The translations under genes and the position numbers were made by a program. Of a DNA stretch of 64,000 bases, positions 1 to 64,000 are shown in pieces. Source of the DNA: an uncultured Dysgonomonas sp. (lineage in GTDB: Bacteria > Bacteroidota > Bacteroidia > Bacteroidales > Dysgonomonadaceae); the NCBI RefSeq assembly GCF_900079725.1, contig NZ_LT599032.1:2440253-2504252 (forward strand), written 5' to 3'. The stretch's first letter is position 1; every line of letters starts with the position of its first letter. Below the pieces are notes generated by a model. The model had not been told where the DNA came from. It made no database searches and saw only the letters and a program-made list of their open reading frames with translations.

Positions 1-858
1 GAATTTAATAAACTTAAAAAAACATAGAAAATGAAACGGATTTTGATCATGGCATTATTCATCGGACTGTTGGTTCCGGCGGGGCTTAAGGCGCAAAAGG
101 TATATAGGGATGCAAGCGACCGGCTTATCCTTGACCTGACGGTCGCTGCCGGAATGCCTGCGGATGCGGTAACAAACACATCCAAAACATCGGTTTACGC
201 GTTATTTAATCCCAGCGCTTCTTCGACTTTGATACCAAATAATGACCATAACGGCACTATAAACGCGGATGTATTCCAGAAGTTGGAAGTAGCTCCGCAT
301 GACATGAACGATGCCGGAGTAATAGGTACGACAGGGCCATTTACGATGAACTGGATAACGGCATTCAACGGGTGTAAGAATTCTTCTTACAACGGCGGCG
401 GCTGGCGGTTACCGACACAGCGGGAACTGATGCTTATTTGGATTTTCTATCCTGCGTTTAAAAGCCTCTTTGTCTACGAAACGATGTTCACAGCTGATGG
501 CAACTATTTGAGTTCTACGCAGGGCAGCAGTGACAGTAGCAGCTGGTTCATATGGTACATCAACTTCTATGATGGGAGCGCACATCAAGTCGGTAATACG
601 GCTCAGGGGTACCGTGCACGTTGTGTCAGGGAATTACCATAACCCTATTTTGAATTTAATAAACTTAAAAAAAGGCATAGAAAATGAAATGGATTTTGAT
701 TATGGCATTATTTATCGGGCTGTTGGCTCCGGCGGGGCTTTACGCCCAGAAGGTATATAAGGAGGGCAGTAAGGCTATCCTCGATTTGACCGTAGCCGCC
801 GGTATGCCTGCAGATGCGGAAACAAACACGTCCAAAATATTGGTTTACGCCTTATTAT
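1..858 (+). repeat. Tandem duplication of a leader plus gene 5' end
   Basis: Bases 1-207 and 652-858 are near-identical direct copies. Each starts with the same A-rich leader (GAATTTAATAAACTTAAAAA), then a start codon and about 55 codons encoding a signal peptide and the start of the mature protein. After the VYAL codons the copies diverge completely. This is a local gene duplication in which the second copy lost its original 3' part. Confidence 0.85.
31..642 (+). CDS. Secreted Lcl-domain (DUF1566/FISUMP-like) protein
   Basis: 203 aa. An N-terminal signal peptide runs to about residue 22 (hydrophobic MALFIGLLVPAG, then AQK). The C-terminal half has the layout of Lcl/DUF1566 or Fibrobacter paralogous domains: GGGWRLPTQREL near residue 125, YLSSTQ near 160, a WFIWYINFYDG strand and a terminal YRARCVREL. 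Such proteins are cell-surface or secreted in Bacteroidales; the ligand is unknown. A truncated tandem copy follows at once. The start is the first ATG, preceded by an A-rich leader typical of the phylum. Confidence 0.75.
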   Translation: MKRILIMALFIGLLVPAGLKAQKVYRDASDRLILDLTVAAGMPADAVTNTSKTSVYALFNPSASSTLIPNNDHNGTINADVFQKLEVAPHDMNDAGVIGTTGPFTMNWITAFNGCKNSSYNGGGWRLPTQRELMLIWIFYPAFKSLFVYETMFTADGNYLSSTQGSSDSSSWFIWYINFYDGSAHQVGNTAQGYRARCVRELP

Positions 859-1025
859 TTCTTTTATTATTAGAAATAGAATGTGATATAAACTATTTTG
901 GAGATATAGTGGAAATTCTATCAAATGCTTTTGCTATTGCTGTTTTCGGGTATTTTTTAGAAGCTATTTATGATATGGGGCAGACTTTATTTACTTTAGT
1001 CGATTTCGACAATAAAAAAGAGTAG
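684..1025 (+). CDS. Chimeric copy of the secreted-protein gene with an unrelated tail
   Basis: 113 aa. Residues 1-54 match the start of the gene at 31-642 (signal peptide and ILDLTVAAGMPADA), including the upstream leader. From about position 858 the sequence changes to an unrelated hydrophobic/acidic tail (LLFLLLLEIECD, then a second hydrophobic stretch near residue 85). The Lcl domain is missing, so surface function is probably lost. It reads as a partial tandem duplicate joined to foreign DNA. Whether it is expressed cannot be told. Confidence 0.5.
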   Translation: MKWILIMALFIGLLAPAGLYAQKVYKEGSKAILDLTVAAGMPADAETNTSKILVYALLFLLLLEIECDINYFGDIVEILSNAFAIAVFGYFLEAIYDMGQTLFTLVDFDNKKE

Positions 1026-1140
1026 TATACACTAAAATTGTGCATCTTCCTCGCAAGGAGTAAGAAATGATGAGAACTGAAAAGATGAGAAAGATTTTTC
1101 ACTCTGTCCCCTACAACTGCCCCCTTGTGATAAAATAAAA

Positions 1141-1174
1141 AACTCAATCATCTGATACACAGGATAATCGAGTT
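1141..1174 (-). terminator. Terminator beside the outermost tRNA-Phe 3'-end remnant
   Basis: Inverted arms AACTCAATCATC (1141-1152) and GATAATCGAGTT (1163-1174) form a 12-bp stem with two G-U pairs. On the minus strand the stem is followed by a T-run. It lies just beyond the 13-bp tRNA remnant, as the other two terminators do at 14394 and 60920. It was probably the original transcription stop of the tRNA gene. Confidence 0.7.
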
Positions 1175-1179
1175 TTTTC

Positions 1180-1192
1180 GTGGTGCCACCAG
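1180..1192. other. Left attachment-site remnant of island A
   Basis: GTGGTGCCACCAG matches the 3' acceptor region of tRNA-Phe (copies at 14439 and 60958). The rest of the tRNA sequence is absent. The flanking 1193-1498 stretch has no gene; it contains a small inverted repeat TAACAG/CTGTTA right after the site and the promoter of the next gene. The unassigned stretch 1026-1140 shows nothing recognisable. Confidence 0.6.
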
Positions 1193-1473
1193 TAACAGAA
1201 CTATACTGTTAAGTGGCTTATTTTATGAAAGTTATATTTTACAAAAAGAATTGTATCTCCTATTGAGTCACCATGAACTTACTTCAATTTGCTATAGTTT
1301 TCTGATGGTCGGACTCTAAGTACGAAGATAAGCAATATTCAAAAGATACAAACCATTTTACTCAATAATATTTTAAAACTAACTAAACGATATTAATACT
1401 TTCGGAAAAGAAGCCAACAGAAACTAAAACCAATAAACGCTATCTGAAATTTTCGAGTATAAAAGAATATTAT

Positions 1474-1481
1474 TACATTTG
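1474..1481 (+). promoter_or_regulatory. Bacteroidetes -7 box TACATTTG
   Basis: TACATTTG fits the TAnnTTTG consensus and ends 17 nt before the start codon of the ATPase gene at 1499, giving a very short leader. Confidence 0.5.
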
Positions 1482-1498
1482 TGTAAATATTTTCAGCT

Positions 1499-2767
1499 AT
1501 GGAGGATAAATTTTCAGCGTTAGAGAAATTTAATTTTTGGAATGGTAATGTACCTGAACTAGGATTTGCCAGAAAGGATTATACAGACAGGATATTTGAT
1601 TATACTGGTAATAAGCTCGTGAAAGTACTGGTCGGCCAACGTCGTGCCGGAAAAAGCTACATTCTTCGCCAAATAGCAGACAGACTAATAAAGAGTGGAG
1701 TAGATTCCCGGAATATATTTTATATAAATAAAGAATTTATCGATTTTGATTTTATTAATGATTATAGAGAGTTGGAGTCTGTATTGAAATTATATAAGGA
1801 GAAGCTTCGTCCGGAAGAGAAGGTATGGCTATTCATTGATGAGATACAAAATATTGACGGTTGGGAACATTTTGTTAATTCTTATTCTCAGAATTTTACG
1901 GATGTTCACGAGATATTTATAAGTGGTTCCAATTCAAAAATGTTATCCGGAGAACTGGCTACACTTCTCTCAGGGCGCTATGTCAATTTTGAGATATTCC
2001 CGTTCAGTTACAATGAATACATAGGGATAACAAATAAAGAGCAGGTTAAGCAGAGCTATATAGAATATATGGAAAGCGGAGCATTACCCGAATTATTTGT
2101 TTTGCCCAATGATGAAACCAAACGTAATTATATCTCAGCCATAAAAGACACTGTCTTACTACGTGATATCATCCAACGCCATAGTATCAAAGATCCCAAA
2201 TTACTGGAAGATATTTTTATCTATTTGGTAAATAATGCATCGAACTTGGTTTCAATAACTAACATCGTTAATTACATGAAAAGTAGCGGACGTAAAACCA
2301 CCTATGATACAGTATCCAATTATATCGGCTATATCGAGGATACTTTTCTAGTACACCGTGCCGAGCGTTATGATATCCGGGGAAAAGAAACAATCTCAGG
2401 CAACAATAAGTATTATATAAATGACCTGTCCTTTAAAAACTACCTGTATCCCGGATTTGGCTACGGAATAGGCTATAAGTTAGAAAACCTTGTATACCTG
2501 GAACTCCGCCGTGCAGGATATGAGATATATGTGGGAGCTATGCGAGATAAAGAAATCGATTTTGTTGCAAAAAAATCCGATAGGGTTATATACTTGCAAA
2601 GCACCTATCTATTAGTCGATGAACAAACAATCCGCCGTGAATATTCACCTTTGGAAACCATACCTGATAATTATGAAAAGGTCGTTGTTTCGCTTGATGA
2701 CATATCCTTGCCTTCCAATAATGGGATACGACATATTCAGGCATGGAAACTCAGAGAATTTTTATAA
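1499..2767 (+). CDS. AAA+ ATPase with C-terminal DUF4143 domain
   Basis: 422 aa, normal length for the COG1373 family. The Walker A motif GQRRAGKS is near residue 46 and Walker B VWLFIDEIQ near 109, followed by a sensor-like ISGSNSKML. The C-terminal part has the DUF4143 layout, with a nuclease-fold-like segment KEIDFVAKKSDRVIYLQ near residue 350. The usual role is unknown; relatives are scattered, often mobile, and some are linked to toxin-antitoxin or defence functions. It stands alone, with its own promoter just upstream. Confidence 0.85.
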   Translation: MEDKFSALEKFNFWNGNVPELGFARKDYTDRIFDYTGNKLVKVLVGQRRAGKSYILRQIADRLIKSGVDSRNIFYINKEFIDFDFINDYRELESVLKLYKEKLRPEEKVWLFIDEIQNIDGWEHFVNSYSQNFTDVHEIFISGSNSKMLSGELATLLSGRYVNFEIFPFSYNEYIGITNKEQVKQSYIEYMESGALPELFVLPNDETKRNYISAIKDTVLLRDIIQRHSIKDPKLLEDIFIYLVNNASNLVSITNIVNYMKSSGRKTTYDTVSNYIGYIEDTFLVHRAERYDIRGKETISGNNKYYINDLSFKNYLYPGFGYGIGYKLENLVYLELRRAGYEIYVGAMRDKEIDFVAKKSDRVIYLQSTYLLVDEQTIRREYSPLETIPDNYEKVVVSLDDISLPSNNGIRHIQAWKLREFL

Positions 2768-2796
2768 TTTGGAGGTATTATATGTTAATTTAAGAA

Positions 2797-2873
2797 GCGT
2801 GAAGCCGTTCAATATCCATTTAGGTGGCCGGCAAAAGCCATTTAACGGGATATAACAACCTCACGCTAATTAT
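2797..2873 (+). repeat. Structured repeat element (left copy)
   Basis: 2797-2866 can fold as a nested hairpin: GCGTGA/TCACGC outside, CCGTT/AACGG in the middle, AGGTGGC/GCCATTT inside with loop CGGCAAAA. Its 3' part (2827-2873) recurs in inverted orientation at 12998-13044, identical in 46 of 47 bases. The remaining DNA between 2768 and 3039 shows no gene. Confidence 0.6.
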
Positions 2874-3039
2874 TAAAAAGATATTTCCGATAAAATATTT
2901 CTGAAATTCTGTATTTTTTGAAAATGAAATTATCTATATATAAAAAGAAAGTGTTAAAAAAGAATTCCATTTTTAGCATTTATTTGAATATTAATTTATA
3001 AATTCGGAGAATATAAAGTAACCTCTCAAAAAGAATACC

Positions 3040-3978
3040 ATGAAAAAGCTCTTGTTTGTTTTGCCTGTCTTTTTGATAACATCTTTTCTTAATGCCCAGA
3101 CAGGGGATAATCCATTCAGTAAATTCGGGTATGATGTATTAGTTGGAACTTCATCAAAAGGAGAGTTTGAAGAATTCCACGACAAAAAAGATATTGTAGA
3201 GATTGGCTCTATCTTATATGATACTAAAACTAAAAAGATAATAAAGCTTTTAGACAAAGATTCTACGACTATTGATATTTCAGCAGCAACTACTGCGATG
3301 TCAATAGACCCTATGTGCGAAAAATACTATTGGATTTCTCCATATGCTTATGTCGCTAATAATCCGATTAAATTTATTGATCCTGACGGACGGGTTATCA
3401 TAATTCATTATGGAGGGAAAACACCTTTTTATTTCAATGGTTCAAATGCAGCACAAGCTCCTAATAATGCCTTTGTTCAAAAAGCTATACAATCATATAA
3501 TTATAATATTGCTAATGGAGGTGGGGAAAGTATGAAAGCTTTGGCAACAAGCAAAGAAACTGGTGTGCATCTAAAACAATATTCAGAAAATAAACATATT
3601 GCAGGAACTGTTTTTTGGAATCCAGAACAAGCAAGTAAAACAGCCGAAGGATATACACGTTCGCCAGCGACGAATTTAGAACATGAAATGGATCATGGGA
3701 TTGGTTATGTGACAGATAAAGAGGCACACAAGAACAGAGCAGAAACCCCAGATAAACAATATGGGACAGCCGAAGAAAGAAGAGTAATTACAGGGGCAGA
3801 AGCAAAAACGGCTCAAGGAAATAAAGAATATCCGGCAGGATATACAAGAAAAGACCATGATTCACATGGGCATATTAAAGTAAACGACCCTACAAAAACA
3901 ACTCCTACTCAAACACAACAAACACAGCAACAAAATAACCCATCTCTGTTGGAGAGACTTAAAAAATTGTTTGAATGA
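3040..3978 (+). CDS. Secreted RHS-core protein with HExxH metallopeptidase domain
   Basis: 312 aa. A signal peptide is at residues 1-20. A short RHS-repeat-associated core follows near residues 88-115 (SIDPMCEKYYWISPYAYVAN, then NPIKFIDPDGR). The C-terminal domain contains LEHEMDHGIG near residue 210, a HExxH zinc site, and a downstream EERRVITGAE that could supply the third ligand, as in NleD-like (M91) effector peptidases. The tail is Q/T-rich. The architecture resembles the toxic C-terminal end of an RHS polymorphic toxin, but with its own signal peptide and no long RHS repeat. A lipoprotein gene overlaps its stop. Confidence 0.7.
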   Translation: MKKLLFVLPVFLITSFLNAQTGDNPFSKFGYDVLVGTSSKGEFEEFHDKKDIVEIGSILYDTKTKKIIKLLDKDSTTIDISAATTAMSIDPMCEKYYWISPYAYVANNPIKFIDPDGRVIIIHYGGKTPFYFNGSNAAQAPNNAFVQKAIQSYNYNIANGGGESMKALATSKETGVHLKQYSENKHIAGTVFWNPEQASKTAEGYTRSPATNLEHEMDHGIGYVTDKEAHKNRAETPDKQYGTAEERRVITGAEAKTAQGNKEYPAGYTRKDHDSHGHIKVNDPTKTTPTQTQQTQQQNNPSLLERLKKLFE

Positions 3979-4589
3979 GAAATTTAATTATAATACCTTT
4001 TACGTTATTGCTTATATCATGTACTTCTCAAAATAAGGATATGAACAATTCTGGTGAGCAAAAGGCAGATACTATATTTATTACTTACTTTCAACATAGT
4101 GTAGATTCTGATGTAGCCATTACTTGTGATAAGATAGCTTCAATTCAAAAAGACCATCTTGAAAATGACTACAATTCATATTTTGAATATGGAATGATAC
4201 CTTTAGTTATAGATACTTTTATTGTCAATTCTGAATATATAGAAAAGATAGATTCATTACTACAATTAAGAGAAAAAATAGAAACCTTCAATGATGATAA
4301 ACGTATGCTTGTATCAATAAAACGGCATAATGGGAAGAATGATGAACTGTGCATAGGTAATTTTTTAGCTCCTAAAGTTTATTATAATAATGAACCTTAT
4401 ATTATTGCCGATGAACTTATATTTATTTTAAGATACAAAAGCGGCTATTACAGATGGAATGACCCTAACTTATTTCAAGAACTAAATAATCATAAGGAAA
4501 TAAAGAAAGAACTTGAGGAACAATTGATCGTAGATGATGAATTTAGAAAAGAGAAGGAAAAAATTCTATTGAATCAAGCAATCGAATAA
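3975..4589 (+). CDS. Lipoprotein, candidate immunity partner
   Basis: 204 aa. The lipobox LLLISC places the lipidated Cys near residue 16, followed by a polar acidic protein without a domain I recognise. Its ATG overlaps the TGA of the RHS/metallopeptidase gene, so the two are translationally coupled. That arrangement, and a location in the envelope, is what an immunity protein against a periplasmic peptidase would need. This is inference only. Confidence 0.5.
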   Translation: MRNLIIIPFTLLLISCTSQNKDMNNSGEQKADTIFITYFQHSVDSDVAITCDKIASIQKDHLENDYNSYFEYGMIPLVIDTFIVNSEYIEKIDSLLQLREKIETFNDDKRMLVSIKRHNGKNDELCIGNFLAPKVYYNNEPYIIADELIFILRYKSGYYRWNDPNLFQELNNHKEIKKELEEQLIVDDEFRKEKEKILLNQAIE

Positions 4590-4594
4590 ATTTT

Positions 4595-5617
4595 ATGAAA
4601 TATTTACTCTTATTACTGATATGTTTGTGTACAATTATGACACAAGCACAAGAGGATATATTCCGAAGGCATTATAAAGATGCTTTTGGAGAAATAAATA
4701 AAATGTTGAATAATAAGGATACTGTAAATTTTTGCAAAGCCGTTTTCCTAACTGAAAATGCCTATTGTGATAATAAAATGAATATAACAGATTTTGATGA
4801 ATACATTGAAATTTGTAGTCTTATGTGTGATGAAATAGCTAAATCAGAAAATATTGTATATACAGAAAAAGATAAGGAAAGAGCAATGGCTCAATGTGCA
4901 GCTTTTGTATTTATGACGGATTCGGTAGTTATGGTAACTGATGAAGGTGTCAAAATTCGCCCTCCATTTTCTTATAACTCCGAAGATTTTGCAGGACAAA
5001 AGGAATGGTCTAATACCTTTGTATCAACATTGATGCAGACACAAAAAGGTAATTGTCATTCCCTGCCCTATCTTTATAAGATCATTATGAATGAATTAGG
5101 CTATGAATCACACTTAGCATTAGCACCCAATCATATTTATATTAAAGCGAACAACAAAAAAGTAGGCTGGTATAATATAGAACTTACCTGTGGCGATTTT
5201 CCCACCGATGCGTGGCTAATGGCTTCGGGCTATATACATACCAATGCTATCCGAAACGGAACCTATATGCGCGCCCTGTCTGAAAAAGAATCCGTAGCCA
5301 TGACATTAGTCGATTTAGCACAAGGCTATCAAGCAAAATTTGGTATTGAGGACGGAAGTTTTATGTTGATGTGTTGCAATACAGCATTAAAACATTTTCC
5401 TAATTATATTAATGCTTTATTACTAAAAGGAGAGATTCTAACCGAATTATACAGGAAATCTGAAGACCCCGAACTAATGAGCCAAATGACAGAACGATAT
5501 ACACACATACATGAATTAGGTTACAGGAAGATGCCTGATGAAATGTATATGAAATGGCTCGATACCCTCAAAGACAATACCGACAGCAGAATGAAATCCG
5601 TAATAGTAAAAAAATAA
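4595..5617 (+). CDS. Secreted transglutaminase-like protein
   Basis: 340 aa. A signal peptide ends at about residue 18 (IMTQAQ). A transglutaminase/papain-like core is visible: GNCHSLPYLY near residue 154 (putative catalytic Cys), APNHIYI near 178 (His), then WYNIELTCGDFPTDAW (acidic third residue). A TPR-like helical tail with LGYRKMPDEMYMKWLD ends the protein. It lies 5 bp after the lipoprotein gene, in the same operon. A diverged paralog follows. The substrate is unknown. Confidence 0.65.
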   Translation: MKYLLLLLICLCTIMTQAQEDIFRRHYKDAFGEINKMLNNKDTVNFCKAVFLTENAYCDNKMNITDFDEYIEICSLMCDEIAKSENIVYTEKDKERAMAQCAAFVFMTDSVVMVTDEGVKIRPPFSYNSEDFAGQKEWSNTFVSTLMQTQKGNCHSLPYLYKIIMNELGYESHLALAPNHIYIKANNKKVGWYNIELTCGDFPTDAWLMASGYIHTNAIRNGTYMRALSEKESVAMTLVDLAQGYQAKFGIEDGSFMLMCCNTALKHFPNYINALLLKGEILTELYRKSEDPELMSQMTERYTHIHELGYRKMPDEMYMKWLDTLKDNTDSRMKSVIVKK

Positions 5618-5622
5618 TTCTT

Positions 5623-6687
5623 ATGCGGATATTTCTTACAATATGGATATTATGCTTATGCTATACATATAATTGTATGGCGCAGGCTACTTTGCCAGTT
5701 ATAGACTCTTTTGGAAAAAATAAGCCTGTTGTGAATACTCCTGTTATACCGACAAGCCCGACTATCAGAAATAACGCAAATCCCCATGACCCGACAAGCC
5801 TAACCAATATACAACAAAGAAATGCAGCGTTAATAAAAGAAGTAAACGAATTAGAAGTCCAAAAAGAAATACAAAAGCAGAGTGATATTCTGATGCTGAC
5901 ACATAACGGCTTTTCCATGCAATCCGATAATGTCGGCACTTCAAATTATTATAATGCCTTTACCGAAATACAGAAGATGCTTACAGGAGAACAGTCCTTA
6001 AATCTGGGCAAAGCTATTTTCCTTGTCGAAAATGCTTATTATGATAATGCCTACATATACGAAGACTACCAAAATTCCATAAAGGATATTGCAGAACTAT
6101 GTAATGAGAAAATAGAAGAAGATAAGCTAGACAAGAATGATAACCTTGTTAAAAACATGATGATTTTTAGATTCATTTCCGATACCCTTATTATGAAAGA
6201 TAAGAGTACAGGAAAGAAACTATATCATTATCCTGTGAAATATAACTATGAAGATTATCATTCCCGAAACAGCTATGACAGTCATTTTGTAACAACCCTT
6301 ATGCATACAGGAAAAGGACAATGTTATTCCATGCCCTTATATTACCTTGTATTAGCGGAAGAAATGGGAGCAGAAGCCTATTGGTCTTTCTCTCCCCGAC
6401 ATACATTTGTGAAAATACAGGACAATGGGGGAAAATGGTATAATATAGAACTGACCTGTAAAGGAGTATTAAGCGATGCACATTATATGAATAACAGCTA
6501 TATAAAAGCCGAAGCATTACAAAACAAAATATACCTTGAGCCAATGGATAAAACAAATGTAGTGGCTCAAATGCTTATCGAACTGGCAAGGGGATATTAT
6601 CAAAAATACGGATTGGATGATTTCTATTTACAATGTGCTGATACAGCAATGAAATACCTTAATAATGATTTAGACGTGGAAAAATTT
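5623..6687 (+). pseudogene. Transglutaminase-like paralog, 5' part, cut by IS21 element
   Basis: I start at ATG 5623, where a signal peptide (FLTIWILCLCYTYNCMAQA) begins; the open frame reaches further upstream without a better start. The same Cys/His/acid core as its neighbour is present (GKGQCYSMPLYY, SPRHTFVKI, WYNIELTC). About 355 residues in, after NDLDVEKF, the frame enters the insertion sequence and stops at 6741. The matching 3' end lies at 9304-9588. It may still make a truncated protein with the intact catalytic core. Confidence 0.7.
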
Positions 6688-6866
6688 GCTAAAGTTGACC
6701 CCATCTCGCCAATCCAAATTGACCCCCATGTAACAATCTAAACTGACCCCCTGGCTGCAGTTTAAATTGACCCCGGTAAAGAAGAGTAAAACAGAAGCTT
6801 GTCAGTTTTGTTTTAAAGTGTTAAAATTTTTGTTACTTAAAAGCTGAGCAACAAAAATTTATCATC

Positions 6867-8408
6867 ATGTCTAACAAAACCATTAGTATGTTAAAACTAC
6901 GACAAGTAATCCGTCTTTATAATCAGGGCAAAGGCACCAAAGCCATTGCCGGAATGTTGTTTATCTCACGCAATACCATTAAGAAGTACCTGCACATATT
7001 CCTTAGTTCAGGTCTTAGTTACGAAGCCTTTTCAGGGATGAGCGATCTGGAGTTATCCCAGAAGTTTCTGGTTGCCGCCCATCCTGAGAAGAGCCAGCGT
7101 CAAGTAGATCTGGAGGCTCTGCTTCCGGGTATATGCAGGGAACTCAAGCGTAAGGGCGTTACTAAAGAGATGCTCTACAGGCAGTATATAGAGAAGTACC
7201 CTGAAGGTTACGGCATCTCCCGCTTTTGCGGTTTTATCCGGTTGTATTTAGCCCAGCATCGTCCTGTTATGCACATCGAACATAAAGCCGGCGACAAGAT
7301 GTATATCGACTTTACAGGTCAAAAGCTACATCTGGATAATGGAGACGGGACCAAGACAGAGACGGAAGTCTTTGTTGCTATTCTGGGATGTAGCCAACTC
7401 ACTTATGTGGAAGCAGTAGCCAGCCAGAAGAAAGAAGACCTGATACGGGCCTGTGAGAACGCTCTGATCTATTTTGAGGGCGCACCTTTGGTGGTTGTAC
7501 CCGATAACTTGAGAGCAGCCGTAACCAAGGGCAGTAAATACGAAGCGGTGTTGAACGAGTCCTTCGCCTGCTTTGCGGAGCATTACTCGATGACAGTCCT
7601 TCCGGCAAGGGCTTACAAACCACGGGACAAGTCCCTGGTGGAAGGTGCGGTAAAACTGGTATATAAAACAATCTTTACCAAGCTGGACAAGCGTATCTTC
7701 TATGACCTGTCTTCATTGAACGCTGCTATCCGGGTCGCCCTGGAGATACACAACAACACACCTATGTATAAACGGGAGTACAGCCGCAGACAACAGTTCG
7801 AAGAGATTGAGCGTGATGTGTTGCAGGACCTGAACCCGATCCGCTATGAGCTGAAAGAACAGGCTCAGCTTACTGTCTGGAAGAACGGATATATACGCTT
7901 AGGAGTGGATACCCATTATTACAGCGTCCCCTATAAATATATCGGAAAAACAGTCAAAGTCCTTTATACTTCGCAGTCAGTAGAGGTTTACTACCGGCAT
8001 GAACTCATTGCCCAACATGTGCGTAACAGACGTAAATACCAATATACGACCAACACGGAACATCTGGCCTCCCAACACCAGTTCCTGACCGAGTGGTCTG
8101 CCGAGAAGTTTATATCCCAGGCTATGGATATACATGAGGATGTGGCTGAGTATATAGCCAAAGTGCTGGAGGAAAAAACATACCCTGAGCAGGCCTACAA
8201 GTCTTGTTCAGGCATACTAAGTTTCTCCAGGCGGGTGGGTAACGAACGCCTGATAGATGCCTGCCGCTGTGCCCAAGCCTTCGGGCAATACGGATACAGG
8301 GTAATAGAAGAGATCCTGAACAAGCGTCTGGATAAGCTAAAACTGGAGGATGAAGCTGCACGCATACCCAATCATAAAAATATCAGGGGCAAAGACTATT
8401 ATCAGTAA
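6867..8408 (+). CDS. istA: IS21 transposase IstA
   Basis: 513 aa, full length. An N-terminal helix-turn-helix (TKAIAGMLFISRNTIKKYL, residues 20-40) precedes the DDE integrase core with MYIDFTGQKL near residue 145, LVVVPDN near 208 and a Glu in the SLVEGAVKLVYK region near 253. The C-terminal beta domain follows. It is the strand-transfer enzyme of the element and works with the downstream ATPase. Confidence 0.95.
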   Translation: MSNKTISMLKLRQVIRLYNQGKGTKAIAGMLFISRNTIKKYLHIFLSSGLSYEAFSGMSDLELSQKFLVAAHPEKSQRQVDLEALLPGICRELKRKGVTKEMLYRQYIEKYPEGYGISRFCGFIRLYLAQHRPVMHIEHKAGDKMYIDFTGQKLHLDNGDGTKTETEVFVAILGCSQLTYVEAVASQKKEDLIRACENALIYFEGAPLVVVPDNLRAAVTKGSKYEAVLNESFACFAEHYSMTVLPARAYKPRDKSLVEGAVKLVYKTIFTKLDKRIFYDLSSLNAAIRVALEIHNNTPMYKREYSRRQQFEEIERDVLQDLNPIRYELKEQAQLTVWKNGYIRLGVDTHYYSVPYKYIGKTVKVLYTSQSVEVYYRHELIAQHVRNRRKYQYTTNTEHLASQHQFLTEWSAEKFISQAMDIHEDVAEYIAKVLEEKTYPEQAYKSCSGILSFSRRVGNERLIDACRCAQAFGQYGYRVIEEILNKRLDKLKLEDEAARIPNHKNIRGKDYYQ

Positions 8409-8430
8409 ACATTTAAACCAAGAATAAATC

Positions 8431-9177
8431 ATGAACAATCAAACATTGGACAAGTTACGCCAGATGCGCTTATTTGGCATGTATGAAGCTTTTAAGACCA
8501 ACCTGGAAGGCTCCATTAAAGAGACATTAACACCTGATCAGTTTATCGCTATGCTGGTAAACAGTGAATGGGATGACCGTAAGAATAAGTCCATAGCCAG
8601 GCTTATTAAACTGGCCAACTTCCGTTACAAGGCATCATTGGAACAACTGGACTACTCTGTAGAAAGGGGGCTGGATAAGAATGAAGTACACAGGCTGGCT
8701 TCTTTAGACTTTATCAAGGAACACAAGGATCTGTTTATTACAGGTAGTACGGGGACAGGCAAGAGCTATCTGGCATCTGCATTAGGCTTTCATGCCTGTC
8801 AGATGGGATACAGGGTGCTATACGCTTCAACAGCTAAATTGATGGGCCAGCTTAAACTGGCTAAAGCCAAAGGTACCAACCTGACTGAACTCAAGAGGAT
8901 AGAAAGGACAGACCTGCTTATTTTGGATGATTTTGGATTGCAACCTTTTGACTCACAGGCAAGAGTTACATTGCTGGATATCATAGAAGACAGGCACGGG
9001 AAAAGGTCTACGCTGATTACATCCCAGATACCTGTCAAGGAATGGTATGACATTATAGGAGAGAAAACCATTGCGGATGCTGTATTGGACAGGATAGTAC
9101 ATCAATCACTGAGGGTTGAACTACATGGTGAATCACTCAGAAGAAAAAAATCTAATCAGGAATGTTTATATTTGTAA
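8431..9177 (+). CDS. istB: IS21 helper ATPase IstB
   Basis: 248 aa, full length. A DnaC-like AAA+ protein with Walker A GSTGTGKS near residue 107 and Walker B LLILDDFG near 168, followed by a sensor STLITSQ. It lies 22 bp after istA, in the canonical order, and assists target selection by the transposase. Confidence 0.95.
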   Translation: MNNQTLDKLRQMRLFGMYEAFKTNLEGSIKETLTPDQFIAMLVNSEWDDRKNKSIARLIKLANFRYKASLEQLDYSVERGLDKNEVHRLASLDFIKEHKDLFITGSTGTGKSYLASALGFHACQMGYRVLYASTAKLMGQLKLAKAKGTNLTELKRIERTDLLILDDFGLQPFDSQARVTLLDIIEDRHGKRSTLITSQIPVKEWYDIIGEKTIADAVLDRIVHQSLRVELHGESLRRKKSNQECLYL

Positions 9178-9303
9178 AAATTAATTAGTAAAAACCGACA
9201 AAAATGATGGCTTTTTACAAACAAAAAATGACTGCTTTTTTTACTCCTAAACAAAAACTTTCCAAGGGGTCAATTTAGATTGGCGGATGGGGGTCTATTT
9301 TAG

Positions 9304-9588
9304 TGTTATTTCCAAGACGGTATAATGCTGAAATCACAGTATCAAACAAGGCTTACCCTTACATTAGCGCATTTATTGAATGCCCCAAAGCCCGAAGATA
9401 TGAAAAACAAATCTCCCGAAGCATATAAGCATTTTGAACTGATGCAGGACTTTTACAGGCAAATAGATAATCTGGGCTATGAAGAATTGCCCGAAGACTT
9501 ATATGCCCGATGGCTTGATTATATCGAAAAAGAAAAGGCCAAATCTGAAAAACTGCCCTCTATATTTATCCCGAAGAAAGGCGGATAA
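9304..9588 (+). pseudogene. Transglutaminase-like paralog, 3' fragment
   Basis: The open frame begins just inside the right end of the insertion sequence and has an internal ATG at 9325. The end (NLGYEELPEDLYARWLDYIE) matches the C-terminus of the gene at 4595 (LGYRKMPDEMYMKWLD), so it is the separated tail of the gene at 5623. The 5' fragment reads in a different frame relative to this piece, so simple excision would not obviously restore it. Confidence 0.65.
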
Positions 9589-9667
9589 AATTTATTTCTA
9601 CATTTGTATTTAAAATAGTAGAATTATTAATCGTAACCCATAGAATTTATATTCTATAATCGCACCC

Positions 9668-10588
9668 ATGATAGACCGTATAAAATTTTTAATCAAAGAT
9701 GTTGATTTTGATATAGTAGAACGTTTAGATTTAACGCTTGATGCACTTTACAAGAAAAAATACGAAAGTGAGGTATATGAAGGAAATATTGGCAATTTGA
9801 CTATTAAGTACCGCAAATCCTCGGAAGATAAGATTTTAACGATAAACGGTTCTTTGCATAAATATTACAAGGGTAATAATTTCTCATCCTTTACAATAGA
9901 TGAAGCTAAAAAAGCGATTCTTCAATTAGAAGAAAAAGTCGGAATTAGTAAAGACCGCTTTATGGTACAAAATATAGAACTTGGGTTGAATATTCGTATG
10001 CCAAGAACTCCAATGAAGTATATATACACTATAAAGAGCTATAAATTCAAAGACTTTATACCAATGACACCATACGAAACTAAAGTAATGGGGTATAGAT
10101 GTAAGTTTACAAATTATGAAATTAAGTTCTATGATAAAACTTATGACGCTAAAGTACAAGATAAGCAGATAGCTCCAAAAAACACCTTACGATATGAAAT
10201 AAAGATGAAAAATAAGTATGCGACCAGAAAAGGATTTATAGAAGTAACAGCAGAAAAAATATTTGATGGGATATATCTTCCAAAGGCAAAACGCCTTATG
10301 GATAATATATTTAAGGAACTTGACTTTTTAGATTTATCATGTAATCACGAAGGGATAGAACCCAATGAAGTAAAAGAATATTTCTTCATAAAATCAGATA
10401 ACTATAAATTCTATATCGAATATTTAAAAGAACTTGAAGAAAAAGACCCGAAGAAAAAGGTATATAAAAATGCAATGGATGCAAAAAGGAGATTAGTTAA
10501 GAAAGTAAGACCTAATTTGACAGGAGAACTTACAGGAGAATTAAAAGAAAAATTCGCAAAAGGCATAGAGGCTCTTTCCAAAAAATGA
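9668..10588 (+). CDS. Rep-like replication initiation protein
   Basis: 306 aa, lysine-rich. The N-terminal pattern (MIDRIKFLI, then GSLHKYYKGNN, FTIDEAKKAI, QNIELGLNI) and a later YEIKFYDKTYDAK recall phage/plasmid replication initiators of small Bacteroidetes replicons (CRI/RstA-like). No HUH motif is certain. The following 311-bp intergenic region contains a long inverted repeat that could be its origin. If correct, island A may replicate or be related to a small plasmid or phage. Confidence 0.5.
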   Translation: MIDRIKFLIKDVDFDIVERLDLTLDALYKKKYESEVYEGNIGNLTIKYRKSSEDKILTINGSLHKYYKGNNFSSFTIDEAKKAILQLEEKVGISKDRFMVQNIELGLNIRMPRTPMKYIYTIKSYKFKDFIPMTPYETKVMGYRCKFTNYEIKFYDKTYDAKVQDKQIAPKNTLRYEIKMKNKYATRKGFIEVTAEKIFDGIYLPKAKRLMDNIFKELDFLDLSCNHEGIEPNEVKEYFFIKSDNYKFYIEYLKELEEKDPKKKVYKNAMDAKRRLVKKVRPNLTGELTGELKEKFAKGIEALSKK

Positions 10589-10681
10589 ACAGGAGTTTAT
10601 AAATAATTACACAATCCAATATAGGGGAAAAAGTTGTATAAAATAAAATAGATTTATAGTATATATATGTAAAGTTCCGTA

Positions 10682-10857
10682 CTGTTTAATGATACTTTTA
10701 GGCAAACAAGATATATATTATATATATCGTTTTAAATAGTATGATTGCTTTACATATCGTCTAAACAACCTTAAAATATTATTTTATTAACCGTGTTTTA
10801 TAATATTAAAGTTGTAATTTTAAAATCAGAGGTTTGCCCTAAAGTATCATTAAACAG
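10682..10857. repeat. 26-bp inverted repeat pair, candidate origin or MITE
   Basis: Arms at 10682-10707 and 10832-10857 are inverted copies, identical in 24 of 26 bases. The 124-bp centre is very A+T-rich with alternating AT runs. The pair fills the otherwise empty region 10589-10899 between the Rep-like gene and the KAP gene. It could be a replication origin, a MITE (no target duplication seen) or a large cruciform regulator. Confidence 0.6.
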
Positions 10858-10899
10858 ATAAAACATATTTGTAGAACACAAATAAATCAAACTATTATA

Positions 10900-12804
10900 A
10901 TGAAACATATTGAAGAACTTGTTGGAAACTACTTAAAACTAAATACTGATTACGCATTATTTATAACAGGAAAATGGGGTATCGGAAAAACATATTATTA
11001 TAATAACACTTTAGTTTCTTTAATTAAAAATACAGAGATAAATAATTATGAAAAAAACAATTCTAAAAAATTTATTCCTGTATATATATCATTATTTGGC
11101 ATAAAAACCATTGAAGATTTACAGACTCAAATATTATTATCTATTTATAAGATTAATGGGAAGAAAGCTAAATTGGCAACATCTATCGCTAGTGCTTGTA
11201 TAAGAGGATTTGCTTCATATCATAATGTTGAGATAGAAACTTCGGATATTCTTCCTAATACCTTAAATATACGGGGATTTGATGATTTAATATTATGCTT
11301 TGATGATATAGAAAGAAAAAATGATGAGTTAAATATAAAAGAACTAGCAGGGTATATAAATTTACTACTAGAAAACTATTCTGCAAAAATCATATTAATT
11401 GCCAATGAGAAAGAAATTAAGGATAATAAAACAACGGAAGGAAAAAATAATTGGAAAGAAATAAAAGATAAAATTGTAGGTAATACTATTGAATTTAATC
11501 CCGATTTATCTTTTTCTATTAATGGTATAATTGAAAGTCTTAATACAAATAGTGATTATAGATCATATTTAAAAGAAGAATTAGATTTCATTTTGGAAAC
11601 GTTTTCCAAAACTTCTCTAAATCTTAGAACCTTAAAATATGCCCTATCCTGTTTTCAAACTGTCTTTAATTTAATAGAGCCTTTATTGGATAAATATACT
11701 GAAATTAAAAACAATAAAGCTGAAATATTAAAATCATTACTATATTTTACAATTGTTATTTCAGAAGAATATCGCTTAGGGAAAATAACGTATTCGGAAA
11801 ACAACGGCATAGATAATTGTTGGAGTTTTCTTTGGTTAGAGGATTTTCACTCTAATAACGGAACAGTAGAACTTACAGAAGATAATCAATCTTATGCCGG
11901 GCAATATTATCATAAGTATTATGCACCTGCTATGCCGACCTTTTACCAATCAATTTATGATTTTGTTACTGGAGGTGCAATTTTTCATAAAGAAAGTTTT
12001 ATTGAACAATTGAAAAAAGACTATCATGTATATGATAACTCAAAGTCTAAAATAGAAATATTATTTGATGTATTATCAAGAGATAATTGCTTCTTATTAT
12101 CAGAAAAGGAATATAGAGAAAGAACTAAGGAATTGCTTAGTTATATAGAAAAAGGATTATATTCTGACCCTGAAAGATATGTGAATTGTCTATATTTTGT
12201 TTTGAGGTTTGACAATATCTTAAACTACAATCCCGCACGTTTAGTAAAAAGGATTAAAATAGGTCTAAATAAAGCGGATATCAATTTTAGATATTATGAA
12301 TCCTTTAAGGATAGGCTTCATGCTTCAAGAAATGAAAAGGACTCTTTAGCTGAATATAAAACAGAAATAATAAACTGTTTAGATTTAAAATATCAAAAAT
12401 ATCAAAAGATTATTGACAAAACTAAAATTGAAGAATATGAAGATATGTGTAAAAAAAGCATATATGATTTTTGCTTATTCCTTTATGACAAAGGTATTCA
12501 TGGAATACTTGATAAAATAGATACAAAGGTATTTTATCTCTCATTTATTAGAGCAAATACAGAAGCTAAATATAAAGTAACTGGATGTATAGATGTTGTT
12601 TTAAGTAAATATTCAAATATATATTATTTAAAGGATTTCTTACCTTTCCTCGTTGGTCTCCAATCTCTATTAAAAAAAGGAGAGAAACAATACGCAAAAA
12701 AAACAGTTAGCGGATATTGTTATAGGAAATTTCAGGAATCTATAAATGGATATATTGAAAAAATAAACATTGAACTTAAACAATATCAAAACTCAAATTC
12801 CTAG
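10900..12804 (+). CDS. KAP-family P-loop NTPase
   Basis: 634 aa. The Walker A motif ITGKWGIGKTYYY is at residue 22 and Walker B LILCFDDIER near 128, then IILIANEKE. This matches KAP-type STAND-like NTPases, which often act in phage defence or membrane-associated signalling. The long helical C-terminal part (residues 250-634) is probably the sensor/effector region; no transmembrane segment is obvious. It sits alone between a Rep-like gene and a broken caspase-like gene, a setting typical of defence cargo. Confidence 0.75.
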   Translation: MKHIEELVGNYLKLNTDYALFITGKWGIGKTYYYNNTLVSLIKNTEINNYEKNNSKKFIPVYISLFGIKTIEDLQTQILLSIYKINGKKAKLATSIASACIRGFASYHNVEIETSDILPNTLNIRGFDDLILCFDDIERKNDELNIKELAGYINLLLENYSAKIILIANEKEIKDNKTTEGKNNWKEIKDKIVGNTIEFNPDLSFSINGIIESLNTNSDYRSYLKEELDFILETFSKTSLNLRTLKYALSCFQTVFNLIEPLLDKYTEIKNNKAEILKSLLYFTIVISEEYRLGKITYSENNGIDNCWSFLWLEDFHSNNGTVELTEDNQSYAGQYYHKYYAPAMPTFYQSIYDFVTGGAIFHKESFIEQLKKDYHVYDNSKSKIEILFDVLSRDNCFLLSEKEYRERTKELLSYIEKGLYSDPERYVNCLYFVLRFDNILNYNPARLVKRIKIGLNKADINFRYYESFKDRLHASRNEKDSLAEYKTEIINCLDLKYQKYQKIIDKTKIEEYEDMCKKSIYDFCLFLYDKGIHGILDKIDTKVFYLSFIRANTEAKYKVTGCIDVVLSKYSNIYYLKDFLPFLVGLQSLLKKGEKQYAKKTVSGYCYRKFQESINGYIEKINIELKQYQNSNS

Positions 12805-13353
12805 ATAGTATAGGGTGGTTTCTATTTATTGTATTTGAAAGATGGCTTGTATAGCAATATTTCTGCAACAAATCAAAATACAATAATTCAAAAGCACAAG
12901 CATCAATAAAATCTACTCTCTTACGATAGCCCGAAATAAACTGGCAATTTGTAGTTGTCAAAAAGTGTTGGATATTCTTTTCAGAAGTACGCATAGTATA
13001 ATTAGCGTGAGGTTGTTGTATCCCGTTAAATGGCTTTTGCCGGCTAATTTACCCTCTAAAGCCGTTGCAATCTCTTTTAGTGTTATGTGTTGTTTTTCTA
13101 CTTCGATGCGGTTAGGTTTGCCATGAAACGCCAAATATAAAACAGGATAGTTTTTATAAGTTCCTTTTGTGAATTGTTGTAAGCGTTTGTAGAATTCTTC
13201 TTTAGTATCGCATTTATAATATACATATTTGATATTAGCAAAAGTACGAAGTAATTCGAGCATTGGTTTTACACTTTGATGGCTTTTCGGATTCTTATTC
13301 CAGTTACCCTCTAAACAATAGATATTTCTTTCGTATGTCTTTGTATCACTCAT
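12776..13353 (-). pseudogene. Broken caspase/CHAT-like (DUF6642-like) gene
   Basis: The 5' part (13353 to about 13045) encodes MSDTKTYERNIYCLEGNW, then YPVLYLAFHGKPNRIEV, which looks like the catalytic-His block of caspase/CHAT-fold DUF6642-type proteins, then EIATALEGKLAGK. The 3' part (12994-12776) continues in another frame with FLTTTNCQFISGYRKRVDFI and FELLYFDLLQ, which fits the C-terminal end of the same family. Between them lies the 47-bp repeat (12998-13044), where the Cys-containing segment would be expected. The gene start overlaps the integrase stop (ATGA), so they share an operon. Confidence 0.6.
12998..13044 (-). repeat. 47-bp repeat inside the caspase-like gene (right copy)
   Basis: Inverted copy of 2827-2873 with one mismatch. 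Here it is edged by AATTAGC and GCTAATT, short inverted ends not present at the left copy. It causes the frameshift in the caspase-like gene. Confidence 0.7.
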
Positions 13354-14246
13354 AGTATAATATCGCTAAATACATCATAAAAACGCGGCAAATCCTGCTT
13401 CCTTATTATCTCGTCATTGTACACCTCTAGCATTTGAATACTTCTATGGCGGCTGTATTTAGAAACAGTTAGTAATTCACCCTTGTAAGATTTTATTAAT
13501 TTGGTTATAAAAAAATGACGGAAACCGTGGATACTTCCGTCAATATTTAGATCATTTAGAACTTTCTTTATTATCTCTCGTATGGATTTAGTTGTTAGCC
13601 GACTTCCCGAAGAGAAATTACTTCCGCTTCGGAATAAAGCACCCTCTCTTATCCTATTTGTATGTAGATATTCTTTTAATACTTTAATGGTTGAGGGATG
13701 CAAATGTATAAGCTCTTTATCGTCCTGCCCCTTACCTATAATAAAAGCGGTCTTATCTTTCAGGTTAATATCGGTTACATTCAGCCGTGTAATTTCTACT
13801 TGGCGCAAACCTTGAAATATAAGCAGTGATAAAATAGACTTTAAACGCAAGTTTTGAATTGTCGGCTCTAATGAAGAACAATAATCTACAATCTTAGAAA
13901 TATCCTCATTGCAAAGACCGTCTTTCTTATGCAGCTTGCTTTGTTTAAATCCTCTTACTTTTGTATTAATCTGAAAAGGGAATCGTTGTAAGTTATTCAG
14001 ACCATCAATGAAAATCTTAGCGGAAATTAAATACTTGTTTTTTGTGGAAACACTTAGCGTGTCAATAGAACTTAAATAGCGTTTATACTCTAAGTAAGTA
14101 TTGGAATTAATTCCATGTAATTTTACAAAATGAATGAAATGTTTAATCCGGGTCAGATACTCTTTTCGTGTGTTTTCGGTTATATCTATACAATCAAAAA
14201 TACTGTTTTTTAATTGTAATACATCATTGTAGTTTACTAACTCCAT
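13350..14246 (-). CDS. Tyrosine recombinase of island A
   Basis: 298 aa, XerC/D-like length. An N-terminal SAM-like core-binding domain (residues 15-95) precedes the catalytic domain, with all classic residues visible: Arg in GLRQVEI, Lys in IIGKGQDDK, HGFRH, the second His in SRHRS and the Tyr nucleophile in EVYND. It is transcribed away from the adjacent tRNA-Phe copy at 14436 and is the likely integrase for island A. Its stop overlaps the start of the caspase-like gene. Confidence 0.9.
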   Translation of the reverse strand: MELVNYNDVLQLKNSIFDCIDITENTRKEYLTRIKHFIHFVKLHGINSNTYLEYKRYLSSIDTLSVSTKNKYLISAKIFIDGLNNLQRFPFQINTKVRGFKQSKLHKKDGLCNEDISKIVDYCSSLEPTIQNLRLKSILSLLIFQGLRQVEITRLNVTDINLKDKTAFIIGKGQDDKELIHLHPSTIKVLKEYLHTNRIREGALFRSGSNFSSGSRLTTKSIREIIKKVLNDLNIDGSIHGFRHFFITKLIKSYKGELLTVSKYSRHRSIQMLEVYNDEIIRKQDLPRFYDVFSDIIL

Positions 14247-14393
14247 CGTTTTTAATTTAGTGATTATTTACTAAGTAATTACTTGAAGTTACTAAAAATA
14301 TCTTACATTTTCAAATGTAAATATCTAATTATAAGGTATTTATCTATTAATCATCTAAATGTTTAACCTATGTTTACCCAACTAAAAAGAAAA

Positions 14394-14422
14394 AACGCTG
14401 TAATCTATTCAATTACAACGTT
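14394..14422 (-). terminator. Terminator brought by island A
   Basis: Arms AACGCTGTAAT (14394-14404) and ATTACAACGTT (14412-14422) form an 11-bp stem with one G-U pair, beside the tRNA 3'-end copy at 14436. It would have ended tRNA-Phe transcription after island A integrated. Confidence 0.7.
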
Positions 14423-14435
14423 TTATAAGTTTTTA

Positions 14436-14485
14436 AAAGTGGTGCCACCAGGAATCGAACCGGGGACACAAGGATTTTCAGTCCT
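14436..14485. other. attL of prophage B / right end of island A
   Basis: Fifty bases identical to 60955-61004, covering the 3' end of tRNA-Phe from the anticodon-loop side through the acceptor end plus AAAG-type flank. It is the junction between the two elements. The rest of 14247-14620 holds the island A integrase upstream region and, after the site, an A+T-rich promoter region with TATATTTG near 14537. Confidence 0.95.
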
Positions 14486-14620
14486 AATATTTTAAATATA
14501 TAATAAATTGATTATAAAATATTTATATTAATTATTATATTTGTATATGTCAACAAAATAATAACTATTGATATTTTTATTATTTACTGATTATTATATT
14601 TTAAGTAGATTATAAAGAAA

Positions 14621-15103
14621 ATGCATACTACCAAATTTACGATTGAAGATTATCTGGCCGAATATCTCCGAGGTAAATGGGGAGTGAAAGATAAGGATGG
14701 AAATCATACATCCGTAGTTAGAATCCCAGAGAATATATATCTATATGACATATTATCCTCTATAACAATAAAAAAGCCCCGTCATATTAAAGAAATAGAT
14801 GGAAATCTGGAAATAGTTATTCCACACCGCAGAGAGGGTAACAAGAAACCCGAAGTATATAGCTATGTCAGCAAGAAAGGAGCAAAATTATTTAATAAGT
14901 CACTTAAACTCTTCTTTCGCGCTGATTTACATGAATACCTGGATCACAAAAAACACGAAGAAGGAATATCCTACAAAGACGCCGGCTTCATGTTTGTCGC
15001 TGAACTAGGAATTGAGTCCTTTGATTCGGAGTCTGTAACAAAGAATTATTCAAGATGGAGACAGAAAGTAAGAAATAGAAAAAAGGCCTATGCTACCAGA
15101 TAA
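14621..15103 (+). CDS. Phage protein, unknown, possible DNA-binding
   Basis: 160 aa, basic at the C-terminus (YSRWRQKVRNRKKAYATR). The segment GISYKDAGFMFVAELGI near residue 115 could be a helix-turn-helix. It is the first gene inside attL, with a TATATTTG promoter upstream. I do not recognise the family; it could be a late regulator or a packaging accessory. Confidence 0.6.
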   Translation: MHTTKFTIEDYLAEYLRGKWGVKDKDGNHTSVVRIPENIYLYDILSSITIKKPRHIKEIDGNLEIVIPHRREGNKKPEVYSYVSKKGAKLFNKSLKLFFRADLHEYLDHKKHEEGISYKDAGFMFVAELGIESFDSESVTKNYSRWRQKVRNRKKAYATR

Positions 15104-15218
15104 AAAGAATAGGTTAATTAAAGTTAAAACACAGCGACAAACCTTACCTTCCTGTCCTTTTTTTTGCGGCAAAAGTGCGGCAAAAGTGCGGGTTTGTTGA
15201 TATACAACACATTATGCT

Positions 15219-15587
15219 ATGAATAAGGTAATTTGTAAGAGGCTCGAGCTCGTCCATGTTCAGGACATCGATAAAATGTATGCTGACCAGGTAACGCTAA
15301 AACCAGGTAAAACATTCACCCAGTTAATACTTGAAGGAAAGGCTGAATATAGCAGTCAATCACAAACTCCGGATGCCGGACCAGTAGTAAATGAAACTGT
15401 AACAGCCAAAATAAGGCCCACTCAGGAATCATATATAATAAAGTTTCCACTAAGATATTATGTTATCCGGCTTTACACAGATGCCGGAGCATTTATAGTC
15501 GGCTCTCTCGACTACCCTGCAGAACTAACGTTCAAAGATGATAAGGTATATGTAAATCTTACTTTTAAGGCTTCGAAACCGCTTTAA
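15219..15587 (+). CDS. Small phage structural-type protein, unknown
   Basis: 122 aa, beta-rich, with YIIKFPLRYYVIRLYTDAGA in the middle and LTFKASKPL at the end. It precedes the capsid protease; its promoter region contains the tandem direct repeat GCGGCAAAAGT (about 15171-15191). Possible head-decoration or head-fibre protein; function not identified. Confidence 0.55.
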   Translation: MNKVICKRLELVHVQDIDKMYADQVTLKPGKTFTQLILEGKAEYSSQSQTPDAGPVVNETVTAKIRPTQESYIIKFPLRYYVIRLYTDAGAFIVGSLDYPAELTFKDDKVYVNLTFKASKPL

Positions 15588-15588
15588 T

Positions 15589-15624
15589 AGTCCTTTATAA
15601 CCCCTCCTTATATAGATAACATTG
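15589..15624 (+). promoter_or_regulatory. Prophage 25-spaced promoter, copy 1
   Basis: AGTCCTTTA (15589-15597) is followed by ACATTG, whose TTG starts exactly 25 nt after the box. It lies directly after the stop of the upstream gene and before the capsid protease gene at 15642. It is the weakest member of the six. Confidence 0.55.
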
Positions 15625-15641
15625 CATAAAACTTCAATGCA

Positions 15642-16556
15642 ATGTTTGAATTCCTTTTACAAGAAATCTTGACGTCCAAGCTGTTGATGCACCATTCATC
15701 ACTCAATAGCTTGGAGATTCTTATTCAAAAATTAAGAGAACCGGAAAAAGCAGAAAAACCAGGGAAACAATTAACTCCGGTAAATCTCCTTCCTGGATTC
15801 AATATCAGTTGTGTAAAATATGCTACTCCCGGGGACATCTATATAGAGAAAGATCCATTCGCCGATCTGGATGAAAACTCTATTGCCATAATCCCTATCA
15901 TCGGCTCGATGTTCAAATATAGTTCTTGGTGGAACTATGGGATGGATGATATTGCAGATCTTATCAGGCTGGCAGATGCATCACCTAATATTATTGGAAC
16001 AATTCTTCTATGTAATACACCGGGAGGAACTTCTCAATCTATCATCCAACTGGAGGATGCCATGCGAAACCGGACAAAGCCCAGTGTCGGCCTGATTGAC
16101 GGTAACTGTTGCTCAGGCGGAATCTATGCGCTTTCATTTTGCGACAGATTAGCAGCCACTAACCCCATGTGTGTGATAGGAAATATCGGAGTTTACAATC
16201 AAATCGTAAATGATGACAAGTGGTTTGAAGAAAGGGGCGTGAAATTTATTTCAGTTTATCCCCCAGAATCGAAATATAAAAATCTTGCTTATACCGAAGC
16301 AAAAGATGGAAACCCCAAAATACTGATAGAAGAATCCCTTTCTCCTTTCGCCATCCACTTCCAGAACATAATCAAGCAAAACAGACCTAATCTGGATTTG
16401 TCAGTTGAAGGAATTATCGAAGGAAAAGACTTTTATGCCCAGGATGCTGAAAAGAACGGACTGATAGATACCATAACCAATCTGGAAGGTGCGGTCAACC
16501 TATTAAGAATTCTCCATACAGAAAAACAATCAATTTATTCACCTTTTAAAAAATAG
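15642..16556 (+). CDS. S49-family prohead protease
   Basis: 304 aa, SppA/ClpP fold. LLCNTPGGTSQSIIQLEDA (residues 125-143) precedes GNCCSGGIYALSF near 162, whose Ser is the probable nucleophile, and a later Lys-containing EERGVKFISVYPPESKYK. S49 peptidases act as prohead maturation proteases, and this gene is directly upstream of the capsid gene (3-bp gap). Phage promoter copy 1 lies in front. Confidence 0.85.
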   Translation: MFEFLLQEILTSKLLMHHSSLNSLEILIQKLREPEKAEKPGKQLTPVNLLPGFNISCVKYATPGDIYIEKDPFADLDENSIAIIPIIGSMFKYSSWWNYGMDDIADLIRLADASPNIIGTILLCNTPGGTSQSIIQLEDAMRNRTKPSVGLIDGNCCSGGIYALSFCDRLAATNPMCVIGNIGVYNQIVNDDKWFEERGVKFISVYPPESKYKNLAYTEAKDGNPKILIEESLSPFAIHFQNIIKQNRPNLDLSVEGIIEGKDFYAQDAEKNGLIDTITNLEGAVNLLRILHTEKQSIYSPFKK

Positions 16557-16559
16557 AAA

Positions 16560-18548
16560 ATGAAAAAAAAATGGCAAAAGCGATTGATGTCCTTAGTTAG
16601 CAAACTAGGATTCGGTGAAAAGATGAAAGCCGGCTCTTTGACAGCTGACGAACAAAAACAGCTTTTCACTGAGTACGAATCTACCTATGGCCTGACATTC
16701 GCTGCAGATAAAGAAGCAGACGAAGATGATGACGAAGAAAGCCAGAGTGTTCTCTCAGCTGAAGAACAAATGCAACTGGCTTCAATCTTCGGAGAAGACA
16801 AAGCTCCGAAGACAGCAAAAGAAGCAGTTCCTGCCCTAACAAAAAAAGTAAAGGAACAGAGGCAGACGATTGAAGACCTTGGTAAACAAACAGAAGACGA
16901 TACGCCATTAGAGAAAGTAAAGGCAGAGAAACCATCTACTCTGGTCATTGCTACTACTTTAGGATTGTCTGCACACTCTACTGCATACCTATTCGGAATT
17001 GAAAGTCCTACTTTCGCCCGGGCTAAGTGGTATAACAACCTGATGGTAGCCAGAAAAGCACACGAATCGGAAGCCGATATCACTCCGGAACAAAGTGTTG
17101 AATTCAAAGAAGCTGTAACGGCACTTTCTACAGAGTTGAGAAATCGTGTCGATTATCTGAACCAGAATAATATGCTGGATCTTCTCGATTTTGAGAAGCT
17201 AGTATCTGGCCAGGGATCAATCGATTATTCCGACTTATTTGGCCAGGCTGGGGAATATATCGTTCGCCGTACTGACATAATCCTGGCTTATTTGCGGTCA
17301 CTCCCGAGTGTGGATCATATCTTCCCGATGGTCTCCAATGTGCAAAACAAGGAAATTGTTCCGGGAGCTCACTTCGGGGAGCTATCCCAGGGATACCGTA
17401 AAGGCAAGATATATAAGGGCCGGGCAAACTTTACTGCTGAAATTTATGCAGTAAACGATCTGATGTTCAAATTTTTATTTGAAGACCTGATCGACTTGGA
17501 GAAACAATATATTGGATATCTGAACCGTGAAGGCTCTAACGTTATCAAGTGGACATTCATTGAATGGATCATGGTTCACTTCGGACAGATTCTACATAAT
17601 GAACGTAACCAGCGCCGTGTAATCGGCGTACGTGTTCCACAACAAAATGTAAAAGACAATCCTGCCATGTTTGGGGCAGATGGTATCCTGAGAGCAGTGG
17701 AAAGAGTGGAAGAACAATACAAGGTACTTCCGTTTCTGGACATGAAAACATATGATAACAGTACAATACTCGATTATTTCGAAGAAATATACGATCGGGT
17801 TGAACAGATACTGCCATCGATGGAAGGAATGAGTTTCTATGCAAATGGAAAACACAAAAGAGCCTATACTCGTTTGTTCCGCGCCAAATATGGTAAAGAC
17901 AATGACTTCACAGGGGTAAAAGAAGGCCTGATCGATATCTCCCCGGAAAAAATCATCTGGGTCCCAAATATGAAGAATACCGACTACAAGGTAATTCTTA
18001 CATTCCCAGGTAATATGGAGAATTATGAGGATAAGCCGAACGAAATGGTAATGTTCTACTTTGAACGTGACTGGGAGTCTCTGGGCGTTATGTCTCGTTG
18101 GAAAGAAGGATCCGGACTCCGCCAGGCTGGAGTGAGATATAAAGACCTCGAGCTATTGAAGAAATCGAACTTCAAGCATCAGTATGTATTCACCAACTTC
18201 CCTGCAACAGATTTGGATCCGGACGTATCGAAGATTGATGGTAGTCTGAACACACTGTTCCTTACCGGTGAAAATACTGCAGCTGCAGTGATAACTGATA
18301 TTGAGAACTTCGAGCAAGACAGGGTGTACAAAATCGTGTGTGGCTCTTTGAACAATGCTACTAAAGTCAACAAAACTGGCAAATTTGCAAAAATACAATC
18401 TCAGTTTGTTCCGACCAAAGTAGGGGATTACATTAAAGTATATGCTGAACTGGAAGATTATCAGGAAACGACTGAAGATGGAGAAACCTACACTGCTACC
18501 CGTCCTACCGGAAACTTCTTGGAGCTTGAACGTAAAGTTTCAGCTTAA
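16560..18548 (+). CDS. Major capsid protein with N-terminal scaffold region
   Basis: 662 aa. Residues 1-125 are charged and helical (AEEQMQLASIFGED; KEQRQTIEDLGKQ), like a scaffolding or delta domain removed by the protease encoded just upstream. The central part (DIILAYLRSLPSVDHIFPMV to KEGSGLRQAGVRYKDLELL) is the capsid core. The last about 95 residues form a separate domain (NTAAAVITDIENF, then NNATKVNKTGKFAKIQ) that resembles the C-terminus of the protein encoded at 18607. Role: capsid shell, with the extra domain probably on the surface. Confidence 0.8.
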   Translation: MKKKWQKRLMSLVSKLGFGEKMKAGSLTADEQKQLFTEYESTYGLTFAADKEADEDDDEESQSVLSAEEQMQLASIFGEDKAPKTAKEAVPALTKKVKEQRQTIEDLGKQTEDDTPLEKVKAEKPSTLVIATTLGLSAHSTAYLFGIESPTFARAKWYNNLMVARKAHESEADITPEQSVEFKEAVTALSTELRNRVDYLNQNNMLDLLDFEKLVSGQGSIDYSDLFGQAGEYIVRRTDIILAYLRSLPSVDHIFPMVSNVQNKEIVPGAHFGELSQGYRKGKIYKGRANFTAEIYAVNDLMFKFLFEDLIDLEKQYIGYLNREGSNVIKWTFIEWIMVHFGQILHNERNQRRVIGVRVPQQNVKDNPAMFGADGILRAVERVEEQYKVLPFLDMKTYDNSTILDYFEEIYDRVEQILPSMEGMSFYANGKHKRAYTRLFRAKYGKDNDFTGVKEGLIDISPEKIIWVPNMKNTDYKVILTFPGNMENYEDKPNEMVMFYFERDWESLGVMSRWKEGSGLRQAGVRYKDLELLKKSNFKHQYVFTNFPATDLDPDVSKIDGSLNTLFLTGENTAAAVITDIENFEQDRVYKIVCGSLNNATKVNKTGKFAKIQSQFVPTKVGDYIKVYAELEDYQETTEDGETYTATRPTGNFLELERKVSA

Positions 18549-18555
18549 ATTTATA

Positions 18556-18575
18556 CCGGAGCTTCAGAGCTCCGG
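18556..18575 (+). terminator. Hairpin after the capsid gene
   Basis: Perfect 8-bp inverted repeat CCGGAGCT / AGCTCCGG with a TCAG loop, 8 bp after the capsid stop. There is no T-run, so it may stabilise the capsid mRNA or attenuate rather than fully terminate. Confidence 0.5.
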
Positions 18576-18606
18576 ATATTACTATCTCTTAATAGAATAA
18601 ATAAAT

Positions 18607-19416
18607 ATGATATTAAATAATCTAGAAAAAACAGGGGATAAAAATTCTCAATTGCATACCATGAGATACAGGATTTACCTGGCTCTTATGACAGATGTAG
18701 ACATATTGAATTTCCCCCAGGCAATCCGAGGCGCAATTCTTTCGAATGTCCTGAAGCCCGGTGCATTCTTTAAGTTTTTGGATGCAAAAGCGCAATCTAT
18801 AAAACCGAATGCGGAACCCGGAGAATCTCCATTTAATGGTAAGATTGTTCTTAATCCTATTATCGAGGGTATTTCAGAGGAAACCTTGCAATGGATATAT
18901 GACAATGTTGGTTTAGATTTTCTCGTAGTTTGGGAACGTTGTTCTGATGGCCAACGATTCATTGCAGGAGATCCATGCTCCGGCGGCTTAAAACTCTCTT
19001 ATACCTCAATAGGTGAACTTGAAGGAGGTCTGGCCGGTATAGCTACAGCATTAACAGGTGGTGAATGTCCAAATCCATTCTGGTTTTACAAAGGGCCGCT
19101 TCCCCTTGAACCTCCGACATATGTGCCTGCAGATGCAACAACATTTGCGTTAACCGAGAAATCACAATATCAATTGACGGATAATACTGCAGCAAAAGTA
19201 TTGACTGATATCAGTGGTGTGTCTGATTCAGATGTAGGGCGAGTTATAGAAATACTCGGAGCCGGATCCACAAATGCAACTAAAATAAGTCCTTCAGCTA
19301 AATTTATTTTGCAGAAGGGGATTGATTTTGTTGCAACTTCAAGTAACCGGATCAGCTTCTATATAAGCAAAATCGGTTCGTCCGGATATGCATTCTATGA
19401 GGTACACCGGGCTTAA
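18607..19416 (+). CDS. Tail-tube or head-decoration candidate
   Basis: 269 aa. The N-terminal about 170 residues are unfamiliar (KPGAFFKFLDAKAQ, NPIIEGISEETLQWIYDN). Residues about 185-269 (TDNTAAKVLTDISG, then STNATKISPSAKFILQKG, ISFYISKIGSSGYAF) resemble the capsid C-terminal domain. Position after the capsid and before the chaperone-like pair suggests a major tail protein with an Ig-like add-on domain, but a decoration protein is also possible. Confidence 0.5.
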   Translation: MILNNLEKTGDKNSQLHTMRYRIYLALMTDVDILNFPQAIRGAILSNVLKPGAFFKFLDAKAQSIKPNAEPGESPFNGKIVLNPIIEGISEETLQWIYDNVGLDFLVVWERCSDGQRFIAGDPCSGGLKLSYTSIGELEGGLAGIATALTGGECPNPFWFYKGPLPLEPPTYVPADATTFALTEKSQYQLTDNTAAKVLTDISGVSDSDVGRVIEILGAGSTNATKISPSAKFILQKGIDFVATSSNRISFYISKIGSSGYAFYEVHRA

Positions 19417-19433
19417 CCAATGTATTCACATAT

Positions 19434-19457
19434 AAAAGCCACGATTATGTGGCTTTT
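19434..19457 (+). terminator. Rho-independent terminator
   Basis: AAAAGCCAC / GTGGCTTTT stem followed by ATTTTTAAT, 17 bp after the stop of the gene at 18607. Confidence 0.75.
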
Positions 19458-19475
19458 ATTTTTAATATTTGAAAT

Positions 19476-20147
19476 ATGAGAAAAATATCTTTCGCAGAAA
19501 AAAACAGTCTTGTTATAAGACATAAAAATAAAAAGTTCTTTTTTAAAGACCTGGAATTATTCAATAAGCATTTTCCGTCTCACGCACTGATCAATGAACT
19601 AGCAAGGGCTAATGAATTTTCATATGATCGTTTGGATGGGCAGATGCTTTACGAATTACTGAGCATCGTGGAAATGAAGGAAATACTGGAAAACCGGACA
19701 GAAAAAGAACAGGTGAAGTTACCGGAATCTACAGGGGTCAAAACATTGGATGATGTTAAAACGTTGCTAATCGAACAGCTGGGCCTCACTGAAGAAGACA
19801 TTGAACAGATTGGTGAAGATTATCTCCAGTTCCTTACAACTAAGGATGATGAAGATATAAAAGTCGCTGTACAAAAGTTCGTTGCTGCACTTCGTCCAGC
19901 CAAAGAAGGCGAAAATGAAAACGACAACGATGGTGACAGTACTGCCGGAGAAAACAGTTCCGGAGATGGTACCGGAGGTAAAGCGCTGGACACACCAGTG
20001 AAAGAAGAAATTCCAAAGACAGTACCTGAAGTAGCGAAATCAGTAAAGACAGCCAAAGTGGAAATACCGGTGAAATCAATGAAGGTCAAAACACCTGCTC
20101 CAGCTGATAAAAAAAAAGAAGCAAAAGCGAAGAATTCCAAAAAATAA
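19476..20147 (+). CDS. Tail assembly chaperone candidate (upstream frame)
   Basis: 223 aa. A structured N-terminal part (FFFKDLELFNKHFPSHALIN; LTEEDIEQIGEDYLQFL) is followed by a low-complexity Glu/Asn/Gly linker (residues 148-175) and a Lys/Pro/Val-rich tail ending KAKNSKK. The last codons are AAA AAA TAA, a run on which ribosomes can slip by -1 into the frame at 20144. That is the arrangement of gpG/gpGT-type tail chaperones. Assignment is by position and frameshift signal, not by recognised homology. Confidence 0.55.
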   Translation: MRKISFAEKNSLVIRHKNKKFFFKDLELFNKHFPSHALINELARANEFSYDRLDGQMLYELLSIVEMKEILENRTEKEQVKLPESTGVKTLDDVKTLLIEQLGLTEEDIEQIGEDYLQFLTTKDDEDIKVAVQKFVAALRPAKEGENENDNDGDSTAGENSSGDGTGGKALDTPVKEEIPKTVPEVAKSVKTAKVEIPVKSMKVKTPAPADKKKEAKAKNSKK

Positions 20148-20593
20148 ACTGGACCAGTTACACTAATTCGGATATTCAATTATGCATTCTCCTGTATGAC
20201 GACCGAGTAAACACTTACCATCGCCTGCAGGAGATTGATGCTATATTGGATGACGAAACAGACAAGGCACTCGAGTTCGTTCTTCTTGATATTAGGAACC
20301 AGCAAGCACATAAAGAATTACAATCATTCAATGATACCGGTGATTTTAAGTATATACATCCACTTACAGTTAAGGCCAGATATAAGCGGACCCAGAGAGA
20401 AGAATTAATCAAGTTGAAAAAAGAGGACCCGGCTGCATTCCTGAATGAAATTACAAACCTGAATCAAAATATTAGACGGATTACAAGCCAAATAAACAAT
20501 AAAAAGTATAAGGATGAAGCAGAACATCAATCATGGCTCGATAACCTTGAAAAAGCAAAAATAAAGCGTCAAATAATAATAGAACTAATATGA
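20144..20593 (+). CDS. -1 frame extension of the chaperone candidate
   Basis: Open frame of 149 codons in the -1 frame relative to the gene ending at 20147, with no ATG anywhere; the only near-start is TTG at 20246. The upstream codons already look protein-like (DIQLCILLYDDRVNTYHRLQ). The sequence continues with IRNQQAHKELQSF, KARYKRTQREELIKLKKED and a coiled helix. Expression as a fusion by slippage at AAAAAA (20139-20144) explains the missing start. Otherwise a TTG start gives 115 aa. Confidence 0.6.
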   Translation: MNWTSYTNSDIQLCILLYDDRVNTYHRLQEIDAILDDETDKALEFVLLDIRNQQAHKELQSFNDTGDFKYIHPLTVKARYKRTQREELIKLKKEDPAAFLNEITNLNQNIRRITSQINNKKYKDEAEHQSWLDNLEKAKIKRQIIIELI

Positions 20594-20594
20594 T

Positions 20595-20894
20595 CTATTG
20601 TACCGAATATCTACCAATATATTGTTTTGCTATTTCTTTGAAGAAAATATTTATAGAATCTTCAATAATTGTATCCAAATTGCTACCTTCTATAAATGAA
20701 AGAGAGGCAACGTAGATAGCTTCTTTTATATCTTTATGGGTTATAGTTATAAAGATAGCGTCATTAATATTTGCGTCTAAAGCTACGCTCAGATTTAGTG
20801 TTCCATTAATTGTAGATAATTGCATTTTAAAGTGATTATCTACATTGCTTTTTTCAAAAGAAGAATTCTGTATTTGTTTTAATAATTCAGACAT
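20595..20894 (-). CDS. Antisense small protein, unknown
   Basis: 99 aa, transcribed against the late genes, A+T-rich. It has a mixed alpha/beta character (LSTINGTLNLSVALDANIND, IFITITHKDIKEAIY). It converges tail to tail with the preceding gene (1-bp gap). It looks like a prophage moron expressed from its own promoter; no function recognised. Confidence 0.5.
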   Translation of the reverse strand: MSELLKQIQNSSFEKSNVDNHFKMQLSTINGTLNLSVALDANINDAIFITITHKDIKEAIYVASLSFIEGSNLDTIIEDSINIFFKEIAKQYIGRYSVQ

Positions 20895-21229
20895 ATATAT
20901 ATTTTTTCAAATTCTCTCAAATTTACCCTTTTTCATTCTAAAACCCTCTAATTTTAAGAAAATGATATTCTTTTCATATCTAAAATACTGATTTTCAAAC
21001 AAAGTTACAGTTTAACTTTTTGAAAATAAAAATTAGTATGCACGCGCTGCCCGTGCCGCTGTGTTGGCGGCTTGTAATGCAAAAAAGGGCAAAAAAAGGG
21101 TTATATGACGCAATATGTTAAATATCACGCGTTTAAATGTTAAAAATAGCGGAAAATTTGCATTTTTCGATACTTAAAATCGGATATCTCAAAAAGCATC
21201 GGATTGAATCCTAAAACACCTCGATTGGT
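20895..21229. other. Gene-free region before the ParB-methyltransferase gene
   Basis: 335 bp without a supported gene. It holds a G+C-rich patch with hairpin GCCGC (21055-21059) / GCGGC (21067-21071), several AAAAGGG-type purine runs, and A+T-rich flanks. No terminator for the antisense gene or known RNA family is evident. Confidence 0.4.
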
Positions 21230-21265
21230 TGTCCTTTATTCCCCCCCTCCCCTCGAATAGCTTTG
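21230..21265 (+). promoter_or_regulatory. Prophage 25-spaced promoter, copy 2
   Basis: TGTCCTTTA at 21230-21238; TAGCTTTG with its TTG at 21263, 25 nt after the box. A pyrimidine-rich spacer (CCCCCCCTCCCC) lies between. Start codon of the next gene is at 21290. Confidence 0.75.
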
Positions 21266-21289
21266 TAATACATCATAAAATAAAGCTAA

Positions 21290-22711
21290 ATGAATCAATT
21301 GAAATGGACAACTGAAAGACGAAGGGTGAGAGATCTCATCCCTTCGGACTACAATCCCAGGCTGAAGGATGAGAAGGGGCAGACAGTTCTGGAGGAAAGC
21401 ATGGATGCGTTCGGCCTGGTAGACACACCGGTCATCAATCAGGACAATGCTCTTATATCGGGCCATCGCAGGCTGGAGTATTACATAGAGCGTAACCGGA
21501 TAGATGAAGAAATAGACGTTCGTGTTCCGTCCCGGATGCTGACTGAGGATGAAGTCAAGCGATACATGCTACTAGCCAATACGCATGCAGGCAAGTGGGA
21601 TCTTGTGAAGCTGGAGGAAGAGTTCGGGGATATCTACAAAGATATTATGGTCAATGAGCTGCCATCGATAGAGGACACAGCTCTCCCATCAGCTGAACAG
21701 GTAACCCGGAGTAAGGATGCAGAACGTGAAATCATAGAGGACGAGTTCAACGATCTGCCACCGAAGAATCCCATCACTCAGGTAGATGACCTCTATGAGC
21801 TGGGAGTACACAGGCTTATCTGTGGAGACAGTACCGATATGAATGTAATAGGCCGTTTAATGGCCGGACTACTCGCACATATGGTATTCACCGATCCACC
21901 ATATAACTTGGCTCCGGAACAGTTTTCCGGTTTCGGAAAGAATGAGGCCCAGACATTCGCAATGGGTGTCGGTGAAATGTCGGAGGAACAGTTTATTGAA
22001 TTTCTGAAAAAAAGCTTCTTGGTCTTGATCCGGCACTCCGTTAAGGGTTCTATTCACTATGTATGCATGGACTGGAAGCATGTACTCGAGATCAGAGCTG
22101 CAGGAAAGGTCTATTCGGAATATAAGAATATGATAGTCTGGAATAAGACAAATGGCGGGATGGGTAGCTTCTACCGATCCAAACATGAGCTGGTCTTCAT
22201 GTTCCAAAACAAAGAGGTCCTACCTGAAGAAATACTCGATGCCAGGATAACCGATATCGAGCAAACAGGCTACGAATCGCATCACGAACTGATTTTCGTG
22301 TTTAAGAGTGGGCGTGAACGCAATGTAAACAACTTCATGTTAGGTCAAACAGGTCGATACCGGACAAATGTCTGGGATTATCCCGGTGCGAGTTCATTCA
22401 ATAAGACTGCAGACGTTAGTACCAAGGATCACCCTACTCCAAAGCCCGTAAAACTCGTAGCGGATGCAATAATGGATTGCAGCCTGATCGGACACATCAT
22501 ACTCGACATATTCTCCGGATCCGGAACAACTATCATCGCAGCTGACCAGACTGAACGTATTGCATATGTCGCAGATCTCGATCCGGGATATTGTGACCTG
22601 AACGTTCGAAGATATATCCGCTATTGCCGGAATGCAGGTAAACCATGTGTAGTGAAAAAGAACGGTGTAGTATTAACCAAAGAACAACTAAAGGAATATG
22701 AATTACAATAG
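21290..22711 (+). CDS. ParB-nuclease domain fused to DNA methyltransferase
   Basis: 473 aa. The N-terminal ParB/Srx-like domain has DYNPRLK near residue 18 and ISGHRRLEYY near 55. The C-terminal methyltransferase has motif IV DPPYNL near residue 203 and motif I DIFSGSGTT near 402; this order (IV before I) is the beta class of amino-methyltransferases. TKDHPTPKPVKL precedes motif I. Such fusions are common in prophages and likely modify phage DNA to escape restriction. A phage promoter (copy 2) sits in front; the stop overlaps the next gene. Confidence 0.88.
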   Translation: MNQLKWTTERRRVRDLIPSDYNPRLKDEKGQTVLEESMDAFGLVDTPVINQDNALISGHRRLEYYIERNRIDEEIDVRVPSRMLTEDEVKRYMLLANTHAGKWDLVKLEEEFGDIYKDIMVNELPSIEDTALPSAEQVTRSKDAEREIIEDEFNDLPPKNPITQVDDLYELGVHRLICGDSTDMNVIGRLMAGLLAHMVFTDPPYNLAPEQFSGFGKNEAQTFAMGVGEMSEEQFIEFLKKSFLVLIRHSVKGSIHYVCMDWKHVLEIRAAGKVYSEYKNMIVWNKTNGGMGSFYRSKHELVFMFQNKEVLPEEILDARITDIEQTGYESHHELIFVFKSGRERNVNNFMLGQTGRYRTNVWDYPGASSFNKTADVSTKDHPTPKPVKLVADAIMDCSLIGHIILDIFSGSGTTIIAADQTERIAYVADLDPGYCDLNVRRYIRYCRNAGKPCVVKKNGVVLTKEQLKEYELQ

Positions 22712-23000
22712 CGCCACTCTGGAAAAAGTCCGGGCCTTCGGTGTTCTAGGTTATCCACCACATGAAATCATTCACCTGGTAGAACCGGAAAATGAGGAAC
22801 AATTCCTGAAGGATATTCAGGATCCTGCGCATGAAATATCCAAGGCTTATCAAAAAGGTAAGACAACCGGACAGTACACGATGGACAAAGCTCTCTTCGA
22901 TGCAGCCAAAGCGAATGGCACGGATGCCAATGAGAAACTAAATCTGCGTCAACAAAAGAAAAGAGTGGAAACTGCTATATACGAAAGGTTTAATGTTTAA
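22698..23000 (+). CDS. Small phage protein, possible HTH/terminase-small-like
   Basis: 100 aa, overlapping the methyltransferase stop by 14 bp. It has the layout of the protein at 30699: helical N-terminus (GVLGYPPHEIIHLVEPE), then a shared Y-GK-G-Y-D-L-DAA pattern (AYQKGKTTGQYTMDKALFDA) and a basic C-terminal helix ending AIYERF. Both precede packaging genes. A small terminase or DNA-binding role is possible but unproven. Confidence 0.6.
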   Translation: MNYNSATLEKVRAFGVLGYPPHEIIHLVEPENEEQFLKDIQDPAHEISKAYQKGKTTGQYTMDKALFDAAKANGTDANEKLNLRQQKKRVETAIYERFNV

Positions 23001-23052
23001 TATTAAACATTAAATTATTATTTTTTCTATATTTGCCTAATAATATCATCGT

Positions 23053-23817
23053 ATGACAGACATAGAAAAAGCAGCAAATATCATAAAAGATATAGCAGAG
23101 AAAAATCCAGAAGCAACTAAAGAATTAGGTAAAACTGCTGTAACATTAACTAAAGCAATCAATGTTGCTTTGGCTCCAATTTCATTAGTTGTTTGGGGGT
23201 ATGATAAAATATCAGATTTTTTGCAAAAAAAATTAGCAGATAAATTAAACAATATACCAGAAGAAAATATCGTAACTCCTCCAATCAATATTGCTGGACC
23301 TACTATTGAAGCAATGCGTTTTACTGGAGAAAATGATATTTTAAGAGAAATGTATGCTAATTTACTAGCTACTTCTATGAATATAAAAACAACAGATAAA
23401 GCTCATCCTAGATATATTGAGGTTATTAAAAATATCACTAAAGATGAAGCCTTAATTCTTAGAAGTTTCATTAAATCAGATGTCTATCCATCAATCCGAT
23501 TAAAAAAAATATCAAATACTATTACAAAATCATATAGTATAATTATGAATAATTATACGAATATCTTCGAAAAACTAGATGTTGATCGGAAAAATTTATT
23601 GATTTATTTTGATAACCTATCCTATTTAGGAATAATAACGATTAATTATAATGAAAGAATAAATAACGAGGATTTATATAATAAACTTCTAGCAACATCC
23701 GATATAAAAGAACTTATTAAAGGGTTAGAAGATCATAAAATAGAATATGAATTGGAAAAGGGATATATATCATTGACTGAATTTGGAAAAAACTTTATCA
23801 AAAATGTTGTAAATTAA
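23053..23817 (+). CDS. Abi-alpha (DUF4393) abortive-infection-type protein
   Basis: 254 aa, clearly more A+T-rich than its neighbours. Family hallmarks: a hydrophobic N-terminal segment (VALAPISLVVWGYDKI), IAGPTIEAMRFTGEN, LREMYANLLATSM near residue 100 and HPRYIEVIKNITKDEALILR near 120. Abi-alpha members are linked to abortive infection; this one is probably lysogen-expressed superinfection immunity. It sits as a separate insert between methyltransferase and terminase genes. Confidence 0.78.
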   Translation: MTDIEKAANIIKDIAEKNPEATKELGKTAVTLTKAINVALAPISLVVWGYDKISDFLQKKLADKLNNIPEENIVTPPINIAGPTIEAMRFTGENDILREMYANLLATSMNIKTTDKAHPRYIEVIKNITKDEALILRSFIKSDVYPSIRLKKISNTITKSYSIIMNNYTNIFEKLDVDRKNLLIYFDNLSYLGIITINYNERINNEDLYNKLLATSDIKELIKGLEDHKIEYELEKGYISLTEFGKNFIKNVVN

Positions 23818-23834
23818 CAGAGTTTGAATTAATC

Positions 23835-23870
23835 TGTCCTTTACCAGCCCGCAAATGCGGGCTTTTTTTG
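23835..23870 (+). promoter_or_regulatory. Prophage 25-spaced promoter, copy 3, with internal terminator
   Basis: TGTCCTTTA at 23835-23843 and TTG at 23868 (25 nt). The spacer contains hairpin GCCCGC (23847-23852) / GCGGGC (23857-23862) followed by seven T, so the same bases can stop transcription of the Abi-alpha gene and start that of the terminase genes. Confidence 0.75.
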
Positions 23871-23891
23871 TATCTATAAATTCAGATACAT

Positions 23892-24521
23892 ATGCTACAA
23901 CACTTACAACAATTACCTATTGAAATAGTCCAGGGATACCTGGACAGCAGAAATGCCAAAGCAGCCGGAATAAAGCCGGCTCTAGCGGCCTATATTCTGC
24001 AAATAAACGATGCGTATAACCTCAGTAAGAAATACCGGAATGTAAGTGAATGCGCAAAACAACTCCAGCTTCTTCATCCGGAACTGGAATCTTTATCGGT
24101 TGCCAAAAGCCGTGTGTATGACGCAATAGAGTTCTTTAATGCTGATTGTACAGTAACAGCTCCGGCCTGGAACAGCTACTATGCTGATATGATGAAAAAC
24201 CTGGCCGATGTGAATCTTGTAGCCCAAGACCTGAAAGAAGCCAGGAGATGCCTCGAACGTGCCCGGGAATATGACCTCGCAGCATCAGCTAACAGGATAG
24301 ATCCACGACGTATCCAGTTCAAACATCAGTTAGTCTCTCCGGACGTTCAGCTTGCTCGTATGGGTGTGACTCCTGTCGGGGTTCTCCGTGCATGGGAGGA
24401 AGCCAAAGCCATTATTAAGAGCCGGGATATCTCCCAAGGCGAGCAAAAACGCTTATTAACCGAAACCGGACGAGAACTGGATACTTTAAAATATACAGAT
24501 TATGAAGAAGTCGAAGGTTAA
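23892..24521 (+). CDS. Terminase small subunit candidate
   Basis: 209 aa, helical. An HTH-like stretch is ISLSKKYRN-type (NDAYNLSKKYRNVSECAKQL, residues 36-55) and a long coiled helix follows (LKEARRCLERAREYDLAASA). It overlaps the large terminase gene by 20 bp, the usual place of the small subunit, which recognises phage DNA. Family not recognised by sequence. Confidence 0.6.
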   Translation: MLQHLQQLPIEIVQGYLDSRNAKAAGIKPALAAYILQINDAYNLSKKYRNVSECAKQLQLLHPELESLSVAKSRVYDAIEFFNADCTVTAPAWNSYYADMMKNLADVNLVAQDLKEARRCLERAREYDLAASANRIDPRRIQFKHQLVSPDVQLARMGVTPVGVLRAWEEAKAIIKSRDISQGEQKRLLTETGRELDTLKYTDYEEVEG

Positions 24522-26268
24522 TGAGAATGTCTTTATCCGGGCTTATCTGTCAGTTGTTCAAATAATAGCAATGTTACTGGATCCGACGTTCTTGTTTGGA
24601 GAACTTGGCCGTGGATCCGGAAAGACTACGCACATTCTCGCTCCCCGGATTGACAGAGTTCAGAATGATATGCCTGGTGCAATGCTTGTGCTTGCTGCTG
24701 CAACTTACAAAAGTATTCTGGACAATATCGTCCCGGGCATACTTGAATATTTTCTGGAAAATTATGAGCGGGGTGTTTACTTCGAATTCGGGAAAAGACC
24801 TCCGGCACACTTTGGAGTTCCAACATCAAAGAATCCAAACTGGTCCCGATCGGAAATCGAGAAAATAAACGATTTCAAACATACTATCACCTTTGTAAAT
24901 GGTACGGTTATTAAGTTCGTTTCATGCGACAGGCCCGAATCGATGCTCGGTCTTAATGCTGCCCACCTATTCATTGACGAAATGATCCGGATCCCGGAAG
25001 AGAAATTCCTGGAACGAATTATACCGGCATTACGCGCCGACCGTTCGAAATTCGGACATTCGCATTATTACATGGGTATTACTGGTTTCAGCTCGACACC
25101 GAACTTCGAAACAGACGAAGACTGGTGGACAAAGAACGAAAAGGACCATAATCAGCCATTAATGGATAAGATCCTCGAGATAGCATACGAAGCAGACCTA
25201 CGCATGGGTAAACTTCTGACAGCTCAGGCAGAAGCCGATACAGAAGAAATAAAGAAGCTACAACGCTATGTTGACAGATGGACTGAACGTCTGAATAAAC
25301 GCTCGGATGATCCAGATCAGTGTGGACTACGTGTCGACCAGACAGCTTATCTCCGGGCTTCGTCTTTCTCCAATATAAAGATTCTGGGAATAGATTATAT
25401 CAAAAACCAGATTAAAACAATAAAGGATCCTGATAAATTAAACACTTCAATCCTTGCCGTTCGAAAATATAAGGTGAAAGATATGTTTTTCGGGAAGTTC
25501 GGGAAACAACACCTGTTCGATGACGGATACGAATACAAGTATATAGACCGCGTTGCGCTTGGTGAAGATAGGGAATCATCCAGTCGCGACCTGAAATACT
25601 GCAATCCTAACATGCCATTGATTGCCGGATATGATCCCGGGCCGTTCCAAAGTATTGTTTTCGGCCAGGAAGAAAAGCAAAAAAAGACATTCCGGATCAT
25701 TAAGGATATATGGGTATACCATCCAGATCAGCATGCGGAGCTCGCAGAAAAAATAGACACTTTTTTCAAGCACCACAAAAATAAAGTAATATACCTGTAT
25801 TATGACCGTGCCGGGAATCAACGTGATCCTGCCTACCGGAAAGATTATCCATTGCTGGGTACTCTGAGAGATACTGATGCCAACCTATTGCAGATCGCAC
25901 TGGTCGCCCGGGGCTGGACAGTCCATCCGATGAGCCGTAACCAGGCGACAATATTCTACAGCCAACATTACCGGTTATTGAACAAACTATTCGGAGATCA
26001 GGAAGGAAAGCACTGGAAGATACTGATAGACCGGAATGAATGTGAGGCCCTGGTAAGCTCCATCAACCATTCACCGTTGAAGAAAGGAACCAGGGACATA
26101 GAACTGGATAAGAGTAGTGAAAAATTAGATTTTGAAGACCAGGCTATGTATTCGACACAGCTATCATCAGCACTCATGTATTTGCTGTGGGGAAGATTCA
26201 GCGAAATATTGCCGGCATCGGACCGAGTAAAAATAACACCTCAAGGTGCCGGAACATATAGTGGATAA
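24502..26268 (+). CDS. Terminase large subunit
   Basis: 588 aa. ATPase: Walker A LGRGSGKTTH near residue 36 and Walker B AAHLFIDEM near 155. RNase H-like nuclease: AGYDPGPFQS near 375, LYYDRAGNQRD near 435 and a C-terminal DFEDQAMYSTQL acidic block near 545. It drives DNA packaging at the portal. The start overlaps the small-subunit gene. Complete. Confidence 0.9.
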   Translation: MKKSKVNENVFIRAYLSVVQIIAMLLDPTFLFGELGRGSGKTTHILAPRIDRVQNDMPGAMLVLAAATYKSILDNIVPGILEYFLENYERGVYFEFGKRPPAHFGVPTSKNPNWSRSEIEKINDFKHTITFVNGTVIKFVSCDRPESMLGLNAAHLFIDEMIRIPEEKFLERIIPALRADRSKFGHSHYYMGITGFSSTPNFETDEDWWTKNEKDHNQPLMDKILEIAYEADLRMGKLLTAQAEADTEEIKKLQRYVDRWTERLNKRSDDPDQCGLRVDQTAYLRASSFSNIKILGIDYIKNQIKTIKDPDKLNTSILAVRKYKVKDMFFGKFGKQHLFDDGYEYKYIDRVALGEDRESSSRDLKYCNPNMPLIAGYDPGPFQSIVFGQEEKQKKTFRIIKDIWVYHPDQHAELAEKIDTFFKHHKNKVIYLYYDRAGNQRDPAYRKDYPLLGTLRDTDANLLQIALVARGWTVHPMSRNQATIFYSQHYRLLNKLFGDQEGKHWKILIDRNECEALVSSINHSPLKKGTRDIELDKSSEKLDFEDQAMYSTQLSSALMYLLWGRFSEILPASDRVKITPQGAGTYSG

Positions 26269-26303
26269 TCCTATATTTGTAAAAATTAATCAATATTACA
26301 CAA

Positions 26304-26501
26304 ATGGCTAACAAAGAATTAAAAGTAGGAGATGTCGTAAAACTTAAATCTGGTTCACATCTAATGACGATAAAAGGTATCGATAAAACTCAACAAGGAC
26401 GTGAGTATCCTGTGTGGTGCGAATGGTTTGATGAAGATAGTAAGGAATTTAAAGTCAGAGAATTTGTAGTTGAAGCATTGACTTTGGTTGATAATAAATA
26501 A
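26304..26501 (+). CDS. YodC-like (DUF2158) small protein
   Basis: 65 aa. KVGDVVKLKSGSHLMTIKGI and WCEWFDEDSKEFK are the DUF2158 signature. Function of the family is unknown. A TATATTTG box 30 bp upstream gives it its own promoter, and it is followed by a strong terminator. Confidence 0.75.
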   Translation: MANKELKVGDVVKLKSGSHLMTIKGIDKTQQGREYPVWCEWFDEDSKEFKVREFVVEALTLVDNK

Positions 26502-26504
26502 AAA

Positions 26505-26532
26505 AAGCTCCCGATCCTAAGACCGGGAGCTT
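26505..26532. terminator. Bidirectional terminator
   Basis: AAGCTCCCG / CGGGAGCTT stem flanked by A-run and T-poor side; lies between convergent genes and can serve both strands. Confidence 0.75.
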
Positions 26533-26550
26533 CAGCTGTCAAGCTAATCG

Positions 26551-26943
26551 CTAACCATTGAGAATGGAAAGTGATTTTTCTTTAAACTGCCTGGACATAT
26601 CTTCCAGTGCATATGCCAGAGTCTTTCTTTCTTCCTCAGTCAATTTTGCGGGCTTACCATGTACCATATTCCCGTTTAATCGCTGATATAGCCAAGAACG
26701 TGATTTATTAAAGTATTTTTTTGCGATATACGACATGGATGCCATGTCTGCAATATCGCCCATCTCTACAATTGTTTTCAATTCTGATATACGATCATCA
26801 ATCGCTTCTATTGATGACATCATCTCTTCCTCGGTCTGAGCCTTTATCATTTGCTTAATTTGGGCTTTAAACTCCTCCTTTTTTTGCGGATCGGTCGCTT
26901 TCCTATATTCTTCCCTAAGGGCTTCCAAATCTAATACTGCCAT
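26551..26943 (-). CDS. DUF5053-type phage protein
   Basis: 130 aa. A helical N-terminus precedes YIAKKYFNKSRSWLYQRLNG near residue 70 and KPAKLTEEERKTLAYALEDM, the DUF5053 signature common in Bacteroidales phages. An HTH-like DNA-binding role is possible. Its ATG follows a C/G hairpin (CCCCCTC/GAGGGGG, about 26959-26975) at the end of the upstream gene, which could influence translation. Confidence 0.75.
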   Translation of the reverse strand: MAVLDLEALREEYRKATDPQKKEEFKAQIKQMIKAQTEEEMMSSIEAIDDRISELKTIVEMGDIADMASMSYIAKKYFNKSRSWLYQRLNGNMVHGKPAKLTEEERKTLAYALEDMSRQFKEKSLSILNG

Positions 26944-26963
26944 ATTTTTTGGGTTTTACCCCC

Positions 26964-27146
26964 TCACTCGGAGGGGGTGTTGTTTAACATCTCTTTTAGT
27001 TCGTTGTAGCGGTCCAGTACGCTGTCTATATATTCCGCAGCTCCCGGGCGATTTCTTAATTCAGGTTCTTCGTTATATGCATCTAAAATCATTTCGAGCA
27101 TTTCCACTTCCTCCTGAATTTTTTCTCTTTCGCTTTGTTCCATCAT
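26964..27146 (-). CDS. Small acidic protein, unknown
   Basis: 60 aa, Glu-rich helix (EREKIQEEVEMLEMILDAYN). First gene of a two-gene antisense unit with the DUF5053 gene. The region 27147-27426 upstream holds divergent promoters, including TACATTTG near 27294 on the plus strand. Confidence 0.5.
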   Translation of the reverse strand: MMEQSEREKIQEEVEMLEMILDAYNEEPELRNRPGAAEYIDSVLDRYNELKEMLNNTPSE

Positions 27147-27426
27147 TTCAACTTTTTTGGTTAATACTACGCTTAGCTTGACAATACAAATATACGTAAT
27201 TCCTTTATGATAACCAAATGGTTACCAAGGTATTTTAAAAAAAAGAGTTAAAAAAAAGAGGAACAAGTTGTAAGAATGAATATAAATTATAGTACATTTG
27301 TAATGAAATGGCCCTTAAACTCTTATAGCCTTAACAAAAGGTCTCATCTTTATATAATCGATTAATCTTACTCTTTACTTCATCTAATAAATACACCCTT
27401 TATTAACCCAAATAAACTTCTATGTT

Positions 27427-27873
27427 ATGAAAAAAAAAGTATTATTTATTGTTTGTATTTGTAGTTTGATATCATTAAGTATTGGATGCTCAGACGATGA
27501 TGGTTGGAAAAAAGTCGCTTTTCAAGATTTCATTCTTGATAAAACCTGCCAGTGGACTGAATTTGAAAAGCAAAAAATATATAGGATTGATTCTCAAACT
27601 GATTTATTAAACTACATAGAATGTGAAGATAATAAGATACCTCAAATAGATTTTGAGAAATACACTTTGTTAATGGTAAGTTTTGATCTGCCAAATCCCG
27701 GTTATAGTATTACTAAGAAATTAACAAGAAACCAAAATAACTATTTGTTTGAAATAAGATACAAAAGTTCGGGTACCCCACAACCAGCAGAGGTGATTTT
27801 GATCCATGTTGCAGTGCTTATTGAAAAGATAGAAGCAACATCATCAATTGAATTATCAATTTCGAAACAATAA
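27427..27873 (+). CDS. Lipoprotein, possible protease inhibitor/partner
   Basis: 148 aa. Lipobox SLSIGC with Cys near residue 21. The fold-like pattern YTLLMVSFDLPNPGYSITKK and NYLFEIRYKSSG recalls PrcB-type protease-associated domains. It lies 20 bp before a secreted subtilase, which suggests a paired inhibitor or chaperone; this is inference. Confidence 0.5.
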   Translation: MKKKVLFIVCICSLISLSIGCSDDDGWKKVAFQDFILDKTCQWTEFEKQKIYRIDSQTDLLNYIECEDNKIPQIDFEKYTLLMVSFDLPNPGYSITKKLTRNQNNYLFEIRYKSSGTPQPAEVILIHVAVLIEKIEATSSIELSISKQ

Positions 27874-27892
27874 CAAGTAATATTATAACAAT

Positions 27893-30226
27893 ATGAAAAA
27901 AATACAGTTGATAGTAATCCTATTCTTCACTTTTAGCTTGTTTTTGTCAGCACAAACAAATTATTTTTATAATGGGGATGGGAAAAAAATAGTTTTGAAA
28001 CTACGGAATGATTTATTGTTTTTGGAGAAGAACAATGCAAATTCACAAACTCGGCTTAACCAAAAAGTAGTGCATAATTTTGAAAAGTATATCATTGTAG
28101 AAAATATTGATTCTAAATTACAAAAAACAATATCAGATGAAAACCTAATGTTTGAGGCTGAAGATGGAACATTACAAGCATTGTCTAATACCGTTTTGAT
28201 GAAACCTAGTGAAACTCCCATAAGAATTGTATTGAATAAACTTAATTTAACAAATTCTGTAGTTAAGTTGGATTCCATATATGATATGTACATCATTGAA
28301 TTCAACACAACTAAAACAATGGATATAGCCAATAAAATATGGGATAGTGGTCTTGTCTCTTTTGCCGAGCCTTCATTTTACAAAATAATCAAATTACAGA
28401 ACCCCCTTTATTCTTTGCAGTGGGGATTTAGAAATACTGGACAAACAGGAGGCACAATAGGAATAGACGTAAATGTAGAACCAGCTTGGAATTTAACAAG
28501 GGGTAATTCTAATATAAAAGTTGCAGTTTTAGATGAAGGAGTCAGACTTGACCATCCTGATCTTCAGGGAAATCTATTATCTGGCTATGATGCGACAGGC
28601 AATAATAGTAATGGAGCACCAAATCAATCAGACTATCATGGAACCGCATGTGCAGGTATTATTGCTGCTGTAGATAATAATATAGGGGTTGTAGGAATTG
28701 CTCCTAATTGTAAAATGATTCCGGTTCGAATAGCTTATAAAGGTTCAGATGGAAGATCTTGGATAACGCAGGATTCTTGGATAACGCAAGGAATAAATTA
28801 TGCATGGAACACAGCTAAAGCAGATGTCCTGAGTAATTCATGGGGAGGGGGATCAAATTCAACAGCTATCAACAATACTATACTGAACGCTATGTCTCTA
28901 GGAAGAAATGGGCTAGGGGCAGTCGTTATTTTTGCATCGGGAAATGACTCTGCTCCAACAGTTTCTTATCCAGCTTCTTTAGCCGACGTAATTGCAGTAG
29001 GAGCACTTACTCCTACTGGACTGCGTGCAGATTTTTCTAACTATGGAGATGCATTAGATGTGGTAGCTCCAGGTGCTCATATTCCAACAACGACTATTAA
29101 TGGCTATACAGAATCTTTTGGCGGGACATCGGCTGCATGCCCCCATGTAGCTGGTATTGCGGCATTAATATTATCTATAAATCCGGAACTGACATCGCGA
29201 GAGGTGCGTAATACTATAGAGTCAACATGTAGAAAAGTCGGAGACTATTCTTATTCTGTCAATAAAATGAATGGCACTTGGAATAATGAAATGGGCTTTG
29301 GTCTTGTAGATGCTTATGCCGCTGTAAGAAGAGCTCTTGGCTACAAAGAAATTGTCAGTCCCAATGACCTATACCGCAGAAGTAAATTCTGGTTCAAACT
29401 CAAGGATGGCTCCAATGCCACATGGAGTTGTACTAACATTCCTGGTATAACAATCAATTCATCAACAGGTTTATTGAATAACACGAACTTTGATTACACA
29501 GGGAACATTACTATAACAGCTGCGACGTCAACCATAGCATATACTAAAGTTATATATATAAGTCCAGAGTATATAGATGGTAAATTCATATTTAATAATA
29601 CGACAAAGACCTTCTCCGAAATACATTCGGGTTATCCTTTGTATGAAAATGGATTTGATTTGAATGCAGGTTCTACAGCTGTTTCGAATTTGGCAATTGA
29701 AATCACTTATCCCGGATTGGCTATTATCGAGGGTAAAACACCTGTTTATAGCTGGGTAAACTATTCAATGACTCCGCGTTTCACAATCGAAAATAATGGT
29801 TCCAGAATTAAATTTTCACGTCTTATGGTCGATGAATCTGCCGAGATAGGATTAGAGATCGAAACAGGAAAAGGAACTATATCACAAATGTTTTATCTTA
29901 ATACAGGACGTTTTTCTCCAATCCTCTATCCATTCAGCTCTTATAGACTTTCACCACTTGAAGTTAAATTGACAGACAACACTATTACAGTTTCAGAAAG
30001 TACAGGACAGGAAAGAGGTATATCTTATACTAATCTAGCAGATAATAATTCTTATGTATATGAGATATTGGATATATTGGGAACATATAAAATGCAAAAA
30101 GGAAATTTCAAATTATATATTGGTGGCAGTAAAGATATAGATATATCAACTTTACCCAAAGGTTTCTATGCTTTAACTATCTACAAAAATGGAGAAAGAG
30201 TTCATTCAGGGAAATTTAAAAAGTAG
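27893..30226 (+). CDS. Secreted subtilisin-like (S8) protease with T9SS C-terminal domain
   Basis: 777 aa. Signal peptide (residues 1-21, LFLSAQT); prodomain-like region to about 165. The S8 triad is visible: Asp in VAVLDEGVRLDHPDL near 211, His in YHGTACAGIIAA near 251, Ser in FGGTSAACPHVAGIAAL near 412. Beta-rich middle domains follow. The last 80 residues (YVYEILDILGTYKMQKG, then DISTLPKGFYALTIYKNG) match type IX secretion sorting domains. It would be exported to the host surface or medium. Complete triad, so likely active. It is unrelated to phage assembly. Confidence 0.88.
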   Translation: MKKIQLIVILFFTFSLFLSAQTNYFYNGDGKKIVLKLRNDLLFLEKNNANSQTRLNQKVVHNFEKYIIVENIDSKLQKTISDENLMFEAEDGTLQALSNTVLMKPSETPIRIVLNKLNLTNSVVKLDSIYDMYIIEFNTTKTMDIANKIWDSGLVSFAEPSFYKIIKLQNPLYSLQWGFRNTGQTGGTIGIDVNVEPAWNLTRGNSNIKVAVLDEGVRLDHPDLQGNLLSGYDATGNNSNGAPNQSDYHGTACAGIIAAVDNNIGVVGIAPNCKMIPVRIAYKGSDGRSWITQDSWITQGINYAWNTAKADVLSNSWGGGSNSTAINNTILNAMSLGRNGLGAVVIFASGNDSAPTVSYPASLADVIAVGALTPTGLRADFSNYGDALDVVAPGAHIPTTTINGYTESFGGTSAACPHVAGIAALILSINPELTSREVRNTIESTCRKVGDYSYSVNKMNGTWNNEMGFGLVDAYAAVRRALGYKEIVSPNDLYRRSKFWFKLKDGSNATWSCTNIPGITINSSTGLLNNTNFDYTGNITITAATSTIAYTKVIYISPEYIDGKFIFNNTTKTFSEIHSGYPLYENGFDLNAGSTAVSNLAIEITYPGLAIIEGKTPVYSWVNYSMTPRFTIENNGSRIKFSRLMVDESAEIGLEIETGKGTISQMFYLNTGRFSPILYPFSSYRLSPLEVKLTDNTITVSESTGQERGISYTNLADNNSYVYEILDILGTYKMQKGNFKLYIGGSKDIDISTLPKGFYALTIYKNGERVHSGKFKK

Positions 30227-30266
30227 ATAATCGACTATAATATATTTATTTGTCAAATTAAAATAT

Positions 30267-30470
30267 ATGCAAAAACTTATAACAACTTACATCAATAATA
30301 CCGATGTAAAAGAGGTGAACCTCTGGTCTCATAAGACTAAGCGGGACAAGATCGTAGCCGTATGCCAGGACGATGATCTGGTAACCGTGCTTCAGGTAGA
30401 TGGAGACTATTCGAAGGTAAGGACCAGCGATGGGAAAGAAGGATGGTGTATGTCCGGCTTCCTGATATGA
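30267..30470 (+). CDS. Small bacterial SH3-domain protein
   Basis: 67 aa, no signal peptide. NLWSHKTKRDKIVAVCQDDD and YSKVRTSDGKEGWCMSGFLI form one SH3b-type domain. It sits at the end of the subtilase cargo block and before the terminator at 30493. Small SH3 proteins are frequent in Bacteroidetes phages; the ligand is unknown. Confidence 0.7.
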   Translation: MQKLITTYINNTDVKEVNLWSHKTKRDKIVAVCQDDDLVTVLQVDGDYSKVRTSDGKEGWCMSGFLI

Positions 30471-30492
30471 ACCCAGCAAAGAATAAATAATT

Positions 30493-30523
30493 GAGCAGTC
30501 GTACAACGGTTGCTCTTTTTTTT
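30493..30523 (+). terminator. Rho-independent terminator after the cargo block
   Basis: Ten-bp stem GAGCAGTCGT / ACGGTTGCTC with a 3-nt loop, followed by eight T. It separates the cargo transcripts from the promoter at 30525. Confidence 0.85.
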
Positions 30524-30524
30524 G

Positions 30525-30532
30525 TAGCTTTG
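30525..30532 (+). promoter_or_regulatory. TAGCTTTG -7 box for the structured leader
   Basis: TAGCTTTG lies right after the terminator T-run. Transcription would begin about 5-7 nt downstream, at the first bases of the structured RNA. It lacks the TGTCCTTTA box found at the other six sites. Confidence 0.6.
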
Positions 30533-30536
30533 TATC

Positions 30537-30672
30537 GCAACCAGATAATCTATTAGACAGCCGCTGAGATCAGGATTATTTCAAATCCTCATAACAGCGG
30601 TTGTCTTTCCGTACATTCTTTTTTAGGCGGTTGTCTGATAGAGTCTGGTTGCAAGCGGAAATGGCAGCCGCT
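30537..30672 (+). ncRNA. Structured leader RNA with alternative pairings
   Basis: Segment A (30537-30566) can pair with segment B (30595-30606; AGACAGCCGCTG with CAGCGGTTGTCT, enclosing an AGGATT/AATCCT stem) or with segment C (30626-30652; GCAACCAGA with TCTGGTTGC extended by the TTAGACAGCC part). The two pairings share A and exclude each other. A small AGCGG/CCGCT stem followed by CTCTTTT (30654-30680) could be an intrinsic stop. It precedes the gene at 30699 and the portal block. It could be a riboswitch-like attenuator or a small RNA. Confidence 0.55.
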
Positions 30673-30698
30673 ACTCTTTTGCCATAAACTGTACAGTT

Positions 30699-31046
30699 AT
30701 GAGCAATACAGATAACCAATCACAAATAATACCACCGGATCGGATATCCCTTATTACGAAAGCCGGCAAACTGAACTACTCTATTGAGCAGACGGTCTCC
30801 ATCGTCCGTTCACATCATCCCGCATTAAGTAAAAATACATTGAAGGATCTTCTCTCCGATCCTGAATCAGCTGAATATGAAGCATACCATACCGGGAAAG
30901 ATGCCGGCATGTTCGATGTAGAGTCCGGGCTTCACGATGCGGCAGCCGGAGGCGATGGCGATGCTCAGAAAGCCCTCCAGAATCTTCGGGCAGAAAGGGC
31001 TGTCGGAAAAGCAATAAAGGATAAGTTTTTTCCGGATACAGAATAA
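30699..31046 (+). CDS. Small phage protein, paralog of the protein at 22698
   Basis: 115 aa. N-terminal HTH-like helices (SIEQTVSIVRSHHPALSKNT), then AYHTGKDAGMFDVESGLHDA and a basic C-terminal helix ending AIKDKFF, matching the protein at 22698 in layout. It is placed before the portal gene. Possible small terminase or DNA-binding accessory. Confidence 0.6.
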   Translation: MSNTDNQSQIIPPDRISLITKAGKLNYSIEQTVSIVRSHHPALSKNTLKDLLSDPESAEYEAYHTGKDAGMFDVESGLHDAAAGGDGDAQKALQNLRAERAVGKAIKDKFFPDTE

Positions 31047-31120
31047 CCCCGGCGAAAGCCGAGATTATAAATTGAAGTTAATTTTATGGTGCGAAGCCCT
31101 GCAGTAATGTGGGGCTTTTT

Positions 31121-31156
31121 TGTCCTTTAACGCCTTATTTGGTTAGGCTTCTTTTG
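31121..31156 (+). promoter_or_regulatory. Prophage 25-spaced promoter, copy 4
   Basis: TGTCCTTTA at 31121-31129, TTG at 31154 (25 nt). The box follows immediately on a terminator hairpin AAGCCC (31094-31099) / GGGCTT (31112-31117) with a T-run, so the upstream stop and this start abut. ATG of the next gene is at 31161, leaving almost no leader. Confidence 0.75.
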
Positions 31157-31160
31157 TGCT

Positions 31161-31475
31161 ATGGAATTGAAAACAATCACCGGGTGTGAAGCCATTGACC
31201 TGATGCGCAAAACGAAACTTATTCCGGGTGCTACATTCGGAATCAGATTTATAACCTGCGACCTGAATCGTATGGAGTACGGCCATATCCGTGTATACGA
31301 GGAATGCCTGGTGCGATCGGCCAGACGAAACGAGGGCCTTGCTGTGGATCCGGATCATTATTTATTTTTCACCGATACATCTACGGACGAACCAAGGCAA
31401 TGCTTCAAGAAACTCATCCGTGCCGTTTGTTTTCCTCCATCAAATCAATGGCTAACAGTTAAATGGTTCACATGA
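31161..31475 (+). CDS. Small conserved-type phage protein, unknown
   Basis: 104 aa with GATFGIRFITCDLNRMEYG, DPDHYLFFTD and a C-terminal FPPSNQWLTVKWF. It overlaps the portal gene. I do not recognise a function; the position suggests a head-completion or portal accessory. Confidence 0.6.
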   Translation: MELKTITGCEAIDLMRKTKLIPGATFGIRFITCDLNRMEYGHIRVYEECLVRSARRNEGLAVDPDHYLFFTDTSTDEPRQCFKKLIRAVCFPPSNQWLTVKWFT

Positions 31476-33019
31476 GTAAAAAGACAAGACAGCCTGTAGG
31501 CTATGTTAAACCGGGTTCATCGACAACGGTTGAGATATATAATGGTAACCGGGGGATAGCCTCGAAGCCCGGAGTTGCTGTTCTTACATTCGAGATCCAG
31601 GGTGTTGAAGACCGGGAAGATATCCGTTTTTCGGAATCGCGTTCTACTTATCAACGCTATGTAAATGACCGGCTGGCCCTCAATCTTGGAGGCTATTCCG
31701 TTCCCATCTGGGGACATTACAACCTCTATCCCCAGGAAATATTCTCCATGGTAAGCGAAAACAAACTACTGCCGGAGGTTATCGAGAAACAAGTCAAATT
31801 CATGTTCGGCAAAGGTCCCCGCCTGTACAGGGAAATCATCACCGGGGAAGGAGAAAAGCAAAAGAGAGTCCGCATACCGGTAGAAGACCAGCGCATTCAG
31901 GACTGGCTTGACAGCTGGGAAGAAATGGGATACCAACATTTGTGGGAGTACCTGAAGAACATTATCACCGACTTTTATCATGTAAAGACCTGTGTGTCGA
32001 AATACAATTTCAATGTCTCAAGGCGAATAAACGGGCCGTTGCCAATAGCAGCTCTCACCTATGTAGGATCGGACGAAGCGCGGTTGGCAATGAAAGGAGC
32101 AAAGCCAAACCGTTCCATCAAAAACGAAGACTGCAAGTATGTCATTGTGGGCGACTGGCTGAACATCACGGCATCGGAATATGATGTATGGCATCGCTTC
32201 GATCCACGGACGCCCCTGAAGTATTCGCCGGCTATTTCCTTTACTCACGACAAGACCTTCACCAAATGGGTATATGCACTCAATAGCTGCTTTAAAGGCC
32301 TGAAGGAATACATGAAGGCTTCGGAACTCGCTCCTAAATACCTGAACTCCTACCTGAGGAACGCTCTGAATGCGCATATTCACGTACAAATACCGGGAAG
32401 CTGGTATGAGCAGCATAAAATTATACTGCAGCAGATCTGCTCTGATAATTTAATGAGAACGGACGTTCCTCTCCAGACGGAGTACCGGGGAGTAAAACTC
32501 GTAGGAGATGACGGTAAAGCATTACCGTTCTACGAAAGCATGATGGACGAACTTATATCATGTGAACTCCGCCGGATCACATCGCTTATGTCCGGAGAAG
32601 GAAAGAACCAGGGTAAACTATACGCAACGACTAAATGGGGCGAAGAAGGATGGAAGTTCGAAGAATTCCCCGGGAAGTTTAAAGACTTTTTCGACACTGT
32701 ACTGAAATACGAGGAATATGCCAACAAAGCTATTCTGACAGGGAAAGGAGTACCATCTTCCATCTCGAATGTGGACGGATCCGGAATCATCAGTAAGTCC
32801 GGAAGCGAAGCGTATTATAATTACCTTCTCTATGTAATGACGCTGACGCTCGACGAATATTTTGTCCTGAAGGACCTGAACCGGGCTATTCACATAAATT
32901 TCCCGTATGCAAAGAAAGAAGGCATTAAAGCCGGCTTTTGGATAGACATCCCGGCTAAGTTACAGGAAACGACTCCGAGTGAACGCCCGACGAAAACAGC
33001 CACAGCCGACCAGGATTAA
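31463..33019 (+). CDS. Portal protein (probable)
   Basis: 518 aa, the right size for a portal. Features: KLLPEVIEKQVKFMFGKGPR near residue 95, LKNIITDFYHVKTC near 165, a long helical middle (FKGLKEYMKASELAPKYLNS) and a C-terminal KAILTGKGVPSSISNVDG with HINFPYAKKEG. ATG 31472 (MSKKTRQ) is an alternative start. It follows small head genes and precedes neck genes. The ring through which DNA enters the capsid is its expected role. Confidence 0.65.
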   Translation: MVHMSKKTRQPVGYVKPGSSTTVEIYNGNRGIASKPGVAVLTFEIQGVEDREDIRFSESRSTYQRYVNDRLALNLGGYSVPIWGHYNLYPQEIFSMVSENKLLPEVIEKQVKFMFGKGPRLYREIITGEGEKQKRVRIPVEDQRIQDWLDSWEEMGYQHLWEYLKNIITDFYHVKTCVSKYNFNVSRRINGPLPIAALTYVGSDEARLAMKGAKPNRSIKNEDCKYVIVGDWLNITASEYDVWHRFDPRTPLKYSPAISFTHDKTFTKWVYALNSCFKGLKEYMKASELAPKYLNSYLRNALNAHIHVQIPGSWYEQHKIILQQICSDNLMRTDVPLQTEYRGVKLVGDDGKALPFYESMMDELISCELRRITSLMSGEGKNQGKLYATTKWGEEGWKFEEFPGKFKDFFDTVLKYEEYANKAILTGKGVPSSISNVDGSGIISKSGSEAYYNYLLYVMTLTLDEYFVLKDLNRAIHINFPYAKKEGIKAGFWIDIPAKLQETTPSERPTKTATADQD

Positions 33020-33036
33020 TACAAAAAAATAATAAT

Positions 33037-33948
33037 ATGTCTGCAATTATAACCCCATTCAACAAAGAGAGCTTCGCTGATGAGATGAAGCCCAAAATAT
33101 CCGGAGCAGATCTTACGCTCGAATACGAGAATATCGAGAGTTCCGTCTGTAAGGTTGCTGAAGACTGTATCGAAGTACTGTCAGAACCATTGTATGAAGC
33201 TATCTGCCAGGATAAAGGCACTACAGACGAAAAATTGCAAGCCAAGGCGCTGGATTATCTGCAACGTTCAATGCTACACTTCTGCCTGTACGAACATCTG
33301 ATATTCTTAATGGCCAGGATAAAAGATGACGGGGTCACTGTGGTCAAAAGCGACACCGAGACAACAGTATATAAATACCTCCAGGACGGGCTGGAAAACA
33401 AGTTTATAACCATCGGATGGTTTTGGATGAATAAGCTGCTGCAACTGATGGACAAGAACATCGATAAATTCCCTCTGTGGAAAGACAGCGAACCCCGGAA
33501 GGATCTTGCAGATACTCCTATCACCCGGGATGATTTCTACAGATGGGTGGGAGTTAAAGATGACTACTTTGTTATTGTGGCCCGATGGCTCATCCGGGAA
33601 GCCTGGACCGACTGTGTCACCTCCCGGATAAAGGACCCGGAAAAGACAGACGCCATTGCCCGGGCAATGTGCTATGAGGTGATGGGACGGGCCTGTTCGC
33701 GCCTCGCATTCCTCCAGCTCCCGGAACCGGTACGCCTGGACATCAGCAATGAGATGTCGAAAGCCAATAAGGACAAAGAAGAATCCAATGTCCGGAAACG
33801 TGTGGCCAGTTCATTCACTAATCAGGCCGCCGCATACTGGACAGCCCTCGAGGTGCAGCTGAAGAATGATGAACTAAAGGAAAATCCCCAGAGTAGGCCT
33901 ATATATACACCTCCGAGAATATCGGAAAATGATCCGTTTGTTTATTAG
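33037..33948 (+). CDS. Neck/head-completion protein (DUF6712-like)
   Basis: 303 aa, mostly helical (VAEDCIEVLSEPLYEAICQD; LDYLQRSMLHFCLYEHLIFL). The C-terminal PQSRPIYTPPRISENDPFVY is a flexible tail. It lies 17 bp after the portal gene; similar proteins occupy this place in other Bacteroidales phages. Role inferred from position. Confidence 0.55.
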   Translation: MSAIITPFNKESFADEMKPKISGADLTLEYENIESSVCKVAEDCIEVLSEPLYEAICQDKGTTDEKLQAKALDYLQRSMLHFCLYEHLIFLMARIKDDGVTVVKSDTETTVYKYLQDGLENKFITIGWFWMNKLLQLMDKNIDKFPLWKDSEPRKDLADTPITRDDFYRWVGVKDDYFVIVARWLIREAWTDCVTSRIKDPEKTDAIARAMCYEVMGRACSRLAFLQLPEPVRLDISNEMSKANKDKEESNVRKRVASSFTNQAAAYWTALEVQLKNDELKENPQSRPIYTPPRISENDPFVY

Positions 33949-33951
33949 CCT

Positions 33952-34965
33952 ATGAAAACAATTATATTAAATAAAGGCACGCTGGAGCTTCCCGAATCGT
34001 GGGATGAACTTACTTTCAGGCAAAAGATATTCGCTTTTACCAGGCTGAAGGCGGTCGCTGAAAAGAAAATTTCTCCTCCGATCTTCAGGATTCTGTTGCT
34101 GCAACACTTAACCGGCTACACACCGTCGTCCGGTTTTTATGTATGGTTTTTGAAATGGATAATATATTGTATCCGGGTTCCCTTCGTTTTTGTGTTCTAT
34201 GTGTTTAGGTTAGGTTTAGTCAGATTGCCGGGTTATTGGTCGGTGTGGAAAGATTATCACCGGCCGAAACGAAGGGACCGGGATATAATTAATTACAATC
34301 TGTATATGCTTTCCGAACAATTGGACTTTGCATTCAGTATAGAAGACCATAAGGTGACCTGGAACCGGCACTTCTACCAGAATCCTATCCCGTACATTAA
34401 GATAAAGGGGAAGAAATTCACCGGTAGAAAATTCATCCGGGACGTAGCTCCATTCACAAATATAACGACGAAGGAGTATTGCGACTGTTGTGAGCTGTAC
34501 TCAGGATATCATAGTTCACAGGATCCTGAGTATAGAGAGAAATGCATGGACAAATTGATTTCTATTCTCTATCCGGCTACCGGCGAATACAATGAGAACC
34601 TTGTAGGAGATCAGATGGAACTGATAGCATCGATATCCCCAGAGATTAAGTTTGGCATTCTTTATTGGTTTGCCGGCATTGTGGAATTCTATACTACGCA
34701 TCCGGTCTATTCTATATTATTCCCGAAAGACTCCAGGCAGGAAGATAGTGAAAACAAGATCTCGGTCGGGATGAATGAAACAATCCTGATGATCAAAAAG
34801 AAAGGTTATCCATCTATCACGACAGACACCGTGAACGACTTCTTCGACGCCCAGATAAAAATAATAAAAGACGACCTGTCCGAAGCGATTGCCAAGGGTG
34901 CAAAGATAGAGGACCTGGTTAAGATGACAGGACTAAGTATTGATTTAATAAACAGGCTGACATGA
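33952..34965 (+). CDS. Phage protein with hydrophobic segment, unknown
   Basis: 337 aa. The N-terminus KGTLELPESWDELTFRQKIF resembles a small structural domain; residues 60-95 are strongly hydrophobic (YVWFLKWIIYCIRVPFVFVF), unusual for a virion protein. The C-terminal half is helical (MNETILMIKKKGYPSITTDT; LVKMTGLSIDLINRLT). It overlaps the next gene (ATGA-type). Possible tail or connector protein. Confidence 0.55.
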   Translation: MKTIILNKGTLELPESWDELTFRQKIFAFTRLKAVAEKKISPPIFRILLLQHLTGYTPSSGFYVWFLKWIIYCIRVPFVFVFYVFRLGLVRLPGYWSVWKDYHRPKRRDRDIINYNLYMLSEQLDFAFSIEDHKVTWNRHFYQNPIPYIKIKGKKFTGRKFIRDVAPFTNITTKEYCDCCELYSGYHSSQDPEYREKCMDKLISILYPATGEYNENLVGDQMELIASISPEIKFGILYWFAGIVEFYTTHPVYSILFPKDSRQEDSENKISVGMNETILMIKKKGYPSITTDTVNDFFDAQIKIIKDDLSEAIAKGAKIEDLVKMTGLSIDLINRLT

Positions 34966-35519
34966 ATCCGGAAATATTAATCACATTATTCAAGTATTAT
35001 GCAAAGTTCGTACCTAAACCGGTACTGAGAAGCATGTTCAAAAAATCGAGCGGGCAGATTCCCGGATACAATGAGATAGCCCAGGAAATACTGGCATCTC
35101 CGGATACTTATGTTATCCCGGATATCGATGCTTTTATCTTCTCTGCCAATGAAGGATTCCTATCCAAGAAAATAAAGAATTCCAAGAAAACGGTTCTGTA
35201 TGTGGAATACGGTGCATTCTCCTATAGCCCGAACCAGACGTATGGTGTAAAGGAAAAGCTGGGCCTCCATGTTGCGCAACCTTATTCAGCATCAAACAAT
35301 GATAACCTGAATGAGATGCTGATCATGGACAAAATGTACAAGATCTTAACTTCTATTCTCGACCAGATGGAGAAGGACCAGAAAGCATATGATTTTTGTG
35401 GAAACTCTAAATTAATCGAGTTCCCTGCGGACGTTGTAGCCATAGATCCTCCATTGTTTCACGACCGGACCGGGTGGATGGCCATCTTCGACTATTCCAC
35501 CACAAATATAGTATTATGA
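34962..35519 (+). CDS. Neck or tail-terminator candidate
   Basis: 185 aa. VLYVEYGAFSYSPNQTYG and the end GWMAIFDYSTTNIVL are beta-strand-like; the middle is helical. It lies between portal-side genes and the SufE-like gene. Tail-terminator or neck protein by position only. Confidence 0.5.
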   Translation: MNPEILITLFKYYAKFVPKPVLRSMFKKSSGQIPGYNEIAQEILASPDTYVIPDIDAFIFSANEGFLSKKIKNSKKTVLYVEYGAFSYSPNQTYGVKEKLGLHVAQPYSASNNDNLNEMLIMDKMYKILTSILDQMEKDQKAYDFCGNSKLIEFPADVVAIDPPLFHDRTGWMAIFDYSTTNIVL

Positions 35520-35923
35520 CACTGCAGGAAAAACAATCGGAATTTATTGAAATGTTTAACTCCCTCGAGTCCTGGCCTGATCGCTTCCAGTTCCTGATCG
35601 ATATGGGGTCCGGTCTGGACGGACTCCCGGAGGTTATGAAATGTACATTAACACAAATAACATCATGTAATTCCCGGACATTCTTCTATCCTTCCGTATT
35701 TGATGGCATTGTGCATATTCGGGGCTGGAGCAATTCCGCAATAATGTCCGGACTTATTGCTATGCTACAAATGATATTCAATGGATGCCAGGTGGATGAA
35801 ATATGGGAAGCAAAAGTATTAAACACAATCGACTTCCATCTCAGAACCGACCTGATCAATAATTTAACAGAGCAGCGTAAAGCCGGGCTCTTAGAAATGA
35901 TAAACCGTGTGATACGGCTATAA
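35516..35923 (+). CDS. SufE-like protein
   Basis: 135 aa, the size of SufE. I start at ATG 35516, which overlaps the stop of the upstream gene. Pattern: MFNSLESWPDRFQFLIDMGSG, then ITSCNSRTFF with the Cys at the place of the SufE catalytic Cys (GCQSQVW in E. coli), then SNSAIMSGLIAMLQMIFNGC and LTEQRKAGLLEMINRV. SufE accepts sulfur from a cysteine desulfurase for Fe-S assembly. Here it is embedded in the virion operon with no other suf gene. It may be enzymatic cargo or a structural protein that reuses the fold. Confidence 0.75.
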   Translation: MTLQEKQSEFIEMFNSLESWPDRFQFLIDMGSGLDGLPEVMKCTLTQITSCNSRTFFYPSVFDGIVHIRGWSNSAIMSGLIAMLQMIFNGCQVDEIWEAKVLNTIDFHLRTDLINNLTEQRKAGLLEMINRVIRL

Positions 35924-35948
35924 TTCCTTCCTATATTCTCTTTCCGTT

Positions 35949-35984
35949 TGTCCTTTAGAAGCTCGCTTTGGCGGGCTTCTTTTG
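35949..35984 (+). promoter_or_regulatory. Prophage 25-spaced promoter, copy 5, with internal terminator
   Basis: TGTCCTTTA at 35949-35957 and TTG at 35982 (25 nt). The spacer is a hairpin GAAGCTCGC (35958-35966) / GCGGGCTTC (35971-35979) followed by four T: a terminator nested inside the promoter, as at copy 3. Confidence 0.75.
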
Positions 35985-36005
35985 TATCATCAGATTATAA
36001 TCGCT

Positions 36006-36440
36006 ATGTACATTCAAAGTAATACGATGTCTCAGGCCGAATTTATCCGGGCCGTGCTGGAAAGAGATGCCAGAAATATATACCGGGCACAGCAGCTCAT
36101 TGTATCCCAGCGCATCTATCTGGCCGGAAAAGACCTGAAAGCAACCCGGCGAAAGGTAGGAATACAAAAACAGTCAGGAACATTGGAGAACGCCCTCTCG
36201 AACCCGGAGTTCTACATGAAATCGGAAGATGAACGGTTTGTCCTGGCAGCAAATTACCCTCTTTATATCCGGTTCCTGGACATGAAACACAAAGGAAACT
36301 GGAGAATATTCAACCGGCAGGTGTGGGGTATTCTATATAATAACGCACTCCCTGATATCAAAAATAAGTTTGGACAATTCATCAGCGACACTATTGGCGC
36401 TGCTCTTCGTGCTGCATTCCAACGATTTAATAAAAAATAG
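36006..36440 (+). CDS. Tail completion-type protein
   Basis: 144 aa from ATG 36006 (36027 is an alternative; the TTG at 35982 belongs to the promoter). Pattern: AEFIRAVLERDARNIYRAQQ, then TRRKVGIQKQSGTLENALSN and MKHKGNWRIFNRQVWGILYN. Basic and helical, immediately before the tape measure gene. Tail-assembly role by position. Confidence 0.55.
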   Translation: MYIQSNTMSQAEFIRAVLERDARNIYRAQQLIVSQRIYLAGKDLKATRRKVGIQKQSGTLENALSNPEFYMKSEDERFVLAANYPLYIRFLDMKHKGNWRIFNRQVWGILYNNALPDIKNKFGQFISDTIGAALRAAFQRFNKK

Positions 36441-36442
36441 AT

Positions 36443-39400
36443 ATGGCTAAATTAAAAGATGATCATATAAAGTGGATTCTGGAACTGGATGCCAAAGGTG
36501 TTCAGGCCGAAATATCAACTTTATCTTCCCTCAGTAAAGAGTTGGAAGCCGATAATAAACGCCTCCAGGCCGAATACGCTGCTGCCGCAAAACAGATGAA
36601 GGAAACCCGGAAAGAACTGGAGCGCCTGACGAAAGCCGGCAAAGAAGATTCGGAAGAATTTAAAGAGTTAGAGGCCACTCTCGAGTCTGTATCATCCGAT
36701 ATGACTGACTATAAACGAAAGATGGTCGAGAACACCAAAGCCATTGAACAAAACAGAAAGACTGTAGAAGAAATGGTCAAAACTCTTCGTATCGAAGATA
36801 TGACTATGGATCAGTTGAAAAAACGAGCCAAAGAACTACAAACCCAATTAGATAAAACAGCCGAAGCCACACATCCCGAACAATACAACGCCCTGGATAA
36901 AGAACTGAAAGCTGTTAAAAGCCGGATGAGCGAACTCGACTCCGGATCAAAATCCATGTTCTCTGTATTCAAAGGAGGCCTCATGGTCCTGGCCGGTAAT
37001 CTGATGACCAAGGCTATAGATAAAGTAGGTGAATTGATATCTACAGGGTTAGAATGGGTGAAGGTAGGAATGGATATGGCCAAAAGCTCGGAGGGTACAA
37101 TTGCTTTCTTTAAAGAATTAAGCGATAGCAAAAGGATACTGAAAGAAGTAAAAGAAGCTACGGACGGAACCATCAGCAGCCTCGATATAATGAAAAAAAC
37201 TATACGGGCCAAAGAGATGGGTATCCCGATCGAAGATATGGCTAATCTGATGAAGTATGCCAGGATACAGGCTCAGAAGCTAGGTAAGGATATGGATTAT
37301 ATGTCAAATTCCATCGTAGACGGTATCGGTCGGAAATCGACGCTGGTACTCGATAACCTTGGTATATCTGCAACCAAAGTACAGGCTGAAGTAAAGAAGT
37401 CCGGAGATTTTACTCAAGGCGTTCTGAAGATCGTAAACGAAGAACTGGAAAAACAAGGTACTATTGCTCTGACCGGAGCCGACAAAGCTGCCATAGCTGC
37501 AGCGAAATGGGAAGATGCCCAGCTCAAGATCGGACAAAAGGCAAAATGGCTTAGTGAACTCTGGGATAAAGTATCCGGAAATATTGCCGATAAGATATCC
37601 GGGCTTATAGGAGATACACGTTCTCTCTCCGAACAGTACAAGGATCAGGTAGAAAAAGTGGCAGATCTGGAGATAAATTCGGTTACTCTGGCCAAACGTT
37701 ATGATGAACTGAAATCGAAATCCAGTTTAACTAAAGATGAGTCAGCCGAACTGAACCGGATCATGAATACATTATCCCAGACAATCCCCGGAGTGGTCAC
37801 TGAATGGGATAAATATGGAAATATTCTATCCATCAACACTCAGAAAGTATATGATTTTATAGACGCAGAAAAGGCCAAACTTAAATACATGCACCGGGAT
37901 ACGATCAAGCAGGCTGGAAAAGATATTGAGGACTATACCGAAAAGTTAGAGAAGGTGAAGGCAAAATATAGCAAAGGCTTCTGGGAAGAAACAATTACCA
38001 ATAGATCAACCGGTGGGGATAGCTATACTATAAAACACATATATACTCCCGAACAGATGGCACAGTTCGAAAAAGAGATTCTCGAATATGGACAAATGGT
38101 AAAAGGAGCTGAAGAAACAGTAAATGAACTAACCGGAAAATCGATAGAGGACCAGATTAATCAGCAAAAAAATCTCATTGCAGCCCGGAGTAAGTTTACT
38201 GCGATGAATAAAAAGGAACTGGATACCTGGATCAAGGATGAGAAGAACGCTGCAAACGAATATCTGCAAATAGCTAAACAGATATACGATCAACGGTTCG
38301 GTACGAATCCGGACAAAGATCCTAAGACGCCAAAAGGGGATCCGGAACTACAACGTCAAAAGAAAGCATTGAATGCTATGCTGGAGACACTGGAGACAAG
38401 CCATCAGACAAAGATGGCCGATATCCGCAAAAAATATCTGGATGGCGAAATTAAATCAGAATCTGACTTCAACCGGAAGAAATTCTCCCAGGAACAGGCA
38501 TATTATATTCTTCAGGAAGAATCCCTCAAACGGCATCTGGATAAAGTTACCAAGACCGAAGTCCGCGAAGATATCCTGAATAAGATTGCCGCAATACAGA
38601 ACAAACGACTGGAACAGCAAATTAATTATCAGGCCAAACTGGAACAAATTATTCTGAATGCCAACCCGGAAGAAAAAGAGAAGCAAGAGTATGCTAACCG
38701 GCTTCATGACCTTGGCATATTCGGCAAATCACGCCAGGAACTGCAGATGCTGCAAATGTCTGCGGAAACTGAAGAAGAAAAGAACCTCCTGCAGAAAAAG
38801 ATCGACGCACTCGAGATACTGGAAAAGCAACATCAGGATAATCTGTTCAATATCCGGCAGCAGGCTAAGAGCAAAGAAAAGGCCCGATCAGAGGAAGATT
38901 TTGAAAATAGTTTCAAAGCCCGGAAAGATGAAATGCAGCTGGAGCTGAATGACCTGATGTCACAAGCCCAAACACTGCGAGGTGGGGAGTCTTTTGATGC
39001 TGAAATGGCTGTGCATATGCAACGGCTTCAAATGATCAATGAAGAAATACAGGCCCGGAAGAATGCCGGTCTTGAAACAAGTAAGCAAATAGCTCAGATA
39101 GGCAGAGTCGAAGCCCAGATGACAGCTACAATAAAAAAAGAAAACGATAAGCGGGTATCAGTATACAATCAATATGCTAATACACTTGGTACTGCATTCG
39201 GTAATTTCTTTGCCGGTCAGACATCTGCACTTGAAGCATTCGGCGGTGCAGTGGTTGACATACTATTCGATACACTTGGTAAAATAGTAGAAACAAAAAT
39301 AATGGAGGCTACTGCCGTAGCTGTTGCAGAACAGGCTAAGGCTGCTGCTATTGCAGCTGCATCCCCGGACAGTGTGATGTCATTTGGTGCCACATCGGCC

Positions 39401-39964
39401 ATTCGTATTGCTGCCATTGGAGCAATAATCACCGGTGCATTGGTTGCTGCCAAGACCGCTCTGAAAGGTATGATAAGCAAGAAGAAAGGTAATTCCTCCG
39501 GCTCTTCATCATCAGAAACTACTACCAGCAGAAGGGTTGTCTCCGGTTATGCCGATGGCGGATATCACGAAGGCTATACAGGCCCGGGAGATAAATACGA
39601 TGTGAAAGGTTACTTCCCCGATGGAGAACCATACCATGCTGGAGAATATATCATCCCTCAGGAAAAACTTAGAATACCCCGGGTTGTGCGGATGGTGCGT
39701 GAAATAGAATCAATCCCATCATCGGGAGGCAATAAGAATCCATTGCCTGAAGGATTTGCCGATGGCGGGTATCATGGAGATACATCCGGAGAATCGTATC
39801 AATCCCCGAACTTCTCGGAATTAAACCTCTCCATCAAAGAACTCAATGCGCTAATTGCTTTTTGGAAAGCCAATGGTGGCATACCGGCAATTATAAATAT
39901 TTACGACCTGGCTAAGTCTCAGGATATTGTTGACGATTTCGGAAACTTTGGAAAAAAAGTATAA
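36443..39964 (+). CDS. Tape measure protein
   Basis: 1173 aa. Long coiled coils at residues 15-170 (Lys/Glu-rich) and 620-900, a hydrophobic region near 180-200 (GLMVLAGNLMTKAIDKVGEL) and an Ala/Ile-rich segment near 955-1015 typical of membrane-inserting tape measures. Near the end, ADGGYH occurs twice with YHAGEYIIPQEKL between. It sets tail length and may guide DNA entry. Confidence 0.85.
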   Translation: MAKLKDDHIKWILELDAKGVQAEISTLSSLSKELEADNKRLQAEYAAAAKQMKETRKELERLTKAGKEDSEEFKELEATLESVSSDMTDYKRKMVENTKAIEQNRKTVEEMVKTLRIEDMTMDQLKKRAKELQTQLDKTAEATHPEQYNALDKELKAVKSRMSELDSGSKSMFSVFKGGLMVLAGNLMTKAIDKVGELISTGLEWVKVGMDMAKSSEGTIAFFKELSDSKRILKEVKEATDGTISSLDIMKKTIRAKEMGIPIEDMANLMKYARIQAQKLGKDMDYMSNSIVDGIGRKSTLVLDNLGISATKVQAEVKKSGDFTQGVLKIVNEELEKQGTIALTGADKAAIAAAKWEDAQLKIGQKAKWLSELWDKVSGNIADKISGLIGDTRSLSEQYKDQVEKVADLEINSVTLAKRYDELKSKSSLTKDESAELNRIMNTLSQTIPGVVTEWDKYGNILSINTQKVYDFIDAEKAKLKYMHRDTIKQAGKDIEDYTEKLEKVKAKYSKGFWEETITNRSTGGDSYTIKHIYTPEQMAQFEKEILEYGQMVKGAEETVNELTGKSIEDQINQQKNLIAARSKFTAMNKKELDTWIKDEKNAANEYLQIAKQIYDQRFGTNPDKDPKTPKGDPELQRQKKALNAMLETLETSHQTKMADIRKKYLDGEIKSESDFNRKKFSQEQAYYILQEESLKRHLDKVTKTEVREDILNKIAAIQNKRLEQQINYQAKLEQIILNANPEEKEKQEYANRLHDLGIFGKSRQELQMLQMSAETEEEKNLLQKKIDALEILEKQHQDNLFNIRQQAKSKEKARSEEDFENSFKARKDEMQLELNDLMSQAQTLRGGESFDAEMAVHMQRLQMINEEIQARKNAGLETSKQIAQIGRVEAQMTATIKKENDKRVSVYNQYANTLGTAFGNFFAGQTSALEAFGGAVVDILFDTLGKIVETKIMEATAVAVAEQAKAAAIAAASPDSVMSFGATSAIRIAAIGAIITGALVAAKTALKGMISKKKGNSSGSSSSETTTSRRVVSGYADGGYHEGYTGPGDKYDVKGYFPDGEPYHAGEYIIPQEKLRIPRVVRMVREIESIPSSGGNKNPLPEGFADGGYHGDTSGESYQSPNFSELNLSIKELNALIAFWKANGGIPAIINIYDLAKSQDIVDDFGNFGKKV

Positions 39965-39967
39965 ACG

Positions 39968-41878
39968 ATGGATATAAAACTCAAAAACGGAGAAACACTC
40001 GATTTCAAACCGGACTTTAAATTAAGCCTGACATTGAATAATCCCATGCTGACAGAACAGGGATCGATGTCACTGCCGGTAGTACTGCCGGAGTCGAACC
40101 GCCGGAAGCTGGGCTTTCCTGACAGACTAGACCATGCCTACAAAATCAAACAGGTATTCAATACAGTGATCGGAGCAGGTTCTTATCAGAAACCGGCACT
40201 GCTCAGGACAACATCACATAATAAAGGCACTATAGGTGCATTTTACCTGAATGAGTCGGAAATGTACGCTAAGATGAAAGATGTAGACCTGTCGCAAGCA
40301 TTCAATATCATTCGTCCGGCCAGTGACTTCCATGTAGCCGGCACATTCGCCGAGACTCTCGATATGGTGATAAAATACATGGAGCTGGTGATGGTCGATA
40401 ATATTAAAGAAGATTTTCACCTGTTCCCTGTAGCGACAGATTACTATACGGAAACTGTTCATACGGGATTCGGAGACAAAGAATATACATTTTACCAGCT
40501 ACTTAACGAACAGATGTCGGGTCAAAACAGGAATGACAATTTAACCGATATTGATTTGAACGGAGAAGAATACTACATGTTGGCCGGACGTAACGCCCGG
40601 CAATATAATGAAGGTGGTAGCCTTGTGGATGTCCCAAAAGGCTATGGCATCACTCCGTTCCTGAAGCAGTCATATGTTTTGCATCGTATTTTCGAGTATT
40701 TCGGCTACCGTCTGGAAGAATCTATTTTCGATACCGATCCTGAATTTCAGAAAATGGTCCTTGTCAACAATACCGCCGACGCTATAGTTAGAGGTGAATT
40801 AAACTATGCCCAGCTGGTCCCTTCAGGTACAATCAAAGATTATCTCGATTCCGTCCGTACAGACTACGGTTGCGAGTTCTTTATTTCGCCGGATCACAAA
40901 TACGTTGAAGTAAAGTTCTGGAATGACCTTATAAAAAATAAGAAATTCATCCCGCTCGATAGCAAGGCTACAGGTAAAGAAATTCCTAACCTTGCCGAAC
41001 CCAAATTACTAAAGCTGACCGGGAACCGGTCTATCGAATATACTGATGTGAATTTCGATACGCAGGAAAAGTTTGAAAAAAACTACGGGCAACTCAAATA
41101 TGCTAAAGATACCATTTACCAGGGGCGTCCTGACTATCCGGCCGGTTATTATCTGATACAGTCTTTAGGTGATATTTACGAACGTTACCCTTATGTAAAT
41201 GACTCCGGCAATACAGTCCGGGGTTGGCGTTACCATTCCAAATACCTGTTCGATAGCTACGAAGAAAAAACGGATACAGACTATGAAGATAAAGCCGGCA
41301 AACGGGATTATATAGCCTCCGTCTCTGCATTTGTTCATTATACCGGCACACTTGTAGGCGTTAATATACCGGGCGAATACCACCGGATGCTATTTATCGG
41401 AAACCGCCGTCATCTGAACACTTTTGTAAAAAAATTACATACAGACGAAAACGGGAACCAGACAGTCGCGGACGAAAAAGAAGATACTGTCTCATGCCCC
41501 ATAATAACAGCGTTCTACAGAGGCAAGACTTCTCCTGCAGGACGGCCGAGACCAGTAATCTATGGTAATATAATGATGTATGATGATCAGGGAGAACCGC
41601 TCGAGGGTGGATTTAACCTTATTTTCGGTGGAGAAAATGGCTTATACAACAAGTTTTGGAAACTATATGCCGATGTTATCCGGCATTCATTCCTTCAGGT
41701 AGAGATCCCTTTGAAATTCGATATCCGGGATATACTTACTTTCAGGTTCGATAATATATACTTGTATAAAGGTCAACCATTGATACCCGAAAAACTGGAG
41801 TTTGAGATTGAAAAAGATAATAAGATAAAGGTTATTAGTGCATTATTTAGGACTATTCGGCTGTATTTAGATGAATAA
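39968..41878 (+). CDS. Distal tail / tail hub protein
   Basis: 636 aa, beta-rich. It begins MDIKLKNGETLDFKPDFKLS with LNNPMLTEQGSMSLPVVLPE, a layout seen in Bacteroidales phage tail proteins after the tape measure. It contains a duplicated-looking alternation of YxxGYY/YYMLAGRN strands and ends with FEIEKDNKIKVISALFRTIR. Role inferred from position and size. Confidence 0.6.
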   Translation: MDIKLKNGETLDFKPDFKLSLTLNNPMLTEQGSMSLPVVLPESNRRKLGFPDRLDHAYKIKQVFNTVIGAGSYQKPALLRTTSHNKGTIGAFYLNESEMYAKMKDVDLSQAFNIIRPASDFHVAGTFAETLDMVIKYMELVMVDNIKEDFHLFPVATDYYTETVHTGFGDKEYTFYQLLNEQMSGQNRNDNLTDIDLNGEEYYMLAGRNARQYNEGGSLVDVPKGYGITPFLKQSYVLHRIFEYFGYRLEESIFDTDPEFQKMVLVNNTADAIVRGELNYAQLVPSGTIKDYLDSVRTDYGCEFFISPDHKYVEVKFWNDLIKNKKFIPLDSKATGKEIPNLAEPKLLKLTGNRSIEYTDVNFDTQEKFEKNYGQLKYAKDTIYQGRPDYPAGYYLIQSLGDIYERYPYVNDSGNTVRGWRYHSKYLFDSYEEKTDTDYEDKAGKRDYIASVSAFVHYTGTLVGVNIPGEYHRMLFIGNRRHLNTFVKKLHTDENGNQTVADEKEDTVSCPIITAFYRGKTSPAGRPRPVIYGNIMMYDDQGEPLEGGFNLIFGGENGLYNKFWKLYADVIRHSFLQVEIPLKFDIRDILTFRFDNIYLYKGQPLIPEKLEFEIEKDNKIKVISALFRTIRLYLDE

Positions 41879-42044
41879 AACGGAAGATACTTATTTTATA
41901 TAACTAAGAAAAGTAAGTTTTTTGATTTTTTTCGTTAATTCGAATATTTTTTCACATCTTTGTAAAAGCATATAAGTTAACACTGCTTTAATGTCCTACT
42001 TTAGTTTCTAGCATTTTTATTAGTATTTCTAAAGAATTGATGTT

Positions 42045-42470
42045 ATGAAAAACGTTATTAAATCTATCGCCATTTTTATATTTTTTCTTTCCTGTAATGG
42101 AAATGAGAATTTTCCAATTGTTCACGAAGATTATTATGTAAAAGTTGAAGCTTTTTATAAGTTTAATAATTCAGATGAACTATATCCCGATGGCAGTTCG
42201 GATGTATTTGTTTATTATGGCATACAAAGTTTGGACATTGTAGGCTTTAATATTGATGAGAAAGGTAAATTAATAAAAGATAACAAAGAAATTTTGCCCA
42301 ATAAATATATCAAGACTAGCGCGGAAGGTAAATGTATGTTTATGTCAGACAATTTAGATGAACATGTTACTTTTATAATCGTAAGCCATCAATTTAAGGA
42401 ACTACTCGCAATAAACAGTTTTTATAATTCCAGAACTCAGATAGAAATAAAAAGCGTAGTAGCTAATTAA
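42045..42470 (+). CDS. Small lipoprotein, prophage cargo
   Basis: 141 aa. Signal with lipobox FFLSCN (Cys near residue 17). A+T-rich compared with the tail genes. A CATCTTTG box near 41957 could be its own promoter. First of three consecutive lipoproteins. No recognised domain; envelope location suggests lysogenic conversion or superinfection exclusion. Confidence 0.6.
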   Translation: MKNVIKSIAIFIFFLSCNGNENFPIVHEDYYVKVEAFYKFNNSDELYPDGSSDVFVYYGIQSLDIVGFNIDEKGKLIKDNKEILPNKYIKTSAEGKCMFMSDNLDEHVTFIIVSHQFKELLAINSFYNSRTQIEIKSVVAN

Positions 42471-42475
42471 CGAGT

Positions 42476-42943
42476 ATGATGAAAATATATTTTAAGACTT
42501 TTAGATATAAGAAAAGTATGTCAATTCTAGGAATTGCATCTTTGTTTTCATTAATATTTTTATTGATTGTAGTGTCCTGCAACAAGAATCAAAAAGGTAG
42601 TGCAGACAAATTGAAAGAACAGACTACAGATGCGACGGAATCAATCAATTCGGATTCGATAAATAGTGTTATCAGCGAAGACGAATTAGCTAATATATAT
42701 AAAGAATATCTTTACTTTGATAGGAATGTATTTGTGTTGAAGCTATCAGGAGATGAAGCTTCAAAAATAGGCATTTCTTCTTCCAAATATAAAGCTATTA
42801 TTTCTAGACTAAAAGAGATGAACTCGTTTTTAGAAAAAACGCTTAATGAACTGAAAGATGGAGAAACCCAAATTCTTCAAATCCCTAAAGAACGTATATT
42901 GGATACGTTAAACATTGATCCTAGAATTAGAATTACTGATTGA
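42476..42943 (+). CDS. Lipoprotein, paralog of the next gene
   Basis: 155 aa. Hydrophobic signal and lipobox LIVVSC (Cys near residue 35; an internal Met near 13 may be the true start). ISEDELANIYKEYLYFDRNV, FVLKLSGDEASKIGIS and LKEMNSFLEKTLNELKDGE are repeated almost unchanged in the next gene. 5-bp gap from the upstream gene. Confidence 0.6.
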   Translation: MMKIYFKTFRYKKSMSILGIASLFSLIFLLIVVSCNKNQKGSADKLKEQTTDATESINSDSINSVISEDELANIYKEYLYFDRNVFVLKLSGDEASKIGISSSKYKAIISRLKEMNSFLEKTLNELKDGETQILQIPKERILDTLNIDPRIRITD

Positions 42944-42998
42944 TGTAAAAGTAAGACGGTATTACCGCCAATTTATTTAACCATTAAGTAAGAATATT

Positions 42999-43694
42999 AT
43001 GAGAAAGATTAAAGTATTTTTCACACTATTACTAGTTGTGATTGGATTGCCATTTCTAGCTACTTGCCAAGGTACGATCGAAGATGAACCTGATAACATG
43101 ACTAAAACCAGCCTTTCAGAAGATGAACTAATGAGTATATATAAGGATTATGTATATTTTGATACGGATATATTTGTATTGAAACTGTCAAAAACAGACG
43201 CTTTAAAAAAAGGAGTTTCTCCAGATCAATACAATTCAATTATTATTAATTTAGAAGAAATGAACTCATTTCTTAAAGGACATCTTGAAGGCCTTAAGGA
43301 AGGTAAGATAGAAATCCTCACTTTTCCCGAGGAACGTGTATTGAATAAATCCAAAATTGATTCGAGAATAGTCCTGGATAAAAATTCAGAGTTTATATTA
43401 GATAGAACTACAAAGTCTACATATGAAGTACAAGCTCCCAATGGACAAATAAGCTATGGCTTTGCTCAAATGCCAGGTGGTGCGTATGCCTGTAAATTAG
43501 GCGGGTATACTAAATGTATGGGAGGAATCTACAAGGTCGGTTTCACTAGTACTTATGCAACTGTTGAAACAGGTGTACGGGTTGGTTTTTGGCCAGCGAA
43601 TCCTAAAGAATTTAATATTCATGCTCAATATGGATTCGCAGGAAAAGTTACTGTTTCCGGTACATGTGATTGTTGGGGGTGGGTCTCATGGTAG
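42999..43694 (+). CDS. Lipoprotein with extra C-terminal Cys/Gly/Trp domain
   Basis: 231 aa. Lipobox FLATCQ (Cys near 23). Residues 40-125 align with the preceding protein (LSEDELMSIYKDYVYFDTDI; LEEMNSFLKGHLEGLKEGK). Residues 145-231 are additional: YGFAQMPGGAYACKLGGYTK, FAGKVTVSGTCDCWGWVSW, with several Cys. Tandem duplication with domain gain or loss. Function unknown; surface exposure likely. Confidence 0.6.
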   Translation: MRKIKVFFTLLLVVIGLPFLATCQGTIEDEPDNMTKTSLSEDELMSIYKDYVYFDTDIFVLKLSKTDALKKGVSPDQYNSIIINLEEMNSFLKGHLEGLKEGKIEILTFPEERVLNKSKIDSRIVLDKNSEFILDRTTKSTYEVQAPNGQISYGFAQMPGGAYACKLGGYTKCMGGIYKVGFTSTYATVETGVRVGFWPANPKEFNIHAQYGFAGKVTVSGTCDCWGWVSW

Positions 43695-43840
43695 AATGAA
43701 AATCATTTAATATAATGATTTAAACAGCAAGAAAGATTTACTTGATAATCCGTTTTCGATAGTAGCCAGATGATATTTATACAAGCAACCAAATGACTTC
43801 AGATAAGCTGATAATATAAGAATGTACGGAACGGATTATA

Positions 43841-43871
43841 ACAGCCCTGCCTTATGGCGGGGCTGTTTTTT
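43841..43871 (+). terminator. Terminator before the lysis promoter
   Basis: ACAGCCCTGCC (43841-43851) / GGCGGGGCTGT (43856-43866) with a T-run; it runs straight into promoter copy 6. Confidence 0.85.
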
Positions 43872-43907
43872 TGTCCTTTACCTTCCTATCATAAAGCATG
43901 ACTTTTG
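43872..43907 (+). promoter_or_regulatory. Prophage 25-spaced promoter, copy 6 (lysis cassette)
   Basis: TGTCCTTTA at 43872-43880 and TTG at 43905 (25 nt). The TTG is not the holin start; ATG 43935 is 28 nt downstream. Confidence 0.75.
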
Positions 43908-43934
43908 AATAAAAAATTCAAAAGTTTAATTGCG

Positions 43935-44159
43935 ATGAAACTAAAATTCCAACTTCTTACATCAGCAGTACTCATCATTGTCGGATGCGGGCTGCTTATT
44001 GCCGGTTTCTGTGTCCCGCCTGTCGGAATCATAGACAGTTCTGTCCTGATTGCCTTCGGTGAGATCCTGACATTCGTCGGTGCCATTTTCGGCATAGATT
44101 ACACCTACAGGTTCAAAGTTTCTAACAATAAAAGCGAGATAAAAGATGACAACAAATAA
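43935..44159 (+). CDS. Holin-like membrane protein
   Basis: 74 aa from ATG 43935. Two hydrophobic helices (LLTSAVLIIVGCGLLIAGFC; SVLIAFGEILTFVGAIFGI) and a basic/polar C-terminus. It overlaps the amidase gene start, and it is first in the lysis cassette. Small two-helix holins have this layout. It permeabilises the inner membrane to release the endolysin. Confidence 0.7.
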   Translation: MKLKFQLLTSAVLIIVGCGLLIAGFCVPPVGIIDSSVLIAFGEILTFVGAIFGIDYTYRFKVSNNKSEIKDDNK

Positions 44160-44775
44160 AAAGCTGCTCATTATCCTTGATCCGGCGCACGGAGAAGAAA
44201 CGCCCGGCAAACGTTCCCCCGATGGCCGTCATCGCGAATATAAATGGTCCCGCGAACGCCTGAAGGTAATAGAACACTTACTACAGGCGCATGGATATAC
44301 TGTTGTATGGACCAGTACATCTGATCGTGAAATCGGTTTAACCAACCGGAAAAACACAGGTACTAAGTTGACCAAACAATATTCGGATCTTGTACCATTG
44401 TTTATTTCACTTCACAACGATGCCTCCGGCGTCACCCCGGAATGGCGGCAAGCCCGTGGCGCCAGCGTATGGACATCTAAAGGCCGTACCACTTCAGATA
44501 TATTCGCAGACTTCTTTATTCAGCGAATGACAGAATGGATGCCAAATATTAACCGGCGAATCTATTCGCCTGCATATTTGGATCGTGACTTTGAAAATGA
44601 CTTCACCGTCCTGATGGGCGACTACTCTGCCTTACTTATTGAGTGCGGTTTTCAGGACAACAAAGAAGATGTCGCCCTGCTCGAAGACTCCCGGTTCTGC
44701 AACCAGGTTGAAGACTGGATTGTAGATTCAATCGAAGACTGCAACAATTATGTACTTGAAAAAATGACAAAATGA
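44146..44775 (+). CDS. N-acetylmuramoyl-L-alanine amidase (endolysin)
   Basis: 209 aa, Amidase_3 fold. LDPAHGEET gives the first zinc His, KWSRERLKVIEHLL the Glu region, LFISLHNDA the second His, and LLIECGFQDN the catalytic Glu. No signal peptide, so it depends on the holin. Cuts the peptide from the glycan strand. Overlaps the spanin gene by 4 bp. Confidence 0.9.
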   Translation: MTTNKKLLIILDPAHGEETPGKRSPDGRHREYKWSRERLKVIEHLLQAHGYTVVWTSTSDREIGLTNRKNTGTKLTKQYSDLVPLFISLHNDASGVTPEWRQARGASVWTSKGRTTSDIFADFFIQRMTEWMPNINRRIYSPAYLDRDFENDFTVLMGDYSALLIECGFQDNKEDVALLEDSRFCNQVEDWIVDSIEDCNNYVLEKMTK

Positions 44776-45275
44776 AATCCCATGCTCTTCTATCTCTTTG
44801 CCTTCTACTTGCTCTTACTGCGTGCCGGAGCAATAAGGACCTTCACAAAGTTTCTGAGTCAGTCTCAGAAGCGCAAAGCAGCGCATCCACGCATTCAAAA
44901 GACAGCACAGCGACCGCCACCAGCACCCGTGACAGTACGTCGAATATCACCTCCGAAAAACAATATATTCGAACAACCTGGTATCGACCTGACGGAACAA
45001 TACGAAAAATACAGGAAGAAGGGCGGGAGGTTGAGCGAACTGAGCTGGCTGTTCATGATTCAGGATCATCTTCTGTATCCGTAGCTGAACAAAAGGTGGA
45101 CAGCACAAAGAAAGTAAACCGGAAGAAGCTGGAGACAGAGCAGCTCAAGACCTTCACCGATTCGCGGCCCATCCAGGGCGGTTCGGAATGGTTTGGTGTG
45201 ATAGCCGGCATATCTGTTTTCCTGATATTCTGTGGAATTATTGCATATCTAATTTATAGGAAGAAGAAAAAATGA
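44772..45275 (+). CDS. Unimolecular spanin candidate
   Basis: 167 aa. N-terminal lipobox LLALTAC (Cys near 18) and a C-terminal transmembrane segment (WFGVIAGISVFLIFCGIIAY) with a basic end; the middle is Ser/Thr/Lys-rich. A lipid anchor in the outer membrane and an inner-membrane helix in one chain is the u-spanin arrangement, which fuses the membranes at lysis. Located directly after the amidase. Confidence 0.7.
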   Translation: MKSHALLSLCLLLALTACRSNKDLHKVSESVSEAQSSASTHSKDSTATATSTRDSTSNITSEKQYIRTTWYRPDGTIRKIQEEGREVERTELAVHDSGSSSVSVAEQKVDSTKKVNRKKLETEQLKTFTDSRPIQGGSEWFGVIAGISVFLIFCGIIAYLIYRKKKK

Positions 45276-45496
45276 AAGATATCGTAAGCGCCGAAGACAT
45301 ATCCGGTATGGATAAACTCTTCGAGATTTATAAGTCATTGCAAGGAAATGAATCAGCATCACAGTCCGGGTTTCAGGATTTCCTGAGCGTTAATTCTGCT
45401 GAAAGGATCGTTTTTCTGGAAACATATTGCGATTATTCCTTTATGCAGGTAGATCGCACCGCTATTCTTAAAGTCAAACCAAAAGCAGGCCTATGA
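45272..45496 (+). CDS. Small phage protein, unknown
   Basis: 74 aa with SAEDISGMDKLFEIYKSLQG and SAERIVFLETYCDYSFMQVD. It overlaps both neighbours by 4 bp, so it is part of a tight operon between lysis and baseplate genes. Function not recognised. Confidence 0.55.
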   Translation: MKDIVSAEDISGMDKLFEIYKSLQGNESASQSGFQDFLSVNSAERIVFLETYCDYSFMQVDRTAILKVKPKAGL

Positions 45497-46707
45497 TAAC
45501 TGATGTTACATATCCCAATAAGCATTGCTTCACCGGAAATCCCATTCTTGTAAAGGTCCAGGCTAATACAACCGATGATATCAACCTGAAGTTAAAGGTT
45601 GACACCGAGCCGGAAATAGTATTGACAATCACTCCCTATACACCTGTTTATACACCCTTATCGGAAGGAACATTCGATATCTCCGATATCCTGGATACCT
45701 ACTTTAAGAAAGTATCCATCACAGAAGGATCGTTAATCACTTTGGCTCACGACTTCAGGATACAATACACTGTGACAATAGATGGCTATTCCGGAAGTTC
45801 CTTCGAGGGTTATGCTTACAGAGGCGGTATTAATAACAAAAATTATTCCCTGCTCGAATCCTGGGGCTGGGATATGTTCCGTTACAGGCTCGATAGCCCC
45901 GACCGGAGAAACTTCCTGTTTTCTACACGTACAAATTCGAACCAGATAAGGCTACGGGAAAGAGAACTGTATCCTTTTGTATTTATCCATCCCGGTACTC
46001 CCATATCCTTTGTTACATCCAACGGCCGGATCATTACTTATCCCGCACTGGTTAAAGGCAATGCCTGCACGATGGATTTTGAGACATTAAGGAATATGTT
46101 CGTCAGCCTTTTTAACGAACTGCCATCTTTCATCTCGGTACTTATCGACGGCAAATCTTTTTTTAATGTTACCATCACACCGGCTCAGATAGCTGAAGAA
46201 CATGTGATACTCCGGTTTAAAAATTCATTGGGCGCTTATGAACAGATCGAGGTAACCGGCGCTGCTGTCAGGACCTCACAGTTTTCGGAAGAAAACACCT
46301 GGCTTACTCCCCATCGCGACGGTTACTATGAAGAATTACGTGACAGGCTGACCACAAAAGAGGGCGTAACCGTACAGACCGGTTATAAATCGAAAGACGA
46401 ACTGGCGTTTATCAAAGACCTTCTCAAAAGTGATGAAATCTATTACATAGATCCGGAAGCGATTTATAACCAGAAAAGCAACAGATGTCACGTCACTACC
46501 GAGAAATACGAATATACAAAACGGAATGCATCACCTGAATCCATTCCTTTAAAAATCCGCTTTGTCACGGAAGAAACATTCGAATCCCCGGATATAATAT
46601 TGGATTATGCTAAATCTGTATTTGAAAATATCACGGCTCAGGGTAAACCGGAAATAAATGGCGAAGGCTTTATCTACGATGATGACTATATGTTCTACGC
46701 AGAATAA
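45493..46707 (+). CDS. Baseplate/tail protein
   Basis: 404 aa, beta-rich. MITDVTYPNKHCFTGNPILV starts an Ig-like domain; RGGINNKNYSLLESWGWDMF and YRLDSPDRRNFLFSTRTNSN follow; the C-terminus (IYYIDPEAIYNQKSNRCHVT) recalls tail hub/host-contact proteins of Bacteroidales phages. It precedes the fibre genes. Confidence 0.55.
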   Translation: MITDVTYPNKHCFTGNPILVKVQANTTDDINLKLKVDTEPEIVLTITPYTPVYTPLSEGTFDISDILDTYFKKVSITEGSLITLAHDFRIQYTVTIDGYSGSSFEGYAYRGGINNKNYSLLESWGWDMFRYRLDSPDRRNFLFSTRTNSNQIRLRERELYPFVFIHPGTPISFVTSNGRIITYPALVKGNACTMDFETLRNMFVSLFNELPSFISVLIDGKSFFNVTITPAQIAEEHVILRFKNSLGAYEQIEVTGAAVRTSQFSEENTWLTPHRDGYYEELRDRLTTKEGVTVQTGYKSKDELAFIKDLLKSDEIYYIDPEAIYNQKSNRCHVTTEKYEYTKRNASPESIPLKIRFVTEETFESPDIILDYAKSVFENITAQGKPEINGEGFIYDDDYMFYAE

Positions 46708-46721
46708 AATAAAATAATAAT

Positions 46722-48455
46722 ATGGCAAAGAAATTTACAAGTAAGATTGGACTACAACCAATCTATTCTACTAAAGATCCTGATGGGAATCCAGCTACCC
46801 TTGGTGAAGCTGGTTGTCAGATAATGCGGGAAAATCTTGAGATAATAGAAGAAATCCTTGAAGAAAAAGCCGAAGAAACAGATGCTGATGGAAATAAGGT
46901 TGTACGTTCTCCCGACGGCAAGATTCTTTCTTCAGAAAAAGGACAGGATAGGACAAAGGCTCCTGACTTGAAATTATTTACAGAGGAAATTGAAAAATTA
47001 GAAGATAAAGTCGAGAAAGTCGAGGATCACACTACAAATGCTTTTATCCATGTGCAGACAATTGAGGAGCCGGGTTTTGCCGTATGCGATGTTCAAGGAA
47101 ATTGTGGGTTACGCATAGACGAGTCCGGGAAAACATTTATGAATCTGGATTCGGTTTCTGCTTCGGAATTTTTAAAAGAAATATTAGAAAAAGGCTTTGC
47201 CATATCCGACCGTTTCGGATTTTCTCCGTTTGCAATCAATGCTAAGGGAGAAACAGACCTTAACCTGTCTAAAGCCACACTAAAACGCATAAAGCAACAA
47301 CTGGAATCATTAGATAGTTTGCTACAAGCTGATTATAACCATATCGTAACCTACGGGCAAAGTTTAGGTGAGGGTTCACAGGCAAGCCCGATATTAACTA
47401 CCTCCTCATTTTCGAAATGGGGGTTGATGTTCAATCATGGTATAAAAACCCGCTATGCTACCGCCCCGACTTATCAATCGTTTGTTGCACATATAGAGAG
47501 ACAGGACGCCGAAAACGGGGAAACCCCGGCGGCCGGAACAGCCGATATGTTTATCCAGTCTGCCGAACTGAACGAAAGCGATAACAAATATGTCTTATCC
47601 TCTTGTTGTGCGCGTGGTGCAACTACTGTCAATGAATTATCAAAGGGGACAACATGGTATAATAATATTATTGCAGACGTAACCAACGGAAAGCGGATAG
47701 CAGAGGCACAAGGCAAGACATACAGGCTTATAGCTGTGACCTGGACTCAGGGAGAATATGATTACGGCAATGGCATAGCTTATTATAAAGGCAAACTAAA
47801 GCAATTGCGCAGCGACCTGATAAATGATGTTCACAACATAACAGGAGATGATTATTCCGATCTGCCTTTCATTACCTATCAGGTATCATCTTCATATACG
47901 GCGGGTAAATCATACCCGGATATAGGATTAGCATTATTACAGCTTGCACAGGAAGAAAACAGCGGCTTTTATATGGCGACTCCTATCTATCAACTTCAAT
48001 ATGCGGATAGTTGGCATTTAAAGAATTTCAGCTCTAAATTACTGGGGGCTTATTACGGGTTAGCGCTGTTTAATGTTTTGTTCGGGAATGACTGGAAACC
48101 ATTATATCCCGCATCACATATTATATCAGGTAACAGCATATACCTAAAATTTAATAAAAAAGGATTGACATTCAGTAAGCCACCATATATAACCGCCACA
48201 ATAACAAACAGGGGGCTTTCTCTGCTAAATGCATCGAGTGCCGAGATTATCCAGTCGGTAACCATCATAGAATCAGACACGATAGAAATAAAGTGTTCTG
48301 AAAGTCCTACAGGGCTTACCCTGACTTATGGCTTTGCCAACTCAAACAATAGAAACGCCGGAGAAATACGGGATAATTCGGACATGACTTATACGATTGC
48401 CGATGTAATATATCCTATGTATAACTGGTGTTCAATATTTGAATATAAACTTTAA
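46722..48455 (+). CDS. Tail fibre with SGNH/sialate-O-acetylesterase domain
   Basis: 577 aa. The N-terminus has phage-fibre and coiled-coil character (residues 30-110, EKIEKLEDKVEKVEDH-type) for tail attachment. The central hydrolase domain shows YGQSLGEG near residue 213 (nucleophile Ser block), WTQGEYDYGNG near 344 and YADSWHLKN near 428 (Asp/His block), as in the DUF303/SASA esterases. Likely removes acetyl groups from host surface polysaccharide while binding. A short beta domain ends it. Confidence 0.75.
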   Translation: MAKKFTSKIGLQPIYSTKDPDGNPATLGEAGCQIMRENLEIIEEILEEKAEETDADGNKVVRSPDGKILSSEKGQDRTKAPDLKLFTEEIEKLEDKVEKVEDHTTNAFIHVQTIEEPGFAVCDVQGNCGLRIDESGKTFMNLDSVSASEFLKEILEKGFAISDRFGFSPFAINAKGETDLNLSKATLKRIKQQLESLDSLLQADYNHIVTYGQSLGEGSQASPILTTSSFSKWGLMFNHGIKTRYATAPTYQSFVAHIERQDAENGETPAAGTADMFIQSAELNESDNKYVLSSCCARGATTVNELSKGTTWYNNIIADVTNGKRIAEAQGKTYRLIAVTWTQGEYDYGNGIAYYKGKLKQLRSDLINDVHNITGDDYSDLPFITYQVSSSYTAGKSYPDIGLALLQLAQEENSGFYMATPIYQLQYADSWHLKNFSSKLLGAYYGLALFNVLFGNDWKPLYPASHIISGNSIYLKFNKKGLTFSKPPYITATITNRGLSLLNASSAEIIQSVTIIESDTIEIKCSESPTGLTLTYGFANSNNRNAGEIRDNSDMTYTIADVIYPMYNWCSIFEYKL

Positions 48456-48466
48456 AAATTAATCAT

Positions 48467-49285
48467 ATGGGAGTAGCGATAGTTGTACCCGAAGTGGATT
48501 GGAGCGACAAATCAGTAGCTCAGGTAACAATAGTAGGCGGAGAAGTTCCAGACCCTACAATCCCGGCAGAAGTGCGGATAATGTACACTTCTTATCTGTC
48601 AAAGACAGGTCGTGCGACAAATGATAATTTGTTGAATATGCTAGCCGAATTGTACGCGGCATCAGTATTAAGTAAGTGTACAGGTTTATTCTATCTTGCA
48701 TCACCTGAGAACAATCTGGAACATGTGAAGTACAGTATTATTAACCTTAGAGCGCTTACTGTGAACAATACGCCTCTTGTAACTGCTACCGGAACCGGAG
48801 GGACTACAAAAGCGGGAGACTTTACAGACACAGGAGGGTATAATCTTTCGGCAAAAGGTTTGTTAGTTGTTTTTATGCTATCTGCAGCTCCTACTGGTAA
48901 TGGAATAGACTGGGGAGCGGATGCGAATAAGGTTTGTGCTTTCACCTCTAATGGTGGTGATGGCAATTATATTAATAGTACCGTTATAAAATGGTCTGAT
49001 GGCGTTGCTATATCGACCACCGAAGACGCAACGACAAAGAAAGGCGTGTACTCTTTTTATGTAAAGGGAACATCGGCAAGATACAAACATAACACAGTCT
49101 CTTTAACAAAAACGGTAACTGTGAGTTCTACTAATCCGTGGAATCCAAAACTGTTGAATTACGCATCGACAAACAACCGTACATCCGCAGTTCATAAAAT
49201 GTATGCTACATTCAACAACGACATGACCGTGGATGAGATAAACGCGATACATGATATTTTTGAGAAATATAAGGATTTGATATAA
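48467..49285 (+). CDS. Tail fibre or receptor-contact protein
   Basis: 272 aa. VSTYLS-type helical middle (MLAELYAASVLSKCTGLFYL), then a beta-rich Thr/Gly/Asn domain (VTATGTGGTTKAGDFTDTGG) that resembles concanavalin-like fibre tips. Last gene of the late operon before a terminator. The function is inferred from position. Confidence 0.5.
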   Translation: MGVAIVVPEVDWSDKSVAQVTIVGGEVPDPTIPAEVRIMYTSYLSKTGRATNDNLLNMLAELYAASVLSKCTGLFYLASPENNLEHVKYSIINLRALTVNNTPLVTATGTGGTTKAGDFTDTGGYNLSAKGLLVVFMLSAAPTGNGIDWGADANKVCAFTSNGGDGNYINSTVIKWSDGVAISTTEDATTKKGVYSFYVKGTSARYKHNTVSLTKTVTVSSTNPWNPKLLNYASTNNRTSAVHKMYATFNNDMTVDEINAIHDIFEKYKDLI

Positions 49286-49299
49286 ATTTAATTATATTA

Positions 49300-49330
49300 A
49301 AAAGCCATTCAAACAATGTGAATGGCTTTT
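49300..49330 (+). terminator. Late-operon terminator
   Basis: AAAAGCCATTC / GAATGGCTTTT, 11-bp stem followed by a T-rich run; between convergent genes. Confidence 0.85.
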
Positions 49331-49393
49331 GTTCTAATAGGATGTGTCTCGGGTTTGATGCTTTTCCGTAATTTGCTCCGGCTTCCTTGTTTT

Positions 49394-50443
49394 TTATAAC
49401 TTTAGAATGAGTCTACCTTTTTTTAATATATCAATGGGATTTAACAGATACTGAATAATCTTTTGATTAGACAAGAATAAGCAAATGGTAATAATGAGAA
49501 AAAACACGATAAATTCTAATAAAAGATTTACTTTCAAATTATATGTCGCCAATATGTTAATATAAAGAATGTAAACCATTGGAGCATGTAGCAAATAAAT
49601 ATCCATTGTCTTATTTCCCCATTTAGCCAATTTTATTGTCATTATATTTATTATGCACAATGAGACAAAAATAGATACAGAAAATGTTAACAAACGATAC
49701 AAACATCCGCTTAGTTTATCATTCGGAAATAAAATATCAAATGAAACTATTCCATGCAAAGATATAGCAAACTGCACATTAGTAAATAGATAAATAGAAA
49801 CAAAAACAATAGCGAGTGAAATTACTGAATATATCTTATTCCAGTTTCTTATCTTCTCTATTGTGCTATGCGAACAATAATAACCAAGAATGAAATAAGG
49901 AGAAAAGACAATTATCCTCGAAGGCAAATACATTAAAGAATCTGTTGTTGTTTTAAACCCTATAGTCAATGCAGCAACAATAGATAAAATAATTATAACG
50001 AAAAAATGAATTTTCAATTTAGAGATGAAGCAGAATGCAAAACGCCAGAATAATAAGGCCGGTATATACCACATTACATTACGCGGATGAAATAAAAAAT
50101 CCCTTATAAGAAAAGAACCATCAAGCATCAGAGGGACAGACAATATAGCCTGAAAGACATAATAAGTAAGAAGTAGCGATAGAACATTCTTTTTAAATTT
50201 TGCCCATATTATATTTTTCGAAAAATATCCTGACACAAAAATAAACAAAGGCATATGAAAGGTATAAATGAAAATATAAAGGGCTGATTCCGTATCCAAA
50301 CTATTCAATGTCACATTATGCTCCATCACATGTCCCAAGACGACACACATAATGAGGAAAAACTTCAATGAATCAAAAAAGGGGTCTCGATCCACAAGTG
50401 GGTGACCACTCGTGATATCCCTACAGTCCTGTTTAATTTTCAT
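49394..50443 (-). CDS. Membrane acyltransferase (acyltransferase-3/OafA-like)
   Basis: 349 aa from ATG 50443; an upstream GTG at 50467 would add 8 residues. Family start FDSLKFFLIMCVVLGHV with the catalytic-type His, then IYTFHMPLFIFVSGYFSKNI, about ten hydrophobic helices and a C-terminal YLLHAPMVYILYI. These enzymes O-acylate surface glycans. Antisense to the late genes, so expressed in the lysogen. It is a typical seroconversion gene. Confidence 0.85.
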   Translation of the reverse strand: MKIKQDCRDITSGHPLVDRDPFFDSLKFFLIMCVVLGHVMEHNVTLNSLDTESALYIFIYTFHMPLFIFVSGYFSKNIIWAKFKKNVLSLLLTYYVFQAILSVPLMLDGSFLIRDFLFHPRNVMWYIPALLFWRFAFCFISKLKIHFFVIIILSIVAALTIGFKTTTDSLMYLPSRIIVFSPYFILGYYCSHSTIEKIRNWNKIYSVISLAIVFVSIYLFTNVQFAISLHGIVSFDILFPNDKLSGCLYRLLTFSVSIFVSLCIINIMTIKLAKWGNKTMDIYLLHAPMVYILYINILATYNLKVNLLLEFIVFFLIITICLFLSNQKIIQYLLNPIDILKKGRLILKL

Positions 50444-50862
50444 TTCTGAGAATCGAATCTTGTACACGAATACTTTCTTGTGATAAAAGTATAAATAATC
50501 TGTTAATTAAACCAAGTAAGACTTTTACCTAGTTTTAAAAAAAAAACCTATATGTCCATTGCACTTAGCAATAATAGGATTCGCAGATCTTCTTTCTTTT
50601 CTGATATATTTATTTGTTATTTCGATGCTTAAATGTTGTGCATGGTCTACTATCGTCAATGTTCCATTTTTTAATTTCAATCAATTAACTTCATTTTTAT
50701 GAACGATGTTTATTTATCTATTGGAAAAATAAAACTCCCGGTAAAAATAAGATGTTAAATTATGGCCCTTATATTTGTTAAATTATTAATCAATTACTGT
50801 ATAATACACTCACTAGTCTTGCTGACAGGCTCATTTTGTCCTGTCAGGGTTTATCCATACCT
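50444..50862. other. Gene-free region between acyltransferase and repressor
   Basis: 419 bp, A+T-rich. It holds one inverted pair of the phage repeat AACTTCATT/TGAACGATGTTT (50688-50711), a long poly-A run near 50536, and a hairpin CTGACAGG (about 50822-50829) / CCTGTCAG (about 50840-50847) that could end the repressor transcript. Nothing else recognisable. Confidence 0.45.
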
Positions 50863-51273
50863 TCAGCCGAGTGTTCCAGTTTGCTTAATGCCGTTTTGTT
50901 CAAGCAGAGTTTTTAGCTTACCTATTTCTTGATTCAATTCAGCTATAACAGCGTCTTTATATTTTATCTGCCTATCGTGCTCGGAGCAATAGATTACCTT
51001 CCCTTCCTTAATTAAATTTGATATTAGCTTTTCTTCGCTAATGTTAACCGTGTTTTCGGAGTCACTTTTTAGCATTGATCCTTTACCCGTTATTAGCCAT
51101 TCCAAATTCAAATCAGGAAAATTATCCGACATTTCAAAAAGCCACTTACTCTGTATGTCTGTATTATTCTTGATAGCTCTACGAATCATGCCATCGCTAG
51201 CTGATATCCTCTGTTCAAAAGCACTTATACTAATGCTTTGGTTTTCTATGAATAATTTTAGGCGTTCAATCAT
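50863..51273 (-). CDS. Phage repressor-like HTH protein
   Basis: 136 aa. N-terminal HTH (MIERLKLFIENQSISISAFE, then SDGMIRRAIKNN) and LNLEWLITGKGSML, the pattern of Bacteroidetes phage repressors; coiled C-terminus (NQEIGKLKTLLEQN) for oligomerisation. Divergent from the Cro-like gene over a region with two inverted repeats. The likely lysogeny repressor. Confidence 0.75.
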   Translation of the reverse strand: MIERLKLFIENQSISISAFEQRISASDGMIRRAIKNNTDIQSKWLFEMSDNFPDLNLEWLITGKGSMLKSDSENTVNISEEKLISNLIKEGKVIYCSEHDRQIKYKDAVIAELNQEIGKLKTLLEQNGIKQTGTLG

Positions 51274-51296
51274 TTTGCTATTTATCAGTGAAAATA

Positions 51297-51362
51297 ATCA
51301 CGATTTATTTTGTTATCGTGATAATTATCCTATATATTTGCGTATAGTTTCAAATTGAAACT
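51297..51362. promoter_or_regulatory. Repressor/Cro operator-promoter region
   Basis: Inverted repeat ATCACGAT (51297-51304) / ATCGTGAT (51315-51322), and perfect 17-bp palindrome AGTTTCAAATTGAAACT (51346-51362). Between them lies a standard promoter: TTTG (51309-51312), 20 nt, TATATTTG (51333-51340), reading into the Cro-like gene. Binding at either palindrome would block it. A classic switch layout. Confidence 0.75.
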
Positions 51363-51391
51363 CTATAAAAGTATATATTTTTTTTCAAAAT

Positions 51392-51577
51392 ATGGATATA
51401 ATAAAAGTAGAACATGGGGTTAGCGGCAAGCTGCAGAAGCTATTTGGAGTAAGCGCGCCAACTATACGACGGGCGCTCAGGGGAAATCTGGAGGGCCGGC
51501 TTTCGGAAGATAAGGCTCTGCGTATCCGAAAAGCCGCATTAGAAAACGGAGGTCAGATATTATATACTGAAAAATAG
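51392..51577 (+). CDS. Cro-like small HTH protein
   Basis: 61 aa. LQKLFGVSAPTIRRALRGNL is a helix-turn-helix; DKALRIRKAALENGG follows. First gene of the early operon, divergent from the repressor across the operator region. Expected to turn off the repressor or its own promoter. Confidence 0.7.
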   Translation: MDIIKVEHGVSGKLQKLFGVSAPTIRRALRGNLEGRLSEDKALRIRKAALENGGQILYTEK

Positions 51578-51582
51578 AATCC

Positions 51583-51753
51583 ATGAAAACGTCTGATTTG
51601 GAAAAAGGCAACCGGTACAGATACACCGCCGGATGTGAAAGTATCGAAATAACATACCTGTACGAAATTATCAATGGGTATCTGTTCGAGCATGATGGTG
51701 TAAGAAAACCTCTCAGTATAATAGAAGTGAAGTTGTACATTGAAGAAATATAA
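51583..51753 (+). CDS. Very small early phage protein
   Basis: 56 aa, MKTSDLEKGNRYRYTAGCES to KLYIEEI. It is 5 bp after the Cro-like gene and 3 bp before the next gene, so the tight spacing supports it as real. It looks like a small beta-barrel protein; function unknown. Confidence 0.65.
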   Translation: MKTSDLEKGNRYRYTAGCESIEITYLYEIINGYLFEHDGVRKPLSIIEVKLYIEEI

Positions 51754-51756
51754 CCT

Positions 51757-52029
51757 ATGGATATTTTTACATTAAAGCAAAAAATCATAGAAGCCAGCGA
51801 TGTATCGGTACTCGGTGTATTGAAACACTTGTATCCGGCTTTCGATAACGTGAAGTTCGCAGAAGCTGTAGAAATAACAGGCAGCGAACGATGGCTGAAA
51901 TACCATATCAAAAAAGGCAATATCACCAAAATCAGGCGTGGGACGGCAAAAAACTCACCCATCTTCTACAGCCGGCGAGAAATCGCAGCCGTGATGATGG
52001 CAGAAGCTGAACTGGCTAAATTTAAATAA
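51757..52029 (+). CDS. Small early DNA-binding-type protein
   Basis: 90 aa. LKHLYPAFDNVKFAEAVEIT and WLKYHIKKGNITKIRRGTAK suggest an HTH/excisionase-like binder. It is in the early operon after the Cro-like gene. Possible excisionase or replication regulator. Confidence 0.55.
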   Translation: MDIFTLKQKIIEASDVSVLGVLKHLYPAFDNVKFAEAVEITGSERWLKYHIKKGNITKIRRGTAKNSPIFYSRREIAAVMMAEAELAKFK

Positions 52030-52033
52030 ACCT

Positions 52034-52999
52034 ATGAGTTATATAAACCTCATTAATGACTTCTGGGACCAAAACGAAATACAGATATTCAAACCTGGAG
52101 AACAGCGCCTGTATTTTTATCTACTAAAGGTATTTAACAAGAGCGGTTGGAAAAGACAGGTAAACAGGACCAATGCCTTTATCCAAGGTGAGTTGGGAAT
52201 GTCGTACAGTTCCTTAAAAAGAGCGCGGGACGGACTGAAAGAAAGAGGACTGGTCGATTTCAGATCGCAACAGGGGAAAAAGGATGTTACTTATAGTCTG
52301 CAGCCACTGCCGGAAGAAAATGTCCCATCCAATGAGACCACTTTTGGAACTGGTAATCAGTCGGGTACCGCGCCGCAGCCTACCGGAAGGGGAAGGCAGA
52401 GCAACAGAGCCGGATCCAGGACATCCCGAACTGGCTCCTCCCCTCCTCCTTCCAGATCTCAATCCGGCGCATACGATCCTGGTGGGGATCATCCACCGGA
52501 TGACGGAGTAAGCCGGAACTGGAATGACCTGAAACGAAACCTAAATGAACTGAGCGTTCCACTTAGCGATTATCAGAAGATTGTACAGCTGTCGGATTAC
52601 GGACGTGTGGGACACCCCGTGTGGAAAGCGTTCCACGAAATAAGCAGGAAGAAAGGTACGAGAGGCGCAATCGAAAGGCCGGGACCATGGATACAGTGGT
52701 ATATAAACCAAGCTCCACCGACGGCTGCCGAACCGGCTCCGTCGCCTCCACCGGAGGTGCCTGATATCCCAGCGGATCGCCCACCCGATGACGGTGCAGA
52801 GCGCAACTGGAATGAACTAAAAAACCGGCTGAAAGAATTGAGATGTCCTCCGGCTGCAATAAACCAGATAGCAGCATTATCCGGTTACGGAAAAATCGGA
52901 AATCCGGTATGGAATGCACTGGAAGAACTCCGGAATAATGACAATGATGTTATTGCACCTGGTATGTGGATTATTTCTTATATAAGAGAAAACACCTAG
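52034..52999 (+). CDS. Winged-helix replication initiator with duplicated C-terminal domain
   Basis: 321 aa. Residues 1-85 form a winged-helix DNA-binding domain (GEQRLYFYLLKVFNKSGWKR; GMSYSSLKRARDGLKERGLV) as in phage O-like initiators. A Ser/Pro/Thr/Gln-rich linker (95-150) follows. Then two tandem related domains: RNWNDLKRNLNELSVPL with PVWKAFHEISRK, and RNWNELKNRLKELRCPP with PVWNALEELRNN, each ending in a WIxWYI/WIISYI strand. Likely recruits the host helicase; the duplication is unusual. Confidence 0.6.
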   Translation: MSYINLINDFWDQNEIQIFKPGEQRLYFYLLKVFNKSGWKRQVNRTNAFIQGELGMSYSSLKRARDGLKERGLVDFRSQQGKKDVTYSLQPLPEENVPSNETTFGTGNQSGTAPQPTGRGRQSNRAGSRTSRTGSSPPPSRSQSGAYDPGGDHPPDDGVSRNWNDLKRNLNELSVPLSDYQKIVQLSDYGRVGHPVWKAFHEISRKKGTRGAIERPGPWIQWYINQAPPTAAEPAPSPPPEVPDIPADRPPDDGAERNWNELKNRLKELRCPPAAINQIAALSGYGKIGNPVWNALEELRNNDNDVIAPGMWIISYIRENT

Positions 53000-53040
53000 C
53001 CAGTCAGGTCATATTTAGTAATATATTATCAATACGTATC

Positions 53041-53059
53041 CGTTCCCGTACTGGGAACG
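53041..53059. promoter_or_regulatory. Palindromic site between replication genes
   Basis: CGTTCCC / GGGAACG arms around a 5-nt centre in the 130-bp gap before the gene at 53128. Could be an operator, a hairpin, or part of the origin. Single copy. Confidence 0.4.
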
Positions 53060-53127
53060 AATAGTAGAAAGTATACCCATATGCGAACTATCACATTTAT
53101 ACATAATATTTTTAATATCAATACAAT

Positions 53128-53505
53128 ATGGAAACAATTATCAAAACGGCATCCGTAAAAGTGATGCTAAGCTACGACTACTCGCACTTCGAGGCATCGA
53201 TGTCCCTGGAGAACGAAAGCGGGCTGACAGTTCAGGATATCGACGACGCCCGGAAGAAATGCCAGCGCCTGGCAGATAAGGCAGTCGGCCAATACAAAAA
53301 AGCCAAGGAGATGGCCTCGCAGCGTTCACACGGGGAGTACAGGATGCGAAACTTCGAAGACCAATGCAAATACATCCAGTCCAAGGACGAACAGGACCGG
53401 ACGGTGGAAGAAATTGCCATGCTCAAGCAATACGAAGACGAGAACTGGCAGGCCCAGTTCGAGTATGATTACGATTATGACGATGATTGCGATTACGGGT
53501 TATAA
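53128..53505 (+). CDS. Acidic early phage protein, unknown
   Basis: 125 aa. Beta-strand start (KTASVKVMLSYDYSHFEASM), then a charged helix (DDARKKCQRLADKAVGQYKK) and a strongly acidic Tyr/Asp tail (YDYDYDDDCDYGL). Such tails occur in single-strand DNA-binding proteins, so a recombination or replication accessory role is possible; this is inference. Confidence 0.5.
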   Translation: METIIKTASVKVMLSYDYSHFEASMSLENESGLTVQDIDDARKKCQRLADKAVGQYKKAKEMASQRSHGEYRMRNFEDQCKYIQSKDEQDRTVEEIAMLKQYEDENWQAQFEYDYDYDDDCDYGL

Positions 53506-53512
53506 ATCCACT

Positions 53513-53526
53513 CCGCAAAATTGCGA
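53513..53526. repeat. Palindrome P1
   Basis: CCGCAAAATTGCGA; first of six copies of the CCGCAAAATTGCGG palindrome; 24 bp before the KilA-N start. Confidence 0.65.
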
Positions 53527-53549
53527 TGTGACGAAAACAAAGAAAAAAA

Positions 53550-54134
53550 ATGAAACAAACGGAAAATGAAATCGCCTTGGTACCTATACCCGGAACAAAA
53601 GAGAATATCTTCCGTACCAATGACAACGGACTATTCAATGCATCATCACTGGCCAAAGAGTATGGCAAGGATGTATACGGTTATCTCCGTGGCCAGAAGG
53701 TGAAAGACTTTGTGTTTGGTGTCAGCATCGAATATGATCTGGATCCGGAACTGGAATTTACGGACAAAGGCAACATCGTACGTGTGATCTCCGGAGGTAC
53801 CGCTCCCGGTACCTGGATGCACCTCGATATCTTTATCAAGTTCCTCGGCTGGCTGGATCCGAAGCTCGAACGCGACTTCCTGAAGAACGCCTTCGCCGCG
53901 AACAGGAAACAAGACGATCCGCTCCAGCGACAGCTGGCCAAAACGGAAGCCGGGATAAAAACACTCAGGAAGAAACTCTCACGCAATCCCCTGTATAAAG
54001 AACTGCTCCGGAAAGAGAAGGAAGCGCAGCAGCTACAGAAGGAGATCGATAAAGGCCAGAAATCCTGCCGGCAGAATATGCTGAAAGAAGTAAGAAAAGC
54101 ATTAGATAACCCACACCGTAAAATTGCGGAGTGA
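53550..54134 (+). CDS. KilA-N domain protein
   Basis: 194 aa. FRTNDNGLFNASSLAKEYGK, then GTWMHLDIFIKFLGWLDPKL is the KilA-N pattern (a phage/virus DNA-binding domain). The C-terminal part is a coiled coil (KTLRKKLSRNPLYKELLRKE). It is probably a DNA-binding early regulator or antirepressor. Palindrome P1 lies upstream and P2 spans its stop. Confidence 0.8.
   Translation: MKQTENEIALVPIPGTKENIFRTNDNGLFNASSLAKEYGKDVYGYLRGQKVKDFVFGVSIEYDLDPELEFTDKGNIVRVISGGTAPGTWMHLDIFIKFLGWLDPKLERDFLKNAFAANRKQDDPLQRQLAKTEAGIKTLRKKLSRNPLYKELLRKEKEAQQLQKEIDKGQKSCRQNMLKEVRKALDNPHRKIAE
54116..54129. repeat. Palindrome P2
   Basis: CCGTAAAATTGCGG followed by aGTGA; the GTG at 54131 opens the next gene in frame. Confidence 0.65.
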
Positions 54135-54505
54135 CAAAACCAAATAAAATCATGGAAGAAAAAGAATTTACAGGAATTAATATTCCAAGTGACATTACCG
54201 ATCCTGAGGTAATAGAATACTTCAAGCTCATAAATGAAGTCTTTAAAATGGCTTTTGATAAAAAGCTGCCCATTTTATTATTAGCAGAACTTGATTCAAG
54301 CAACGGCATTACTTCAGCTATGGGCTGTCCTCATTGTATTTCCAAATGTATTACTCGTTTTCTGGATTCATACCCAAAAGCTATGGATATTATGATGAAT
54401 GGTCTGGTCGAGCATATGATAAATAAACATAAGGAATCGAACCCATTGTCTGTAATCGAACAACTAGTCAGAGATGCCAAAAAGAACACTGCAGCAGGTA
54501 ATTGA
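54131..54505 (+). CDS. Early phage protein, unknown
   Basis: 124 aa from GTG 54131, or 117 from ATG 54152 (MEEKEFTGIN). DITDPEVIEYFKLINEVFKM and a CPHCISKCITRF cluster with three Cys, possibly metal binding. Part of the early operon; it overlaps the next gene by 32 bp. Confidence 0.55.
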   Translation: MTKPNKIMEEKEFTGINIPSDITDPEVIEYFKLINEVFKMAFDKKLPILLLAELDSSNGITSAMGCPHCISKCITRFLDSYPKAMDIMMNGLVEHMINKHKESNPLSVIEQLVRDAKKNTAAGN

Positions 54506-54797
54506 CGCCGCTAAAGCCGGCGAAGCCGTATCTCCGGAGGAATGCCGGGAAGCTATGCTGGCTTTGCATTCGATGTATACAAAATCACATATGGAGCTAG
54601 AAATTATTGCCGATGCAATGATTGATCCCGAAGGCTTATATTATACAGCAAATATGGTTCTCGGTAGTGGCGAACTATTAAGACAGAAACGGGATGTGTA
54701 CATGAACAGAACGCCGGCAATCTACCTAAAGGAAATGGATATCCGGCAACAGGAAATAACAACGTTTTACGAAAACATCAATCATGAAAAAGCCTGA
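54474..54797 (+). CDS. Early phage protein, unknown
   Basis: 107 aa, mostly helical: LQQVIDAAKAGEAVSPEECR, LALHSMYTKSHMELEIIADA, ending in YLKEMDIRQQEITTFYENIN. Overlaps the preceding and following genes, so translation is coupled. No family recognised. Confidence 0.5.
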   Translation: MPKRTLQQVIDAAKAGEAVSPEECREAMLALHSMYTKSHMELEIIADAMIDPEGLYYTANMVLGSGELLRQKRDVYMNRTPAIYLKEMDIRQQEITTFYENINHEKA

Positions 54798-55437
54798 TTT
54801 ATCCTTTAATCACTACTTCCCGTTCTATACCCGGAAGATTACAGGGGTGAAGAAATATTATTATTGTATAGAAACGATCATGCATATTTCTGCAGAATTC
54901 GGTATACTTATCTCCATCGGCTATAAGCAAAAGAATATGGATAGTATTTGCATAATGCGGATAACTGATAGGACCAGGCTGTTCGATATCGCGATAAACG
55001 CTATCCATATATCATATACTGACTTTGCCGAAGATGTGAAAACAGCCTACCGATATATTTCTGCGGCTCTCAGAACCTTATCACCGGAGCCGGCTTACCG
55101 TGAAACATTGATGTTATCCACTTACTTTAAATTCAACCCTGTTTTAAAACTGGAAGTTAATCATTGGCACAGGGAAATAAAACTGTCATACGGCAGCTTC
55201 GAATATAAGATAATGGATGGGAAAAAGGTTGAAAATAATGAGCCTGTCGATGACGGTTCGGAGGAATACACCCTGCTGAAAAGAGTTTCTGCAACTTTAC
55301 GTGTAATCGAAAACCACCGGACATACCAGGAGATCGCGAACAACTATTTCGAAAAGCAGCTGGATGACGAATGGGATTGTTACACCGGATATTTCGCGGC
55401 GCCGAAGTGTATACGGAAAAATGAATATAGGGTATGA
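54784..55437 (+). CDS. Early phage protein, unknown
   Basis: 217 aa. MKKPDLSFNHYFPFYTRKIT, then alpha/beta sequence (SICIMRITDRTRLFDIAINA; VKTAYRYISAALRTL) and a basic end. Overlaps both neighbours in the compact operon. No recognised domain. Confidence 0.5.
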   Translation: MKKPDLSFNHYFPFYTRKITGVKKYYYCIETIMHISAEFGILISIGYKQKNMDSICIMRITDRTRLFDIAINAIHISYTDFAEDVKTAYRYISAALRTLSPEPAYRETLMLSTYFKFNPVLKLEVNHWHREIKLSYGSFEYKIMDGKKVENNEPVDDGSEEYTLLKRVSATLRVIENHRTYQEIANNYFEKQLDDEWDCYTGYFAAPKCIRKNEYRV

Positions 55438-55643
55438 TTAAAATGGAATTGGATAAAGAGGATCTGATATGCCTTGTCAATGGATTTGACCTTGGCTATG
55501 AAATACCTCCTTTGGCCCGAAAGTGCGGGACATGGACCGGCGGGTTTGTCGATGAATGGAACTGGGATAAAGATAAGCTCAGGAAACTTACTGAAGAACA
55601 ACTGTTGGAAGTATATAACGAATGTAAAAATTTAAAGAAATAA
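55434..55643 (+). CDS. Small early phage protein, unknown
   Basis: 69 aa. MIKMELDKEDLICLVNGFDL, then GTWTGGFVDEWNWDKDKLRK. Overlaps the gene before by 4 bp, and its stop shares a base with the next start. Trp-rich middle; function unknown. Confidence 0.55.
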   Translation: MIKMELDKEDLICLVNGFDLGYEIPPLARKCGTWTGGFVDEWNWDKDKLRKLTEEQLLEVYNECKNLKK

Positions 55644-56050
55644 TGGAAAAAATTAAATGCATCACGTTCGACCCGGAAGCGCAGGATGCTCTTCCGGAAG
55701 AAGTAAAAGCCAGGATGAAGGCCGACCGGGAAAAGGCTATGGCCGAGAGGGATAAAAACCGTATTGAAATCGGCAAATATACTATTACATATAACCGCAA
55801 AAACATACCAAAGTTTGTGCAACGATTGACGGACAGAGCCATGCATATGATTGCCGGAGGCGACAGCCTGGAAGAAGTGGATCTGGTACTACGTTCCCAT
55901 CTGAAGGAAATAGAATACCATGGCAGTATCTATATCAGCTACATGGGAATATGCGAATGGAACGACAGGGAGTCCCTGTATATCCGGAACAGCTCGGGTG
56001 ATTATACACTGGTGTCGATAAGGCCGATAAAGGAAGACCAGGATAAATAA
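55643..56050 (+). CDS. Early phage protein, unknown
   Basis: 135 aa. An Ala/Glu/Lys helix (PEEVKARMKADREKAMAERD), then YTITYNRKNIPKFVQRLTDR and a beta segment (SIYISYMGICEWNDRESLYI). Palindrome P3 lies just beyond its stop. Confidence 0.5.
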   Translation: MEKIKCITFDPEAQDALPEEVKARMKADREKAMAERDKNRIEIGKYTITYNRKNIPKFVQRLTDRAMHMIAGGDSLEEVDLVLRSHLKEIEYHGSIYISYMGICEWNDRESLYIRNSSGDYTLVSIRPIKEDQDK

Positions 56051-56055
56051 CCAAA

Positions 56056-56069
56056 CCGCAAGTTTACGG
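56056..56069. repeat. Palindrome P3
   Basis: CCGCAAGTTTACGG (diverged centre) followed by tATGA; the ATG at 56071 starts the next gene in frame. Confidence 0.6.
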
Positions 56070-56070
56070 T

Positions 56071-56268
56071 ATGAACAATAAACCAAAAAATATGGAAAAA
56101 ATAACTACCTATGGACCATTCGACCTGACACACGGCAAATGCAAATGCTGCGGGGAAACCTCCTCCGAGATCGTGATCGGGGAGAACATGTGCGCTGACT
56201 GCGTACAGATGATCGAATTCGAGGAAATGTGTATGAAAATGATGGAAGGAGGCAAATATGAAATATGA
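56071..56268 (+). CDS. Small zinc-ribbon phage protein
   Basis: 65 aa. CKCCGETSSEIVIGENMCADC gives two CxxC pairs, a zinc-ribbon. ATG 56092 (MEKITTYG) is an alternative start. It follows palindrome P3 directly. Probably nucleic-acid or protein binding. Confidence 0.6.
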   Translation: MNNKPKNMEKITTYGPFDLTHGKCKCCGETSSEIVIGENMCADCVQMIEFEEMCMKMMEGGKYEI

Positions 56269-56626
56269 AAAGCCGAAATACTTAGCTGGCAGTACAAACA
56301 CCACACCGCAAAATTGCGGAATGAGTACAAATACACTAAAATCCAACCAACCGACGCCTGTAACATTTACCAAGGTCACGCCCAGACAAGAGAAGTCCTG
56401 TATCTATAATCCGAAGCGCCGGACACAGGAAGAGATTGAGAGCGATATCGCTGCAGTTGAAGCCCGCATCGCCCGGGGCATAGACATCGGTCCGGAATGG
56501 AACCAGTTAATAAACCGGTACAACAGCCTGCAGGTAGAATATGATAGAGTATCGGCAGCCAACAATGAGGACTCGGACAGAAAGAAGTATTTGAAAAAGC
56601 AACGGGAAAGAACCAGGTTAAGATAA
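56258..56626 (+). CDS. Early phage protein with palindrome-encoded start region
   Basis: 122 aa if ATG 56258 is used; palindrome P4 would then be translated as TPQNCG. ATG 56321 (MSTNTLKS), one base after P4, is the more likely start, giving 101 aa. The rest is basic (KVTPRQEKSCIYNPKRRTQE; AVEARIARGIDIGPEWNQLI) and ends DRKKYLKKQRERTRLR. It may bind nucleic acid. Confidence 0.5.
   Translation: MKYEKPKYLAGSTNTTPQNCGMSTNTLKSNQPTPVTFTKVTPRQEKSCIYNPKRRTQEEIESDIAAVEARIARGIDIGPEWNQLINRYNSLQVEYDRVSAANNEDSDRKKYLKKQRERTRLR
56306..56319. repeat. Palindrome P4
   Basis: CCGCAAAATTGCGG, perfect, followed by aATGA (ATG 56321). Confidence 0.75.
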
Positions 56627-56651
56627 TATACCAATGGATGGAAATACCACA

Positions 56652-56665
56652 CCGCAAAATTGCGG
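56652..56665. repeat. Palindrome P5
   Basis: CCGCAAAATTGCGG, perfect, followed by aATGA (ATG 56667). Confidence 0.75.
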
Positions 56666-56666
56666 A

Positions 56667-56867
56667 ATGAACACGGAAAAGGAACCTGAAGCCGGAATAT
56701 GTAAAGTTTGTGGCTGTACCGATAACCACGCCTGTTATGATCCTGAATATGGTCCATGCTGGTAGGTGGATGAAACATATACTCTATGTTCACATTGTGC
56801 CGGCCCGGAAGATCCCGACAGTCTGGCAGCATTACGATTAATAGAAAAAGAAGAAGATGTCTGGTAA
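56667..56867 (+). pseudogene. Cys-rich (zinc-binding-type) phage protein with an in-frame amber codon
   Basis: 66 codons from ATG 56667 (in-frame ATG 56634 also exists, before P5). The sequence ICKVCGCTDNHACYDPEYGP, CW, then TAG at 56763, then VDETYTLCSHCAGPEDPD continues without further stops to 56867. The two halves together form one four-Cys zinc-binding type unit; relatives in phages normally have two Trp at this place, so TAG looks like a TGG-to-TAG change. It is either a nonsense mutation or a suppressed stop. Confidence 0.6.
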
Positions 56868-56880
56868 ACTTTATTAAAAT

Positions 56881-57576
56881 ATGAAGAAATTTAATACAGA
56901 AATAACAATTGATGCCACGGCTGCCGAACTGCAGCAGATTGGCATCACCATACCTGATTATTGCGGACAGGCCATGCGCGCCTGGGACTTTAATACGATG
57001 ACTCCTAACGGGCCATGCGCCAAGGTATATCCGTATTATAGTGAAAATGATTACTTCGAAATCCCGATGCGCTATGTCCGGTTTGTCGACCTTACTATCG
57101 AAGAAGCGAGCTTTATTTATCCGGATGCCGTGGAAGCAAATATAACGATGATCTCCGGTCTGAGTGTTGAGAACCATATTCACCGCCTGGAGCGAACACA
57201 CCTTCTGTCGAGCCATGCAAAAACAGTTTACCACGAAGTATTCGGCTTTCAGCTCCGGGCGATCCTGTCACAACAGGCGCACCGGTACCGGCTGATTGAA
57301 AACTTTGTCCAGGAACTTCAGGCTATGAATCTTCAACCTGTATGTGAAGACGAAGGCATCAGGCTGGAATACATTTTTAACGACAGTCTTCAGCCATGGG
57401 TCAGCAAACTACTGAATACATATATCGGATTTTGGCGGAGCATAGCGATCAAGGTGGACCATGACCGGCAGACCCGTATTGCCCGGTATTATATCAAGTA
57501 TCAGCTGATCACCGGCAAGGACCTGACGGATGACGAGCTAATAAGGGCGGTGGAGTATGTGCAAAAGAAGATATAA
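56881..57576 (+). CDS. Early phage protein, unknown
   Basis: 231 aa. MKKFNTEITIDATAAELQQI, IPDYCGQAMRAWDFNTMTPN, EIPMRYVRFVDLTIEEASFI, then a helical half (HEVFGFQLRAILSQQAHRYR). No family recognised. Located 13 bp after the amber-interrupted gene. Confidence 0.5.
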   Translation: MKKFNTEITIDATAAELQQIGITIPDYCGQAMRAWDFNTMTPNGPCAKVYPYYSENDYFEIPMRYVRFVDLTIEEASFIYPDAVEANITMISGLSVENHIHRLERTHLLSSHAKTVYHEVFGFQLRAILSQQAHRYRLIENFVQELQAMNLQPVCEDEGIRLEYIFNDSLQPWVSKLLNTYIGFWRSIAIKVDHDRQTRIARYYIKYQLITGKDLTDDELIRAVEYVQKKI

Positions 57577-58087
57577 GGGGCAAACCGCAAATTTGCGGAA
57601 TGAACTATGGAGAATACGACGGAAAGAGACAAAGGTACCCAGGAAGTTGAAGAAAAAACTCAAGAGGATGTATGGACAAAGTGATTATCTCCGGATGAAG
57701 CGACTTGGCTGTTTCTCCAAACCATATATTCAATATAATGGATACCGAATACATCCGTTGTTGTATTTTGGAGGTGTCCGCCGGCGTTATTTATGTGATC
57801 TACTTGAAAACAGCAATGCGATTCTTGTACCTGAAGGAGGACAATGGGAGGTGAAGCCAATCAAATATACTCCGGAAAAATGGAATTTTAAGGAATTCCC
57901 CGATAAGTTTAAAAAGTATTTTGAGTCAATGATGGCGTTCGATCCTGCCCTAGAACAGAATTATTTCAAGTATATTCATGAAACAGGAATGCCTACAACA
58001 ATTCCAGATTGGTTACATCATCTATGGATGGAGAGCAATACAAAAAGAGATAACACCGAGCATGATCCGGAAGCCCCATCTATATAG
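57557..58087 (+). CDS. Basic early phage protein, unknown
   Basis: 176 aa from ATG 57557, with alternative ATG 57668 (139 aa). The N-terminal 40 residues are very basic (RIRRKETKVPRKLKKKLKRM); if the first start is wrong, this is partly leader around palindrome P6. The C-terminal part (FPDKFKKYFESMMAFDPALE; GMPTTIPDWLHHLWMESN) is helical. Last gene of the early operon before a terminator. Confidence 0.5.
   Translation: MCKRRYKGQTANLRNELWRIRRKETKVPRKLKKKLKRMYGQSDYLRMKRLGCFSKPYIQYNGYRIHPLLYFGGVRRRYLCDLLENSNAILVPEGGQWEVKPIKYTPEKWNFKEFPDKFKKYFESMMAFDPALEQNYFKYIHETGMPTTIPDWLHHLWMESNTKRDNTEHDPEAPSI
57585..57598. repeat. Palindrome P6
   Basis: CCGCAAATTTGCGG followed by aATGA; it lies inside the 5' end of the gene at 57557 and the following ATG opens only a 16-codon frame. 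Confidence 0.65.
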
Positions 58088-58129
58088 TTTTGAGACAATG
58101 ATCTGAAGTCATAAACAGAGAAATCTGCC

Positions 58130-58156
58130 AGCTCCCGACAATACCAGTCGGGAGCT
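58130..58156 (+). terminator. Early-operon terminator
   Basis: AGCTCCCGAC / GTCGGGAGCT stem, 10 bp, followed by TTTTT. Confidence 0.85.
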
Positions 58157-58420
58157 TTTTCTATTATATCTATATCCTGAATTTATTTTTACATGAACTT
58201 CATTCAAAAGAACGATGTTTTATGAACGAAGTTTAAACCATAAAAAGACATATCTGAATAATCTCTGAGCGATGTTTTCCGACGGGTATAAATGAAGTTT
58301 GAACGAAGTTTTTTAATAAAGCTGAACGAAGTTTGAGCGATGTTTAATCTTAAAACATCATTCAAAAAGAACGAAGTAAGGATAAGTCAATAATTTTTTA
58401 AAATTGATAATATAATATAC

Positions 58421-58428
58421 TATATTTG
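58421..58428 (+). promoter_or_regulatory. TATATTTG -7 box
   Basis: Bacteroidetes promoter element 24 nt before the small gene at 58453, inside the repeat array. Confidence 0.55.
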
Positions 58429-58452
58429 CAGAAATGAAAAATATATCTAAAT

Positions 58453-58662
58453 ATGAAAGTATTTGTTTTCATACAGCAACGTCCATTAAAGGTTAGTACA
58501 TACACGTCTCTTACCGCACTCTATGAAGCCAACAAATCAATTCTCGGCATCTCAAAATCCACGCTGGATAAATGGCAATTCGATTCTTATAACTATGTCA
58601 ATAGCCGCTACGTAATTGCAAAAACAGAATCACAATCAACCGGAGATGTACGCAATACATGA
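58453..58662 (+). CDS. Small phage protein inside the repeat array
   Basis: 69 aa. VFIQQRPLKVSTYTSLTALY and GISKSTLDKWQFDSYNYVNS; an HTH-like middle (SKSTLDKW) and a compact size. It has its own promoter and lies among the TGAACGAAGTTT sites, so it could be the protein that binds them; that link is only positional. Confidence 0.6.
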   Translation: MKVFVFIQQRPLKVSTYTSLTALYEANKSILGISKSTLDKWQFDSYNYVNSRYVIAKTESQSTGDVRNT

Positions 58663-59525
58663 ACTTAAATAAATAACTTCGTTTATTTTGAACGAAGCCA
58701 GCAGTAATAATCATATCAGATATTTATCCAGTCGAGCAAAGCGAAATTAAAGGGCTATTTCCGCTCTTTTACACACCATCCGAACAACTGTACCGAACCT
58801 GACATGTAAATCAACAGAGCAAGCCGGAAACGGGTAAAAACACAACACTTACACAAAGTCATTATCCCACTAAATATTTCTTTTAAAAATAATCTAAAAA
58901 AATAATTCCCCCCATCTCTCCTCTTTCGACTTGAAAAGGAGGATAGAGGAGGTATGTCTTAGTCTTATTCTATATAATAATGTGTAAAAACCATAACCTA
59001 AACCTTGTGTACAACCAAAAGGTCATCCCGAATATAAATTATAACATCGATTATTTTGAACGAAGTTAAAAAAAGCAATTTATCTTGAAAATACCAGCTA
59101 TTTTCCAGCGTATTATAATGCTTGAAAACTTACAATTTTAAGTAAAGTGAACGAAGTTGTACGGGTAAATTATAACTTTAATCAAGGGATGCCGAGTTAG
59201 CCAGCCGACATAGTTAGGCTAGGGTATACTTGGTATTATTTAAAACCATATTTGACAATATAATAGCATATATTATCAAAAATAATTATTATAAATAATA
59301 CTGATGATTCTGAAAATTATCTTCAAAGTTAAACTTCGTTTTTTTTGAACGAAGTTACTGAACGAAGTTTTAAAGTCTACAAATCGATTTCACAATCAAC
59401 GCAATTCACACGTAATCAGCATTATTACGAAATTTATTGTTTCACCATTATTTTATAATGAAAGAAGTTGTTGAATGAAGTTGAACGAAGTTTTTCAACC
59501 GAATTAGGTGACGTCTGAACGAAGT

Positions 59526-60809
59526 TTAATTATCAATCAAAAACTCCCAGTTGAACTGTGCCAGTACTTTTACATTAGCATTCCATATCACTGACCAATC
59601 ACGGTCGATGTATATATCTGTTACCTTCATATCTTTATCCGGTGCATGGTTCAATCCCTCATGTACTGTATATTTATCGATGCCTACAGCTGATGAACGA
59701 GCAATGGTCGCCCAGGAATGCCGGGCCGCATAAAACTCCAGATCATCGACACCGATCTGTTTGCCTATTCTTTTCAGGCCTTTATTGATTGCTGCATTGA
59801 AAATCATATGATTTGTGTAATGTCTGTAGAAGCGGAATAGTTTTTTATCATCGTTATATTTATTGATCAACTTTGTAATACAATCCTCGATTCTCACCCG
59901 CATCTCTGCCCCGTCATCACGACGCCCCTCTGTTTTCTCTCGGTTATAAGTTATTATATTTTTTTTAGGTAATCCGCAATAAAACATATCAGCGCTATTC
60001 ATCCCTATCAAGGCAAAAGAAAGTAAAAAGCAATCCTTTGCCAGATTGAACCGGTTTGTCCTACCGCCTATTATTTCCTTTTCATATGGAAGATCTATTA
60101 TCTGCTGTATCAATGTAACCGGCAAGGCCCGCTTACGTGTTTTCGGTTGTGATTTTAACTTATAATTTTTGAAAGGCGAAAAAGGAATATTTATTAAGCC
60201 TCGATCTTCGTCATTATATTCTTCCTTTGCTTTATTATGTATCGCACGCACACAAGCTAGGTATTTAGATACAGCCCGGCCTCCTTTAGCCTCCAGATCC
60301 TTCTTGGTTTTCTTCCTATTATTTCCGCGCTGCGAAGGTTCTGTAGCAATAAACTGTTCGAATTCCCGAAGGAAGTTTGTATTTATTTCGGAAATATCCA
60401 GACTATCTCGTTTTATAAACCTTAATAGAGCAGATAACATATTTAGGTAAGTATCACCAGTACCCTTTTTCATTTTTGCTGCTCTTTCTTTTGTATACTG
60501 TATAAAGTCCAGATAAAACTTATCGCCACCCTGCAGATGTTTTTTTATTTTAGAGACTAGTTCATCTATAGGTATGTCGAACAATTCAAATCCCAGATTA
60601 TTACAAGCTTCACGACACTTCTTTATGAGGTCATCACATTTTTCTACTATATTTACATTTTTAATTTTTAAACTCCGGGTGAGATCGTCATCAGTTATAT
60701 ACAGATTCGTAGATATCCGACGTACCTCGCGGTTATGGGTAACACGTATTCTTATATTGTATGTTCCGTCTGCTCGTTTATTTTGAACTTCTGCTTTAAA
60801 TGTAGCCAT
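59526..60809 (-). CDS. Tyrosine integrase of prophage B
   Basis: 427 aa from ATG 60809 (upstream GTG 60815 adds two residues). N-terminal arm-binding domain, SAM-like core domain near 100-190, then a catalytic domain. Lys region REKTEGRRDDG, ARHSWAT with Arg/His, LNHAPDKDMKVTDIYIDRDW with His and the Tyr nucleophile. The first catalytic Arg is not seen: the site reads ALIGMNSADMF with Asn, a change known from CTnDOT-type integrases. A TACATTTG box (60842-60849, minus) is its promoter. It lies next to attR in tRNA-Phe. Confidence 0.9.
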   Translation of the reverse strand: MATFKAEVQNKRADGTYNIRIRVTHNREVRRISTNLYITDDDLTRSLKIKNVNIVEKCDDLIKKCREACNNLGFELFDIPIDELVSKIKKHLQGGDKFYLDFIQYTKERAAKMKKGTGDTYLNMLSALLRFIKRDSLDISEINTNFLREFEQFIATEPSQRGNNRKKTKKDLEAKGGRAVSKYLACVRAIHNKAKEEYNDEDRGLINIPFSPFKNYKLKSQPKTRKRALPVTLIQQIIDLPYEKEIIGGRTNRFNLAKDCFLLSFALIGMNSADMFYCGLPKKNIITYNREKTEGRRDDGAEMRVRIEDCITKLINKYNDDKKLFRFYRHYTNHMIFNAAINKGLKRIGKQIGVDDLEFYAARHSWATIARSSAVGIDKYTVHEGLNHAPDKDMKVTDIYIDRDWSVIWNANVKVLAQFNWEFLIDN

Positions 60810-60919
60810 AATCACGTAAATTATATGTCAACAATTGCAAGCAAATGTAGTTAAAAGTAGATACAAGTAAGCCAATTTTATGATTATAATTTTTTATATG
60901 AGAACTCGTAAAATAACAA

Positions 60920-60948
60920 AACGCCTAAAAACTAATGTTTTAGACGTT
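60920..60948 (-). terminator. Terminator of tRNA-Phe carried by prophage B
   Basis: AACGCCTAAAA / TTTTAGACGTT, 11-bp stem with one G-U pair, just beyond the tRNA 3' end. Confidence 0.75.
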
Positions 60949-60954
60949 CTTTTT

Positions 60955-61004
60955 AAAGTGGTGCCACCAGGAATCGAACCGGGGACACAAGGATTTTCAG
61001 TCCT
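60955..61004. other. attR of prophage B
   Basis: Fifty bases identical to 14436-14485, overlapping the 3' half of tRNA-Phe. Integration kept the tRNA gene whole. Confidence 0.95.
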
Positions 61005-61031
61005 TTGCTCTACCAACTGAGCTATGGCACC
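60959..61031 (-). tRNA. tRNA-Phe (GAA)
   Basis: Acceptor arms GGTGCCA / TGGCACC, D-loop GCTCAGTTGGTAGAGC, anticodon loop CTGAAAA with GAA, T-arm CCGGTTCGATTCC. CCA is not encoded. A promoter is visible upstream on the minus strand: TTTG (61095-61098) and TATCTTTG (61068-61075), 19 nt apart. The target of both integrative elements. Confidence 0.97.
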
Positions 61032-61302
61032 AATGTTTGTAGTTTTGTAGTCTTGCGTTTGCGTGTGCAAAGATAGGATATATTTTACATTTACCAAAAA
61101 TATCGTATAAAATATTTCAATATAAAGAATCCGAGGAAACAAAATAAAACATAACAATTTTATTATAAGATTTTTACGCAAAAACAATTAGTTTATCTCG
61201 TACTATCCCCTCTCCCATTTATCGTTTTCTTAACTAATATTAGCTCCTAATTTCTTTAAAAAAGTGACAAAAGTAACAGTTTCTACCATATTTATGGAAA
61301 TA

Positions 61303-62340
61303 CTACTTCTCCTCCCCTATCGAGTCCCAACCTTGAGCCTTTAGTTCAATTTCAGTTCCGTCACGGGTTTCCATTACAAGGCCTAAACCCTCTTTTGTTA
61401 TATGTCCGATGATATGGACACCTTTTATCTTCGATACTTTATCATGCAAATACAAAGGTACCGTAAAGAGTAATTCGTAGTCTTCTCCTCCATTCAGAGC
61501 CACTGTCGTCACATTCATATTAAATTGCTCCGCCATCATAGCCGTCTGATAATCTATCGGGACACGTTCTTCATAAATATGGCACCCAACCTTACTTTGT
61601 TTACATATATGCTTCAACTCGGAAGACAAGCCATCCGATATATCGATCATCGATGTCGGCACGATAGCTTCTTCTGCCAGAAACTTTACAATATCTTTAC
61701 GGGCTTCGGGTTTCAACTGACGTTCGAGTAAATACTCTTTCCCTGTAAAATCAGGCTGAAAGTCTTTTTCTCCACCGCCATACACAGCCTTTTCCCGCTC
61801 TAATAACTGAAGCCCCATAAAAGCAGCGCCTAAATCACCGGAAACACAGATCAAATCTGTCTCTTTCGCACCATTGCGATAGGATATTCTACTCTCTTCC
61901 CCTTCACCAATGCAAGTAATACTGATTGCCAGACCGGTAAGTGATGCAGATGTATCCCCACCTACCAAGTCTACGCCATATTCTTCACAAGCTAAACTAA
62001 GTCCTTCATAGAATGTTTCCATATCTTCTACCGAAAAACGTTTTGATAAACCTAACGAAACTGTCATCTGTTTAGGCTGACCGTTCATAGCATAAATATC
62101 AGAAAAATTGACAATAGCCGACTTATATCCAAGATGTTTCAATGGCACATACATCAGGTCGAAATGAATACCTTCAAGTAAGAGATCAGTAGTTACCAAT
62201 GTCTTTTTATTGCCATAAGACAAAACTGCGGCGTCATCCCCTACCCCTTTCTCAGAGCTGGTATTCTTAAGTTCAATATTTTTTGTCAGGTGATCGATAA
62301 GACCAAATTCACCCAAGCTTGCTATTTCTGTTCGTTTCAT
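61303..62340 (-). CDS. thiL: Thiamine-monophosphate kinase
   Basis: 345 aa, full length. GVGDDAAVL near residue 34, TTDLLLEGIHFDL near 50, DLVGGDTSAS near 122, MIDISDGLSSELKHI near 232 and NGGEDYELLF near 278 are the ThiL/PurM-fold ATP and metal motifs. It phosphorylates thiamine monophosphate to the pyrophosphate cofactor. A TACCTTTG box (62364-62371, minus) is the likely promoter. Host gene flanking the prophage. Confidence 0.95.
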   Translation of the reverse strand: MKRTEIASLGEFGLIDHLTKNIELKNTSSEKGVGDDAAVLSYGNKKTLVTTDLLLEGIHFDLMYVPLKHLGYKSAIVNFSDIYAMNGQPKQMTVSLGLSKRFSVEDMETFYEGLSLACEEYGVDLVGGDTSASLTGLAISITCIGEGEESRISYRNGAKETDLICVSGDLGAAFMGLQLLEREKAVYGGGEKDFQPDFTGKEYLLERQLKPEARKDIVKFLAEEAIVPTSMIDISDGLSSELKHICKQSKVGCHIYEERVPIDYQTAMMAEQFNMNVTTVALNGGEDYELLFTVPLYLHDKVSKIKGVHIIGHITKEGLGLVMETRDGTEIELKAQGWDSIGEEK

Positions 62341-62942
62341 TCCTTCAGATTTTGAATAATATACAAAGGTAGATATATAAAAGGTAACAAAGGTAACAAC
62401 ATTTTCATTTTTTATATTCTGTTACTTTTGAGTCTTCCATCTATTATCTGAAAGACAAGATATCTTCATATATCCAATGCTCAGATCCACCTCAGCATTT
62501 CTAAAAAAGTAACAAAAGTAACACTTGTTACACATTTGCTTCATTGCTATTTTTTATAACTCCTTGCAATTAAAAAAGCGATTAATTAAGATATCATATA
62601 CTATATAGATAAAATATCTTGCTCATTATCAATTTTTTTTTGAATTATATATTGAAGTCGTCCAGACCTTTTATTATCATATCTTTTTGTCATGCTGACG
62701 ATAGGAAGCATCTCGTTTTTCGAGAGATATTTGGCTACACTTCGCTCCGCCGATTTTGACTCCGTCGATTTTCAATTCAATTCACTCTGTTCAAAATGAC
62801 AAAGAGGATATTTGTTTCATAATGTTATCAGATTCAAAAAGTCTAGACGCCTTCATTAAAAAATAATGGCATTATAAGCAAATAGTATTGTTTATAATAT
62901 TATCTTTGTAAGAAATGTACGGTAACCGAAGAATGCCTTAAG
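62341..62942. other. Intergenic region with AAAGTAACA repeats
   Basis: 602 bp between divergent host genes. Copies of AAGTAACAAAAGTAACA-like or AAGGTAACAAAGGTAACA tandem pairs occur near 62381 and 62507, and a related one near 61262. The rest holds the thiL promoter and the short repeat element at 62686-62803; no gene is supported. Confidence 0.45.
62686..62803. repeat. Short intergenic repeat element (MITE-like)
   Basis: 118 bp with terminal inverted repeats TTTGTCAT / ATGACAAA, an internal ATCTCG/CGAGAGAT hairpin and a direct GCCGATTTTGACTCCGTCGA-type repeat. Sequences that begin GTCATGCTGA and contain AGCATCTCG are common as dispersed intergenic repeats in Bacteroidetes genomes. Confidence 0.55.
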
Positions 62943-63734
62943 ATGCCTAAAAGTCTGTCTCTATTTATTATTTTTATCTGCTTGCTTGCAGGATTTTCGT
63001 CATGCAGCGACGACGAAAACACCGAAGAACTTAAAGTTAGCCTGACCTCAGCCAAACTGAAGCTCGCCGAAAACCAAGTTATTGAAATTATCAGTGGGAA
63101 TGGTGAATACACGATTGTATCTGATAATAAAGATATTGTTGATGCTACAATCGAAGCTGGCAATATATACTTATCTCCTAAAAAACTAGGATCTGCAAAG
63201 CTAACCTTAAAAGATAAGCTCAATAAGGAGATAGTGATTGATATCACAGTCATAGACCGTTACCTTATACTTTTCACAAATCTGCGGGAAGCTATTGTTG
63301 TCGCTAACAGTGACAGAAAAGAAGAGATAGCAGACGATATATTGAAAAATGCTTTCCTGCCTAAAGCTTATGCCTACAAATTGATTGCTAATCAAGAGAA
63401 GGAGTTTTCCGTTCACCAAAATAGCAGCACTTCAACTGTAGCAAAAGGAACCTATTCATTCAATACCGATAATGGTCTCTATTATATGAAACTCTATTAT
63501 GATAATAATGAGTTTATATATGAGATCTCTTCTGAGGGCGATGCAGCAATGTTCTATCAATATTTCAATAGAGGAATAGGATACAACAAAACATCTGTTC
63601 CTGTGCAAAGACACATAAAACTGACTGAAGACCTGACTCAAAAATATAAAGAAAAATACCCTGATGCCGGAATAGAGTCTACCAAAATAGAAATAATAGC
63701 AACAATACACGAAAGGATATCTGCACTGGAGTAA
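62943..63734 (+). CDS. Lipoprotein with Ig-like domain
   Basis: 263 aa. Lipobox GFSSCS with Cys near residue 21, followed by DDENTEE (export signal-like acidic residues). Residues 30-100 resemble a bacterial Ig-like fold (LAENQVIEIISGNGEYTIVS; LGSAKLTLKDKLNKEIVIDI). The rest is a helical/beta domain. Cell-surface lipoprotein of unknown role; a terminator follows. Confidence 0.7.
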   Translation: MPKSLSLFIIFICLLAGFSSCSDDENTEELKVSLTSAKLKLAENQVIEIISGNGEYTIVSDNKDIVDATIEAGNIYLSPKKLGSAKLTLKDKLNKEIVIDITVIDRYLILFTNLREAIVVANSDRKEEIADDILKNAFLPKAYAYKLIANQEKEFSVHQNSSTSTVAKGTYSFNTDNGLYYMKLYYDNNEFIYEISSEGDAAMFYQYFNRGIGYNKTSVPVQRHIKLTEDLTQKYKEKYPDAGIESTKIEIIATIHERISALE

Positions 63735-63764
63735 TAACTTCATTTTTTCCACATACTTCTTCAT

Positions 63765-63799
63765 GGGTTGCCATAGTTTTTATGGCAGCCCTCTTTTTT
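63765..63799 (+). terminator. Rho-independent terminator
   Basis: GGGTTGCCAT / ATGGCAGCCC stem, 10 bp, then CTCTTTTTT. Confidence 0.85.
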
Positions 63800-63843
63800 G
63801 ATAAAAAATATCTATATTTACCATCGCAAAATAGTATTCATGC

Positions 63844-64000
63844 ATGGAAAGGGATAAAAAAGAAAGGAGATCGCGGCGCACCAACATCGTTTTGGAGAAA
63901 GATATTATGGAGGCTGCAAAGTCAGTGATAGAAGAAGAAGGTTTTGCAAAAACTACACTTTCGGCTATAATACAGAAAGCAAATATAGAACCGAATGTCT
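63844..64000 (+). CDS. TetR-family regulator, N-terminal part (runs off window)
   Basis: 52 codons visible. A basic start (MERDKKERRSRRTN), then DIMEAAKSVIEEEGFAKTTL and SAIIQKANIE match the first helices of a TetR DNA-binding domain. The gene continues beyond 64000; the ligand cannot be told. Confidence 0.75.
   Translation, partial: MERDKKERRSRRTNIVLEKDIMEAAKSVIEEEGFAKTTLSAIIQKANIEPNV

Follow-up and report, generated by a model that had tools for sequence, protein, structure and literature searches.

A putative activator-dependent late regulon with predicted insulation against read-through in a tailed prophage of Dysgonomonas

The window, that is, the whole stretch of 64,000 nucleotides that was analysed, contains one prophage of 46.5 kb, which is inserted in tRNA-Phe and extends from about 14.43 to 61.0 kb. 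Its borders are a 55-nt direct repeat with 98% identity: attL (14431-14485) is the 3' part of tRNA-Phe, and attR (60950-61004) lies inside the tRNA-Phe gene (60958-61031, minus strand). Beside the tRNA-Phe gene and attR lies an ORF of 429 aa (59526-60815, minus strand), which looks like an integrase from its sequence features. The first gene of the integrated prophage (14621-15103, plus strand) encodes a protein of 160 aa with a pI of 9.6, our candidate late activator, referred to below as the regulator. It is followed by a small middle gene (15219-15587, plus strand) and then by the first of six putative late promoters, all within the prophage. A megablast search of window positions 16000 to 40000 against phages gave no match.

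An earlier note on this DNA had described a nine-nucleotide motif at a fixed distance from a TTG, and this was borne out. We found AGTCCTTTA at 15589 and TGTCCTTTA at 21230, 23835, 31121, 35949, and 43872; all six sites lie between genes, 5' of a late gene on the plus strand, and in 6/6 of them 24 bases separate the motif from the TTG, which starts on the 25th base. Late promoter 1 (15589-15624, plus strand) carries AGTCCTTT at -40 to -33, the -7 box TAACATTG at 15617-15624, and a predicted +1 at 15629, and precedes the head protease gene (15642-16556, plus strand). Late promoter 2 (21230-21265, plus strand; -7 box TAGCTTTG; predicted +1 at 21270) precedes a DNA methyltransferase/ParB-like gene (21290-22711, plus strand), and late promoter 3 (23835-23870, plus strand; predicted +1 at 23875) precedes a gene at 23892-24521. 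At late promoter 4 (31121-31156, plus strand), the predicted +1 at 31161 is the A of the ATG of a predicted leaderless gene (31161-31475). The starts of the genes behind late promoters 5 (35949-35984, plus strand; predicted +1 at 35989) and 6 (43872-43907, plus strand; predicted +1 at 43912) should be moved from 35982 to the ATG at 36006 and from 43905 to the ATG at 43935, respectively, the old TTG starts being located within the -7 boxes. The tape-measure gene (36443-39964) lies downstream of the former gene and the endolysin gene (44146-44775) downstream of the latter.

The composite pattern, [A/T]GTCCTTTA followed by 24 bases and TTG, occurs six times in the prophage, before late operons. 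The earlier note had asked whether motif and spacing are frequent in unrelated host DNA: in the whole 5.2-Mb host genome the pattern has seven matches, of which six are the prophage sites and one lies elsewhere. In 60 sequences simulated from a first-order Markov model of the prophage, the pattern had 0 matches, compared to the 6 observed. The seventh match might have marked a second prophage, but this was rejected, since L187/L188 gave scattered matches only. Two extra copies of TGTCCTTTA without the TTG are present at 2427 (plus strand, outside the prophage) and 43274 (minus strand, inside it).

The search of related Bacteroidales prophages proposed in the earlier note showed that the element recurs in many of them. 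The related pattern TGTCCTTTA-N19-TNNNTTTG had matches in 43 of 393 genomes of the order, 37 of which harbored a single match; four matches were found in the window's own genome and also four in G308. Three sets of loci were then analysed. The first set, which defines the motif, comprises 55 sites from 22 phage loci; its counts leave out G342, which is of one phage type with G414, and a G219_32 site with no ORF within reach. In the second set, 19 loci picked by a regulator protein profile, the exact spacing occurred 31 times on the strand of the gene (two of these matches, in G017, were already known), compared to 0 to 1 matches at spacings of 20 to 24 and 26 to 29, 5 at 30, and 2 on the reverse strand. 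A site was present within the first 3.6 kb in 11 of the 16 loci having more than 1 kb of DNA past the gene. The third set consists of 14 loci picked by the head protease in a phrog_53 search, by hand among the matches listed and mostly by a short open frame, and is thus not a random draw; the same search also gathered numerous proteins whose open frames are close to 590 aa, presumably host proteases. In this set, 13/14 loci had a site at the protease, 13/14 a regulator match with an E value below 1e-7, and 12/14 both. One locus (L308) had regulator and protease and no site, and another (L307) had a site and no regulator match. Matches numbered 23 at spacing 25 (2 of them already among the order-wide matches) and 0 to 2 at other spacings; the reverse strand had none at 25. 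One L312 site was left out before counting. Taking the regulator loci of sets one and two together, with the motif-defining ones included, 31/41 harbor a site within 3.5 kb under a widened pattern. Six regulator loci with adequate DNA (G316, G838a, G866, G868_155, G596, and G417) had no exact site nearby, and four of these have a candidate site with one mismatch. A phylum-wide search gave matches in 4/395 genomes, the window's own among them, so that there is no more than a hint of spread outside Bacteroidales.

Promoters of the host sigma-ABfr/sigma-A type are described as having a TAnnTTTG -7 box, at -12 to -5 in Flavobacterium, and a -33 element in Bacteroides (PMC9723704, PMC7366714). At the 55 sites, T (46/55) and A (42/55) predominate at -12/-11, columns outside the selection pattern, so that the TnTTTTG-like box of the earlier note is refined to a near-ordinary host box, TAnnTTTG. 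The full box is present at 1/6 window sites (21230), and the other five keep 5 of its 6 fixed bases. Since the TTG closes the -7 box, the motif spans -40 to -33, and +1 is predicted about 5 nt past the box, where a host sigma-ABfr promoter would start its transcript. The base following the TTT is A at 32, T at 10, C at 10, and G at only 3 of the 55 sites, unlike the TTTG of host promoters; the TTT at -33, like the GTC, was fixed by the search pattern. Because this TTT falls at the host -33 position, the phage element extends or overlaps the -33 element, and the replacement of that element proposed in the earlier note is too simple. Further differences from host promoters are the GTCC extension at -39 to -36, the fixed spacing, and the restriction mostly to phages. 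The single recognition system postulated in the earlier note is supported to the extent that these look like phage promoters of fixed -33/-7 geometry, nearly absent from the rest of the host genome and recurrent in related phages. That note had missed the A/T difference at -40, as well as the start-codon hairpins, promoter-abutting terminators, and predicted leaderless starts described below. An A at -40 was found at 20/29 first sites compared to 0/55 others and, in the third set, at 7/13 first sites compared to 0/10 others.

In all three sets, the DNA just 5' of the predicted +1 complements the region around the start codon. When positions -20 to -1 were paired with +1 to ATG+12, duplexes between own partners were stronger than between permuted ones in the first (-8.12 versus -5.36, n = 55), second (-8.90 versus -5.20, n = 29), and third set (-7.68 versus -5.28, n = 22), with 0/20,000 permutations each; these permutation figures, like the Fisher figures, overstate independence because many loci are related. 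Complementary runs of at least 9 bp were found at 29/84 sites, compared to 5.3 expected by permutation, and the hairpin arms covary. At first-operon sites, the predicted median accessibility of the start codon was 0.07 in read-through RNA and 0.65 in the promoter's own RNA (n = 29), while the matching medians for 202 control genes were 0.50 and 0.60. Similarly, the third set gave 0.18 and 0.58 (n = 13). No rise was seen at 2/29 first sites (G209, G840) and at 3/13 in the third set (L303, L304, L306). In the window, promoter 1 has a 10-bp hairpin (plus strand) whose left arm (15618-15627) lies 5' of +1 and whose right arm (15637-15646) includes the ATG, with predicted accessibilities of 0.00 in read-through and 0.85 in own RNA. 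Plus-strand hairpins of 9 bp (21258-21266/21280-21288, ending just before the ATG) and 11 bp (43900-43910/43916-43926, in the leader of the gene at 43935) are found at promoters 2 and 6, respectively, and no clear start-codon hairpin was seen at 31121 and 35949. The hairpins are not universal: z was -1.5 or lower at 14/32 sites and above zero at 15/32, and in the first set the own partner was the best of all at only 9/55 sites. These predictions point to a start-codon lock that would be most pronounced at the first late operon, with many other operons lacking it.

In a simple scan of the first set, terminator-like hairpins were found at 21/37 later sites versus 2/18 first sites (P = 0.0014). 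In the window, such hairpins are located in the spacers of late promoters 3 (23846-23863) and 5 (35958-35979) and just 5' of the motifs of late promoters 4 (31094-31117) and 6 (43840-43867). Duplex strength at later sites was alike with and without a terminator (-6.0 versus -6.2), and the two insulators are therefore not strictly alternative.

The earlier note had suggested a phage-encoded activator or a modified sigma factor; we found no evidence for the latter and propose the product of 14621-15103 as the most likely activator. A homologue was found in 8/8 motif-bearing phages first compared (diverged in G417, truncated in G415, and in G017 found in a later search only) and in 13/14 protease-picked loci. 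The proteins of this family are small and usually basic (median pI 9.26, 27/41 above 9), and their genes lie mostly about 0.5 kb 5' of the first site. Comparison of the window protein with Pfam, PHROGs, NCBIfam, and PDB gave non-significant matches only, and a divergent regulator used as a tblastn query against phages gave none. The middle-gene cluster is present in 32/37 loci compared, and the 36 middle ORFs have a median pI of 5.9. Only G074, with a regulator and no middle gene, separates the two.

Regulator, middle gene, and protease are syntenic across loci, and co-occurrence therefore fails to single out the regulator. The same promoters could thus be served by another phage protein, such as an early-region product or an RNA polymerase-binding factor, with 14621-15103 a mere syntenic neighbor, for instance in packaging or head assembly; its sole PHROGs match, to a virion structural family, would fit this, although it is non-significant (E = 0.14). 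We consider this rather unlikely, given the usually basic nature of the family, its position just 5' of the first late promoter, and its retention in G074. Moreover, no early gene to the right of 50.8 kb has a tblastn homologue in all relatives, although the records of these may lack part of their early regions. Still less probable is that no phage factor is needed and that the motif is a strong -33 variant with an upstream extension in ordinary host-type promoters. In its favor, both the -7 box and the spacing are close to those of host promoters, and TTT is located at -33. Against it, the host genome outside the prophage has hardly any match to the full element (with GTC fixed by the search pattern). 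In addition, a single-base variant of the element goes together with one branch of the regulator tree, as could also result from phage ancestry alone: GTCTTTT marks one regulator clade plus one further row, with 2 changes compared to 7.9 in shuffles, on a tree leaving out G415 and loci without a site label.

The inverted repeats might instead form hairpins that stabilize the 5' end of the mature mRNA, or serve as palindromic DNA operators, and they do overlap the -7 box at many sites. However, the left arms of the long hairpins are mostly located 5' of the predicted +1 and hence outside the promoter's own RNA, arm sequences vary from site to site, and in G006 the left arm lies in the spacer and the -7 box in the loop. 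We regard such roles as improbable, and a palindromic operator as the main reading was rejected on the last two grounds.

We thus favor, with a probability of about 0.7, an activator-dependent late regulon with read-through insulation in a tailed prophage. Host RNA polymerase with the primary sigma factor would read the -7 box, as the geometry suggests, and a phage activator, most likely the product of 14621-15103, would read [A/T]GTCC(TTT) at -40 to -33, standing in for or strengthening the -33 contact, so that the late operons would switch on together. Read-through RNA would fold the AUG of the first late operon, and of some others, into a hairpin, while RNA begun at +1 would retain little or none of the left arm and be translatable. 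Later operons would more often be insulated by a terminator-like hairpin that lies within the promoter or directly adjoins it, and some are predicted to be leaderless. A more specific version remains tentative, at somewhat less than even odds: a new activator family would capture the Bacteroidota primary sigma factor at GTCC-TTT in place of the -33 contact and drive a late regulon with a hairpin at the first operon and terminators abutting later promoters, the A at -40 possibly setting order or strength.

A translation lock at the start codon is known mainly from T4. In gene e (also soc, 49, and I-TevI), the start site is folded into a helix in long transcripts that begin upstream; for gene e, RNA from the late promoter is without the 5' portion of this structure (PMC3014915). 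By prediction, first-operon sites behave alike, with the AUG paired in read-through RNA and free in own RNA lacking the blocking arm; unlike in T4, the lock would recur across one promoter class, and it would do so in a phylum described as having no Shine-Dalgarno sequences (PMC7366714). T4 middle promoters, in which a MotA box centered at -30, (a/t)3TGCTTtA, serves sigma appropriation by AsiA/MotA, likewise have a phage-specific box around -35/-30, followed by a box of the host type, at many dispersed promoters for host RNA polymerase (PMC2988021). The present system differs in that its element extends from -40 to -33, its host is a member of the Bacteroidota, and the genes under its control appear to be late ones; the candidate, moreover, had no MotA match in Pfam and PDB profile scans. 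Our literature searches found no description of late-gene switch-on in tailed phages of Bacteroidales and nothing relevant on the motif string or on Bacteroides phage late promoters; the words "promoter" and "transcription" are absent from the main text of a Porphyromonas gingivalis phage paper. The consensus is short and testable, and it comes with a named candidate activator and a predicted translation lock. It would allow annotation of late operons from sequence in many Bacteroidales prophages and, should the activator be confirmed, could serve as an orthogonal promoter in the genetics of Bacteroidota.

An ATG is located exactly at the predicted +1 at 6/55 sites, and the geometry of late promoter 4, with the ATG at +1 or -1, is also found at the homologous gene in G415, G416, G417, and G017. 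In L266, the predicted +1 coincides with the annotated CDS start at 28496.

All six copies of the 9-mer described in the earlier note are in place (15589, 21230, 23835, 31121, 35949 and 43872), each followed by 24 bases and then TTG. The composite pattern occurs seven times in the 5.2-Mb genome, six of them inside the window, and a Markov model of the prophage yielded no occurrence over 60 simulations. The prophage that contains the six sites is bounded by a 55-nt tRNA-Phe repeat (14431-14485 and 60950-61004), and the sites precede the head protease gene, a methyltransferase/ParB-like gene, genes 23892 and 31161, a pre-tape-measure gene and a pre-endolysin gene.

Flavobacterium promoters are reported to carry TAnnTTTG at -12 to -5 (PMC9723704), and the Bacteroides consensus as reported has an additional TTTG near -33 (PMC7366714). 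Placed on this scale, the phage motif occupies -40 to -33. Among 55 sites from 22 phage loci, a set that leaves out one site without a reachable reading frame and includes G209 at a spacing shorter by one base, position -12 is T in 46 and -11 is A in 42, two columns that played no part in site selection. One of the six boxes in the window matches TAnnTTTG exactly, and the other five do so with one mismatch. The -7 box would be read by the host polymerase and the -40 to -33 element by a phage activator, an arrangement whose layout resembles that described for T4 middle promoters (PMC2988021). At L219, the G209 locus, three sites have a spacer shortened by one base, which would fit a shift in recognition geometry.

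Six of the 55 sites have their ATG right on the predicted +1 and two have it at -1, and these mRNAs are therefore predicted to be leaderless. Five of the eight starts belong to gene 31161 and its homologues in four related phages (G415, G416, G417 and G017). The predicted +1 (28496) in one annotated record of a Porphyromonas phage coincides with the neck gene's annotated start. In two P. gingivalis phages (L266, 10670; L268, 10325), AGTCCTTTA is found upstream of the prohead protease, where the -7 position holds TATCTTCG or TACATTCG rather than a box ending in TTG; L268 also has an 11-bp inverted repeat directly before the ATG.

The candidate for the activator of the late promoters is the family of the 160-aa gene (14621-15103, + strand), a role that is inferred, since the gene is syntenic with the middle gene (15219..15587) and the protease gene (15642-16556). 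Members are usually basic and encoded immediately before the first late promoter; searches of Pfam, PHROGs and solved structures returned nothing significant for the family, nor did NCBIfam for the window member. Relatives were recovered through a 662-aa late structural protein (five) or through the pattern (two). All six phages that were compared have some version of the promoter ahead of their head protease, and homologues of the 160-aa gene are present in motif-bearing relatives, including G017, with a diverged copy in G417 and a truncated one in G415. A profile search for the family across 393 genomes of the order had matches in 15 of them, the host's own included, at 17 loci. The original [AT]GTCCTTT-N25-TTG lies within 3.5 kb of the regulator in 8 of these loci, and a pattern widened to admit C as first base and T as fifth, with one spacing shortened by a base, in 15, mostly at a distance of 460-620 bases; the remaining two are G316 and G332, the latter with just 662 bases of DNA.

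The fixed spacing, which the earlier note took as the mark of a single recognition system, recurs in further related phage loci, with enrichment at spacing 25 in two more sets. With a wider profile, 4 of 395 phylum genomes and 15 of 101 family genomes had a match, each count including the host's own. The second set consists of 19 profile-picked loci, one of which (G017) is on a contig where the motif had been found before. On the strand of the gene it gave 31 matches at spacing 25 (two of them known beforehand), 0-1 at spacings 20-24 and 26-29, and five at 30, where there is another TTG five bases after the first; the reverse strand gave two. The pattern lies within the first 3.6 kb in 11 of the 16 loci with more than 1 kb after the gene. 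With the first two sets pooled, a site lies within 3.5 kb in 31 of 41 regulator loci. Of the ten siteless loci, four have less than 700 bases downstream; among the other six, G417, G838a, G596 and G316 hold a one-mismatch candidate, and G866 and G868_155 not even that. In the third set, 14 loci hand-picked out of a head-protease search, 13 have a site at the protease (L308 has none), 13 a regulator match (L307 has none; E < 1e-7, valid for that small ORF set) and 12 both. This set gave 23 matches at spacing 25, two of them already found in an earlier order-wide pattern search, 0-2 at other spacings and none on the reverse strand at spacing 25.

At the protease site (15589, predicted +1 15629), the left arm of a hairpin, AACATTGCAT, lies entirely upstream of +1, and the ATG is inside the right arm. 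In relatives the arm letters differ while the pairing stays (CAC/GTG in G416, AACG/CGTT in G868), and several positions across 22 hairpins show at least two different Watson-Crick pairs, a count favoured by choosing the register for maximal pairing. We paired -20 to -1 of each site with its own +1 to ATG+12 or with partners from other sites. Own versus permuted values were -8.12 versus -5.36 (n = 55), -8.90 versus -5.20 (n = 29) and -7.68 versus -5.28 (n = 22) in the three sets, with 0 of 20,000 permutations reaching the own value in each, figures less independent than they appear given the relatedness of the loci. At 29 of 84 sites, versus 5.3 by permutation, the complementary run reaches at least 9 bp. 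The signal varies between sites: plain folding of 32 gave z of at most -1.5 in 14 and above 0 in 15, and the mean duplex was -12.3 at first-operon sites (n = 18) versus -6.1 at the others (n = 37; p = 1e-5). Predicted median start-codon accessibility at first-operon sites rose from 0.07 for read-through RNA to 0.65 for RNA starting at +1 (n = 29, no gain at two), compared to 0.50 and 0.60 in 202 control genes and 0.46 and 0.56 at other leadered sites (n = 47); the third set gave 0.18 and 0.58 (n = 13, no gain at three). In T4 gene e, as described in PMC3014915, the start site is concealed in long early transcripts, and RNA made from the late promoter is missing the structure's 5' part; the predicted lock here resembles it.

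Terminators (hairpin plus T-run, our cut-off of -9 kcal/mol, first set only) were found at 21 of 37 later sites versus 2 of 18 first sites, often inside the spacer or immediately upstream of the motif at the later ones. Together with the strong duplexes at first sites, this suggests that the hairpin tends to protect the first late operon and the terminator the later ones. The division is not strict, since duplex strength at later sites is equal with or without a terminator.

First-operon sites also differ at -40, which is A in 20 of 29 versus 0 of 55 others in the first two sets and in 7 of 13 versus 0 of 10 in the third. The GTCTTTT variant is confined to one eight-row clade and one further row of the 30-row regulator tree, requiring 2 changes versus 7.9 under shuffling, with none of 500 shuffles as low, on a tree whose branches are long; this clustering fits plain phage ancestry too.

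Just beyond attL lie genes for a phage-type integrase (13350-14246, - strand) and a DUF6642 protein (12958-13353, - strand), adjoined by a KAP NTPase gene (10900-12804), which suggests a second mobile element next to the prophage. Within the prophage, six copies of a 29-nt repeat that contains the palindrome CCGCAAAATTGCGG or a close variant of it are found at 53503-57603, mostly at early-region gene junctions, and may represent a conserved element of the early genes, either RNA or operator; the palindrome has two matches in the related G017 phage. Several repeat copies around TTGAACGAAGTT (58299-59498) adjoin an integrase-like ORF and are perhaps arm-type or replication sites.
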